Source of the DNA: an uncultured Prevotellaceae bacterium
GTDB lineage: Bacteria > Bacteroidota > Bacteroidia > Bacteroidales > Bacteroidaceae
DNA: 44,721 nt
Reading direction: 5' to 3'
Assembly (NCBI GenBank): GCA_900320565.1
Contig: ONSR01000006.1
Location: 1 to 44,721, forward strand
Shown here: in pieces, positions 1 to 44,721 of the stretch
Numbering within the stretch: the stretch's first letter is position 1
How the letters are laid out: each line of letters begins with the position of its first letter
The notes under the pieces: generated by a model
Database searches by the model: none
Seen by the model: only the letters and a program-made list of their open reading frames with translations
What the model was told of the DNA's origin: nothing
Made by a program: the position numbers and the translations under genes

Positions 1-1413
1 GCATTGGTCGCGAAGGTCGGCAGCCACTTCGAAGTCTTGCTTCTCGGCAGCATCGAGCTTCTTTCCCTCGAGTTCCTCAACGAGTTTCTCGAGCTTCATA
101 ACATCCTCAGGAACAGGGAAGTTCTGGATTCGCATACGACTTCCTGCTTCGTCGAGGGCATCGATTGCCTTGTCTGGGAAGCTCCTGTCAGTAATGTAAC
201 GGCCAGTCAACTTGACGCAAGCCATCAAGGCTTCGTCCGTGTAGCGCACGTTATGGTGTTTCTCGTATCTATCTCTCAGGTTTTGAAGGATTTGAAGGGT
301 CTCGTCGGCAGTCGTTGGAGCGACCAAAACCTTCTGGAAACGGCGTTCGAGAGCACCATCTTTCTCAATCGTTTTGCGGAACTCATCGAGCGTGGTGGAG
401 CCGATACATTGGAACTCACCTCTGCTTAGTGCTGGCTTCAGCATGTTGGCAGCGTCCATCGAGCCAGCAGCATTGCCGGCTCCAACGAGGGTGTGAATCT
501 CGTCGATGAAGACGATGACCTCAGGATTCTGCTGAAGCTCCTTGATGATGCAGCGCAGACGCTCTTCGAACTGACCGCGATACTTTGTTCCTGCTACAAC
601 ACTAGCAAGGTCGAGCACCACGATTCGCTTGTTCCAAAGTGTTCGGCTAATGCGGTGAGCCACAATGCGTTGAGCGAGTCCTTCCACGATGGCACTCTTT
701 CCCACACCTGGTTCGCCAATGAGAATCGGGTTGTTCTTCTTGCGTCGGTTCAGGATTTGAGCAACTCGCTCGATTTCTTTCTCTCGTCCCACAACTGGGT
801 CGAGCAAGTCGTTTGCAGCCATATAAGTAAGGTCTGTGCCGAAGTTGTCGAGGGCTAGCGTCTTGCTCTCCTGCTTCTTTTGCTGGCGGACCTGAATCAT
901 ATTGCCCTCCAAACCAGCAGAAACGGGCTCCATATCCTCGTCGTCATCGTCCATTCCATCGCCCGACCACTGATTGTTGTCTGTGGTCTGCTGACTGTTG
1001 ACCTTCTCGTATGTGATGTCGAGACGCTGCAAGATGTCGCTAGCCTCGTTGTCGTTTGCCTTCAGAATAGCAAGCAAGACGTGAATCGGTTCGATTGTTT
1101 CGGACTTCATCAGGCTTGCTTCGAGCTTGCAGAGACGCATGATGCGGTTTGCCTGCGTGTCGAAATTCATGTCGGCAGGGGTGGGAGAGATGAGCACTTG
1201 ATGCTGACGGGCTGTCATTTCGAGCTGACTCTTGAGCTGAGACACCCCATCTGGCAGGTAATATGCCAAGAGCTGACTGGCTTTGTTGTCAGTATGTCGG
1301 ATGATGCCCAGCAGGAGATGTAGCGGAGAAACGCTGCCACAATGCAGTCGGCTCGCCTCTTCCTTGCTGAAGTTCAGGATGTTGAACGTATCGGGTGAAA
1401 AGTTTGTTGTCAT
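1..1413 (-). CDS. clpC: ATP-dependent Clp protease ATP-binding subunit ClpC (5' part, runs off the window)
   Basis: The first 471 codons of an AAA+ Hsp100 unfoldase are visible, read from an ATG at 1411-1413. ClpC hands unfolded substrates to the ClpP peptidase in the cytoplasm. The order is ClpC-like: two N-terminal Clp repeats (residues ~1-140), an acidic linker with a run of aspartates, then AAA domain 1 with Walker A GEPGVGKS (near 692-722) and Walker [12 protein letters not shown], followed by the start of the charged middle domain ([20 protein letters not shown]) at the window edge. The second AAA domain and C-terminus lie outside. A strong Bacteroidetes promoter precedes the gene (1496-1526). 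The leader carries a period-7 array and the region upstream of the promoter a 22-nt repeat array. ClpB is less likely because its long coiled-coil insertion does not begin this way. Confidence 0.93.
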
Positions 1414-1414
1414 C

Positions 1415-1462
1415 TACTTTATTTACTATTTGACCATTTACAATTTACTATTTGCCCTTGTT
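1415..1462. repeat. period-7 array in the clpC leader
   Basis: On the minus strand the leader reads as degenerate heptamers of the type TAAATNG/CAAATAG, ending directly at the clpC start codon. It belongs to the class of AT-rich 7-nt tandem repeats found at many junctions in this window. Confidence 0.6.
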
Positions 1463-1495
1463 CTACAAATGTCGTGCCAAAAGTAGAACTGCCTG

Positions 1496-1526
1496 CAAAG
1501 ATACAATTTAGTGGGAGAAAAACAAA
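1496..1526 (-). promoter_or_regulatory. clpC promoter, Bacteroidetes type
   Basis: On the minus strand TTTG (1523-1526) is followed after exactly 19 nt by TATCTTTG (1496-1503), matching the Bacteroidetes -33/-7 consensus TTTG-N19/20-TAnnTTTG. Transcription would start near 1490, giving a leader of roughly 75 nt. Confidence 0.75.
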
Positions 1527-1570
1527 AGAAAAACACGTTTTTCTTTCATATCGTTAGTTAAAGCAGAAAA

Positions 1571-1658
1571 CTTGGCACGTCATCTTTGTAAACTTAACAC
1601 GTTAAGTTCGTCAACTTGGCACGTTAAGTTTGCCAATTAAGCACGCCTAGTTTTTCCA
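1571..1658 (+). repeat. 22-nt repeat array A (4 units)
   Basis: Four units of exactly 22 nt: 1571-1592, 1593-1614, 1615-1636 and 1637-1658. Each has CAC at unit positions 6-8 and a spacer like TTTGCCAA at the end. Unit 2 has the perfect hairpin arms CTTAA-CACG-TTAAG. The array lies about 50 nt downstream of the stop of the 1707-2165 gene. Confidence 0.85.
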
Positions 1659-1706
1659 ACACCTTAACCTATTTATTCTATGAGCTTTACCTCTTTCTGG
1701 GAAAGG

Positions 1707-2165
1707 CTATTGTAAACTTGTGATTTTGATGTGTTGTGCGAGTTCTTTTTCCTTGTAGAAGCCGCCAATATGCATGATGATATAGGTGCATCCGTCGAAC
1801 TCAATCACCATATCCTTATAGCCGTTTTCGCTCTCCCAAACACGGATGTCAAACAATTTGTTTAGGAGAAATTTTTTGAATAGGTTTCCTTTGATTTTCA
1901 GAACCTTAGTTGTCTTTAGTTTCTTGAAACCTTTAATCTGCTCGTACTCGCTGAAAAACGGCTGGATGAGGCTGGTTGCTTCGCCAAAATCCAAAGTTTC
2001 GAGTACCTTGACACCCGTTTCGTCTGGAATGGAATCCTTGCTGTTTTTGTATTCTACGGCTGGGTTGTTTCTGTATTTGAAAATCAATAGATCCAGCTCT
2101 TTGTTCTGTGCCCAACCCGAAGCGAAAGCCCAAAACGCTAATATTAATAATGTATAACGCCTCAT
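1707..2165 (-). CDS. small secreted protein of unknown function
   Basis: A 152-residue protein with a clear signal peptide ([20 protein letters not shown]), so it is probably periplasmic or surface associated. The mature part is mixed-charge, with no cysteine pair or catalytic motif that I recognise. The size and the C-terminal pattern of short beta strands (MVIEFDGCTYIIMHIGGF) resemble the DUF4252-like small exported proteins of Bacteroidetes, but this is only an impression. Its ATG overlaps the uvrA stop (ATGA, 2162-2165), so translation is probably coupled to uvrA. A 22-nt repeat array follows its 3' end. Confidence 0.75.
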   Translation of the reverse strand: MRRYTLLILAFWAFASGWAQNKELDLLIFKYRNNPAVEYKNSKDSIPDETGVKVLETLDFGEATSLIQPFFSEYEQIKGFKKLKTTKVLKIKGNLFKKFLLNKLFDIRVWESENGYKDMVIEFDGCTYIIMHIGGFYKEKELAQHIKITSLQ

Positions 2166-4942
2166 TTTGTATGCTCTTCTTTTGGAGTTCCACAGTAAAG
2201 AACCTCGCCACCATTGCGTCCTCCGCCTGGTCCCATCTCGATAATCCAGTCGGCAGAACGGATGATGTCGGGATTGTGCTCTATGACGATAATCGTATTG
2301 CCTTTGTCCACCAGCCTGCCAAGCACGTCGAGCAGGACGCGAATGTCCTCGAAATGCAGTCCTGTAGTGGGTTCGTCGAGGATGTAGAGCGTGCGTCCCG
2401 TATCTCTTCGAGCCAGTTCTGCAGCCAATTTGACGCGCTGACTCTCACCTCCAGAAAGGGTGTTGCTGGGCTGACCAAGTTTGATGTAACCCAATCCGAC
2501 TTCCTGCAAGACCTTAATCTTACCAAGTATCGTGGGCTGATTGGCAAAGAACTCAACCGCTTGATTGATAGTCATATCCAGAACATCCGCGATGCTCTTG
2601 CCTCGGAACCTGACTTCGAGCGTCTCTCTGTTATAGCGCTTTCCTCGACATTCCTCGCAAGGCACGAAGACGTCGGGCAGGAAGTTCATCTCGATGGTGC
2701 GGTAACCATTGCCGCCACAAGTTTCACAACGTCCACCTTTCACGTTGAAGGAGAATCTGCCAGGCTTGTAACCTCGGATTCTTGCCTCAGGAAGTTCCAC
2801 GAAAAGCTTGCGGATGTCAGTAAAGACATCTGTATAAGTGGCTGGATTAGAGCGAGGTGTGCGGCCAAGAGGACTCTGGTCAACGTCAATTATCTTGTCG
2901 ATATTCTCCAGTCCCTCAATGGCTTTGTAGGGCAGAGGTTCAGCCAGCGAGCGATAGAAATGCTTGCTCAGGATGGGGTAGAGCGTTTCGCTGATGAGCG
3001 AACTCTTGCCGCTTCCGCTCACGCCAGTTATGCAAATCAGTTTTCCAAGCGGGATGCAGACGTCGATATTCTTCAGGTTGTGACCGCTCGCACCCTTGAT
3101 GGTCAACGAAAGACCGTTGCCTTTTCGATATTCTAAAGGTGGGTCGATTGTCAGTTCGTTCTTCAGATATTTGCTTGTCAGCGTGTCTTTTTTCAGCATT
3201 TCCTTGTAAGTTCCCTGGAAGACGACTTCGCCTCCTCGACGACCAGCAAGGGGACCTATATCGACGATGTAGTCAGCATTCTCCATCATCTCTCGGTCAT
3301 GTTCCACGACCAGCACGGTGTTGCCTGCGTCTCGAAGTGCCTGAAGGGAATGGATGAGCTTGATGTTGTCGCGCTGATGCAGGCCGATACTGGGTTCGTC
3401 GAGTATGTAGAGGACGCCTACAAGCTGGCTTCCGATCTGTGTTGCCAAGCGGATTCGCTGACTCTCGCCACCAGAAAGACTCATCGAGGGACGCGAAAGT
3501 GACAGATAGTCAAGTCCGACATCAAGCAGGAACTTCAGTCTGGTCTTTATTTCCTTTGTGATTTCCTGTGCAATAGCCAATTGACGCTTGCTGATTCTCT
3601 TGTCCAAACCTTCCAGCCATTCGTAGAGCTGTCCCAGTTCAAGAGCAGATACTTCGGCGATATTCTTGCCGTCGAGCAGGAAGTGAAGCGACTCTTTTTT
3701 CAATCTTTGGCCTTTGCATTCGGGGCATTCACAGGTTCCGCTGAACTGCTCGGCCCATCGCTGAGCCGCAACACCAACTTCAGCATCCTTCATTTGCTCA
3801 ATGTATTTGACCAAACCGTCGAATTCCGTATAGACATCATTCGTGGTTTTCGTCTTGCTGGCACTAATTCGGATGCGTTCAGGACTGCCCTCCAAGATTT
3901 CGTCTATCGCTTCTTCAGGAACCTCGCCAAGTGGTGTATCGGCCGTACATCCATAAGATTCGAGCACAGTTTCCACTTGCCAGAATATCATAGCCTGCTT
4001 TGCTTTGCCAAGCGGAGCGAAGCCTCCGTCGCGAAGCGAAAGGGTAGGGTCGGGAATGACCTTGTTTCGGTCGATGATATGAACGAAGCCAAGGCCCTTG
4101 CAACGCGGGCAAGCGCCTTGAGGACTGTTGAACGAGAAGTCGTGAGGAGCTGGGTCGTGATAGGAGATACCTGTTGTGGGGCACATCAAGTGCTTGCTGT
4201 AATGGCGCACTTCGTTTGTGTCCATATTGCAGACAAGCATTTCGCCTTCGCCTTGCTTCATGGCAATGGCGACACTCTGAACGAGTCGCTTATCGTCTCT
4301 CTCCTGCACTTGAAGGCGGTCAATCACAACCTCGATGCTATGATTGCGATAGCGGTCGAGCTTCATGCCAGGCAAGAGTTCCTGCATTTCGCCGTCCACG
4401 CGAGCATAGAGATATCCTTTGCGACGGATGTTCTCGAAGAGTTCCTTGTAGTGTCCCTTGCGGTTCTTGACGAGCGGAGCCAGCAGGATGATGCGTTTCC
4501 CCAGGTATTCATTCAGGAGCAGGTCAATAATCTGCTCTTCCGTATAGCGCACCATCTTCTCGCCAGTGACGTAGGAATAGGCTTCGGCAGTCCTTGCGTA
4601 AAGCAACCTGAGGAAGTCATATATCTCGGTAGTTGTGCCGACGGTACTTCTGGGGTTCTTGTTGGTGGTCTTCTGCTCGATGCTGATGACGGGACTCAGC
4701 CCTGTAATCTTATCGACATCGGGTCGTTCCATTCCGCCCAAGAAGTTGCGAGCATAAGCACTGAACGTCTCGATATAGCGGCGCTGACCTTCTGCATAAA
4801 TGGTGTCGAAAGCAAGCGACGACTTTCCACTACCGCTGAGACCAGTAAATACAGTAAGACTGTTACGCGGAATCTCAACGTCCACGTTCTTCAGATTATG
4901 GACGCGAGCACCCTCCACGCAAATCTTCTGTTCACTCGCCAT
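2162..4942 (-). CDS. uvrA: UvrABC excinuclease subunit A
   Basis: UvrA is the damage-sensing ATPase dimer of nucleotide excision repair and loads UvrB. Both ABC ATPase halves are present: Walker [10 protein letters not shown] near the N-terminus and GVSGSGKSS in the second half, with two LSGGESQR signatures. The second zinc module is intact (CETCGGNG ... PCEECRGKR). The first has CPTTGISY instead of the usual CPxCG, so one expected zinc-binding cysteine is replaced by threonine. I place the start at ATG 4942 ([19 protein letters not shown], 926 aa) because homologs begin about there; this overlaps the upstream gene by 11 nt. In-frame ATGs at 4966 and 5014 would give longer overlaps. The stop is coupled to the next gene. 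Confidence 0.96.
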
Positions 4943-5699
4943 CTGTGGTGCCTTCGCTTTCGGCATTGTTGTAACTTGTAATGACGTTGATGGCTTTCTT
5001 GATGTTGTAGTCAATGCCGTCGCTTCCCTTGGCTGTTACGCGAAGGAAATAGACGCCGTCTTTCACGACTTTCCCATTCACCTTACCGTCCCATCCGCCA
5101 TGTATGTCGTCCCACGAATAGAGCTTCTTTCCCCAGCGATTGAATATTGCTGCATGGAATTCTACAATACCCTTGAAGCCTTCTTTGGGTTTGAGCTCAT
5201 CGTTCTGACCTATGCTGCAGCCTGGAGAGATGCCGTTAGGGAACTCCAACTTGCTTTCGCTGATAGAGAATCTGATGGTTTTGGGGTCTTCGCCTTCTTC
5301 GGGGAATTCGTAGAGGATGTTTTCCCCCTCTTCGTCATAGAATCGGGCATTCAGCTGAACAGCATAGCTGCCGCTTTCGTTGAAATCCATCTCGAGTTCC
5401 TCGAACTCGCCATATTGACTGCCACGACGCAGGATGGGTTCGCTCGTGTTGCCGCCTGTGTTGGTTTTCGTGTTAGTGATAGTCCAGGTGTAGAGCACGT
5501 TGCACGGCTCGCTCAGATTGGCCTTGAACACTATTCGGACAGGTGCGCTCAGCGGCTTTGTGTCGGGAGCAATGACATCAGTCTCTTCCTCTCCCTCTTC
5601 ATTGGTTAGGTAATATGTGGCGGATGGGTCAACTGTTGGTGATTGTGCCCAAGCCATAAGAGGCATCAGAACAAGGAAAAAGAATAGGATACGCTTCAT
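4932..5699 (-). CDS. secreted protein with gliding-motility-type C-terminal (CHU_C) domain
   Basis: A 255-residue exported protein with signal peptide [19 protein letters not shown]. The C-terminal third (about residues 165-240) matches the CHU_C/type B sorting domain: [22 protein letters not shown] and [13 protein letters not shown] are diagnostic. Such domains are associated with the type IX secretion system. The middle is a beta-rich PKD/Ig-like segment (VLYTWTITN), so the protein may be an adhesin-like or cell-surface fragment. It is short for this class. Its 3' end overlaps the start of uvrA. A divergent promoter pair separates it from the LysM gene. Confidence 0.85.
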
Positions 5700-5716
5700 C
5701 TTTTATATATTTTGTG

Positions 5717-5724
5717 CAAAAATA
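5717..5724 (-). promoter_or_regulatory. -7 element for the CHU_C protein/uvrA transcript
   Basis: TATTTTTG on the minus strand fits TAnnTTTG and lies 18 nt upstream of the start codon at 5699. No clear -33 TTTG is visible; the upstream DNA is a heptamer array. Confidence 0.5.
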
Positions 5725-5730
5725 CAAAAT

Positions 5731-5765
5731 AATTATGAACTATGAACTATGAATTATGAATTATT
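5731..5765. repeat. heptamer array between divergent promoters
   Basis: Five consecutive 7-nt units (AATTATG, AACTATG, AACTATG, AATTATG, AATTATT) fill the DNA between the two divergent -7 elements, where the -33 regions would normally lie. Confidence 0.85.
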
Positions 5766-5769
5766 TTCG

Positions 5770-5777
5770 TACCTTTG
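5770..5777 (+). promoter_or_regulatory. -7 element for the LysM gene
   Basis: TACCTTTG fits the Bacteroidetes -7 consensus and lies only 5 nt before the ATG at 5783, so the leader is very short. No TTTG is present at the expected -33 distance. Confidence 0.6.
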
Positions 5778-5782
5778 CATAG

Positions 5783-7108
5783 ATGAAACGTATTTTAATA
5801 CTTCTTTATTGTCTTTGGCCGATGCTTTTATTCGGTCAGGGCATACTTTCGACGCTCGAGGGCATGCATTCCGTTGTCAAGGGCGAGACTTGGGAGAGTG
5901 TGGCTGCCAATTACGGCGTCTCTATCATGGAGCTTCAGGCTGCCAATCCTGACGTGAAACGCCAGAAGTTGAAGAAAGGCACTTTGCTGATTATCCCCAA
6001 GAAGCAACAACAGATAAGCTATGTGCCTGTCAGTGAAGTGCCAGAGAAGCCACTCCGAGTTATTCGTACCGTCATATCCGACCTGAAGGTTGGCGTGATG
6101 CTTCCGCTTAGCGACAAGAAGATGGTGGAGTTCTATCGTGGCTTGCTGATGGCTGCGGACAGCGTTCGCAAGAGTGGCGTCAATCTCGACATCCATGCGT
6201 GGGATTGCGGAACAACTTCTGCTCAGGTCGAGGCTTTACTTCCAAAGATAGGTGAGTTGGACGTGCTGTTCGGTCCTGCTTCTGCGACGCAGATTCCTGC
6301 TGTGGCCGAAGCCTGCAAGGAACGTGGAACACGTCTCGTTCTACCTTTCTTCACGGGCCAAACCATGCAGGATTATCCGCTCGTCTATAACGCTACGCCT
6401 TCCAATACTGTCCTCTTCGAAGCTGCTACCAAGAAGTTTATGAGTTTTTATGCGGACAGGAACTATGTAATCGTGAACAGCGGCAAAACGGATTTCAAGG
6501 GCAAACTGCTGACAGAAGCTATCACTCAGGGGCTTTCCGAGCGTTCCGTAACGCCCAGAACACTTGCCATCGAAGGCGATGATTTCGCCTATGAGACTGC
6601 CTTCAATCAGTTCCGCGAGAATATGATTGTCCTCGATGACAGCAGCCTACCTTCGCTTAACACTCTCCTTTCGCACCTAAAAGCGTTCCGCCAGAATCAT
6701 CCGCAGTACCGCCTTTCGCTCGTCGGTTATTCCGAATGGCAAGACGAAGCAGAGACGCTGATGGGCGATTTCTTTGCCTTCGACACCTATATCGTCTCTC
6801 CATGCTATTATAATCGTTTGGACGACAGGATAAAGCGCTTCGAGCGCACCTATGCAAGGAACTTCCGCGCATACATCTTGAAGGAGAATCCTCGCTATGC
6901 AGCCTTGGGGTTCGACCTCGGGTGTTACTTCCTGACGGGCCTCGCTACGCAAGGCGACACTTTCGAACAGATGCAGAATAGCCTTCGCCAGAAGCCCTAC
7001 CAGAACTGGTTCCGCTTCGAGCGCAGCACATCGGGATTGAGCTTCACCAACAGCTTCGTCCAGTTTATCCATTACACACCCGAAAGCAAGATAGAGCTAA
7101 TCCGATGA
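5783..7108 (+). CDS. LysM-domain periplasmic ligand-binding protein
   Basis: A 441-residue exported protein. After a signal peptide (MKRILILLYCLWPMLLFGQG) comes one LysM peptidoglycan-binding repeat (residues ~29-72, HSVVKGETWESVAANYGVS ... GTLLIIPKK). It is followed by a type I periplasmic-binding-protein fold resembling branched-chain amino-acid/amidase-regulator receptors (VGVMLPLSDKKMVEFYRGLLMAADSV, LFGPASATQIPAVAEAC). This architecture is common in Bacteroidetes, where these proteins are probably wall-anchored sensors or scaffolds rather than transporter subunits; that role is inferred. It ends with an ATGA overlap into the next gene, an outer-membrane barrel, so the two are co-translated. 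Confidence 0.88.
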   Translation: MKRILILLYCLWPMLLFGQGILSTLEGMHSVVKGETWESVAANYGVSIMELQAANPDVKRQKLKKGTLLIIPKKQQQISYVPVSEVPEKPLRVIRTVISDLKVGVMLPLSDKKMVEFYRGLLMAADSVRKSGVNLDIHAWDCGTTSAQVEALLPKIGELDVLFGPASATQIPAVAEACKERGTRLVLPFFTGQTMQDYPLVYNATPSNTVLFEAATKKFMSFYADRNYVIVNSGKTDFKGKLLTEAITQGLSERSVTPRTLAIEGDDFAYETAFNQFRENMIVLDDSSLPSLNTLLSHLKAFRQNHPQYRLSLVGYSEWQDEAETLMGDFFAFDTYIVSPCYYNRLDDRIKRFERTYARNFRAYILKENPRYAALGFDLGCYFLTGLATQGDTFEQMQNSLRQKPYQNWFRFERSTSGLSFTNSFVQFIHYTPESKIELIR

Positions 7109-7824
7109 AACGCCTCCTTTTCATTTTTCATTTTTCATTTTTCATTTTTCATTTAGCGTTAGCTCAGGTCGGCGAGCCGCGCACAGACCTTGCCATAGGC
7201 GTTAATGGTGGCGTTGCTGTGAACAAAGTCATGTTCAAGCCCTCCATCAAGCAAACTTTCAAGCCAGGTGCAGTGATGGGCGTTACGGTGCGCTACACTT
7301 GCGAGAAGTATTTCAAGATGCTCTGCGCTTTTCAAGGGGAAGTCAACTATTCGCAAGCGGGCTGGAAGGAGAAGACGGAGAGTGGCGACAACCTGTATCA
7401 GCGAACAGTCCATTACGTTCAGATTCCCCTGCTGGCCAATCTGGGCTTCGGACGTGAACATGGAGGCGTGAAAGGCTTCCTCAATGTCGGACCGCAACTG
7501 GGCTTTGTCATAGGCGAGACGGTGAAGACAACAGGCGACGGTTCAGGTTATGTCCCTCCTCAGTTTCTGCTCGAGGGCCTGCCCAATCAGCACGACATGA
7601 ACGTAGAGAAGAAGTTCGAATACGGCATTACGGGCGGCCTCGGAATGGACATCAGCACGAAGAACGGCCACCATTTCATCATCGAGGGCCGCTACTTCTA
7701 TGCTTTGAGCGACATCTTCGGCAACTCGAAGAAAGACCCCTTCGCCCGTAGCGCCAACAGCACCATCATCGCCAAAGTGTCCTATCTCTTCGACATCAAA
7801 AAGACTTCAATCAATAAGGATTGA
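7105..7824 (+). CDS. outer-membrane beta-barrel protein (PorT-like family)
   Basis: A 239-residue protein with alternating beta-strand segments (TDLAIGVNGGVAVNKV, GVMGVTVRYTCEKYFKM, LQGEVNYSQAGWK, HFIIEGRYFYALSDIFG) ending YLFDIKK, typical of the small outer-membrane barrel (OMP_b-brl_2/PorT-like) families of Bacteroidetes. The signal peptide is unusual. Its hydrophobic core is encoded by five perfect tandem copies of TTTTCAT (7118-7152), so gain or loss of one unit would shift the frame. It overlaps the LysM gene by 4 nt (ATGA). PorT itself is a type IX secretion component; calling this protein PorT would go beyond the evidence. Confidence 0.87.
   Translation: MKRLLFIFHFSFFIFHLALAQVGEPRTDLAIGVNGGVAVNKVMFKPSIKQTFKPGAVMGVTVRYTCEKYFKMLCAFQGEVNYSQAGWKEKTESGDNLYQRTVHYVQIPLLANLGFGREHGGVKGFLNVGPQLGFVIGETVKTTGDGSGYVPPQFLLEGLPNQHDMNVEKKFEYGITGGLGMDISTKNGHHFIIEGRYFYALSDIFGNSKKDPFARSANSTIIAKVSYLFDIKKTSINKD
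7118..7152. repeat. five perfect TTTTCAT tandem copies in the signal peptide
   Basis: The units are 7118-7124, 7125-7131, 7132-7138, 7139-7145 and 7146-7152, all identical. They encode the repeating FHFSFFI hydrophobic core. Seven is not a multiple of three, so copy-number change by slippage would frameshift the gene after about ten codons. Confidence 0.95.
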
Positions 7825-7936
7825 TAATTTCAATCGATCTAGTGTCATTTTGTCACTTTTTGCACACTCGTCAAAAGTGTGGAATATGCATAGATTATGC
7901 AAGGATTTGCCCGACTCTACAGGTGGGGTTTTCAAA

Positions 7937-8024
7937 CTTCACGTGTGAAGTTTTCAAAGTCCACGTGTGAAGTTTCAAAATTCCTCGTGTGAAGTTTACC
8001 GACATCACGCGTCAAAAAGTGTGC
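7937..8024 (+). repeat. 22-nt repeat array B (4 units)
   Basis: Units 7937-7958, 7959-7980 and 7981-8002 are clear; 8003-8024 is degenerate. Unit 1 has perfect arms CTTCA-CGTG-TGAAG. Relative to array A the stem bases change on both sides (A to C with T to G). The array starts 113 nt after the stop of the beta-barrel gene. Confidence 0.75.
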
Positions 8025-8215
8025 AATTTCGGGTCAAAACGGCTGCTTTTGCTAAGTGGAGTTGTCAATTTTGAATTATGAATTTAGTTATCTTGAATTG
8101 TATCTTGCTGGTTTTCAGTACGAACTTGATTTAAGCCCTTCTTTTTGTCCGAGGGTCAAAAATCAAGGTCAAAGCCCTTTTCGTCGCTCTATGCGCGTCT
8201 GCATAAACATTCAGT

Positions 8216-8242
8216 GTAAGCAAAAAGCCGCTTTTGCTTTAC
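8216..8242 (+). other. imperfect hairpin
   Basis: GTAAGCAAAAAG-CCG-CTTTTGCTTTAC forms an imperfect stem of about 11 bp. It has no T-tract, so it is not a convincing intrinsic terminator. Confidence 0.4.
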
Positions 8243-8281
8243 AAATTGTCAGTTTTGCATCAGGCTTTGGCTTGTTTAACC

Positions 8282-8413
8282 AACAATCTTGACACATTCA
8301 GGCTGCTTCAACTGCACGAGTCAGAGACTATCTACAATCTCTCCGGACAAGTGGTTGGTAAGGACTACAAGGGTATCGTCATTAAGAATGGTAAGAAAGT
8401 CCTCATGAAGTAG
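8282..8413 (+). pseudogene. C-terminal remnant of a secreted Bacteroidales protein
   Basis: An open frame with no start codon ends at a TAG (8411-8413). Its last residues, ETIYNLSGQVVGKDYKGIVI followed by KNGKKVLMK, match the conserved C-terminal tail of many large secreted or surface proteins in Prevotella-like bacteria (compare the GH76 protein here, MYNLAGQRLSKLQKGINIV...). Upstream of about 8290 the frame no longer resembles this class and it soon hits a stop. The intact terminator right after it suggests that a whole gene once ended here and the rest was deleted or decayed. Confidence 0.6.
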
Positions 8414-8452
8414 GGCTGCTCGCACTGACCGGCATAAAGCGGTATTAAGACA

Positions 8453-8486
8453 AAAGCCTCGCTCACAGGAGCGGGGCTTTTTTTTT
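8453..8486 (+). terminator. strong intrinsic terminator
   Basis: A 12-bp stem with one G-T pair (AAAGCCTCGCTC / GAGCGGGGCTTT), tetraloop ACAG and nine T residues (8478-8486). It reads in the plus direction behind the gene remnant. In the minus direction only four T follow, so termination of dnaG here would be weaker. Confidence 0.9.
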
Positions 8487-8508
8487 CTTGTGTTGTATTT
8501 ATTGGCTT

Positions 8509-10530
8509 TTATTTGAGCACAACGCGGGCGCCGCAAATTTTGGCGAGTTCCTTTGAGAGTTTGGACTTCTCGTTGAACTCTTTCATCAGCTGGCTGCTCT
8601 TCTCTTTGTCCTCTTTTACTTCTGGGCGTTTCATCTGCTCGATGATGTCCTGCAATGACTTTTGAACGACGCTGAGCTTATAGCTGGCAATCAGGCTGGG
8701 TACAACCTCGTCGAGCCGTTCGTCGGAAGTGGCTTCCGCAGGTTCTTCGCCCATGGGAAGCGTTGCTTGTGCGGGCGTTTCGAACAATTTGCTCAACTCC
8801 ACAGAATCTGTTCCCAACTTGAGCGAAAGGTCGCGAATCTGCTCGTCGGGATGATTGATGAAATACTGCTCGGCACGGAAGTTGGGTGTATGCGATTGCT
8901 CAACTGCTTCATCGAGTATCTGCCTGTAAACGGGCGTTTGGAGCTGGATGTCGTCGTCTTTGAGGCTCAGGGAAATGTACTGGGCTACGGTCAAAGGCAC
9001 TTCTTTGCCCTCGTTGTCCTCGATGTAGCAGAATATCTTTTCGCCGTTGCGTATAATCATCTGAGCGATAGGGGATTCAGACGCCAGAACCCCTCCCGTT
9101 CTTTCCCTCGTAGGAAGAGAGGCAGAAGCCTTTTCTGCGGAAGAATTATTTGCTCCTTCACCAGAAGAGGCCTGTGGCTGTTCTTTCTTCCTTTGTGCAT
9201 TCACAGCCGCCGTGATGAGCCTCTCGGGCATATTCAACTGCTTGGCAGCGTGACGGATATAGATGGTGCGTTTTATCTCGTCGGGGATGATTGCGATGCT
9301 CTCGGCCACGTTGTGGATGAGTCGCTCTTCTGCATCGGGTTCGTCCTTCTTGCCATCCAAAGCATGCGAGGCTTTGAACGTGATGAAATCGACCTGATTT
9401 TCTTGCAGATACTGCTGATATTCGGTTGCGGAGTGCTTCTGAGCAAAGCTGTCGGGGTCTTCTCCATCGGGCAGGAGTAGGAGCTTGACGTTCATGCCCT
9501 GGGAAAGGAGCATATCGATGCCTCGCTCGCTTGCATGAATGCCTGCATCGTCGCCGTCGAAGATGACCGTGATGTTGCTTGTGATGCGGTGGATGAGGTG
9601 AATCTGCTCGGCCGTGAGTGCTGTTCCAGATGACGCCACAACGTTCTCAACGCCCTGCTGATGCATCGCCATCACGTCCGTATAGCCTTCCACAAGATAG
9701 CAGAGGTCGGCCTTTCGGATGGCTTGACGCGCTTGGAAAAGACCGAAGAGTTCCTTCCTTTTACTATAGATGATGCTTTCGGGCGAGTTCTGATACTTGA
9801 TGGCGACCCCCTTCGTAGCTGCATCGAGCACGCGACCTCCAAAGCCTGCCACACGACCGCTTGCCGTAAAGATGGGCCACATCACTCGTCCGAAGAAACG
9901 GTCACGCAGACTTCCATCTTCGCGCTTCAAACTAAGGCCAGTTCCTATGCTCAGCCGCGGCTCCATCTCGTTCTGGTTGTTCACGAGATAACGCTCCTGA
10001 TAGCCTTCCTTCAGGGCGTCACCCGAGAGGGAAACCTTCTTGCTGTTCGGGCAATAACCGACCTGGAACTTCTCCAAGATATCATCCCTGAAGCCTCGAT
10101 TGCGGAAGTAAGCCAGCCCGATTGCTTTGCCGTCTTGCGTATCCCAGAGCTGCTTCTTGAACCAGTCGCGCGCCCATTCGTTGAGGATGAACATGCTCTC
10201 GCGGTCGCCACGAGACTGAATCTCTTCCTGCGTCAGCTCCTTTTCCTCAATCTTAATGCCGTACTTCTTTGCCAAGTAACGTAGTGCATCGGGGTAGGAG
10301 AGCTGTTCATGCTTCATGATGAACCCAACCGGACTGCCGCCTTCGCCACAAGCAAAGCACTTGCAATAGTTGCGAGCAGGCGACACCATGAACGAGGGCG
10401 TGCGGTCGTCGTGGAAGGGACAGAGGCCCTTCAGGTTGGAGCCAGCACGCTTCAAGGTAACGAAGTCGGAGACTACGTCCACGATGTTCGCAGCATCCAA
10501 AATCTTGTCAACGGTAATGCGGTCAATCAT
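8509..10530 (-). CDS. dnaG: DNA primase DnaG
   Basis: A 673-residue primase that synthesises RNA primers for replication. The N-terminal CHC2 zinc-binding domain is intact (CPFHDDRTPSF ... CKCFACGEGG, residues ~37-65). The catalytic core includes VAGFGGRVL, and the TOPRIM motifs VEGYTDVMAMHQQGVENVVA and VIFDGDDAGIHASERG are present. The C-terminal part is a helical helicase-binding region. Between TOPRIM and C-terminal region is a low-complexity linker (SSGEGANNSSAEKASASLPT, then RERTGGVLAS) of the kind Bacteroidetes repeats can encode. It is the last gene of the minus-strand run from rplY. Confidence 0.96.
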   Translation of the reverse strand: MIDRITVDKILDAANIVDVVSDFVTLKRAGSNLKGLCPFHDDRTPSFMVSPARNYCKCFACGEGGSPVGFIMKHEQLSYPDALRYLAKKYGIKIEEKELTQEEIQSRGDRESMFILNEWARDWFKKQLWDTQDGKAIGLAYFRNRGFRDDILEKFQVGYCPNSKKVSLSGDALKEGYQERYLVNNQNEMEPRLSIGTGLSLKREDGSLRDRFFGRVMWPIFTASGRVAGFGGRVLDAATKGVAIKYQNSPESIIYSKRKELFGLFQARQAIRKADLCYLVEGYTDVMAMHQQGVENVVASSGTALTAEQIHLIHRITSNITVIFDGDDAGIHASERGIDMLLSQGMNVKLLLLPDGEDPDSFAQKHSATEYQQYLQENQVDFITFKASHALDGKKDEPDAEERLIHNVAESIAIIPDEIKRTIYIRHAAKQLNMPERLITAAVNAQRKKEQPQASSGEGANNSSAEKASASLPTRERTGGVLASESPIAQMIIRNGEKIFCYIEDNEGKEVPLTVAQYISLSLKDDDIQLQTPVYRQILDEAVEQSHTPNFRAEQYFINHPDEQIRDLSLKLGTDSVELSKLFETPAQATLPMGEEPAEATSDERLDEVVPSLIASYKLSVVQKSLQDIIEQMKRPEVKEDKEKSSQLMKEFNEKSKLSKELAKICGARVVLK

Positions 10531-10578
10531 GTTTCCTCCTTGGTTATGACGTTATAACGTTATTTCGTTATTACGAAT

Positions 10579-11010
10579 CTATTCTTCATCTCCATCCTCC
10601 ATATCGAACTCAAAGTCGCCAAAGAACTCGGGCACTTCGTTCTGGAAGTCTTCCAGGCTGCGGCGGTCCTTTTTTGTGGGGCGACCTGTGCCCTTTGCTC
10701 TGCCAACGAAGCCGCTTATCTTGCTCATCTCGAGGAGTTCGTACTGGTCGGGCGTTGTGACGTTCTCCAGCACCTCAGGAATGAGCTTGGCTCCGACGCG
10801 CCGTTCGATGGGTTGAAGCACGCGGAAGCTGTATGTGATGGGCGGTTTGCGAACGCTTACCACATCGCCAGCCTTAATCATTCGGCTCGCTTTGAGCTGC
10901 ACACCTCCCAAGCTTACTTGCCCTTTCTTGCAAGCAGCAGCAGCGATGGTGCGCGTCTTGAAGATGCGAGCTGCCCAAAGCCATTTGTCTATCCGAGCCT
11001 CGTTGTTCAT
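10579..11010 (-). CDS. RNA-binding S4 domain protein (Hsp15/HslR-like)
   Basis: A 143-residue protein whose N-terminal half is an S4 RNA-binding fold (RIDKWLWAARIFKTRTIAAAAC, then KKGQVSLGGVQLKASRMIKAGDVVSV). The C-terminal half is basic and ends in an acidic tail. E. coli Hsp15 rescues stalled 50S subunits carrying nascent chains; a similar role is likely, and the nearby pth (peptidyl-tRNA hydrolase) and rplY fit a ribosome-quality theme. A five-unit heptamer array lies 3 nt upstream of the start codon. Confidence 0.88.
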   Translation of the reverse strand: MNNEARIDKWLWAARIFKTRTIAAAACKKGQVSLGGVQLKASRMIKAGDVVSVRKPPITYSFRVLQPIERRVGAKLIPEVLENVTTPDQYELLEMSKISGFVGRAKGTGRPTKKDRRSLEDFQNEVPEFFGDFEFDMEDGDEE

Positions 11011-11013
11011 TTT

Positions 11014-11114
11014 AATTCATAATTCTCAATTCATAATTCATAATTATTTCTTCACAAAACTTCGGGCGTAGCCTTATTAAATTATGAATTGTGAATTATA
11101 AATTATGAATTAAT
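11014..11114. repeat. inverted pair of heptamer arrays between pepT and the S4 gene
   Basis: The left array (11014-11048) has units AATTCAT, AATTCTC, AATTCAT, AATTCAT, AATTATT. The right array (11080-11114) has AATTATG, AATTGTG, AATTATA, AATTATG, AATTAAT, which is largely the reverse complement of the left. They could fold into a long AT-rich hairpin with a 31-nt loop containing GGCGTAGCC (11065-11073). The pepT stop codon (11096-11098) lies inside the right array, so this structure would form in the pepT/S4 intergenic mRNA. Confidence 0.85.
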
Positions 11115-12328
11115 CTGCAGATGTTCACGACGGTCATCATGGCCTTCTCCATGCTTTGGATGGGCAAGAACTCGTGGCGTCCGTGGAAGTTCAGGCCGCC
11201 TGCGAAGATGTTGGGGCAGGGGAGTCCTTTGAAGCTGAGCTGAGCGCCGTCTGTGCCGCCTCGGATGGGCACAACGTTGCAGAAACCACAAGCCTCCTCG
11301 ATGGCCTTCTTGGCGATGTCTGTCACCTGCGGTTTGTCCTGCAGTTGGCTCAACATATTATAATATTGGTCCTTCACTTCGGCCTTAACTGTCCCCTCTC
11401 CGTACTTGGCGTTCAACTTCTCTGCAAGGTCGAGAACAACCTGCTTGCGGCGCTTGAAGATGTCGCTGTCGTGGTCGCGAATGATGTATGAGAGCTGAGC
11501 CTCTTCCACGCTGCCGCTCATGCCAGTCAGGTGGTAGAACCCTTCGTAACCTTCTGTTGTCTCAGGTCTCTCATTCTCAGGCAATAAGCTCTGGAACTCT
11601 GAAGCTATGATGCAAGCGTTCTTCATCTTGCCTTTGGCGTAACCAGGATGCACGTTGCAGCCCTTGATGAGTATCTTTGCGCTGGCTGCATTGAAATTTT
11701 CGTACTCCAGTTCGCCCGCCTCGCTGCCGTCCATCGTGTAGGCCCATTCGCAGCCGAATTTCTCGACGTTGAACAGGTGAGCTCCTGCGCCAATCTCCTC
11801 GTCGGGATTGAAAGCGACGCGAATCTTGCCGTGCTTGATTTCCGGATGCGTCATCAGGTAGGTCATCGCAGTTACAATCTCAGCAATTCCAGCCTTGTCG
11901 TCAGCGCCCAGAAGTGTGTGGCCGTCAGTGACGATGAGGTCCTCGCCGATGTGCTCTTTGAGCTCAGGGAACTGGCTAACGGTCGTCACGATGCCATCTT
12001 CCTTGCAGAGCACGATGTCCTGTCCGTCGTAGTTCTCGATGATGCGAGGCTTGATGTCCTTTCCGCTGCAGTCGGGGCTTGTGTCCATGTGGGCGATGAA
12101 GCCGATGGTGGGCACCTGTTTGTCGGTGTTGGCAGGCAGAGTGGCATAGACGTAGCCGTGCTCGTCCATCTCGACTTCCGTGAGGCCAAGTGCTTTCAGC
12201 TCGTCGCGCAAGTATTCAGCCAAAGCAAACTGCTTCTCTGTGCTAGGGCATTGTGACTCGTTTTCCTCGCTACTCTGCGTATCGAAGCTAACGTACTTCA
12301 GAAAACGTTCGGTTAATTCATAATTCAT
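11096..12328 (-). CDS. pepT: peptidase T (tripeptide aminopeptidase)
   Basis: A 410-residue M20B metallopeptidase releasing the N-terminal residue from tripeptides in the cytoplasm. The metal-site motifs are present: [33 protein letters not shown] and [14 protein letters not shown], with [20 protein letters not shown] near the C-terminus. Length matches the family. Both ends are made from heptamer repeats: the ATG and MNYEL come from AATTCAT units (12315-12328), and the last residues IHNL plus stop come from the array at 11080-11114. The gene therefore fits exactly between two repeat blocks. It lies between pth and the S4 gene in the same direction. Confidence 0.96.
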
Positions 12329-12342
12329 AATTCACAATTCAT
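12315..12342. repeat. heptamer array over the pepT start codon
   Basis: Units AATTCAT (12315-12321), AATTCAT (12322-12328), AATTCAC (12329-12335) and AATTCAT (12336-12342). The pepT start codon (12326-12328) is part of the second unit. Confidence 0.85.
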
Positions 12343-12373
12343 AATTGCCGAGTTGAAAAGTTGTGACTTTTAT

Positions 12374-12401
12374 TCTTCACTCTTCACTCTTCGTTCTTCA
12401 T
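12374..12401. repeat. heptamer array over the pth stop codon
   Basis: Units TCTTCAC, TCTTCAC, TCTTCGT and TCTTCAT, period 7, with the pth stop codon (12398-12400) inside the last unit. Confidence 0.8.
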
Positions 12402-12961
12402 TTATTATTAAAGTTGCACATCGCGAACTGCATGCCGCTCAGGGCGAATGCTTTGATGGCGTCGCAAGCCACGAGAGCCCTCTCGTCCACGATTTTCGCC
12501 TCTTCGGGCGTGAACTTGCTGAGCACGAAGTCCACCTGATAGCCTTGCTGGAAGTCGTTTCCTATGCCGAAGCGGAGGCGGTTGTAGCCTTGCCCGCCAA
12601 GAGTCTGGGCAATATGTTTCAGGCCGTTGTGACCTCCGTCGCTTCCGTTTTGCCTGAGGCGGATTGTTCCGAGTGGCAAGCTGAGGTCGTCCACCACAAC
12701 GAGCATGTTCTCTACGGGAATCTTTTCCTGCAGCAGCCAGTAGCGGACGGCGTTGCCAGAGAGGTTCATGTAGGTCGATGGCTTGAGCAACACCAGCTCT
12801 GCGTTTTTTACTCGCATGTGGGCTACGAAGCCGTACCGACGGTCCTCAAAAGCAGTATTGGACGCCTTAGATAGGGCGTCCAATACTCTAAATCCGATAT
12901 TGTGGCGGGTTCCTTCGTACTCGAGGCCGATGTTACCCAACCCTACAATGAGGTATTTCAT
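12398..12961 (-). CDS. pth: peptidyl-tRNA hydrolase
   Basis: A 187-residue enzyme that recycles peptidyl-tRNA dropped from ribosomes. Family motifs: [21 protein letters not shown] with the catalytic His in [17 protein letters not shown], and [16 protein letters not shown] followed by [12 protein letters not shown]. Length is typical. It follows rplY with a 5-nt gap, a common pairing in Bacteroidetes. The final residues are FNNK, with the stop falling inside a heptamer array. Confidence 0.97.
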
Positions 12962-12966
12962 TTAGG

Positions 12967-13584
12967 TTATTCTGCTGCAGCTGCTTCACCGCTGTCCTCG
13001 GTCTTGGACGCAGCGCTCATAGCACTTCTGGTCATCTTAACCTGGCAGACAACAACGCTGGGGCTGGTCACCATTTCGAGACCTTCGAAGCTGAGGTCGG
13101 CCACCTTGATGGTCTTGCCGAGGCCAAGGCTTGTAACGTCGATGTTGAGGTTCTCGGGAATGGCTGTGTAGGGAGCGCGAACCTTGAGCTTGCGCACGTT
13201 TGCAGAGAGCTTACCACCAGCGCGAACACCTTCTGCCAGTCCGTTCAGCTTGATGGGTACTTCCATCACGATGGGCTTCTTCTCGGTGATTTCGTAGAAG
13301 TCAACGTGGAGCAGACGGTCAGTCACGGGGTGGAACTGGAGTTCCTTCATGATAGCCTTGCACTCCTTGCCGTCGATGTTGAGGTTCACGCTGTAGATGT
13401 CAGGAGAATAAACGAGCTTGCGGAGCTCTTCCTGAGTAGCGGTGAAACTCATTGCAACGGGCTTGCCATTTTCCTTGGCTTCGCCATAGAGGTTGCAGGG
13501 AACTGCGCCAGCCTTGCGGATGTCGCGACAAGCCTTCTTACCGGTAGCGGTGCGGGCTGTACCTTTTACGTCAATACTTTTCAT
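12967..13584 (-). CDS. rplY: 50S ribosomal protein L25/general stress protein Ctc
   Basis: A 205-residue long-form L25 that binds 5S rRNA. The N-terminal L25 domain (KGTARTATGKKACRDIRKAG, VPCNLYG) is followed by the TL5/CTC-type beta domain (PIVMEVPIKLNGLAEGVRAGGKLSANVRKLKVRA). It ends with an acidic/alanine tail. I use ATG 13584 (MKSIDVKGTARTATGKK), not the longer open frame from 13719, because homologs start there and a good promoter lies at 13663-13694, inside the longer frame. It is the first gene of the rplY-pth run. Confidence 0.96.
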   Translation of the reverse strand: MKSIDVKGTARTATGKKACRDIRKAGAVPCNLYGEAKENGKPVAMSFTATQEELRKLVYSPDIYSVNLNIDGKECKAIMKELQFHPVTDRLLHVDFYEITEKKPIVMEVPIKLNGLAEGVRAGGKLSANVRKLKVRAPYTAIPENLNIDVTSLGLGKTIKVADLSFEGLEMVTSPSVVVCQVKMTRSAMSAASKTEDSGEAAAAE

Positions 13585-13662
13585 TTTTTTTGTTGTGTTT
13601 GTGTTACTATAAATTAAGTTTTTTGTGCTTAATTCGCCATCACACGGCTTCAAAAGCGGGTG

Positions 13663-13694
13663 CAAATTTACGACTTTTTCCTGAAACTGCCAAA
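13663..13694 (-). promoter_or_regulatory. rplY promoter, Bacteroidetes type
   Basis: On the minus strand TTTG (13691-13694), 20 nt, TAAATTTG (13663-13670). This gives a leader of about 70 nt before the ATG at 13584, long enough for a regulatory structure, but I see no clear ribosomal-protein-binding motif in it. Confidence 0.75.
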
Positions 13695-13793
13695 CAAAGG
13701 CGCAGAAAAATTGTTCCACGCTTCATTGAGGCATTTCCAACTTAAGGTGTGAAACACCGATGAAATGGGCTTTTCCTTGAATTTTGCCTTGGT

Positions 13794-13949
13794 TCTGTGC
13801 TACAGTGCTACAGTTGCTACAGTTGAAAATATAGCTAACAAAAAGTCAAAATGAAATTTTATATTATATTAATATAATATAAAGTAAATTTGAAGATGTG
13901 TATAACCATAAAATGAACTGTAGCAACTGTAGCACTGTAGCACCACAGA
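13794..13949. repeat. nested inverted repeat, MITE-like or regulatory hairpin
   Basis: Outer arms 13794-13824 and 13916-13949 are complementary over 27 perfect bases, then one 3-nt offset, then four more. Each arm is built from TGTAGCA-type repeats (ACTGTAGCA). The 91-bp interior contains a perfect 26-bp AT palindrome (13858-13883) centred on TATTAATA. No open reading frame of note lies inside. The structure resembles a miniature inverted-repeat element, but no target duplication was identified. Confidence 0.85.
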
Positions 13950-14011
13950 CATGCCGTGAATAAGTTTGAAAAAAGTTGCCCCAAAATTCGTAAACCGCAA
14001 CAAGTATGTCG

Positions 14012-14019
14012 TACCTTTG
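14012..14019 (+). promoter_or_regulatory. orphan -7 element reading into the repeat array
   Basis: TACCTTTG matches TAnnTTTG. A good -33 TTTG at the right distance is missing. The nearest gene downstream is on the opposite strand, so a transcript would cover the 22-nt array and the hairpin at 14163-14190 and could be a small RNA or an antisense RNA to the M13 peptidase gene. Confidence 0.4.
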
Positions 14020-14056
14020 CATTGTGAATGAAAACACACCATGCTGAGAAGTTAAA

Positions 14057-14144
14057 CACGACACGCTGCGGTGGCCAACGCAGCACGTTAAGTTGCTCAA
14101 CTAAGCACGTTAAGTTGCTCATCTTGGCACGTTAAGTTTGCTTA
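14057..14144 (+). repeat. 22-nt repeat array C (4 units)
   Basis: Units 14057-14078, 14079-14100, 14101-14122 and 14123-14144, each with CACG at unit positions 6-9; the first is divergent. It lies 85 nt downstream (3' side) of the M13 peptidase gene. Confidence 0.85.
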
Positions 14145-14162
14145 CTCACCACAATATATGAA

Positions 14163-14190
14163 ATAGGGACACGCAGCGGCGCATCCCTAT
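14163..14190. terminator. hairpin downstream of the M13 peptidase gene
   Basis: A 7-bp perfect stem ATAGGGA/TCCCTAT closes a 14-nt GC-rich loop, 39 nt past the peptidase stop on the minus strand. It lacks a T-tract, so termination is only a guess. Confidence 0.4.
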
Positions 14191-14228
14191 CCCAAGAAGA
14201 AAGAATTTGACTTATTGAAAAATGAAGG

Positions 14229-16271
14229 CTACCAGATGGTGACGCGCTTCTCCTTCGGCACGAACATTGGGTCGGATTCCGTGATTCCGAAGGCTTCGTA
14301 CCAGGCGTCGATGTGTGGCATCTGTCCGTTCACACGCCACATTCCCAGCTGGTGTGGGTCGCTCTTCACACGCTTCTGAATCTCCTCGTCGCGGATGTTC
14401 TGACCCCATACGTTGGCGTAGGCGAGGAAGAATCGCTGCTCGGGCGTGAAGCCGTCGATGACATCAAGCGGTGCATCCTTGGTGGCATTCTTGAAGGCTT
14501 GGAAAGCGACCATCAGTCCACCGTGGTCGGCCATATTCTCGCCGAGTGTGAGAGAGCCGTTGGCATGAAGTCCGGGCAGAACCTCGATGCTGTCGTGGAA
14601 CTCACGCATCACCTGAATGCGCTCTTCGAATTGCTTGGTGTCCTCTTCGCTCCACCAGGTTACGAGGTTGCCGTTCTTGTCGTACTTGCTGCCCTGGTCG
14701 TCGAAGCCGTGCGTCATTTCGTGACCAATCACGACACCGATGGCTCCGTAGTTGAAAGCATCGTCGGCCTGCATGTCGAAGAAGGGCGGCTGCAGGATGC
14801 CTGCGGGGAAGCAAATTTCGTTGGTGGTTGGGTTGTAGTAGGCGTTGACGGTCTGTGGCGTCATGTACCACTCGTCCTTATCGACAGGCTTGTTGAACTT
14901 GGTCTTAATCATGTCCTTGATTTCCCATTCGCCCACGGCAAGCATGTTGCGGAGGTAGCTGTCGCCAATCTCGAGCTCGCTGTAGTCCTTCCATTTGTCG
15001 GGATAGCCTACCTTCACGTAGAAGGCATCGAGCTTCTCGCGAGCCACCTTCTTCGTCTCGTCCGACATCCATTCCTGAACATCGATACGTTCGCCCAGAG
15101 CAATCTGGAGGTTCTTGATGAGCTTCTCCATGCGAGCCTTCGCTTCGGGCGGGAAATACTTGGCAACGTAGAGCTGGCCGAGGGCTTCGCCAAGACCACC
15201 TTCAACGGCAGCAACAGCACGCTTCCAGCGCGGACGGTCCTCTTCCTTTCCGCTCATCACTTTGCCGTAGAAGCCAAAGTTCAGGGCGCGGCTCTCGTCG
15301 TCGATGAAGGACGAAACCATATCGATTGCGTGCCAGAGGTAGATGTTCTGCTGGGCTTCAACAGACTCTTCTGCAAGCACTTTCTCCACCTCGTGAATGG
15401 CTGCGGGCTGACCGAGGCAAACCTCCTTCACACCTTCCATTCCGAAGTTCTGGAAGAAGCCTTCCCAGTTGATGCCAGGGAACTCTTTCAGGAGTTCGTC
15501 ATAGGAGATTTTGTTGTAGTTGGCTTCTGGGTCGCGAAGTTCTGTACGGCTCTTGCTTGCAACAGCAAGTCGGGTCTCAATACGTAGAACATCTTCGGCA
15601 ATCCGTTGGGCATCCTTCTCGCTAAAGCCAGTGTGCTGACAGAGGTCAACGATGTACTTCTGATAGGCTTTTCGAATCTCCAGCGTCCTCGGGTCGTTAT
15701 CTACATAGTAGTCCTTCTGACCAAGCGTGAGACCACCCTGAACGATGTTCACGAGGTTGTTCTTGGAGTCCTTCTCGTCGGCTCCGATATACATGGAGAA
15801 CAAGCCAGGAACGCCTTGTCTCTGCATGCGAGGCCAAACCTGAGCAATCCAATCTACCGTGATGTCAGTTGAGTTCTGATAGCCGTCACAGAGCAGGAAC
15901 TCCTCGAGGGCGCCCCAGTAGTGTTCGTTCAGGTTCACGCTATCCATGGCGGAGTTGTAGAGGTCGGCAATCTTCTGCTCGATGGAACCCTTCTCATTCT
16001 CCTTAGAAGAGACTTCCTCGATGAGCGAACGCAGACGCTCGTTGTTGTCTTCGCCAAGCTGGTCAAATGAGCCGAAGCGGCTATACTCGGCCGTCAAGGG
16101 ATGAGCCTTCTGCCAACCACCTGTGGCAAACATGTAAAAATCTGTTCCAGGCTGATAGGTTGAGTCAAGATTGGCGAGGTCTATGCCAGAAGCCAGTTGC
16201 TTGCCATTAGGCGTACAAGCTGCAGTCAATGCTGCCAAAGCAAATGCCATAATAAGTTGATTTTTTTTCAT
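14229..16271 (-). CDS. M13 family (neprilysin/PepO-like) zinc endopeptidase lipoprotein
   Basis: A 680-residue secreted metallopeptidase cutting oligopeptides outside the cytoplasm. The signal sequence ends in a lipobox (ALAALTAAC), so it is probably lipid-anchored. Catalytic motifs: substrate-binding VNAYYNPTTNEICFPAGIL, zinc-binding VIGHEMTHGFDDQGSKYD (HExxH near residue 516) and the third-ligand motif ENMADHGG. The protein ends RVTIW, keeping the terminal W of neprilysins but not the usual C of CxxW. Length is normal. The upstream DNA is the 42-bp repeat element, so no promoter could be placed. Confidence 0.95.
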   Translation of the reverse strand: MKKNQLIMAFALAALTAACTPNGKQLASGIDLANLDSTYQPGTDFYMFATGGWQKAHPLTAEYSRFGSFDQLGEDNNERLRSLIEEVSSKENEKGSIEQKIADLYNSAMDSVNLNEHYWGALEEFLLCDGYQNSTDITVDWIAQVWPRMQRQGVPGLFSMYIGADEKDSKNNLVNIVQGGLTLGQKDYYVDNDPRTLEIRKAYQKYIVDLCQHTGFSEKDAQRIAEDVLRIETRLAVASKSRTELRDPEANYNKISYDELLKEFPGINWEGFFQNFGMEGVKEVCLGQPAAIHEVEKVLAEESVEAQQNIYLWHAIDMVSSFIDDESRALNFGFYGKVMSGKEEDRPRWKRAVAAVEGGLGEALGQLYVAKYFPPEAKARMEKLIKNLQIALGERIDVQEWMSDETKKVAREKLDAFYVKVGYPDKWKDYSELEIGDSYLRNMLAVGEWEIKDMIKTKFNKPVDKDEWYMTPQTVNAYYNPTTNEICFPAGILQPPFFDMQADDAFNYGAIGVVIGHEMTHGFDDQGSKYDKNGNLVTWWSEEDTKQFEERIQVMREFHDSIEVLPGLHANGSLTLGENMADHGGLMVAFQAFKNATKDAPLDVIDGFTPEQRFFLAYANVWGQNIRDEEIQKRVKSDPHQLGMWRVNGQMPHIDAWYEAFGITESDPMFVPKEKRVTIW

Positions 16272-16294
16272 AATTAATTATATAATTGGTTATT

Positions 16295-16371
16295 GTCCGT
16301 TGTCTGTTCTTGGATGCTCTAGCACCAAGGCGCGCTTTTCATGCGCGGAAGTCCGTTGTCTGTTGTCCGTT
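16295..16371. repeat. 42-bp two-hairpin element, copy 1, flanked by heptamer direct repeats
   Basis: The core (16309-16350) is flanked by identical 14-bp direct repeats GTCCGTTGTCTGTT at 16295-16308 and 16351-16364, each made of two heptamers; a further GTCCGTT follows. The core has two stem-loops: CTTGG-A-TGCT...AGCA-CCAAG and CGCGC...GCGCG. It supplies the last codons and stop of the BASS transporter gene. GGTTATT precedes the left repeat (16288-16294), as in copy 2. Confidence 0.9.
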
Positions 16372-17281
16372 GAAAACTTCTAGCAGCCAAAGCTCCGCTG
16401 ATGTTGTGCCAGACGCTGAAGATAGCTCCAGGGACGGTGGCAAGCGGATAAGCCGCAAAGTGCATATTAGCAAGGGAAGAAGCCAGTCCGCTGTTCTGCA
16501 TTCCTACCTCTATGCTGAGAGCAACACACTTCGGCTTCTCCAAACGCAGCAGGCGTCCTATCGTGAAACCCAGCGAGAGCCCAAGCAAGTTGTGAAGCAT
16601 GACGACAAGGATGACTATCATTCCGCCAAGCATCAAGCGGTCGGCATTGTGCGACACAACGATTCCCACCGTAACGGCAATCGCCAGCGACGAGAAGGCA
16701 GGCAGATAGGGCGTGACAGCTTTCGTGAGCTTGGGCAAGAAATGTTGGCATAGCAATCCCACAATGATGGGTGCTATCACCACATAGACAATGCTCAGCA
16801 ACATTCCCAGCGTATCGACATTAACCATCGTACCAGCCATCAGCCAGACGAGCAAAGGCGTCACAATGGGAGCGAGTAGGGTAGAGCATGCAGTCATTCC
16901 AACGGAAAGCGCCAAATCGCCCTTTGCTAGATAAGTGATGACGTTCGAAGCCGTTCCTCCAGGGCAACAGCCAACGAGTATCACACCGAGCGCAAGTTCC
17001 TTCGGAAGCGAGAAAGCAAGCGTCAGCAACCAAGCGAGCAAAGGCATGATGGTGAACTGCGCAAGGCAACCGATGAGAATATCCTTTGGTCGGCTCAGCA
17101 CAATCTTGAAGTCCTTTGGCGAAAGCGTCAGTCCCATTCCGAACATGATGACGCCCAGCATAGGATTGATGGTCTTCGTTTCAATCCAAATGAATGATTC
17201 AGGCAAGAACAAAGCTACCGCTCCTACCAAGAGCACCAGCACGCCCATCCATTGCGCAATAAAATCACAAACTTTCTTCAT
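16319..17281 (-). CDS. bile acid:sodium symporter (BASS/SBF) family transporter
   Basis: A 320-residue inner-membrane protein with about nine to ten hydrophobic segments. Family signatures are MFGMGLTLSPKDF, the crossover region GCCPGGTASNVITYLAKGD and EVGMQNSGLASSLA. In bacteria such proteins import organic anions (pantoate, keto acids, bile acids) with Na+; the substrate cannot be read from sequence. The native end is replaced. After SGALAARSF the last residues (QRTTDNGLPRMKSAPWC) and the stop are encoded by the 42-bp repeat element and its heptamers. The start codon is formed by a heptamer unit immediately after the ABC-F stop. Confidence 0.92.
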   Translation of the reverse strand: MKKVCDFIAQWMGVLVLLVGAVALFLPESFIWIETKTINPMLGVIMFGMGLTLSPKDFKIVLSRPKDILIGCLAQFTIMPLLAWLLTLAFSLPKELALGVILVGCCPGGTASNVITYLAKGDLALSVGMTACSTLLAPIVTPLLVWLMAGTMVNVDTLGMLLSIVYVVIAPIIVGLLCQHFLPKLTKAVTPYLPAFSSLAIAVTVGIVVSHNADRLMLGGMIVILVVMLHNLLGLSLGFTIGRLLRLEKPKCVALSIEVGMQNSGLASSLANMHFAAYPLATVPGAIFSVWHNISGALAARSFQRTTDNGLPRMKSAPWC

Positions 17282-17322
17282 AACTCTTAACTCTTAACTC
17301 ATAACTATGAACTATGAACTAA
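17281..17322. repeat. heptamer array filling the gap from ABC-F stop to BASS start
   Basis: Six units (TAACTCT, TAACTCT, TAACTCA, TAACTAT, GAACTAT, GAACTAA). The ABC-F stop codon (17319-17321) is in the last unit and the T of the BASS ATG (17279-17281) begins the first. The whole 37-bp intergenic gap is repeat. Confidence 0.92.
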
Positions 17323-19226
17323 ATCAGCGCCTCCCATTCCTCCTCAGCTTGTTTGAGTTGTGCTTTCAACTTCCCATGCTTCTCGTAGAGCGAAACATCC
17401 TGACTGCCTTCTGACGTTGACATCTGGTCTTCCAGGATGCGAATGGCGGCTTCCAGTTGCGTCACTTTGTCCTCAGCTTCCTGCAGGGCTTTCTCCTTTC
17501 GCTTCTGCTCGCGAGCGAGGGCTTTCTGCTCGGCGTAAGAGAGAGCTCCTGCATTGGGAGTTGCTGCTTCTTCTTGTTTTGAAGAGGGGGGAGAAGACAT
17601 ATTCAGTTGTGTGAGACTGCTTATATTCTTATTCGTCAGGTAGTCATAAATGCCTCCCAGATGCTCTCTCACCTTACCGCCACCAAACTCATAAACCTTC
17701 GTCACAAGTCCGTCGAGGAACTCGCGGTCGTGGCTCACCACAATCACTGTGCCGTCGAAGTCGCGAATGGCAGCTTTGAGCACATCCTTCGAACGCATAT
17801 CGAGGTGATTGGTCGGTTCATCAAGGATGAGACAGTTCACGGGTTCCAGCAAGAGTTTTATCATTGCCAAGCGTGTCCGTTCGCCTCCTGAAAGGAACTT
17901 CACCTTCTTGTCGTTGGCTTCTCCGCCAAACATGAAGGCGCCAAGAATATCGCGTATCTTGAGCCGAATGTCACCTCTTGCCACACGGTCAATCGTCTCA
18001 AACACAGTGTATTCGTCATCGAGCAGTTGTGCTTGGTTCTGAGCGAAGTATCCAATCTGAACGTTGTGTCCCACCTTGAGGTTTCCGTCGAAAGGAATCT
18101 CGCCCATGATGCACTTTACGAGTGTTGTTTTGCCTTCGCCGTTTCGTCCAACGAAAGCCACTTTCTCGCCTCTTCTGATGGTGAGATTGACGTTCTTGAA
18201 GACACAATGCTCTCCGTAGCTCTTGCCCACCTCATCACAGATGACGGGGAAGTCGCCGCTTCGCATCGAGCAAGTGAACTTGAGGCGCAGAGCCGAGTTG
18301 TCCACTTCATCAACCTCGATGGGCACAATCTTCTCCAGCTGTCTTATCTTCTGCTGAACCTGAATGGCTTTCGTGGCTTGATAGCGGAAACGTTCTATGA
18401 AGGCTTTTGCGTCTGCAATCTCCTTCTGCTGATTCTCGAGGGCACGAAGTTGTTGCTCGCGGCGTTCTGCATGGAGCGCGACATATTCGTCGTACTTCAC
18501 CTTGTAGTCGTAGATTTTGCCGCAACTGATTTCGATAGTACGATTCGTTACATTATTAATAAACGCGCGATCATGGCTGACGAGCACAACGGCATTTGCA
18601 CTTGTGGCAAGGAAGTTCTCGAGCCACTGAATGCTCTCAATGTCAAGGTGATTCGTTGGCTCGTCGAGGAGAAGCACATCAGGATGCTGAAGCAATAACT
18701 TTGCCAGTTCGATTCGCATTCTCCAGCCTCCGCTGAACTCGCTCGTCGGACGATCTAAGTCTTCTCTCTTGAAACCAAGACCTTGCAGAGTTCGCTCCAA
18801 TTCTGCCTGATAATTCAAGCCTCCCATCATTTGGAAATGCTCGTTCAGGTGCGTGAAGCGTTCCACGAGATGCATATATGCTTCGCTCTCGTAATCAGTA
18901 CGTTCTGCAAGTTGATTATTGAGTTGCGTGAGCTCATCGTTCATCTCCGTGATGTGCTCGAAGGCACGCTCTGCTTCCTCGCGTACAGTACGTTCATCGG
19001 TGAGCACCATCACTTGCGGAAGGTAAGCAATCGTAGCGTCGCGAGGCACGCTGACCGTTCCGCTTGTTGGTTGCTGAATGCCTGCGATTATTTTGAGCAT
19101 TGTGCTCTTGCCTGCGCCATTCTTGCCTACGAGGGCTATGCGGTCGTGGTCGTTGATGACATAACTGATGTCATTGAAGAGCGGCTTTGCGCTGAATTCT
19201 ACGCTTAAATTGTCTATTGAAACCAT
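17319..19226 (-). CDS. ABC-F family ATPase (YheS/YdiF-like)
   Basis: A 635-residue soluble protein with two ABC domains and no membrane part. Domain 1 has ALVGKNGAGKSTMLK, FSGGWRMRIELAKLLL and LLLDEPTNHLDIES. Domain 2 has AFVGRNGEGKTTLVK, LSGGERTRLAMIKLL and LILDEPTNHLDMRS. The inter-domain linker is charged and helical, and a C-terminal coiled coil (residues ~560-630) is present. ABC-F proteins act on the ribosome, either in translation regulation or antibiotic protection. The C-terminal coil and full length fit housekeeping YheS/YdiF types more than resistance types, but sequence alone does not decide. It begins one base after the trkA stop. Confidence 0.94.
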   Translation of the reverse strand: MVSIDNLSVEFSAKPLFNDISYVINDHDRIALVGKNGAGKSTMLKIIAGIQQPTSGTVSVPRDATIAYLPQVMVLTDERTVREEAERAFEHITEMNDELTQLNNQLAERTDYESEAYMHLVERFTHLNEHFQMMGGLNYQAELERTLQGLGFKREDLDRPTSEFSGGWRMRIELAKLLLQHPDVLLLDEPTNHLDIESIQWLENFLATSANAVVLVSHDRAFINNVTNRTIEISCGKIYDYKVKYDEYVALHAERREQQLRALENQQKEIADAKAFIERFRYQATKAIQVQQKIRQLEKIVPIEVDEVDNSALRLKFTCSMRSGDFPVICDEVGKSYGEHCVFKNVNLTIRRGEKVAFVGRNGEGKTTLVKCIMGEIPFDGNLKVGHNVQIGYFAQNQAQLLDDEYTVFETIDRVARGDIRLKIRDILGAFMFGGEANDKKVKFLSGGERTRLAMIKLLLEPVNCLILDEPTNHLDMRSKDVLKAAIRDFDGTVIVVSHDREFLDGLVTKVYEFGGGKVREHLGGIYDYLTNKNISSLTQLNMSSPPSSKQEEAATPNAGALSYAEQKALAREQKRKEKALQEAEDKVTQLEAAIRILEDQMSTSEGSQDVSLYEKHGKLKAQLKQAEEEWEALI

Positions 19227-19227
19227 G

Positions 19228-20607
19228 TTAGAACAAGTGCAGACCGCCGCTTTTCTTGGAGAAGTAGTGGTCCATCTGCTTTATAAGGCCACTCTTACAG
19301 AATACAACCACTCGGTCGCCAGGTTGCAACGTTGTGTTACCATAAATCAATGCTCCTTGATCTTCGCCGCGGACATAACCGCCAAGCGTAACACCTGAAG
19401 GCAAACGTAACTCGCTGACTGGCTTTGCACATGCTACACTACCTTCCTGGACAACGACTTCAGCCACATCTGCACTGGCGATAGTGAGGCACTTGACGTT
19501 GTGAGCATCTGCATCGAGCATCATCTGGTATATGCGACCAGCAGCTATCATCTTCTTGTTGATGATGGTGCCGATATCAAGTTTCTCTGCCATGGAGATA
19601 TAGTCCGTGTTGTCAACGAGGGCAACAGTCTTTCGAACGCCCATTCTCTTTGCTGCAAGACAAGCTAAAATGTTTGTCTCTGTCTCAGGTGTAAGGGCGC
19701 AGAAAGCATGCATATCCGAGAGACCTTCGTCGAGAAGGAGTGTTGTGTCGCGTCCATCACCTTGAATGATGCGAATATCGCTGTCTTCAAGGATTTCGTT
19801 AAGACGATGGCAACGTTCTTCATTCTGTTCGATAATCTTGATGTTGTAGAAGTCGGGCTTTCCCTCAGCAACATGCACAGAGGTTCGTCCTCCACCCATA
19901 ATCATCACGTTTCGAACATCGGCATAATCTTCTTTTCCCACAATCTCACGAATGTATGCGATGTGGCGCTTTGTGGTCATGAAGTAGGCAATATCACCGT
20001 TTCGCAGTTCATCGTTACCTGTTGGGATGATGGTGTCGTCACCTCGTTTGATAGCCACAATACGGTAAGGCGTTTGTGCGTCACAAAGGTCACGAAGAGC
20101 AACTCCTGTGATGCGTGCTTTCTCGCGAAGTTTGATGCCAAGCATAACGAGAGCGCCTCCAGCAACTTCCCAATACTGACGAACCCAAGAGCGCTTAATG
20201 CCGTCCAGGATTTCCCTTGCAGCAAGTCCTTCTGGATAGATGATGGAATTCACTCCCATCTGCTGAAAGAGGTCGCGATACTGAGGCATTGTGTATTCGG
20301 CAGTATCGACTCGTGCAATCGTTTTGCGAGCCCCAAGTGTGTGTGCCAACATACAGCATGTGATGTTTCGCGTCTCTTCTGGTGTGACAGCAATAAAGAG
20401 GTCGCACTGATGAACACCACCTTCACGAAGTCCGCTGATGGAGGTGGGGGATACGTTGAGCGTCATGAGGTCGAGGTCTCCGGAACTAAGAAGGCGAGCC
20501 GTCTTCTCCGGATTCTCGTCGATTAGGATGATGTCCTGATCTTCTCTTGATAGGAGTGCCGCAAGATGCGAACCAACTGCTCCTGCTCCTGCTATGACGA
20601 TTTTCAT
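19228..20607 (-). CDS. trkA: Trk potassium uptake regulatory subunit TrkA
   Basis: A 459-residue cytoplasmic gating subunit of the Trk K+ channel. It has two tandem RCK modules. The first starts with MKIVIAGAGAVGSHLAALL and carries the acidic end of the NAD site (IILIDEN). The second begins at VMIMGGGRTSVHVAEG. Each is followed by a TrkA_C-like domain (ARITGVALRDL; VCAKPVSELRLPSGVTLGG). The membrane partner TrkH, often the next gene in Bacteroidetes, is not in this window; the next gene is an ABC-F ATPase one base away. It follows dxs with a 53-nt gap occupied partly by heptamers. Confidence 0.95.
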   Translation of the reverse strand: MKIVIAGAGAVGSHLAALLSREDQDIILIDENPEKTARLLSSGDLDLMTLNVSPTSISGLREGGVHQCDLFIAVTPEETRNITCCMLAHTLGARKTIARVDTAEYTMPQYRDLFQQMGVNSIIYPEGLAAREILDGIKRSWVRQYWEVAGGALVMLGIKLREKARITGVALRDLCDAQTPYRIVAIKRGDDTIIPTGNDELRNGDIAYFMTTKRHIAYIREIVGKEDYADVRNVMIMGGGRTSVHVAEGKPDFYNIKIIEQNEERCHRLNEILEDSDIRIIQGDGRDTTLLLDEGLSDMHAFCALTPETETNILACLAAKRMGVRKTVALVDNTDYISMAEKLDIGTIINKKMIAAGRIYQMMLDADAHNVKCLTIASADVAEVVVQEGSVACAKPVSELRLPSGVTLGGYVRGEDQGALIYGNTTLQPGDRVVVFCKSGLIKQMDHYFSKKSGGLHLF

Positions 20608-20653
20608 TGTTTTATTGTTTAATCAAGTTGAGGAGTTAAGGAGTGACTTTTCC

Positions 20654-20688
20654 TTAACTCTTAGCTTTTAATTTTTAACTTTATATTT
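20654..20688. repeat. heptamer array over the dxs stop codon
   Basis: Units TTAACTC, TTAGCTT, TTAATTT, TTAACTT, TATATTT. On the minus strand they encode the last dxs residues (KLKIKS) and its stop (20661-20663). Confidence 0.85.
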
Positions 20689-22550
20689 TCTGCATCAAGC
20701 CCTACGAGATGATAGAGCTCATCTGGAGTCCCGTGTTCTACGAAATGGTCTGGCAAACCGAGACGTATCACTTCTGGATGCAAATTGTGGTCGGACATAT
20801 ATTCAATGACTGCAGAACCAAGTCCACCTTGAACTGCACCATCTTCTACGGTAACGATACGACGAAATGCTGTGCCCACTTCCTGCAGGATTTCTTCATC
20901 AATAGGCTTGAGGAAGCGCATATCGTAATGAGCAACAGAGATTCCTTCTTCTTTCAAATCTTGAACAGCCTTAGCCACAACGTTTCCGATTGGACCAAGA
21001 CTCAGCACAGCCACATCTTTACCTTCTGAGAGTTTGCGACCTTTTCCAACAGGGAGTTCTTCGAAAGGACATTGCCAATCGGTTAGGACGCCTCGTCCTC
21101 TTGGATAACGAATCACGAAAGGTCCTTTGTCTGGAAGTTGAGCTGTGTACATCAACTTGCGCAACTCATGCTCGTTCATGGGCGAACTTATCGTGAGGTT
21201 GGGAATAGGACGAAGTGCTGCGAGGTCGAAAGCACCGTGATGTGTGGCTCCGTCCTGTCCAACAAGTCCTGCTCTGTCGAAACAGAAGACGACCGGTAGT
21301 TTGCACAAAGCCACATCATGTATGATGTTGTCGAAAGCGCGTTGAGCAAAGGAAGAATAGATGTTGCAGAAGGGGGTCAGACCTTCTTTAGCAAGACCTC
21401 CGGCAAAGGTGACTGCGTGACCTTCTGCAATACCAACGTCGAATGTCCGTTCTGGCATTTCCTTCATCATGATGTTCAAACTGCAACCTGTTGCCATTGC
21501 GGGGGTGATGCCAACAATCTTATCGTTCTGCTTAGCGAGTTCAAGTAGTGTCTCGCCAAAGACATCCTGATATCTTGGAGGAAGTCCTTTCGTGTCTGTT
21601 CCTAATCGTTCTCCCGTTTCTGGGTCGTATTTACCTGGAGCGTGATAAACGGTTGGGTTCTTCTCTGCTGCCTTGAAGCCCTTTCCTTTAATGGTGTGAA
21701 GGTGAAGGAGCTTCGGTCCTTTCATATCCTTTATCTGTCGAAGCGTATTGACAAGTTCGATTACATCATGTCCATCAATAGGACCGAAATAACGGATGTT
21801 GAAACCTTCGAAGAGGTTCTGCTGGTTGTTGAGCAACGCCTTCAAGGAGTTGTTGAAGCGAAGAATCTTCTGACGTCTTTTCTCACTCAAGACTCCAAGT
21901 CGGACTAGTCCGTTCGAGAGACGGAAACGAACATTATTGTAAAGGCTGGAAGTGTGCAACTGATGCAGATAATGCTTCAGTCCGCCAACACTTCTGTCAA
22001 TGCTCATGTTGTTGTCATTCAGGATGATGAGCAAGTTGTTTGGAGTGCTGCTTGCATTGTTGACGCCTTCGAATGCGAGGCCGCCACTCATGCTTCCGTC
22101 ACCGATTACGGCTACCACTTTCCTGTCGTCTTCCCCACGTCTGTGAGCAGCTACAGCCATACCCAAAGCTGCAGAAATGCTGTTGGAAGCATGACCGCAA
22201 GCAAAGGTGTCGTATTCGCTTTCGAGTGGCGAAGGGAAAGGACGAAGACCACCAAAGTGCCTGTAAGTGGGGAAGGCTTCACGGCGGCCAGTCAGTATCT
22301 TATGTCCGGCTGCTTGATGTCCCACATCCCATACAATACGGTCGTAAGGGGTGTTGAAGACATAATGCAAGGCAACAGTCAGTTCAACCACACCAAGCGA
22401 ACTGGCGAAATGACCTGGGTTGTTGGCCATTTCCTGAATAATCTCTTGACGTAGCTCATTGCAAACCTGAGGCAATTCTTCTACGGGCAAAGCCCTTAAA
22501 TCAGCCGGCAGGTTTATATTTGTAAGTAGCTCTTGAGGCTCTTTTTTCAC
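20661..22550 (-). CDS. dxs: 1-deoxy-D-xylulose-5-phosphate synthase
   Basis: A 629-residue thiamine-diphosphate enzyme joining pyruvate and glyceraldehyde 3-phosphate, the first step of the MEP isoprenoid pathway. Motifs: [19 protein letters not shown], the ThDP/Mg site [22 protein letters not shown] with ILNDNNMSI, and the transketolase pyrimidine-domain signature [20 protein letters not shown]. Length is normal. The last residues KLKIKS and stop are heptamer-encoded. The gene is divergent from the GSCFA protein and has its own -7 element at 22573-22580. trkA lies just downstream. Confidence 0.97.
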
Positions 22551-22572
22551 GATTAACTATTATTTTTGTAGG

Positions 22573-22580
22573 CAAAGGTA
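22573..22580 (-). promoter_or_regulatory. -7 element for dxs
   Basis: TACCTTTG on the minus strand, 22 nt upstream of the dxs ATG. No matching -33 box is seen. Confidence 0.55.
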
Positions 22581-22602
22581 TACATTTTTGCGGAGTTTTA
22601 TG

Positions 22603-22610
22603 TAATTTTG
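22603..22610 (+). promoter_or_regulatory. -7 element for the GSCFA gene
   Basis: TAATTTTG, 26 nt upstream of the ATG at 22637. It is divergent from the dxs -7 element and its -33 region overlaps that of dxs. Confidence 0.5.
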
Positions 22611-22636
22611 TGCAATAAAATAAGCGAAAGACGCGA

Positions 22637-23515
22637 ATGAAGGCTGAAGATATGACTTTCCGGACTGTTGTGGACGTGCCGAAATGGGTAAATCCAATGC
22701 AGAAACATCAACACTTTGTGTTGTTGGGTTCGTGTTTCGCTCAGAGCATAGGCGAGAAGTTTCAAAGCTACGGATTGAATGTCGTCTGCAATCCTTTTGG
22801 GGTAACCTACAATCCTGAAAGCATCTTAATCCAAGCTAAGCAAGCATTAACGGCTGGTGAGGAATTGCCCATCTTCCGCTTCAACGAACAGGAATGGCAT
22901 TGCTGGTTAGCTAATACGCTTATACACGATTCGGATGAGGAACGATTGCGTGAGACCATTCGGGATATGTTCTCTCAACTCGGAGAAGCTCTTCGGAAAG
23001 CAGATTTCATCTTCATAACCCTCGGAACGAATGTGTGTTATCGCTTGAAGGAAAGTGGTTTGACTGTAGCGAACTGCCACAAGCAACCTGATGCTCTCTT
23101 CGAGGAAGTTAAATTAGATGCAGTGAAGTGTTCAAAGTTAACGTGTGAACTTGTCGAATTACTCACGTGTAATTGCCCAACTTCACACGTGATCTTTACC
23201 GTAAGTCCATACCGTTATAAGAAGTATGGCTTCCATGAGAGTCAATTATCAAAGGCCGCTTTGCTCCTCGCTGTTGATGAGGCCTGCAAACGCTACCCTG
23301 AGAAGGCAAGCTATTTCCCTGCTTACGAAATACTGCTCGACGAACTTCGCGACTATCGTTTCTATGCCGACGATATGATACATCCATCTCCTTTTGCCGT
23401 AGATTACATCTGGCGAAGATTAGTGGAAAACTGCATGGATAACGAGATGCAACAATACCTTAAGGACTATGAATCTATCAGAAAAGCAAAAGGGCACAAA
23501 GCCTTTAGCCGATAA
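22637..23515 (+). CDS. GSCFA domain protein carrying an in-frame 22-nt repeat array
   Basis: A 292-residue protein of the GSCFA family (SGNH/GDSL-like hydrolase fold). The name-giving motif is FVLLGSCFAQSIGEKF. IFITLGTNVCYR, IFTVSPYRYKKYGF and DDMIHPSPFAVDYIWRRL match the later blocks, the last carrying the likely D-x-x-H catalytic pair. The substrate is unknown. Residues ~167-188 (LTCELVELLTCNCPTSHVIF) are encoded by three units of the 22-nt repeat. Three units equal 66 nt, which keeps the frame. The segment is in the helix before the VSP strand, and the last unit encodes part of that conserved strand. A heptamer array follows the stop. Confidence 0.85.
   Translation: MKAEDMTFRTVVDVPKWVNPMQKHQHFVLLGSCFAQSIGEKFQSYGLNVVCNPFGVTYNPESILIQAKQALTAGEELPIFRFNEQEWHCWLANTLIHDSDEERLRETIRDMFSQLGEALRKADFIFITLGTNVCYRLKESGLTVANCHKQPDALFEEVKLDAVKCSKLTCELVELLTCNCPTSHVIFTVSPYRYKKYGFHESQLSKAALLLAVDEACKRYPEKASYFPAYEILLDELRDYRFYADDMIHPSPFAVDYIWRRLVENCMDNEMQQYLKDYESIRKAKGHKAFSR
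23137..23202 (+). repeat. 22-nt repeat array E inside a coding sequence (3 units)
   Basis: Units 23137-23158, 23159-23180 and 23181-23202 have the same 22-nt period, core (ACGTG/CACGTG) and spacer (TTGCCCAA-like) as the intergenic arrays. They lie within the GSCFA gene, in frame. Confidence 0.8.
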
Positions 23516-23521
23516 ACAATG

Positions 23522-23577
23522 AAACTCTAAACTATCAACTAACCCTAATCTTTCAACTTTAAACTCTAAACTATAAA
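23522..23577. repeat. heptamer array up to the murF-alr start codon
   Basis: Eight units (AAACTCT, AAACTAT, CAACTAA, CCCTAAT, CTTTCAA, CTTTAAA, CTCTAAA, CTATAAA) fill the gap between the GSCFA stop and murF-alr. The final A is the first base of the ATG (23577-23579). Confidence 0.85.
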
Positions 23578-25940
23578 TGTACAATACTCTCGAAATAGCA
23601 TCCTTTATTGGCGCAAAGACAGAAGGCTTGAAGGGCCGCGAGATTGACTGGTTGCTGACGGACAGTCGCAGCCTTTGTTATCCGGAATCAACGCTATTCT
23701 TTGCCATCAAAACTGAAGTAGGAAACGGACATCTTTATGTTAATGACCTCTATCAAAGAGGCGTTCGAGCCTTCGTGGTGAGCGAAGAAGTGGAGGGAGA
23801 CTTCCCTGAAGCCGATTTCCTTTTCGTGCAGAACACCCTCTTTGCACTCCAATCTCTTGCGGCTCAGCATCGTTCTCGTTTCGATGTACCTATTATAGGA
23901 ATTACGGGCAGTAATGGTAAGACTGTCGTCAAGGAGTGGCTCTATCAACTCTTGGCACCTGATTTCGCTGTTACCCGCAGCCCTCGCAGCTATAACTCCC
24001 AAACGGGTGTGCCTCTTTCTGTGTGGGGGCTTAACGAGAACACGCAGATTGGTATCTTCGAGGCAGCCATTTCAAAGAAGAACGAAATGGTGGCTCTGGA
24101 GCGCATCATCAAGCCTACAATCGGCATCTTTACTTGTTTGGGCGGAGCTCATCAGGAGAACTTCTCGACCTTCGAAGAAAAGTGTATGGAGAAGCTTCAG
24201 CTGATGAAGGATGCGAAGGTTGTCATCTATCCTGCAGGCGACTCTGTGATAAAGGATTGTATTCGTCAAGCCAGGCTGAAGGGAAGACTCGTTCCTTGCC
24301 CCACTACAGGTAATGCCTACGAGGACAACGAGGCTTTGTGTCGTGCTGCTTGCCGTGAGATGGGACTCGATGACGACACGATAGAAGAACGTCTGCGTGC
24401 CCTCGAACCTGTTGCAATGCGTCTCGAGGTGAAGGATGGACAGAACGACTGCACTCTCATCAATGACTCGTATAATAGTGATATAAGCAGTCTGGACATT
24501 GCACTCGATTTCATGAATCGCAGACCTGAGAAAGAAGGCCGTCAGCGCACCCTTATCTTGAGTGACATCTTGCAGAGTGGTGTCGAACCACATGCTCTCT
24601 ACACTCAGCTTGCTGACTTGCTTGAGCAACGCGGCATCAACAATCTGCTGGCTGTAGGAGGCGTTATTTCCGCTCACATGAACTGCTTTGCAGGCTTACC
24701 CATTTGTTGTCGCTTCTTTGCCAACACAGATGCGCTCTTGCAGGACGATATTCTCTCTCGCCTCGAGCATCAACTCATCCTCATTAAGGGTGCACGTAAA
24801 TTCCACTTTGAGCGCATTACAGACCGATTGGAGAAGAAAGTCCATGAGACTATCCTTGAAGTTAACCTCAGCGCAATCGTGCAGAACCTCAACTACTATC
24901 GCTCTTTCATGAAGCCAGAAACGAAGATGATTTGCATGGTAAAGGCTGATGCTTATGGAGCGGGAGCAGTCGAGGTGGCAAAGACCCTGCAGGACCACAA
25001 TGTAGATTATCTTGCTGTTGCTGTTGCTGATGAAGGTGTGACACTTCGCGAGAAGGGTATCACGCAGGGAATCATGGTGATGAATCCTGAGATGAGCAGC
25101 TTCAGCGCTCTCTTTCAATACAATCTTGAGCCAGAGATTTACAGTTTCCGATTGCTCGATGCACTCATCTATGCTGCTGAGCACGAAGGTATTACAAACT
25201 TCCCTGTACACATTAAGCTCGATACAGGAATGCATCGTCTTGGCTTCGACCCTGAGAAGGATATTCCCAGACTCATCGAGCGCTTGAAACGACAGACTGC
25301 TCTCATTCCTCGTTCAGTATTCTCGCACTTTGTTGGCAGCGACTCTGATGACTTCGACGACTTCTCTGCAAAGCAATATGAGTTGTTCTTGAAGGGCAGC
25401 AAGCAATTGCAGGAAGCCTTCCCACATCCCATACTGCGGCACATCTGCAATAGTGCTGGCATTGAACATTTCCCAGACCGTCACCTCGAGATGGTGAGAC
25501 TTGGGCTTGGGCTTTATGGCATCAACAGTCGCAACAACGAAACCATTCACAACGTCAGCACCCTTCGCACAACAATCCTGCAGATTCACGATGTGAAAGC
25601 AGGCGAAAGCGTTGGTTATAGCCGAAAGACGATTCTCGAAAGAGACAGTCGTATTGCAAGCCTGCCAATTGGATATGCCGACGGACTGAACAGGTTGCTT
25701 GGCAACAGGAAAGGCTATTGCCTTGTTAACGGGCAGAAGGCAGATTATGTGGGCAACATCTGTATGGATGTCTGCATGATAGATGTTACTGATATACCTT
25801 GCGAAGAAGGCGACCTCGCTACTATCTTTGGTGATGAACTCTCGCCAGCAGAACTCGCTTCCCGTTGTGGCACGATTCCTTATGAAATCCTTACAGGCAT
25901 AGCACCACGCGTGAAACGCATCTTCTTCGAGGACAAGTAA
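23577..25940 (+). CDS. bifunctional MurF-like ligase/alanine racemase fusion
   Basis: A 787-residue fusion. Residues ~1-425 are a MurF-type Mur ligase with ATP loop GITGSNGKTVVKEW, EAAISKKNEM and INDSYNSDISSLDIALDFM. Residues ~428-787 are a fold-III PLP alanine racemase: MICMVKADAYGAGAVEVAK contains the PLP lysine, HIKLDTGMHRLGF and SVGYSRKTILERDSRIASLP follow, and YVGNICMDVCMIDVTD is near the end. Together they would make D-alanine and add D-Ala-D-Ala to the peptidoglycan precursor. This fusion is known in Bacteroidetes and coexists with a normal MurF, as here (30691-31986). Whether the fused ligase half is active is unclear, though the ATP loop is intact. Confidence 0.95.
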   Translation: MYNTLEIASFIGAKTEGLKGREIDWLLTDSRSLCYPESTLFFAIKTEVGNGHLYVNDLYQRGVRAFVVSEEVEGDFPEADFLFVQNTLFALQSLAAQHRSRFDVPIIGITGSNGKTVVKEWLYQLLAPDFAVTRSPRSYNSQTGVPLSVWGLNENTQIGIFEAAISKKNEMVALERIIKPTIGIFTCLGGAHQENFSTFEEKCMEKLQLMKDAKVVIYPAGDSVIKDCIRQARLKGRLVPCPTTGNAYEDNEALCRAACREMGLDDDTIEERLRALEPVAMRLEVKDGQNDCTLINDSYNSDISSLDIALDFMNRRPEKEGRQRTLILSDILQSGVEPHALYTQLADLLEQRGINNLLAVGGVISAHMNCFAGLPICCRFFANTDALLQDDILSRLEHQLILIKGARKFHFERITDRLEKKVHETILEVNLSAIVQNLNYYRSFMKPETKMICMVKADAYGAGAVEVAKTLQDHNVDYLAVAVADEGVTLREKGITQGIMVMNPEMSSFSALFQYNLEPEIYSFRLLDALIYAAEHEGITNFPVHIKLDTGMHRLGFDPEKDIPRLIERLKRQTALIPRSVFSHFVGSDSDDFDDFSAKQYELFLKGSKQLQEAFPHPILRHICNSAGIEHFPDRHLEMVRLGLGLYGINSRNNETIHNVSTLRTTILQIHDVKAGESVGYSRKTILERDSRIASLPIGYADGLNRLLGNRKGYCLVNGQKADYVGNICMDVCMIDVTDIPCEEGDLATIFGDELSPAELASRCGTIPYEILTGIAPRVKRIFFEDK

Positions 25941-25989
25941 AGGCCTTCGGAATCATAGCGCATTAAACGCCCTATAGTGGGATGCTCAA

Positions 25990-26098
25990 CGAGGCACAGC
26001 TAAATGCCAAACTTAACACGCTTAGTTGCTCAACTTAACGTGCTTAGTTGCTCAACTTAACACGCTTAATTGCCCAACTAGGCACGTTAAGTTTTGCA
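25990..26098 (+). repeat. 22-nt repeat array D (5 units)
   Basis: Units 25990-26011, 26012-26033, 26034-26055, 26056-26077 and 26078-26098 (last one base short). They begin about 50 nt after the murF-alr stop. Three adjacent units are nearly identical (CTTAACACGCTTAGTTGCTC type). Confidence 0.88.
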
Positions 26099-26174
26099 TT
26101 TACTCTAACCTATCTCTATTAGAGGCAATTAGAATTTTTACATCATAACCTGATGGATTATGGATTAAAAATCG

Positions 26175-26182
26175 TATCTTTG
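26175..26182 (+). promoter_or_regulatory. -7 element of the metal-chelate importer operon
   Basis: TATCTTTG lies 8 nt upstream of the ATG at 26190. The leader is too short to hold a cobalamin riboswitch, and none is visible upstream. No -33 TTTG is present. Confidence 0.55.
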
Positions 26183-26189
26183 CAGCGAA

Positions 26190-27263
26190 ATGAGTACGAA
26201 ACCATACATTATCATATATATACTGCTGACTTTTCTGCTGTTTTCGTGTGGCGGAAATCGGACTGGTGTTGCTGACGAAACAGGCGACACACTTCAGTTT
26301 CACTATGCTAAGAACCTGACTGTTATCGAGTTCCAGGACCGTATGGAAGTGATAATGCGCAATCCTTGGGACACAACTACCACGCTGGCAAGGTACAACT
26401 TGAAGCTTCCTCTCCGCAAAGCAGGCATCTTTAGCAGTGTTCATTTGGCACTTCTCCATGAACTCGATGCAGACGAAGCTGTTGGCGGAATCTGTGACCT
26501 CGAGTTTTGCAATCAGCAAGAGTTCATTAAGGCTGTCAAAGAAGGACGCGTCGCTAATCTTGGCAATAGCGTTCAACCTAGCTTGGAGCAGATTATCGAC
26601 CTGAATCCTGATGCTCTGCTACCCAGTCCATTCGAGAATAGTGGCGGTCTGGGACGTGTGGAACGACTCGGAATCCCTATCATTTGGTGTGCCGACTACA
26701 TGGAGAACACACCGCTTGGACGTGCTGAATGGATGCGTTTCTACGGCCGTCTGTTTGGCCGTAAGGAGAAGGCAGACAGCATCTTCAATGCCGTCGAGAG
26801 TCGCTATCTTGAACTCTGCGACTTGGTCAAGACAACAAAGACGCGTCCTCGACTCTTGCCCGAGATGCCTTGGAGCGGACAATGGACGCTGCCTGGCTCT
26901 GGAAGCAGTTCGACGAAACTCTATACGGATGCAGGTGCAGACTATCTCTTTGCCGACCTCGAAGGCAATGGCGGAATCCCTCTCAGCACGGAGAAGGTAG
27001 TCGATAAAGGCATCAACGCAGACATCTGGATAATCAAACATCACGGACCTCTCGACAGAGGGCAGATGAATGCTGACACACCTCTGCTGGCTAACATAAA
27101 GGCACAGATATGGTGGTGCGACACCTCGAAGACGCTCCTTTATGAAGAGACGCCTTTCCACCCTGAACGTCTGCTCGAGAACCTCATCAGCATTCTGCAT
27201 CCGGAACTGGGAGTAGAGACGGAATACGAATACTTTAAGCCATTGAAAACCGATGAAAGATAA
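26190..27263 (+). CDS. metal-chelate/cobalamin-type ABC importer, substrate-binding lipoprotein
   Basis: A 357-residue type III periplasmic-binding protein (BtuF/FepB family). It has a lipoprotein signal (LLTFLLFSCGGN). The binding fold is indicated by VHLALLHELDADEAVGGICD, SLEQIIDLNPDALLPSPFEN and IIWCADYMENTPLGRAEWMRFYG. The ligand could be a ferric siderophore, heme or a corrinoid; the absence of a visible B12 riboswitch argues weakly against a corrinoid. It overlaps the permease gene by 11 nt and is the first gene of a four-gene operon. Confidence 0.9.
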   Translation: MSTKPYIIIYILLTFLLFSCGGNRTGVADETGDTLQFHYAKNLTVIEFQDRMEVIMRNPWDTTTTLARYNLKLPLRKAGIFSSVHLALLHELDADEAVGGICDLEFCNQQEFIKAVKEGRVANLGNSVQPSLEQIIDLNPDALLPSPFENSGGLGRVERLGIPIIWCADYMENTPLGRAEWMRFYGRLFGRKEKADSIFNAVESRYLELCDLVKTTKTRPRLLPEMPWSGQWTLPGSGSSSTKLYTDAGADYLFADLEGNGGIPLSTEKVVDKGINADIWIIKHHGPLDRGQMNADTPLLANIKAQIWWCDTSKTLLYEETPFHPERLLENLISILHPELGVETEYEYFKPLKTDER

Positions 27264-28269
27264 ATACAAGTTGAAGTTGCTTTCCGTTTTGATGGTGCTT
27301 CTCTCCATTGCCAATGTGCTTTGGGGCTCGCTCGACATTCCTGTAAAGGACGTTTGGCAGATTCTTTGCGGAAACGAGGTTGAGGGGCATCCTGCTTGGA
27401 GCATTATTATCCTGCAAGGACGCATTCCTCAGATGCTTACGGCTCTGCTGACAGGAACCGCTTTAGGCACTTGTGGCTTGCTTCTGCAAACAGCCTTCCG
27501 CAATCCTTTGGCTGGTCCATCGATTCTTGGCATTGACTCAGGCGCTAACCTTGGTGTGGCTATCGTGCTGCTTCTGCTCGGAGGAACTGCTTCTATTGGC
27601 AGTCTTGCTCTTGGCGGACACCTGCTTGTTGTTGTCGCAGCAATGGTAGGAGCGCTCTCCATAATGGCTTTGCTGATGATACTGAGCAAGCTTTTGCGCA
27701 GTCAAGTGATGCTTCTCATTACGGGTGTCATCATCAGTTATGTGACGGGAAGCATCATCCAGCTCCTTAACTATTCGGCAACGGAACAAGGTGTCTTCAG
27801 CTTTGTGATTTGGGGAATGGGTAACTTCGCATCTGTTGGCATAGAGCGTCTGCCAGTCTTCTGCGCCCTTTCTTTTGTGGGATTGTTCCTCGCCCTCCTT
27901 CTCATCAAGCCTCTCGACGCACTACTTCTTGGTGACCGCTATGCAGAGAATCTTGGCATCAGGATAGGCAGAGTGCGTCAAATGCTGCTTCTTGTCACAG
28001 GTTTGCTTACTGCAACGACAACAGCCTTCTGCGGACCAATATCGTTCATTGGCTTAGCTGTGCCTCATTTGGCTCGACTCACGCTCGGTACTTCTTATCA
28101 TCGAACCTTAATGCCTGCCACAATGCTCATTGGAGCAAACTTGGCTCTGCTTTGCAACCTGCTGAGCACCCTGCCTCGCGACGGCAGCCTCATTCCCATT
28201 AGTGTCATCACGCCACTCATCGGAGCCCCCGTCGTACTGCACGTGATATTAAGACAGAAGTCTAATTAA
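27253..28269 (+). CDS. FecCD-family ABC importer permease
   Basis: A 338-residue inner-membrane permease with about ten hydrophobic segments. Family signatures are RIPQMLTALLTGTALGTCGLLLQ, NPLAGPSILGIDSGANLGVA, GPISFIGLAVPHLARL and LPRDGSLIPISVITPLIGAPV. It would form a homodimeric channel with the substrate-binding protein encoded upstream and the ATPase at 29877-30614. The start overlaps the preceding gene by 11 nt; the next gene, 18 nt downstream, is a GH20 hexosaminidase rather than the ATPase. Confidence 0.94.
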   Translation: MKDKYKLKLLSVLMVLLSIANVLWGSLDIPVKDVWQILCGNEVEGHPAWSIIILQGRIPQMLTALLTGTALGTCGLLLQTAFRNPLAGPSILGIDSGANLGVAIVLLLLGGTASIGSLALGGHLLVVVAAMVGALSIMALLMILSKLLRSQVMLLITGVIISYVTGSIIQLLNYSATEQGVFSFVIWGMGNFASVGIERLPVFCALSFVGLFLALLLIKPLDALLLGDRYAENLGIRIGRVRQMLLLVTGLLTATTTAFCGPISFIGLAVPHLARLTLGTSYHRTLMPATMLIGANLALLCNLLSTLPRDGSLIPISVITPLIGAPVVLHVILRQKSN

Positions 28270-28287
28270 TAATTAAAAAAGAATACT

Positions 28288-29880
28288 ATGAAGAAGCAAA
28301 TCATTTCTCTCCTCTTTTCGGCTTTCTCCCTGATTGTTTGTGCCGAAGTTAATTACCAAGTTGTCCCACTGCCCCAGCAAATCAGCATAGATAAAAGCGG
28401 GCAGTACATGACTCTCTCCAAAGGCATGACTGTGGGTTATCCTTCTGGAAACCAGCAAATGAAACGCAATGCCGAGTTTGCTGCTGAATACCTGGGCCTG
28501 ATTGTTAAGGAGCCAAACAATAAGACTGCAGATGTTAACCTGTTGCTTGACCTCAAAAGTGATAATCCAGATGCTTATTCCATCAGCATCAATAAGAAGG
28601 GAATTACCATTCAAGGAGCCAGCGAGAGCGGTGTCTTCTATGGCATCCAGACACTTCGCAAGAGCATTATGAACGAGACGGGCGAGGTGCGTCTTCCCTA
28701 TGCTTTGGTGAGCGGTTCGCCTCGCTTCGGCTATCGTGGCACTGAACTCGATTGTGCCCGACACTTCTTTCCTGTCTCTTTCATCAAGAAGTTCATCGAC
28801 ATCCTTGCTTTGCATGGCATCAATCGCTTCCATTGGCATTTGACGGACGACCAAGGCTGGCGCTTCGAAGTAAAGGCTTTGCCCGAACTGGCAAAGAAGG
28901 CAAGCGTGCGTCCGTGCACCGTTGTAGGTAAGAACGTCGGCCTCTCTGACCCCAACAATGCCATCTATGACGATACGCCCGAGACTGGCTATTACACGCA
29001 AGAGGAGATGCGCGAGGTTGTGGCTTATGCAGCAGAACGTTACATCACAATCATCCCCGAGATTGACCTTCCTGGCCACATGATTGCAGCATTGAGTGTG
29101 TATCCTCATCTTGGCTGCACGGGCGGTCCCTACAAGGTTTGGGGCATTTGGGGTGTTGCCGACGATGTGCTTTGTGCTGGCAATCCTAAGACGCTGGAGT
29201 TCCTCAAGACAGTCTATGGCGAGCTTTGCGACGTTTTCCCAAGCAAATTGATTCATATCGGAGGCGACGAGAGCCCGCGTGTTCGCTGGAAGAGTTGCCC
29301 CAAGTGCCAGGCAAAGATGAAGGAACTCGGATTGAAGAACGAAGCAGAGCTGCAAACCTATATCAATAAGGAAATGGAGGCTTTCCTTGCCTTGCGTGGC
29401 CGTCAGTTAATTGGCTGGGACGAAACGTTGGAAGGCGGATTGAGCGAGAATGCAGCCGTGATGAGCTGGCGTGGATACGAAGGCGGAAAAGCAGCTGCAA
29501 AGCTTCATCATCATGTAGTCATGACGCCCACCAACAATTGTTATTTCGACTATTATCAGCTCAAGAATCGAGATGTTCAGCCTTTAGGCATCGGAGGTTA
29601 TCTGCCTCTCAGCAAGGTCTATAGCATGGAACCTGTTCCCGAAGACTTGACGAAAGAGGAAGCGCAGTACATCTTGGGAGCGCAATGCAACCTCTGGACG
29701 GAGTACATGCTTAGTCCTGACCATGTGGAATACATGCTTCTGCCCCGTCTGGCTGCCATGAGCGAGGTGCAATGGCTGCAGCCCGAGGCAAAGAACTACG
29801 AGCAGTTCCTCGCGCGACTCGCTTCTCTGGAACAATCCTATCGACGTCTTGGATACAAATTCTGCACAGCATACGAATGA
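28288..29880 (+). CDS. beta-N-acetylhexosaminidase, GH20
   Basis: A 530-residue secreted glycosidase removing terminal GlcNAc/GalNAc. Signal peptide MKKQIISLLFSAFSLIVCAE. The GH20b N-terminal domain (residues ~25-145) is followed by the catalytic barrel: RGTELDCARHFFPVSFIKKF, RFHWHLTDDQGWRFEVK, PEIDLPGHM and the catalytic D-E pair in IHIGGDESPRVRW (D327-E328). It sits between permease and ATPase of an iron/cobalamin-type importer and its TGA overlaps the ATPase start (ATGA), so it is part of that operon. Possible roles are nutrient release from host or fungal glycans, or peptidoglycan recycling; the operon does not settle this. Confidence 0.95.
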   Translation: MKKQIISLLFSAFSLIVCAEVNYQVVPLPQQISIDKSGQYMTLSKGMTVGYPSGNQQMKRNAEFAAEYLGLIVKEPNNKTADVNLLLDLKSDNPDAYSISINKKGITIQGASESGVFYGIQTLRKSIMNETGEVRLPYALVSGSPRFGYRGTELDCARHFFPVSFIKKFIDILALHGINRFHWHLTDDQGWRFEVKALPELAKKASVRPCTVVGKNVGLSDPNNAIYDDTPETGYYTQEEMREVVAYAAERYITIIPEIDLPGHMIAALSVYPHLGCTGGPYKVWGIWGVADDVLCAGNPKTLEFLKTVYGELCDVFPSKLIHIGGDESPRVRWKSCPKCQAKMKELGLKNEAELQTYINKEMEAFLALRGRQLIGWDETLEGGLSENAAVMSWRGYEGGKAAAKLHHHVVMTPTNNCYFDYYQLKNRDVQPLGIGGYLPLSKVYSMEPVPEDLTKEEAQYILGAQCNLWTEYMLSPDHVEYMLLPRLAAMSEVQWLQPEAKNYEQFLARLASLEQSYRRLGYKFCTAYE

Positions 29881-30614
29881 TCAGTCTGCAAAACCTTACA
29901 GTCGGCTACGGCGAAAAAGCCATCCTCTCCGACATCAACCAAACGCTCGAACCAGGTCGTCTTGTTTGTCTGCTCGGCTCGAATGGTGTGGGGAAAAGCA
30001 CCATTCTGCGCACTTTGGCAGGCTTCCTGCAGCCCCTGGCGGGAAAGGTATTGCTTGACGGCAAAGACCTCTCGTCGCTCTCCCTATCGCAAAGGAGCAA
30101 AACCGTCTCCATCGTGCTGACAGAGAGAGTTGGAGTGCCGTACATGAAGGTTGCCGATCTCGTAGGGATGGGGCGTTCGCCCTATACAGGCTTCTTCGGG
30201 AAGCTCACGAAAGAAGACAGGCAGATTATCGGCGAAGCCATCGAAATGGTGGGAATCAGCAGTCTCGCCGAGCGAACCATCGACACCCTGAGCGACGGCG
30301 AGCGGCAGAAAGCCATGCTCGCCAAAGCACTCGCCCAACAGACACCCGTCATCCTGCTCGACGAGCCCACTGCCTTCCTTGATTTCCACGCCAAGATAAG
30401 CATGCTCCGGCTGATGCAGAAACTTGCTCACGAGACAAACAAAATCATCCTCATGAGCACGCACGACGTCGAAATGGCGCTCCGGCTGAGTGACTTGCTT
30501 TGGATTGTTCAGGACGGCAAGATACAGACAGGCACGACGGCTTCCCTCACCGAAAGCGGTATCCTCCGTCAGTTCCTTGGCGATGAAGCCATCAGTATGC
30601 AAACGAGAAAGTGA
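29877..30614 (+). CDS. metal-chelate ABC importer ATPase
   Basis: A 245-residue ABC ATPase of the FecE/BtuD type. Walker A is CLLGSNGVGKST, the Q-loop region is VSIVLTERVGV, the signature is LSDGERQKAMLAKALAQ, Walker B is VILLDEPTAFLDF and the switch is MSTHDVEMALRL. The signature has LSDGE, as is usual in this subfamily. I start at ATG 29877 (MISLQNLTVGYGEK), which overlaps the GH20 stop; the longer frame from 29772 would read deep into the GH20 gene. It completes the importer begun at 26190. A 22-nt repeat array follows the stop. Confidence 0.94.
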   Translation: MISLQNLTVGYGEKAILSDINQTLEPGRLVCLLGSNGVGKSTILRTLAGFLQPLAGKVLLDGKDLSSLSLSQRSKTVSIVLTERVGVPYMKVADLVGMGRSPYTGFFGKLTKEDRQIIGEAIEMVGISSLAERTIDTLSDGERQKAMLAKALAQQTPVILLDEPTAFLDFHAKISMLRLMQKLAHETNKIILMSTHDVEMALRLSDLLWIVQDGKIQTGTTASLTESGILRQFLGDEAISMQTRK

Positions 30615-30619
30615 GAAAA

Positions 30620-30685
30620 TGACACACGTGAAGTTTGCCAACTTCACACGTTAAATTTGCCAACGAAACACGTTAAGTTTGCAAA
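30620..30685 (+). repeat. 22-nt repeat array F between convergent genes (3 units)
   Basis: Units 30620-30641, 30642-30663 and 30664-30685, each with CACG at unit positions 6-9 and a TTTGCCAA/TTTGCAAA spacer. The array fills almost the whole 76-bp gap between the ABC ATPase stop and the murF stop. Confidence 0.88.
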
Positions 30686-30690
30686 CATCT

Positions 30691-31986
30691 CTATTCGAAG
30701 GCTTCGGGCAACTGATATAACTTCGTTCCGTTGCTGCCTTTGATGAGGATGGTGGAATCTGATATCGGTTCTGCCTTCAAAGCCGCCTTCACTTCCTCCA
30801 CGTCCTTGAAGACGCACATACCCTCTTCTGCAACTTTTTCGAACTCACTACCCACGAGCCAAATGCGCTCCAGCTCCATCCCTTGAAGCTGCCCGACTAT
30901 ACGTCTATGCTCTTCAAGGCTTTCTGCGCCTAACTCCCGCATATCACCGAGAATCACCATCTTATGCTTATCCCCGAAGAAGGAGAAGTTCGTCAGCGCT
31001 GCCTTCATGCTCGAGGGATTTGCATTATAGGCATCTATGATGAGACGATTGCTTCCAACCTTCCTCAACTCGCTTCGACTGTTCGTCGGTTTGTAAGCTT
31101 CCAAAGCGTGGTTTATCTGCTGGGGAGTAATGCCGAAATGCAGTCCAATCGTAACGGCAGCACGCAAATTGGCAATGTTGTAAGCACCAATCAGGTTGGT
31201 CTTGACTGTGTGCCAAGGTGCGTCGTCTTCTGCCCTCCATTGCATCTCGACGAAAGGCGTCGCTTCGCTCACCCTGCCCTCGACATACGGAAGGGCATCT
31301 TCCCACAAGACAAATTCGCGGCTTTGAGCCATCTGCAGAAGGTCTTCGTCAAAGGCATTGAGGAAGATTTTCTTGCCGCGTTTGTGCAAGTCGTCATAGA
31401 GTTCGCCTTTTGTCTGCTTCACGCCTTCGAAGCTGCCAAAGCCTTCCAGATGGGCTCGCCCGACATTCGTGATGAGCCCGAAGTCTGCTTCGACTATACG
31501 GCAAAGGTTTGCTATCTCGCCTGGATGATTGGCGCCTGTCTCGATGACGGCAATATCGTGCTCGGGCTTGATGCGAAGCAGGGTGAGAGGCACGCCGATG
31601 TGATTATTGAGATTGCCCTCGGTATAGAGGACGTTCTTCCCCTCGGAAAGGACAGCGCTGATGAGTTCTTTTGTGGTGGTCTTGCCGTTGGTTCCCGTAA
31701 TCTGCAGAACAGTCTTTCCCCATGCTTTGCGATGATAGGCAGCCAGTTCCTGCAAGGCCGCCAGCACATCAGGAACGAGGATGAGTCGCTCGTCCTGCTT
31801 TGCGACTTCCGGATTATCTACGACAGCAAAGGCACAACCTTTCTCGAGAGCCTGCAGGGCATAGTTGTTGCCGTCGAACGTTTCGCCTTTCAAGGCAAAG
31901 AAAATGCTTCCTTCCGGACACTTGCGGCTGTCCGTCGTCACCAATGAATGCTCTTTATAGAGGGCGTATAATGCTTCTGTATTCAT
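30691..31986 (-). CDS. murF: UDP-N-acetylmuramoyl-tripeptide--D-alanyl-D-alanine ligase MurF
   Basis: A 431-residue stand-alone Mur ligase, the normal length. It adds D-Ala-D-Ala to UDP-MurNAc-tripeptide in the cytoplasm. Motifs: TTDSRKCPEGSIFFALKGE (uracil-binding N-domain), ATP loop LQITGTNGKTTTKELI, IETGANHPGEIANL, and IIDAYNANPSSMKAALTNF in the C-terminal domain. It is more canonical than the ligase half of the fusion at 23577-25940, so it is probably the main MurF. It is convergent with the importer operon and divergent from folP. Confidence 0.96.
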   Translation of the reverse strand: MNTEALYALYKEHSLVTTDSRKCPEGSIFFALKGETFDGNNYALQALEKGCAFAVVDNPEVAKQDERLILVPDVLAALQELAAYHRKAWGKTVLQITGTNGKTTTKELISAVLSEGKNVLYTEGNLNNHIGVPLTLLRIKPEHDIAVIETGANHPGEIANLCRIVEADFGLITNVGRAHLEGFGSFEGVKQTKGELYDDLHKRGKKIFLNAFDEDLLQMAQSREFVLWEDALPYVEGRVSEATPFVEMQWRAEDDAPWHTVKTNLIGAYNIANLRAAVTIGLHFGITPQQINHALEAYKPTNSRSELRKVGSNRLIIDAYNANPSSMKAALTNFSFFGDKHKMVILGDMRELGAESLEEHRRIVGQLQGMELERIWLVGSEFEKVAEEGMCVFKDVEEVKAALKAEPISDSTILIKGSNGTKLYQLPEAFE

Positions 31987-32008
31987 AGTCTTGTTTCGTT
32001 TTCTGGCA

Positions 32009-32016
32009 CAAAGTTA
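32009..32016 (-). promoter_or_regulatory. -7 element for murF
   Basis: TAACTTTG on the minus strand, 22 nt upstream of the murF ATG at 31986. Confidence 0.55.
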
Positions 32017-32035
32017 AACCTTTTTTTCGGATTTC

Positions 32036-32066
32036 TTGCCATTTATATAAATAATGTGTAATTTTG
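32036..32066 (+). promoter_or_regulatory. folP-cdaA promoter
   Basis: TTG (32036-32038), 20 nt, TAATTTTG (32059-32066). The GTG start of folP follows 19 nt later. Confidence 0.6.
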
Positions 32067-32085
32067 TGCGAAATTAAAGTGAGTT

Positions 32086-32919
32086 GTGTCCAAAACCGAG
32101 CCATATAGCATCAACATTGGCGGCGAATTGCTCTCGCTGGAAAAGCCTGTCGTGATGGGCATCCTGAATGCTACGCCCGACTCTTTCTATCAGCATCACG
32201 AAGGAGCCGAAGCCATTCGTTTGCGCACTAGACAGATGCTCGATGAAGGCGCGACAATACTTGACGTTGGGGCTTGCTCCACACGTCCTGGCTTTACGCC
32301 TCCTGACGAAAAGGAAGAGATGCGGCGCCTCAGGGAAGCTCTGGCTGTCGTACGGCAGGAAGCACCTCGTGCCGTCTTGAGCGTAGATACGTTCAGGGCA
32401 GGTGTTGCCAAGATGTGCGTCGAAGAGTTTGGCGTGCAGATTGTGAACGACATCAGCGGCGGAGAACTCGACAAAGAGATGTTCCAGACAGTTGCTGAAC
32501 TGCATGTGCCGTATGTGCTGACGCATAATAAAGCACTTCCCCAAGAGAAGGAAGAGGCTTTTCTCTCTGAGTTCCTGCAAGAGATGGGCAGCAAAGTAGA
32601 GGCGCTTCACGAGTTGGGTGTGTGCGACATCATTCTCGACCCAGGTTTCGGCTTCAACAAGACACTCGAACAGAACTACATCTTGATGCAGAACCTCGAC
32701 GTCTTGCACGAACTCGATTGCCCTTTGCTCGTTGGCATAAGTCACAAGAGCATGATATACAAGCTGTTGGGAACAACTCCACAAGAAGCCTCCAACGGAA
32801 CAACAGTCCTGCATACTGTGGCTCTGCAGAAGGGTGCTCACATCCTTCGAGCCCACGAAGTGAAGGAAGCAATGGAATGTATTAAGATCATTAACGAATT
32901 GAGCGAATGCCTAACATAA
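32086..32919 (+). CDS. folP: dihydropteroate synthase
   Basis: A 277-residue folate-pathway enzyme joining p-aminobenzoate and the pterin pyrophosphate; the target of sulfonamides. Motifs in order: VMGILNATPDSFYQHHEG, LDVGACSTRPGFTPPDEKEE, LSVDTFRAGVAK, IVNDISGG, IILDPGFGFNKTLEQNY and LVGISHKSMIYKLLG. The usual MHM/MH-x-G motif reads LTHNKALPQ here, as in some Bacteroidetes. Initiation is at a GTG (32086-32088); no in-frame ATG lies before the conserved blocks. It overlaps cdaA by 13 nt, so the two are translated together. Confidence 0.95.
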   Translation: MSKTEPYSINIGGELLSLEKPVVMGILNATPDSFYQHHEGAEAIRLRTRQMLDEGATILDVGACSTRPGFTPPDEKEEMRRLREALAVVRQEAPRAVLSVDTFRAGVAKMCVEEFGVQIVNDISGGELDKEMFQTVAELHVPYVLTHNKALPQEKEEAFLSEFLQEMGSKVEALHELGVCDIILDPGFGFNKTLEQNYILMQNLDVLHELDCPLLVGISHKSMIYKLLGTTPQEASNGTTVLHTVALQKGAHILRAHEVKEAMECIKIINELSECLT

Positions 32920-33686
32920 GTTTCAAAGACATAATTGACATCTTCCTCGTAGCGATAGTGCTCTTCTATTGCTACAAACTGATGAAGCAATCGCGCTCCG
33001 TCAACATCTTCTATGGCATTCTGCTCTTCATCAGCTTCTGGATTATCATCAGCAAGGTGATGGAAATGAAGCTCTTAGGAGGCATACTTGATCAGCTTGT
33101 GAGCGTTGGCGCCCTTGCCATCATCATACTATTCCAAGAGGACATACGTCGCTTCTTCTACAATATTGGGGCCCGCAATCGTGCTCATCGTTTCCTGCGC
33201 TTCTTCAGGCTCGACAAGCGCAAGAATGTCGGCGAGTTCCGCAACGAACGCGAGACAATCTTTCCCATCGTGATGGCTTGCATGAACATGAGCAAGCAAC
33301 ACGTCGGAGCCCTCATCGTGCTGCAGAACGACCTTCCGCTGGGCGAGTTCATGCGAACTGGCGAAGAGGTTGACGCTAAGATAACACAACGACTCATCGA
33401 GAACATCTTCTTCAAGAACAGCCCGCTCCATGATGGCGCCATGATTATTGCAAAAGGACGTATCACAGCTGCTTCCTGCATCTTGCCTATCAGTCACGAC
33501 CTCGACATCCCCAAAGAGTTCGGCCTTCGACATCGTGCAGCAAAAGGTATCAGCAAAGAGACAGATGCCTTGGCAATCGTGGTGAGTGAAGAGACAGGCA
33601 ACATCACAGCAGCTTATAACGATATGTTGCGCTCTCACCTCTCTGCAGAGGAACTGGAGACGGTTTTGATGAAGGGCAAGTTCTAA
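32907..33686 (+). CDS. cdaA: membrane diadenylate cyclase CdaA
   Basis: A 259-residue enzyme making cyclic di-AMP from two ATP. About three N-terminal membrane helices (residues ~8-80) are followed by a DAC domain. The catalytic motifs NSPLHDGAMIIAKGRI (DGA at 176-178) and FGLRHRAAKGISKETDALA (RHR at 208-210) are both intact. In other bacteria c-di-AMP controls K+ uptake and cell-wall homeostasis. A TrkA and two MurF-type proteins occur in this window, though in separate operons. It overlaps folP by 13 nt; the folP-cdaA pair recurs in Bacteroidetes. The usual partner CdaR is not nearby. Confidence 0.95.
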   Translation: MPNISFKDIIDIFLVAIVLFYCYKLMKQSRSVNIFYGILLFISFWIIISKVMEMKLLGGILDQLVSVGALAIIILFQEDIRRFFYNIGARNRAHRFLRFFRLDKRKNVGEFRNERETIFPIVMACMNMSKQHVGALIVLQNDLPLGEFMRTGEEVDAKITQRLIENIFFKNSPLHDGAMIIAKGRITAASCILPISHDLDIPKEFGLRHRAAKGISKETDALAIVVSEETGNITAAYNDMLRSHLSAEELETVLMKGKF

Positions 33687-33726
33687 ACAACTCAGATTAC
33701 TTAAAACACTCAGAAATAATATCACT

Positions 33727-34734
33727 ATGGAATTAATGGAACAAATCATCGCTCGAGCCAGGTCCTGCAAGCAGCGCATCGTGCTGCCCGAGAGCTTGGA
33801 GGAGCGAACGCTAACGGCTGCGGACAAAGCCTTGGCCGACGACTTGGCAGACATCATCCTGATTGGCAAACCAAGTGAAATCTTTGCGCTTGCTGACAAG
33901 CTTGGGCTTAAACACATTGACAAAGCCACAATCATCGACCCCGAAACAAACGAAAAGACAGAGACTTACGTCCAGCTCTTCTACAACCTCAGGAAGAACA
34001 AAGGCGTGACAGAGGAAGAGGCTCGCAAGAAAGTGAAAGATCCTCTCTACTATGGCTGCCTCATCATCAAGAACGGTGATGCCGACGGACAGATTTCGGG
34101 TGCACTCTCCACGACTGGCGACACCCTTCGTCCTGCTCTGCAAATCATCAAATGCGCTCCTGGCGTGAGTTGCGTGAGTGGTGCTATGCTGATGATTACC
34201 CCAGCCAAGCAATATGGCGAGAATGGTGTTCTGGTGATGGGCGACGTTGCAGTAACGCCAATGCCCGATGCTAATCAGCTTGCTCAGATTGCTGTTTGCA
34301 CGGCTCAGACTGCCCGAAGCGTGGCAGGCTTCAAGGAGCCTCGCGTAGCTATGCTCAGCTTCAGCACGAAAGGAAGCGCAAGTCACGAAGTTGTGGACAA
34401 AGTTGTTGAAGCCACGAAGAAGGCCCAAGAGATGGATCCCACGCTTCAAATCGATGGTGAACTGCAGGCAGATGCAGCTCTCGTGCCAAGCGTAGGAGAG
34501 AAGAAAGCTCCTGGCAGTCATATTGCAGGCAAAGCGAATGTGCTTGTAGCGCCCTGCTTGGAGGTAGGCAACATCGGCTACAAACTCATTCAGCGCCTTG
34601 CTGGAGCCGAAGCCATCGGTCCCATCCTGCAGGGCATCGCTCGTCCTGTAAACGACCTTAGCCGCGGCTGTTCAGTAGATGATATATATAAGATGATTGC
34701 AATCACTGCTTGCCAAGCAATGGATGCGAAGTAG
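33727..34734 (+). CDS. pta: phosphate acetyltransferase
   Basis: A 335-residue short-form Pta (no N-terminal regulatory domain) converting acetyl-CoA and phosphate to acetyl phosphate. Motifs: RIVLPESLEERTLTAADKA, DPLYYGCLIIKNGDADGQIS, GALSTTGDTLRPALQII, VAMLSFSTKGSA, and GPILQGIARPVNDLSRGCSVDDI at the end. It is followed by ackA with a 19-nt gap, forming the acetate-producing, ATP-yielding pair expected of a fermenting anaerobe. Confidence 0.96.
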   Translation: MELMEQIIARARSCKQRIVLPESLEERTLTAADKALADDLADIILIGKPSEIFALADKLGLKHIDKATIIDPETNEKTETYVQLFYNLRKNKGVTEEEARKKVKDPLYYGCLIIKNGDADGQISGALSTTGDTLRPALQIIKCAPGVSCVSGAMLMITPAKQYGENGVLVMGDVAVTPMPDANQLAQIAVCTAQTARSVAGFKEPRVAMLSFSTKGSASHEVVDKVVEATKKAQEMDPTLQIDGELQADAALVPSVGEKKAPGSHIAGKANVLVAPCLEVGNIGYKLIQRLAGAEAIGPILQGIARPVNDLSRGCSVDDIYKMIAITACQAMDAK

Positions 34735-34753
34735 TTCACTTTTCACTTAAAAT

Positions 34754-35944
34754 ATGAAGATATTAGTTCTCAACTGCGGCAGCAGTTCAATAAAATATGC
34801 ACTTTACAACATGGACGACCAGTCCGTCATCACGAGTGGCGGTATTGAGAAGATTGGTCTGCCCGATTCGTTTATAACCGTCAAGCTGAATGGCGAGAAG
34901 CACAAGATGGAACATCCCATCAAGGAGCATACCGCTGGTGTGCAGTACATCTTCGAGGTGCTGACAAGTGGCGAGTATGCCGTTCTGAAGAGCCTCGAGG
35001 AGCTTGATGCAGTAGGTCATCGCATGGTGCATGGCGGAGAGAAGTTCAACAAATCGGTTCGCCTGACACCTGAAGTGATGAAGGCTTTCGCTGAATGTAA
35101 CGACCTTGCGCCTCTTCATAATCCTGCCAACATCAAGGGCGTAAATGCCGTCACAGCACTTCTGCCAAACATTCCGCAGGTTGGCGTGTTCGATACCGCT
35201 TTCCACCAGACGATGCCCGATTACGCTTATATGTATGCACTTCCTTACAACCTCTACAAGGAGTATGGCGTACGTCGTTACGGCTTCCATGGAACGAGCC
35301 ATCGCTACGTGAGTCAGCGTGTCTGTGAGTTCCTTAGCTGCAAACCCGAGGAGAAGCGAATCATCACCTGCCACATCGGTAACGGCGCCTCGATTGCTGC
35401 CGTGAAGTACGGCAAGTGCGTCGATACTTCGATGGGCTTGACGCCTCTCGAAGGCTTGATGATGGGCACTCGTACTGGCGACATTGATGCTGGAGCTGTC
35501 ACCTATCTGATGGACAAGTTCAACCTCGACACGAAGGGCATCAGCGACCTGCTGAACAAGAAGTCAGGCCTTGCAGGTGTGAGCGAAGGAAGTAGCGACT
35601 TCCGCGACATTCTGGCAGGCATTGCTGCTGGCAACGACAAAGCTCGTCTGGCAAAAGAGATGTACACCTATCGCATCAAGAAGTATATCGGCGCATACGC
35701 TGCAGCGATGGGTGGTGTTGATATCATCCTCTTTACTGGCGGTGCAGGCGAGAACCAATGGGAAGTTCGCGAAGGAGCGACGAATGGCCTCGAGTACATG
35801 GGCGTCAAGATGGACGTGACAAAGAATCGCAGTTGCCGTGCTACGGAAGCCATCCTGAGTGCCGACGATAGTCAGGTGACAGTTTGCTGCATCCCCACGG
35901 ACGAGGAACTCATGATAGCCCTCGACACCCAAGCCCTCTGCTAA
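34754..35944 (+). CDS. ackA: acetate kinase
   Basis: A 396-residue enzyme transferring phosphate from acetyl phosphate to ADP. Motifs: MKILVLNCGSSSIKYALYN, VGHRMVHGGEKF, GVFDTAFHQTMP, RRYGFHGTSHRYVSQR, CHIGNGASIAAVKYGKCVDTS, MGLTPLEGLMMGTRTGDID and FTGGAGENQWEVRE. Length is standard. It is the last gene of the pta-ackA pair. A 22-nt repeat array begins 23 nt after its stop, before the convergent leucine-rich-repeat gene. Confidence 0.97.
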   Translation: MKILVLNCGSSSIKYALYNMDDQSVITSGGIEKIGLPDSFITVKLNGEKHKMEHPIKEHTAGVQYIFEVLTSGEYAVLKSLEELDAVGHRMVHGGEKFNKSVRLTPEVMKAFAECNDLAPLHNPANIKGVNAVTALLPNIPQVGVFDTAFHQTMPDYAYMYALPYNLYKEYGVRRYGFHGTSHRYVSQRVCEFLSCKPEEKRIITCHIGNGASIAAVKYGKCVDTSMGLTPLEGLMMGTRTGDIDAGAVTYLMDKFNLDTKGISDLLNKKSGLAGVSEGSSDFRDILAGIAAGNDKARLAKEMYTYRIKKYIGAYAAAMGGVDIILFTGGAGENQWEVREGATNGLEYMGVKMDVTKNRSCRATEAILSADDSQVTVCCIPTDEELMIALDTQALC

Positions 35945-35967
35945 GAGTTCCAAAGGTAAAGTAAAAA

Positions 35968-36077
35968 CTAAGCGTGCCTAGTTCTTCAACTAAGCACGCT
36001 TAATTTGTAAATTAGGCACGTTAAGTTTGCCAATTAGGCACGTTATGTTTTCAAACTACACATGTGGCGTTTGAGGA
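35968..36077 (+). repeat. 22-nt repeat array G between convergent genes (5 units)
   Basis: Units 35968-35989, 35990-36011, 36012-36033, 36034-36055 and 36056-36077. The last unit ends one base before the stop codon of the leucine-rich-repeat gene (36079-36081), and the array fills nearly the whole gap. Confidence 0.88.
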
Positions 36078-36078
36078 A

Positions 36079-36936
36079 TTACTTCCAGAAGCCTTCTGCG
36101 GTAAAGTAGTTGCTCTTGCTGAGGGGTTGGATGCTGCCGAACTTTTGCCATTCTGCATCGGCTTGGAACTGAGCAAGGAAGGCGTCAGGCACGTAGAGTG
36201 TACAACCTTTGTTGGGTGTGCAGTTCTTTGGAAGAGGATAGTATTCTGTACTGAGCAGATAGACTTTCTTCCATTTCGCTGCTGATTCGGAAACAAGGCC
36301 GAACATGCGGTTCTTGAAGTCGTTTGGCACTGAGAACTCCTCGAGTCCGGTGCAGCCTGTAAAAACTCCGTCGTCAATCTTCTTCATCGCGATACCCATC
36401 AGTACGCTCTTGAGTTTCTTGCAGTTCTCGAAGGCTCCTACGCGAAGCCACCAAATGTGTTCGCCGAAGCGCGCTGTCTCGAGTGATGAGCAGTCCTTGA
36501 AGGCGTCAACTCCAATCGTATAGGCATCTACGCGGAGGTTCTTCAGGGCAGTGCACCCCTCGAATGCCTGGTCGTTGATGACGGGAATTTCGCCCTGGAA
36601 GTGTACCTTTTCGAGTGATGTGCAGCCATAGAATGCCTTGTTGACGATGTGCTGAATCTGCGGAGCAATCCAGACTTCCTTGATGCTCTTGTTGCCCGCG
36701 AACTCGCTGTCGTTGATGCTTTGAATGGTCGAGCCGAAGCCCATCTTTTCTTCTGTGGGCACATACTTGTCGGCACGATGCTTCATGGTGTAGAAGAAGA
36801 TGTCCTTTGCAGGTGTTTCGGTTGCCTGCTTATCTGTTACGACTTTGGCAGTCTCTTTCGGCTGTTTGTTCTCGCAACTGCAAATGCCGATGAGCAATGC
36901 AGCCATCAGTAGTGTCTTTTTCATTGTTCTGTTCAT
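36079..36936 (-). CDS. BspA-like leucine-rich-repeat surface lipoprotein
   Basis: A 285-residue protein with a lipoprotein signal (LLMAALLIGICSCEN, lipobox cysteine C21). The mature part holds about five LRR_5/BspA repeats (residues ~75-210). Examples are IQHIVNKAFYGCTSLEKVHF, INDQAFEGCTALKNLRV and VGAFENCKKLKSVLM. Such proteins mediate adhesion or ligand binding on the Bacteroidales surface. The start may be ATG 36936 or the MKK at 36924; the signal works with either. It lies 13 nt after the GH76 gene and is probably co-transcribed with it. Confidence 0.87.
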   Translation of the reverse strand: MNRTMKKTLLMAALLIGICSCENKQPKETAKVVTDKQATETPAKDIFFYTMKHRADKYVPTEEKMGFGSTIQSINDSEFAGNKSIKEVWIAPQIQHIVNKAFYGCTSLEKVHFQGEIPVINDQAFEGCTALKNLRVDAYTIGVDAFKDCSSLETARFGEHIWWLRVGAFENCKKLKSVLMGIAMKKIDDGVFTGCTGLEEFSVPNDFKNRMFGLVSESAAKWKKVYLLSTEYYPLPKNCTPNKGCTLYVPDAFLAQFQADAEWQKFGSIQPLSKSNYFTAEGFWK

Positions 36937-36949
36937 GGTTAGTCTGCTA

Positions 36950-39900
36950 TTATTTAATCAATATCTTTCTGCCGCTCACGATGTTTATGCCTTTCTGCAA
37001 CTTGCTGAGGCGTTGGCCTGCAAGGTTATACATACAGTCTGTCGTCTGTTGCTTGTTGGCGATTGAATTTATTCCTGTTGGGTCAACCGCTTCGACGGAG
37101 AGGAGTTGCAGCTCAGCTATTTGCAATTGGTTGCCTCCGTTCACGTTGGTGATTGTGAGACGGTAGTAGCTGAAGGCTTCGTCTGTTTCGGTTAAGTAGA
37201 ACTGTGTGGCGTATCGATTTGAGAATGTCTGGTCGGTTTGGCTGTCGAGCGTCGTCCATTCTCTTCCCGTGTTACTTCCTTCGAGCGTCCACGATGCCGG
37301 GTCGCGCGTCACTTCATCTTTGCTGGCTGTGATGCTATATGCGGTGATGCTGACGGGTTCGTCGTACGTATATATAATGTTTACTGGGTCGGTAAAGTTT
37401 GCGCGATACAGTGAGGTGCGATTGCAGTCATAAACGCATCCGATAAGTTGCGTGTTTGAGAGCCCTGTTTGAGATGCGTCAACTATAGCTGGCATGTGAA
37501 GGCTGGGGGCGTCGGCCTCGGCAACAGCTGCTCCGTAGAACTCGAAGTCTGCAAGGCTAACGCTTGAAGCGTCTCCAGTAACTTGAACCCTGAAGCGTTT
37601 GAACAGCTTGGTGGAGGAAGCTGTGTACGTCAGACGATAGCCTCGAGCGGGGAAGGTCAGTATTTTGTTGCTGATTTGGGTTTGCGTTCCGTTGTCGTCG
37701 TAGCCGAACAGCGTGATGGTCTTGGGGTCGAGCTCTGCATTGTTGGTATTGATGATGGAGTATCCAAGTGGCTTGACGGGAATTGGAACAAGGATTTCAA
37801 AGTATTTGTCGCTGCCCGTAATGGTAGAGCAAGTTGTTGCATCATCATCAACAAGTGCGGCTGTGTCGCTTCCGTCGCTTGCTGTGAGTGTTGCTATGTT
37901 TGTGACATCAGCATAGTAGGTTCCGTAGTCAGGCTTACCGAAGAGTTGCCATTGTGCCAGTTGAACTTCTTCTCCGTTAACAGTCAGGCGGTAATAGATG
38001 TATGGAGTTTCAGGATTGATGCGATAGACATTTGTGCAGCCGTTGTACGGGAAGACTGCATCGGTCTGCTGGTCGATAAGTTTCCATGACGTGCCGTTAG
38101 TGGAGCCTTCGAGTTTCCAAGCTGTTGGAGCATGTTCTAACTCTTCAATGGTAATACTGTAAGCTGAAAGTGTGTAATTGCCGTTTGAATGATAAACAGC
38201 CTTGATTGGTGTGGCGGTAAGGGTAGAGCCAACGTGGTCCACGAGTGCTTCAGCACCTTCCGAGATGCTTCCACCATCAGCCGTCAGGTCGTTTTCTTCG
38301 ATATTTCTGCCCATCAATTGCCATTCCGAGACGGAGAGTTTCGTCTGTGACGCGCCCATCTTGAAGAGCAAACGATAGTGAGTGTAGTCGTCTGGCGCCT
38401 CTATATCTGTTCTGAAGCATTGTCCTTGAACGCTGATGCCAGCATCGGAGACGGTATGAAGTGTATCCCATGCCTCGCCATCGTTAGATGCCAGCAAAGC
38501 CCATCCTGTCGGGTGTCCATCTTTATCGTTTCCGGAATAGAATTGATAGCCGTAGATGCTTGTGGGCGAGGAAGTTGTGTATTCTATCCAAGTGTCTGCG
38601 CCTTGCTGGATGGAGGTGTTGCACGCAGTCGTGATGTCATCGTCGATGAGTGCGTCAGGATTGGTCGCGTCGAAGGATGTGGAGAGTGTTCCGTTTCCGT
38701 TTGTGAGGTCTGCGAAGATGTCGTTCAAGCTTTGGAACTGCCACCAGTTTATGCTGGTTCCTGTACCAGATGCAACGAAGTAGAGGTCGTGGACGCCTGT
38801 CACGGGTTGGTTAATCAGTCTTTGAACCGTAGCCCATGTCTTGAGCGCAGGCATTTCGCTGCCCTTCACGGAGCACAGCAGGATGCCTTTCGTGGCATTC
38901 GGTTGGTCGAGATAAACATTGACGGTTGTTGTGTTGAGGGAGAGGTTGAGTCGCAGGTCGATGTGCGATGCGGATTTGTCACCAAAGTCAACACGACGAT
39001 AACCGATGTAGTTGCTGCTCTTCATGGGGCCCACCATTCCGCCATTATCTTCATCGGCATTGCCTTCGTAGGTGACAGGAGTGTTACGGATGTAGTTGAA
39101 GTCTTCTGCCTCGTTCTTTGCATAAGCGTCGTGATAATCGACGACACCGAGGTGGCAATTGAAGGCTGCCGAGACGCAAGTCATGTTACCTTCGTTGCCA
39201 AAATTCTTGTAGCTGTCTCCTTCTTTGTGCCTGAAGTCCTCTTCCGCTTTTGTAAGCCATGCTGATGAGGTGATGCCGGCAGAGTTACGATTGTTCCAGG
39301 CATGATAGGCATTCTTTGCTATCCATGCATAGTGTGAGGGTACATTAAAGGATTCCGCATACATTCGCAGGTATCGAAGCATGATGCCTTTGAATCCGCA
39401 AAGGTCTCCGCTTACCGTTTGGCAAGCATTAATTATGCCTTGCGAGTTCGCCATGTGCGATTCGGACCATTTGATGATGGCATCAGCATCGTCCTTGAAC
39501 ATTTGCTCTCCGTAGTGATTGTAGAGCATGATGGCAGCACCGAGGTTTGTACCCTGATTATAGGTTGAGCACCATTTGTTGTAGTTGCCCGAAGCTTGGT
39601 CGTAGCTGTCCCAAACGGCACCTGTAGGTTTGCCGCCTGACATCTCGAAGAGGGTGCGACGCTCTGCCATATACGTCTTGCGAGCCTTCTGATAGTAGCT
39701 CGTATCTGCTTGAGCGATGGCGAGGTAGCATGCACATACGGCAGCAGGTCCGTTGATGCAGGAGTTGGTGCCTTTGCTCGTTGAACTGTGCTTCCATTGC
39801 AGGAGGTCATTGCCGTAACAGTCGGCACGTGCAAACATGCCGTCGAAGTTCTTCTTGGCTGTCGTGCGATACTTCGTTTGTCCTGTTAACAAGTATGCTC

Positions 39901-40711
39901 TGACGCAGGCGATACACATCCAGGCGATATCGTCGTTATACTCGTTGTAGCCGCTCACGCCTTGCTGATACCATGTTTCTTTGTTTCGGGCGATGAAGTT
40001 CGTGTATAGGTTCTCGAACATAGTGGCGTATTGTTGGTCGCCTGTTGTTTCAAGTGCGTCGAGCACAATCTCGAACATCTCAGCGTCGCCCCACCAGCCA
40101 CCGTTTCCGATGACCCAGCCCGTGCTTGCTTTCTTGTAGCAACGTGCTTTCCATTTCTCCATCATGTCGTCGCGCTTATCCTTCGTGAACTCTTTCGCCA
40201 TGGGTTCCACGACTTCCACGGTCCATGTTATGCGAGCCTGGTCAATCGGGGTGCCGGTAGAGGTGTTGACGATGAGTAGTGTGTCGCCTTCGACGGGCGA
40301 TTCTGGGACGGCAAGGGCATATTTCTTTGTTGTGCCTTGATAGATGATGTATTGGTCTGTCGTACCTTCTACGGGGACGAAATCCCAAGAGCCCTTACTG
40401 CCTGCACTCGATTTTGAGATTTGACCGACTCTGCTTCCGCTTCCTGACGTAAGTCCTCCCAAATAGAAGTTTGTGTAGTCGTTTTGGAGGTAGAAGGTGC
40501 CGTTGCTTTTTGAGGAAACGGTCCAGCGCTGTGCATTAACGTTGGTCTCGGTCCAAAGCACGGCAGGCTTGTTCTCGTCGAGCAATGAGTTCTTGACGAA
40601 GACAGACAATCCGTTATTAACGAGACGGACGGTTTGTCCTGATTCGATGGCTTGCGCACAGATTGAGGTTGCAATTAAAGCAAAAGTAAAAAGGTGTTTG
40701 AATAGTTTCAT
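36950..40711 (-). CDS. multimodular secreted GH76 alpha-1,6-mannanase
   Basis: A 1253-residue secreted enzyme. Order: signal peptide (1-22); ricin-type lectin-like domain (~23-168, AQRWTVSSKSNGTFYLQ); GH76 catalytic domain (~170-525) with the catalytic Asp pair D260-D261 in GYNEYNDDIAWM; CBM6-like module (~533-665, EAEDF and MKSSNYIGYRRVDFG); four discoidin/F5-8C-like modules (~670-803, 805-926, 930-1061, 1068-1205); and a Bacteroidales C-terminal tail (MYNLAGQRLSKLQKGINIV). GH76 enzymes cut alpha-1,6-mannan such as the backbone of fungal mannan. No SusC/SusD pair is in the window, so this is not a visible utilisation locus. The start is ATG 40711; the longer frame from 40759 crosses the promoter. 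Confidence 0.9.
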   Translation of the reverse strand: MKLFKHLFTFALIATSICAQAIESGQTVRLVNNGLSVFVKNSLLDENKPAVLWTETNVNAQRWTVSSKSNGTFYLQNDYTNFYLGGLTSGSGSRVGQISKSSAGSKGSWDFVPVEGTTDQYIIYQGTTKKYALAVPESPVEGDTLLIVNTSTGTPIDQARITWTVEVVEPMAKEFTKDKRDDMMEKWKARCYKKASTGWVIGNGGWWGDAEMFEIVLDALETTGDQQYATMFENLYTNFIARNKETWYQQGVSGYNEYNDDIAWMCIACVRAYLLTGQTKYRTTAKKNFDGMFARADCYGNDLLQWKHSSTSKGTNSCINGPAAVCACYLAIAQADTSYYQKARKTYMAERRTLFEMSGGKPTGAVWDSYDQASGNYNKWCSTYNQGTNLGAAIMLYNHYGEQMFKDDADAIIKWSESHMANSQGIINACQTVSGDLCGFKGIMLRYLRMYAESFNVPSHYAWIAKNAYHAWNNRNSAGITSSAWLTKAEEDFRHKEGDSYKNFGNEGNMTCVSAAFNCHLGVVDYHDAYAKNEAEDFNYIRNTPVTYEGNADEDNGGMVGPMKSSNYIGYRRVDFGDKSASHIDLRLNLSLNTTTVNVYLDQPNATKGILLCSVKGSEMPALKTWATVQRLINQPVTGVHDLYFVASGTGTSINWWQFQSLNDIFADLTNGNGTLSTSFDATNPDALIDDDITTACNTSIQQGADTWIEYTTSSPTSIYGYQFYSGNDKDGHPTGWALLASNDGEAWDTLHTVSDAGISVQGQCFRTDIEAPDDYTHYRLLFKMGASQTKLSVSEWQLMGRNIEENDLTADGGSISEGAEALVDHVGSTLTATPIKAVYHSNGNYTLSAYSITIEELEHAPTAWKLEGSTNGTSWKLIDQQTDAVFPYNGCTNVYRINPETPYIYYRLTVNGEEVQLAQWQLFGKPDYGTYYADVTNIATLTASDGSDTAALVDDDATTCSTITGSDKYFEILVPIPVKPLGYSIINTNNAELDPKTITLFGYDDNGTQTQISNKILTFPARGYRLTYTASSTKLFKRFRVQVTGDASSVSLADFEFYGAAVAEADAPSLHMPAIVDASQTGLSNTQLIGCVYDCNRTSLYRANFTDPVNIIYTYDEPVSITAYSITASKDEVTRDPASWTLEGSNTGREWTTLDSQTDQTFSNRYATQFYLTETDEAFSYYRLTITNVNGGNQLQIAELQLLSVEAVDPTGINSIANKQQTTDCMYNLAGQRLSKLQKGINIVSGRKILIK

Positions 40712-40729
40712 AATACTAACTTTTTGTCG

Positions 40730-40760
40730 CAAAGTTAGTATTTTTTTGATACAAAGCAAA
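40730..40760 (-). promoter_or_regulatory. promoter of the GH76-LRR operon
   Basis: On the minus strand TTTG (40757-40760), 19 nt, TAACTTTG (40730-40737); the ATG at 40711 follows 18 nt after the box. Confidence 0.75.
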
Positions 40761-40774
40761 GGATTTGCGCGGAT

Positions 40775-41728
40775 TTATTCGTTATTTGCTCCGCAATAGG
40801 GGCATTTCCCCAACTCTTTGAGTCTTTTTCCGCAGGAACCGCAGAAGAATCGTGGTCTGGTATTGCGGAAATAGCGTATGAGCAAGATGAAAATGAAGAG
40901 TGCGAAGAGTATGTAGCTGATGCCCGGACTTAATGCGGCAAGCGTGAAGAGCAAATAGCAGAGGATGCAACACCCGAGCAGGGAAACAAGATAGAGTAGG
41001 GCTTCTCCTGCAGGAAGCAGGCGATAGACCTCTTCTATCGTGGCAAGCGTGAGTACCAAAAGCACCCAAACCGAGCACAGGAAAAGGCTCAGGATAAGCG
41101 GAAGGCCGAAGGGATTGAGCGTGGGATGATAGTAGTAGAGCACCCACGTTTCGGGCACGTAATGCTGAATGCCTGCATAGAGCAGGGCAGAGGCGGTAAG
41201 CGTGATGAGTAGGTAAGTGGGGTAGGGAGATAGGATGTCGCGAAGGAAGAAGACGTGAGGCTTCTTTCGACTATATACTTGGTAAAGCAATGCCGCCAAA
41301 GAAATGGCGAAGAGGATGCCGAAAAGTCCAAGATGGCGGATGCTGAAGAGGTAGATGAACTGCGAAATGGGGTCGTCTGGCACCACACTCTCGACGAAGT
41401 CGTGCTGATGCACCCAGCCCATCGTGAACTGGTCGCGAGCCAACTTCACCCACACACTGTCAACAGAGTCTTCGGGAATGACAAGTGTCTCAGCTACAAC
41501 GAGTTGGTTGTTGCGATAGACGCTCAGCTGCTCGCAAGCGGTATCTATCGGGAGGTTGTGAAGGGGTTGGCTGCTTTGCAGATGAAGGCTGTCGGCAGAG
41601 AGCACGAAGTTATCTCCCACCTCATAAAGCGTCGCATCTTCTTGGCTGTAATAGCAAGAGGAGAGGAGAAAGATGGCTCCCACCAAACCTCCCCAAAGGG
41701 AGGCTTTATGAATGTTGCATCTACGCAT
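40775..41728 (-). CDS. membrane protein with C-terminal zinc ribbon
   Basis: A 317-residue protein I do not assign to a named family. The N-terminus has a hydrophobic signal ending in a possible lipobox (IFLLSSCYYSQ). An extracytoplasmic SH3-like or beta domain follows (~30-120). About five membrane segments (~128-290) precede a C-terminal zinc ribbon with two CxxC pairs (FFCGSCGKRLKELGKCPYCG). Part of the signal region (KASLWGGLVG) is encoded by an SPLKG-class repeat (41681-41710), so the repeat may have reshaped its N-terminus. It lies 6 nt after the U32 peptidase gene in a metA-U32-this gene run. Confidence 0.78.
   Translation of the reverse strand: MRRCNIHKASLWGGLVGAIFLLSSCYYSQEDATLYEVGDNFVLSADSLHLQSSQPLHNLPIDTACEQLSVYRNNQLVVAETLVIPEDSVDSVWVKLARDQFTMGWVHQHDFVESVVPDDPISQFIYLFSIRHLGLFGILFAISLAALLYQVYSRKKPHVFFLRDILSPYPTYLLITLTASALLYAGIQHYVPETWVLYYYHPTLNPFGLPLILSLFLCSVWVLLVLTLATIEEVYRLLPAGEALLYLVSLLGCCILCYLLFTLAALSPGISYILFALFIFILLIRYFRNTRPRFFCGSCGKRLKELGKCPYCGANNE
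41681..41710. repeat. SPLKG-class palindromic repeat, copy c
   Basis: ACCAAACCTCCCC-AAA-GGGAGGCTTT matches the arm at 43588-43615 (ACCAAACCTCCCC-TTAAA-GGGGAGGCTT). It lies in the signal-peptide codons of the zinc-ribbon protein. Confidence 0.75.
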
Positions 41729-41734
41729 TTCGAA

Positions 41735-43687
41735 TTATGCCTTATCTGGGACGAGGAGTTTCATTTCACATCGTTTGCAGTCGAACTCGAGGCGGAACCG
41801 ACGCCCATCACCCAAGACGAGATAGAGCGGGTCTTGCCACCTTATGATTTCTCCCCCTAAAGGGGGTTGGGAGGTCTTCTCCTTCTTGCACTGTCCCCAA
41901 GCGTGGCGAAGGCAGAAGCGGCAGAGCATTAAGGGGTTATTGACCATTGAACATTCTTGGACGCTCTTGCGCCAAGGCGCGATTGCAGTCGCGGAAGGAC
42001 CATTGAACATTACGGAATTAACTGGAGGGCATTGGCTATTATCATTTAATGTAGTTTCTGGCGTAGCCAAACGGTCAATGGTCAATGGTGAATGGTCAAT
42101 GATTTTTCTTCGCCACTCTGCCAGTATGCTTCTCGGGATGAACCAAGGTTGTGAGAAGCGTATTTCTACATCTTGACAAATGTATGGAGTGTCACCAAGT
42201 TTGCTGAGGACTTCTTTGATTGAGGTTGTTTGGTCGGTTCTGGCGAGTTGATGTTCCTGGACGAACTCCTCGCTTCTGTTTGTGCCGTCTTCTGCCGTGA
42301 AAGTGAGGCGGAAACCCTGCTCAGTCTCTTCGAGCAGGAATTGTGCTGAGATGCGACGCTCAGTCGTTTTGCCGCTCATCATGTCTTCCCAACCTTTGTC
42401 GAAGCTACGCCAAAGCCTGTTGCCCTTCCTGATTTTGAAATTTGAATTTATTAAATTTGAATTTAAATACAGGTGATTCCCTTCTGCTCGATTCACGCGG
42501 AAGCCTTGCAGCTTGCCTTCTTCGTCGAGGAAGCAAAGTCCGTCGCCATTGTTGAAAGTCTCTGTAGATGAGACGATTACGCAACCTCTTCCGTCTTCTT
42601 TCTTCCATCTCACTTCCTTCACGTGCCCCACTTCGCGGCCTCGGCTTTTGGGCGTGTCGGGTGAGGCGAGGTCGTTTGTGCGGCCAAAGAGGAAGTAGTC
42701 TGTGTAGCCGCGAGAGAAGCTGCGCGAGAGGTCGGGCTGGAAGGTGTAAGTGCTTGTGCCATAGGAAGAACGCGCGAATTCAGGACGGCGCTTCAATATG
42801 TCGTCGAGGGCCTCGCGATAGGCTGCCGTCACGTTCTTGACGTAGGCGATGTCCTTCAGTCGGCCTTCGATTTTGAAGCTCCTCACGCCTGCGTCCATCA
42901 TCTGCTCGAGGTACTTCTGTCGGTTCATGTCCTTGAGCGAGAGGAGGTATTTGTCCTTGATGAGCGCGTTGCCGTTTGCGTCTTCGAGGGTGAATGGGAG
43001 GCGGCAGAATTGGGCACACTCGCCGCGGTTTGCAGAACGATTGAAACAATACTCCGAAGCATAGCATCTGCCGCTATACGAGACGCAAAGTGCACCGTGA
43101 ACGAAGGCTTCGAGCGTCACGTCTGGAACGGCTTTGTGAATCTCCTTAATCTGTTCAAGTGAAAGTTCACGGGCGAGGACTACCTGATTGAATCCTAACT
43201 TCTTAAGTCGAGCAACATCCTCCTTCGTGCGATTGTCCATCTGCGTGCTTGCGTGAAGCGGAACGGGTGGAAGCGCCAACCTGAGGAGGGCTTCATCTTG
43301 CGTGATGAAAGCATCCACTCCAGCGTGATAGAGGTCCCACGCTATAAGGCGCGCCGGCTCCAGTTCTTCGGGGCGAAGCAGGGTGTTGAGCGTGGCGTAA
43401 ATCTTGACGCCAAACTGATGAGCGTAGTCACAAAGCCTCTGAATATCCTCGACGGAATTGCCCGCAGCAGCCCTTGCTCCGAAGCGTGGAGCCCCGATAT
43501 AGACAGCATCTGCACCATGATCTACGGCAGCGATGCCGCACTCCAAGTTGCGGGCAGGGGAGAGGAGTTCGAGGAGCCCAGACCCTACCAAACCTCCCCT
43601 TAAAGGGGAGGCTTCCTTCGCGGAAAACTCGCCTGGCTCCTCCCCCTTTAAGGGGGAGTTAGTGAGGGTCTTTTCAGTGTATCTCAT
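41735..43687 (-). CDS. U32 family peptidase (RlhA-like), invaded by several repeats
   Basis: A 650-residue protein (from ATG 43687) of the U32/RlhA family, whose E. coli member modifies 23S rRNA. Core motifs: [72 protein letters not shown] and [21 protein letters not shown] cysteine-rich C-terminus ([12 protein letters not shown] ... FDCKRCEMK) is retained. Homologs begin near LELLSPARN, so about 37 extra N-terminal residues come from an SPLKG-class repeat. Other repeat-encoded insertions are [12 protein letters not shown], a stretch [10 protein letters not shown]...SMVNN (heptamers plus the 42-bp element) that seems to replace the normal linker, and QPPLGGE. The frame stays open throughout. 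It overlaps metA by 14 nt. Confidence 0.88.
41851..41875. repeat. SPLKG-class palindromic repeat, copy b
   Basis: CTCCCCC-TAAA-GGGGG with trailing TTGGGAG, encoding QPPLGGE near the C-terminus of the U32 peptidase. Confidence 0.7.
41935..42011. repeat. 42-bp two-hairpin element, copy 2, flanked by heptamer direct repeats
   Basis: The core (41956-41997) is flanked by identical 14-bp direct repeats GACCATTGAACATT at 41942-41955 and 41998-42011. GGTTATT precedes it (41935-41941). Stem 1 is CTTGG-A-CGC...GCG-CCAAG and stem 2 is CGCGA...TCGCG. Compared with copy 1, a T-A pair becomes C-G and a C-G pair becomes A-T, so pairing is kept. It lies in frame inside the U32 peptidase gene. Confidence 0.9.
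42073..42100. repeat. GGTCAAT heptamer array inside the U32 gene
   Basis: Four units GGTCAAT, GGTCAAT, GGTGAAT, GGTCAAT. They are the inverse of the ATTGACC-type heptamers at 41939-41955, so inverted heptamer runs enclose 42012-42072, which contains GGCGTAGCC (42060-42068). Confidence 0.8.
42432..42470. repeat. AT-rich period-7 array inside the U32 gene
   Basis: Degenerate heptamers of AAATTTG/AATTTAT type, encoding the asparagine-rich insertion [12 protein letters not shown] on the minus strand. Confidence 0.7.
43588..43660. repeat. SPLKG-class double palindrome, copy a
   Basis: Hairpin 1 (43593-43611): CCTCCCC-TTAAA-GGGGAGG. Hairpin 2 (43640-43658): CTCCCCC-TTTAA-GGGGGAG. Between them TTCC-TTCGC-GGAA may form a small stem. 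Together they encode [20 protein letters not shown] plus RGGLVG at the start of the U32 peptidase. Confidence 0.85.
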
Positions 43688-44591
43688 CAATATCGTATGG
43701 CGTTTCCTGATAGACGTAGTAGTTGAGCCAGTTCTGGAAGAGCAGGTTGCCGTGGCCTCGCCAAGTGACGAGCGGTTCCTTCTCGGGGTCGTCGTCGCGA
43801 TAGTAGTTGTAGGGCTTCTGGATGGGGAGTCCTTTGCCGAGGTCGCGCTTGTACTCTGTATCGAGCGTCATGGGCGAGTATTCCGAGTGCCCCGTAATGA
43901 AGATTTCTCGTCCCTCGCGCGCCATCACCATCGAGACGCCGCTCTCCTTCCCCTCGGCAATGATGGTGAGTTCGGGCACCCTGAGGATGTCTTCCTTTCG
44001 GATTTCCGTATGGCGGCTGTGAGGCATATAGAAGACGTCGTCGAAGCCTCTGAAGATGGGCATTCGCGGCATGAGCGGCACTTGCGGGAAGATGCCGAAC
44101 TTCTTCTCCGGCAGCGGGTACTTCGGTATGCCGTAATAGTAGTAGAGCCCCGCCTGAGCAGCCCAGCAGATGTATAAAGTAGAGGTAACGTGCGTGCGTG
44201 CCCACGCGAAGATGTCGCACAGCTCGTCCCAATAGTTCACCTCCTCGAAGTCGAGGTGTTCGACGGGTGCTCCTGTGATGATGAAGCCGTCGAACTTCTC
44301 GTGGCGCATCTCCTCGAAGTCACGATAGAAGGCCCGCATGTGTTCGATAGGCGTGTTTTTGCTGGTGTGCGCCTTGACCTTCATGAGGTGAATCTCGAGT
44401 TGCAGCGGTGTGTTCGAGAGGAGTCGGATGAGGTCCGTCTCCGTCGTGATTTTGAGGGGCATGAGGTTGAGTATGGCGATGCGGAGGGGTCGTATGTCCT
44501 GCGCGTTCGCACGTTTGTCGCCCAGCACGAAGATGTTCTCTTTCCTGAGGAACTCTATTGCGGGCAGGCTGTCTGGTAGTCTAAGTGGCAT
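43674..44591 (-). CDS. metA: homoserine O-acyltransferase MetA (probably acetyl-CoA-using)
   Basis: A 305-residue enzyme activating homoserine for methionine synthesis. The HTS fold is clear: [44 protein letters not shown], catalytic cysteine in [15 protein letters not shown] (C142) and the His/Glu pair in [10 protein letters not shown] (H235, E237). Residue 111 is Glu (GAPVE). In characterised MetA enzymes Glu at 111 goes with acetyl-CoA and Gly with succinyl-CoA, so the product is likely O-acetylhomoserine despite the family name. The stop overlaps the U32 gene start. A good promoter (44612-44642) precedes it; no SAM riboswitch is visible in the 20-nt leader. Confidence 0.95.
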
Positions 44592-44611
44592 AGAAGTGTA
44601 GTTTTGCTTTG

Positions 44612-44642
44612 CAAAAGTACGACTTTTAATTCAAAATTCAAA
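44612..44642 (-). promoter_or_regulatory. metA promoter with its -33 box in a heptamer array
   Basis: On the minus strand TTTG (44639-44642), 19 nt, TACTTTTG (44612-44619). The TTTG belongs to an AATTCAA-type heptamer run (about 44627-44655). Confidence 0.7.
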
Positions 44643-44655
44643 ATTAATAAAATCA
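44627..44655. repeat. heptamer array upstream of metA
   Basis: Units AATTCAA, AATTCAA, AATTAAT and a degenerate AAAATCA, period 7, covering the -33 region of the metA promoter. Confidence 0.75.
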
Positions 44656-44721
44656 AAATGAAAGATAAGCGAGCGAAATACAAAAGAAAAGCTTGTTTTT
44701 CTTTTCATTTCCGAGCGAAAA

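Follow-up and report, generated by a model that had tools for sequence, protein, structure and literature searches.

Several described systems share features with the repeat arrays reported here. Tandem operator or centromere-like arrays, such as ArgR boxes, parS/parC-type iterons and iteron origins, likewise place dyad sites about two helical turns apart for cooperative dimers, but the present arrays lie at dozens to hundreds of dispersed places, have no linked regulator or replicon, and carry a motif that varies by species. Protein-roadblock terminators (TTF-I Sal boxes and Reb1) are known from eukaryotic rDNA and are also tandem sites after genes; the analogy is functional only, binding and termination being putative for the arrays. 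CRISPR loci are likewise tandem and partly palindromic, whereas the 22-bp unit described here includes an 8-bp linker of common consensus, unique spacers are absent, and the arrays are many, short and dispersed. RAYT transposases are tied to REP elements, and 22-bp repeats have been mentioned for Porphyromonas gingivalis. According to one study, REPs lie mostly downstream of genes, between convergent or co-oriented genes, form species-specific families and show a G-U pairing bias (PMC3733652). Like REP/BIME elements, the arrays are short, high-copy intergenic palindromes downstream of genes that differ by species, with a 3' preference only in the source genome and one relative, and they turn over and spread in a similar fashion. 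Unlike them, they have a strict 22-bp head-to-tail pitch, the source-genome consensus shows no GTAG/CGTC tag on inspection, and the source genome, which is 89% complete, gave no RAYT gene match. With neither tag nor enzyme found there, membership of the REP/RAYT system was rejected.

The analysed DNA is a 44,721-nt stretch from an uncultured Prevotellaceae bacterium (assembly GCA_900320565.1, contig ONSR01000006.1), hereafter the window, which makes up most of contig C62 of the source genome, G000, a 2.63-Mb draft in 122 contigs. Judged by acetate kinase, its nearest named relatives are MAGs that carry the labels Bacteroidaceae, Prevotellaceae or Bacteroidales; many of them come from ruminant gut, and two are Candidatus Minthosoma. 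A first-pass annotation of the window had listed seven arrays with 28 units of 22 bp, six of them intergenic and close to stop codons; all seven were present at its coordinates, none with an assigned strand, and the six distances were confirmed. The four-unit array at 1571..1658 lies between two minus-strand genes, 48 nt past the stop of one that ends at 1707. Another four units at 7937..8024, with a possible weaker extra unit ahead of them at 7907-7936, begin 112 nt past the stop of an outer-membrane beta-barrel gene (7105-7824). At 14057..14144, four units preceded by a weaker fifth lie 84 nt past the stop of an M13-peptidase gene (14229-16271, minus strand), where an ordinary hairpin terminator comes first and the array stands behind it. 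The five-unit array at 25990..26098 is 49 nt past the stop of a Mur-ligase/alanine-racemase fusion gene (23577-25940). Two arrays nearly fill gaps between convergent genes, as had been noted: three units at 30620..30685, 5 nt from each of the gene ends at 30614 and 30691, and five units at 35968..36077 between the ends of acetate kinase (35944) and a leucine-rich-repeat protein (36079), 23 and 1 nt from the two stops. The sole genic array of the seven, three units at 23137..23202, lies within a GSCFA-domain gene (22637-23515). TRF reported the 22-nt period for six of the seven; the genic array fell under its threshold, yet the profile described below finds it. The flanking genes, where checked, are ordinary.

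The window arrays belong to a real dispersed family. With up to three mismatches, CACGTTAAGTTTGCCAA had 13 matches in the window against a mean of 0.05 over 100 shuffles, and with up to two mismatches this 17-mer had 86 matches in the whole genome against none for the reversed pattern. A profile built on the window arrays and refined on a 444-kb sample of the source genome gave 90 strand-hits scoring above 18 in that sample, against 1 in the reversed control, and identified 46 arrays. Extrapolation gives roughly 270 arrays genome-wide, a density that is possibly overestimated because the 20 stretches of the sample come from contigs with motif matches. The source-genome consensus is CTTAA-C-RY-G-TTAAG-TTTGCAAA, in which the C and G flanking RY and the TT opening the linker are the strongest columns, followed by the AA closing it. 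Most arrays have 3-6 units, namely 42 of 46 in the source genome and 49 of 51 in G007, the relative of the same clade whose arrays were analysed alongside; part of the peak at 4-5 units is due to selection, as the array score cut of 20 penalises one- and two-unit arrays. The family had been thought to match no described system; Rfam models gave no match to the window at gathering thresholds, and a search of mainly openly accessible literature, in part-text form, found no description of such arrays. Viral carriage was rejected on a single exact word, the 19-mer CTTAACACGTTAAGTTTGC, which had no match in IMG/VR. The Bacteroidetes -7 promoter element is TANNTTTG; inspection shows TAAGTTTG within the G000 unit, but this identity was discarded, since other species have unrelated motifs that do not resemble TANNTTTG. 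Phased A-tract bending was set aside as well, since the arrays of G002 and G020 are GC-rich.

The pitch was measured by scoring single units without any spacing rule. In the source genome and G007, 260 pairs of neighbouring units were separated by no more than 50 nt, and in 247 of these the distance was exactly 22 bp; in 7 it was 44 and in 6 it took other values, never 21 or 23. Units that follow one another at 22 bp differed on average at 7.0 of their 22 bases, a divergence of 32%. In three other species, all 71 neighbour distances below 100 nt, among the matches listed, were multiples of 22. One 21-nt step, in locus L081, is an exception.

The same geometry recurs across the genus. Stretches from 22 genus genomes were scanned for periodicity irrespective of sequence, an uncounted number of low-complexity arrays being discarded. 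Period 22 accounted for 169 arrays between genes and 15 within them, period 21 for 18 intergenic and 65 genic arrays, and period 23 for 10 and 3. At least one array with dyad z >2 occurred in 17 of the 22 sampled genomes, and none in G003, G005, G006, G009 (at most 20 kb sampled each) and G011. Of the 21 genus genomes that offered sufficient gaps, 12 had their highest intergenic autocorrelation at lag 22; among 17 genomes of other families, lag 22 shared the top in one (G047). Twenty samples of at most 20 kb from other families contained three intergenic period-22 arrays, and G047 had seven sites against three in the control, two of the seven being 22 nt apart; period-22 arrays outside the genus, those of G047 included, are suggestive only.

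The sequences that carry this geometry are largely particular to their species. Each of three motifs tested is nearly private to one of 61 genomes (37 of the genus and 24 of other families, both strands searched): the G002 motif had 98 matches in its own genome and at most 3 in each of the 60 others, the G021 motif 376 and at most 9, and the G016 motif 27 and at most 5. The window's own 17-mer CACGTTAAGTTTGCCAA, with one mismatch allowed, occurred in 9 of the 37 genus genomes and 0 of the 24 from other families. At the 3' end of acetate kinase, the window motif is present in the window, L080 and L081; L083, with an acetate kinase 97% identical, has a 21-nt array of unrelated dyad sequence at the gene end, and several other loci have plain terminator hairpins instead of arrays. 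This genus-wide 22-bp architecture with unrelated, species-specific sequences was not visible from the single window.

Because training on both-strand matches symmetrises the profile, arrays defined without it and left unoriented were used to test the dyad. Its z exceeded 2 in 39 of 64 arrays of the source genome, 43 of 47 of G007 and 31 of 58 of other species, leaving 27 of these 58 at or below 2, including 6 of the 11 listed for G020. On inspection, G002, G016 and G021, for example, show a conserved dyad of some 14 bp and a variable 8-bp linker. The earlier annotation had described units with perfect arms and paired changes, and had suggested selection on a hairpin or a protein-binding dyad. 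Perfect arms did not hold as a rule, with 5% of 193 G000 units fully complementary against 4% after shuffling. The covariation analysis it had called for was divided: arm pairing in G000 (0.494) exceeded the value from a genome-wide shuffle (0.411, z 5.6) but not clearly that from a within-array shuffle (0.477, z 1.4), and in G007 the corresponding z values were 1.9 and 2.7. Arrays between co-oriented genes showed no sense-strand excess of G-U, with G-U/A-C counts of 55/81 in G000, 23/27 in G007 and 85/106 in other species. A transcribed hairpin would give an excess in both tests, while a dimeric protein reading half-sites predicts neither, and a symmetric profile without clear within-unit pairing is as expected of two half-sites read separately. 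Accordingly, the RNA hairpin was rejected as the main reading and the suggestion of 3'-end RNA structure was not borne out; the protein-binding half of the earlier proposal stood, the dyad resembling a DNA site repeated, as proposed, about every two helical turns. The arrays differ from REP/BIME elements in these respects too, lacking both the G-U pairing bias and a paired single-strand stem (the 5% against 4% above, with a slight z of 2.7 in G007).

A directional, asymmetric core was also rejected: on the sense strand CGTG outnumbered CACG in G000 (58 vs 36, p 0.03), and this bias was absent from G007 (31 vs 34), leaving no consistent direction. Half-site words form a discrete set, and positions inside an arm are strongly linked; GATGG, for instance, occurred in 9 arrays against 0.6 expected. 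Such words may descend from a few copied units or reflect several half-site specificities.

Gene ends for the placement analysis came from a purpose-made hexamer-based caller rather than a standard gene-calling program, and 5 of 46 arrays in G000 and 2 of 51 in G007 were left unclassified at stretch edges. Random placement would have put 41.5 of the 46 G000 arrays within genes; 3 were found there. In G000, an array was present in 8 of the 22 convergent gaps of at least 70 nt, in 26 of the 85 co-oriented ones and in 3 of the 28 divergent ones; the corresponding figures for G007 were 14 of 23, 24 of 76 and 7 of 35. In co-oriented gaps, 45 of 51 arrays lay closer to the upstream stop than to the downstream start (23 of 26 in G000 and 22 of 25 in G007). 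The placement just after gene ends that had been noted in the window holds in G000 and G007. Many G000 gene ends have no array. The other species of the genus did not show the 3' bias: their 55 convergent gaps contained 6 arrays, their 251 co-oriented gaps 18 and their 83 divergent gaps 9.

A role in termination, one of the functions suggested earlier, received divided support. In G000 and G007 together, terminator-like hairpins were fewer at convergent ends with an array (10 of 36) than at those without (34 of 66), but co-oriented ends did not differ (14 of 46 vs 36 of 124), nor did other species (convergent 4 of 10 vs 46 of 112; co-oriented 2 of 7 vs 51 of 272), and the M13-peptidase array sits behind its ordinary terminator. 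That arrays replace terminators is weakly supported; these counts, with the terminator ahead of the M13-peptidase array, indicate that the arrays are not simply the terminators.

Exact pitch, a profile-level dyad, intergenic placement, clade-limited 3' placement, turnover and species-specific motifs can all be read from the sequences, and we tentatively interpret each array as a lattice of sites for a putative dimeric DNA-binding protein, an interpretation whose probability we set a little short of even. Each site would be a dyad spanning some 14 bp (NNNNN-C-RY-G-NNNNN in this genome), and the more variable 8-bp linker would set the 22-bp spacing, with some 3-6 dimers predicted to lie on one DNA face, two helical turns apart, and presumably to bind cooperatively. 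Judged by its position after gene ends, such a lattice might act in both directions as a transcriptional roadblock or insulator, or might anchor the nucleoid. Whole units are gained and lost, arrays come and go from one species to another, and multi-unit blocks that resemble one another recur at different loci; the recognised sequence would have switched to another dialect in other species while the 22-bp geometry has stayed. The lattice fits best because the geometry is fixed, the sequence is free, and the profile is symmetric without clear pairing, and a pitch that stays exact at 7.0 substitutions per 22 bases supports it. Several observations count against it: copying of ready-made units between loci would keep the pitch too; L081 contains a 21-nt step; dyad z is at most 2 in 27 of 58 arrays of other species; the 3' bias is absent from those species and many G000 gene ends lack arrays; and a dialect that varies by species is odd for a housekeeping site.

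The main rival, which we consider rather unlikely, is that the arrays are REP/BIME-like palindromes, selfish or passively copied, kept in 22-bp register by an enzyme or by recombination and without host function. Comparison of three gene ends across 30 genus loci each (90 loci, with a flank of at most 5 nt in five, an N flank in one and less than 90 nt in two) showed the whole-unit changes between relatives that such copying would leave. At the end of a murC-like gene, G000 carries 3 units of the motif and G075 carries 7, and G077 has an array whose motif is related; at the end of the alanine-racemase fusion gene the motif was found only in G000; and at the M13-peptidase end it was found in G000, G075 and G035, that of G035 being exactly 44 nt shorter, while G007 has an array elsewhere in the gap. 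Arrays at different G007 loci matched at up to 91% over 110 nt, and two alignments extended well past the arrays, 354 nt in G000 and 268 nt in G007, both statements applying among the matches listed. Half-site words that recur above expectation (GATGG) and motifs nearly private to one species also speak for copying. RAYT (Y1_Tnp), by contrast, exceeded the cut-off in 9 of 37 genus genomes, two copies being in G021, yet had no match in G000, G007 or G002 and one under the cut-off in G016; G000 lacks a single-strand hairpin signature, and copying alone leaves unexplained why unrelated motifs have a single geometry in common. The lattice and selfish copying are compatible, and both can be true.

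Two further alternatives were weighed. That the arrays act as RNA, forming runs of weak hairpins at the 3' ends of mRNAs that terminate transcription or protect the transcript, seems to us improbable: their nearness to stop codons, the terminator-poor convergent ends of G000 and G007 (10/36 vs 34/66) and some motifs, such as that of G021, which on inspection are hairpin-like and followed by T runs, agree with it, but the G-U/A-C counts give no sense-strand excess, G000 arms show no covariation beyond array membership, terminators are not depleted at co-oriented ends or in other species, a normal terminator precedes the M13-peptidase array, and gapless palindromes like AACCATGGTT allow no loop. 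More improbable still is neutral replication slippage of short intergenic palindromes, without spread or function. Although whole-unit loss and expansion by identical units were both observed, slippage is at odds with one consensus common to the dispersed arrays of a genome, with the lack of any step of 21 or 23 nt at 32% divergence in the G000 and G007 scan, and with a single favoured period across unrelated motifs.

If the lattice reading is extended beyond the source genome, the arrays could form a system that organises the chromosome or insulates transcription across a whole genus of rumen Bacteroidales, with a conserved geometry of dimer sites exactly 22 bp apart, in intergenic runs of some 3-6, and a DNA word that is replaced by species; we regard this as possible but doubtful. 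The replacement of dialects might be driven by array turnover and by a dimeric DNA-binding protein that evolves quickly, a bacterial counterpart of rapidly changing binding dialects. HU-HIG proteins matched at E <1e-12 in all six array-bearing genomes tested (G000, G007, G002, G016, G021 and G047, the last counted as array-bearing on one dyad array only), and their best match in nine other-family genomes was 1.6e-10. As a candidate binder HU-HIG is a lead, its distribution following phylogeny and proving nothing. One array in G016 (G016:C10:59111-59731) lies about 170 nt upstream of one of the 19 HU-HIG matches in that genome, possibly by coincidence. Bacterial repeat families are mostly known by sequence, while here the spacing is fixed and the sequence free. 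The lattice reading predicts a cooperative dimer, a 22-bp lattice and species-specific specificity, and the many species with different motifs offer material for a search for the binder by co-variation. If such a lattice blocks transcription, it would constitute an unrecognised protein-based separation of transcription units in a major rumen bacterial group.

Other repeats were observed in the same material. An intergenic duplication of 354 nt in G000 (L051, about 2998-3351, and L055, 15053-15406; 91.5% identity) includes a 22-nt array. In a close relative, L084 contains nearly ten almost identical 22-nt units at 5017-5233, which looks like a recent expansion, and L141 has several different 22-nt-period arrays side by side at 4936-5650 in one MAG. 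Period-7 tandem repeats (for example AATTATG, TTTTCAT and GGTCAAT) occur in the window at 5730-5766, 7115-7160, 12313-12347 and 42070-42103 and elsewhere in G000. Of the 48 such arrays in the 444-kb sample, 20 have their centre no more than 50 nt from a start codon, where 8% would be expected at random, and 14 no more than 50 nt from a stop; periods 5, 6, 8, 9, 10 and 11 gave 0-2 arrays each. A CTCCCCCTTAAAGGGGGAG-like palindromic repeat of about 75 nt is present in L041 at 6129-6203, where it is intragenic, and in the window at 43638-43672; it gave 9 local alignments, self-matches counted, within the G000 sample and many short matches in G026, G035 and G075.
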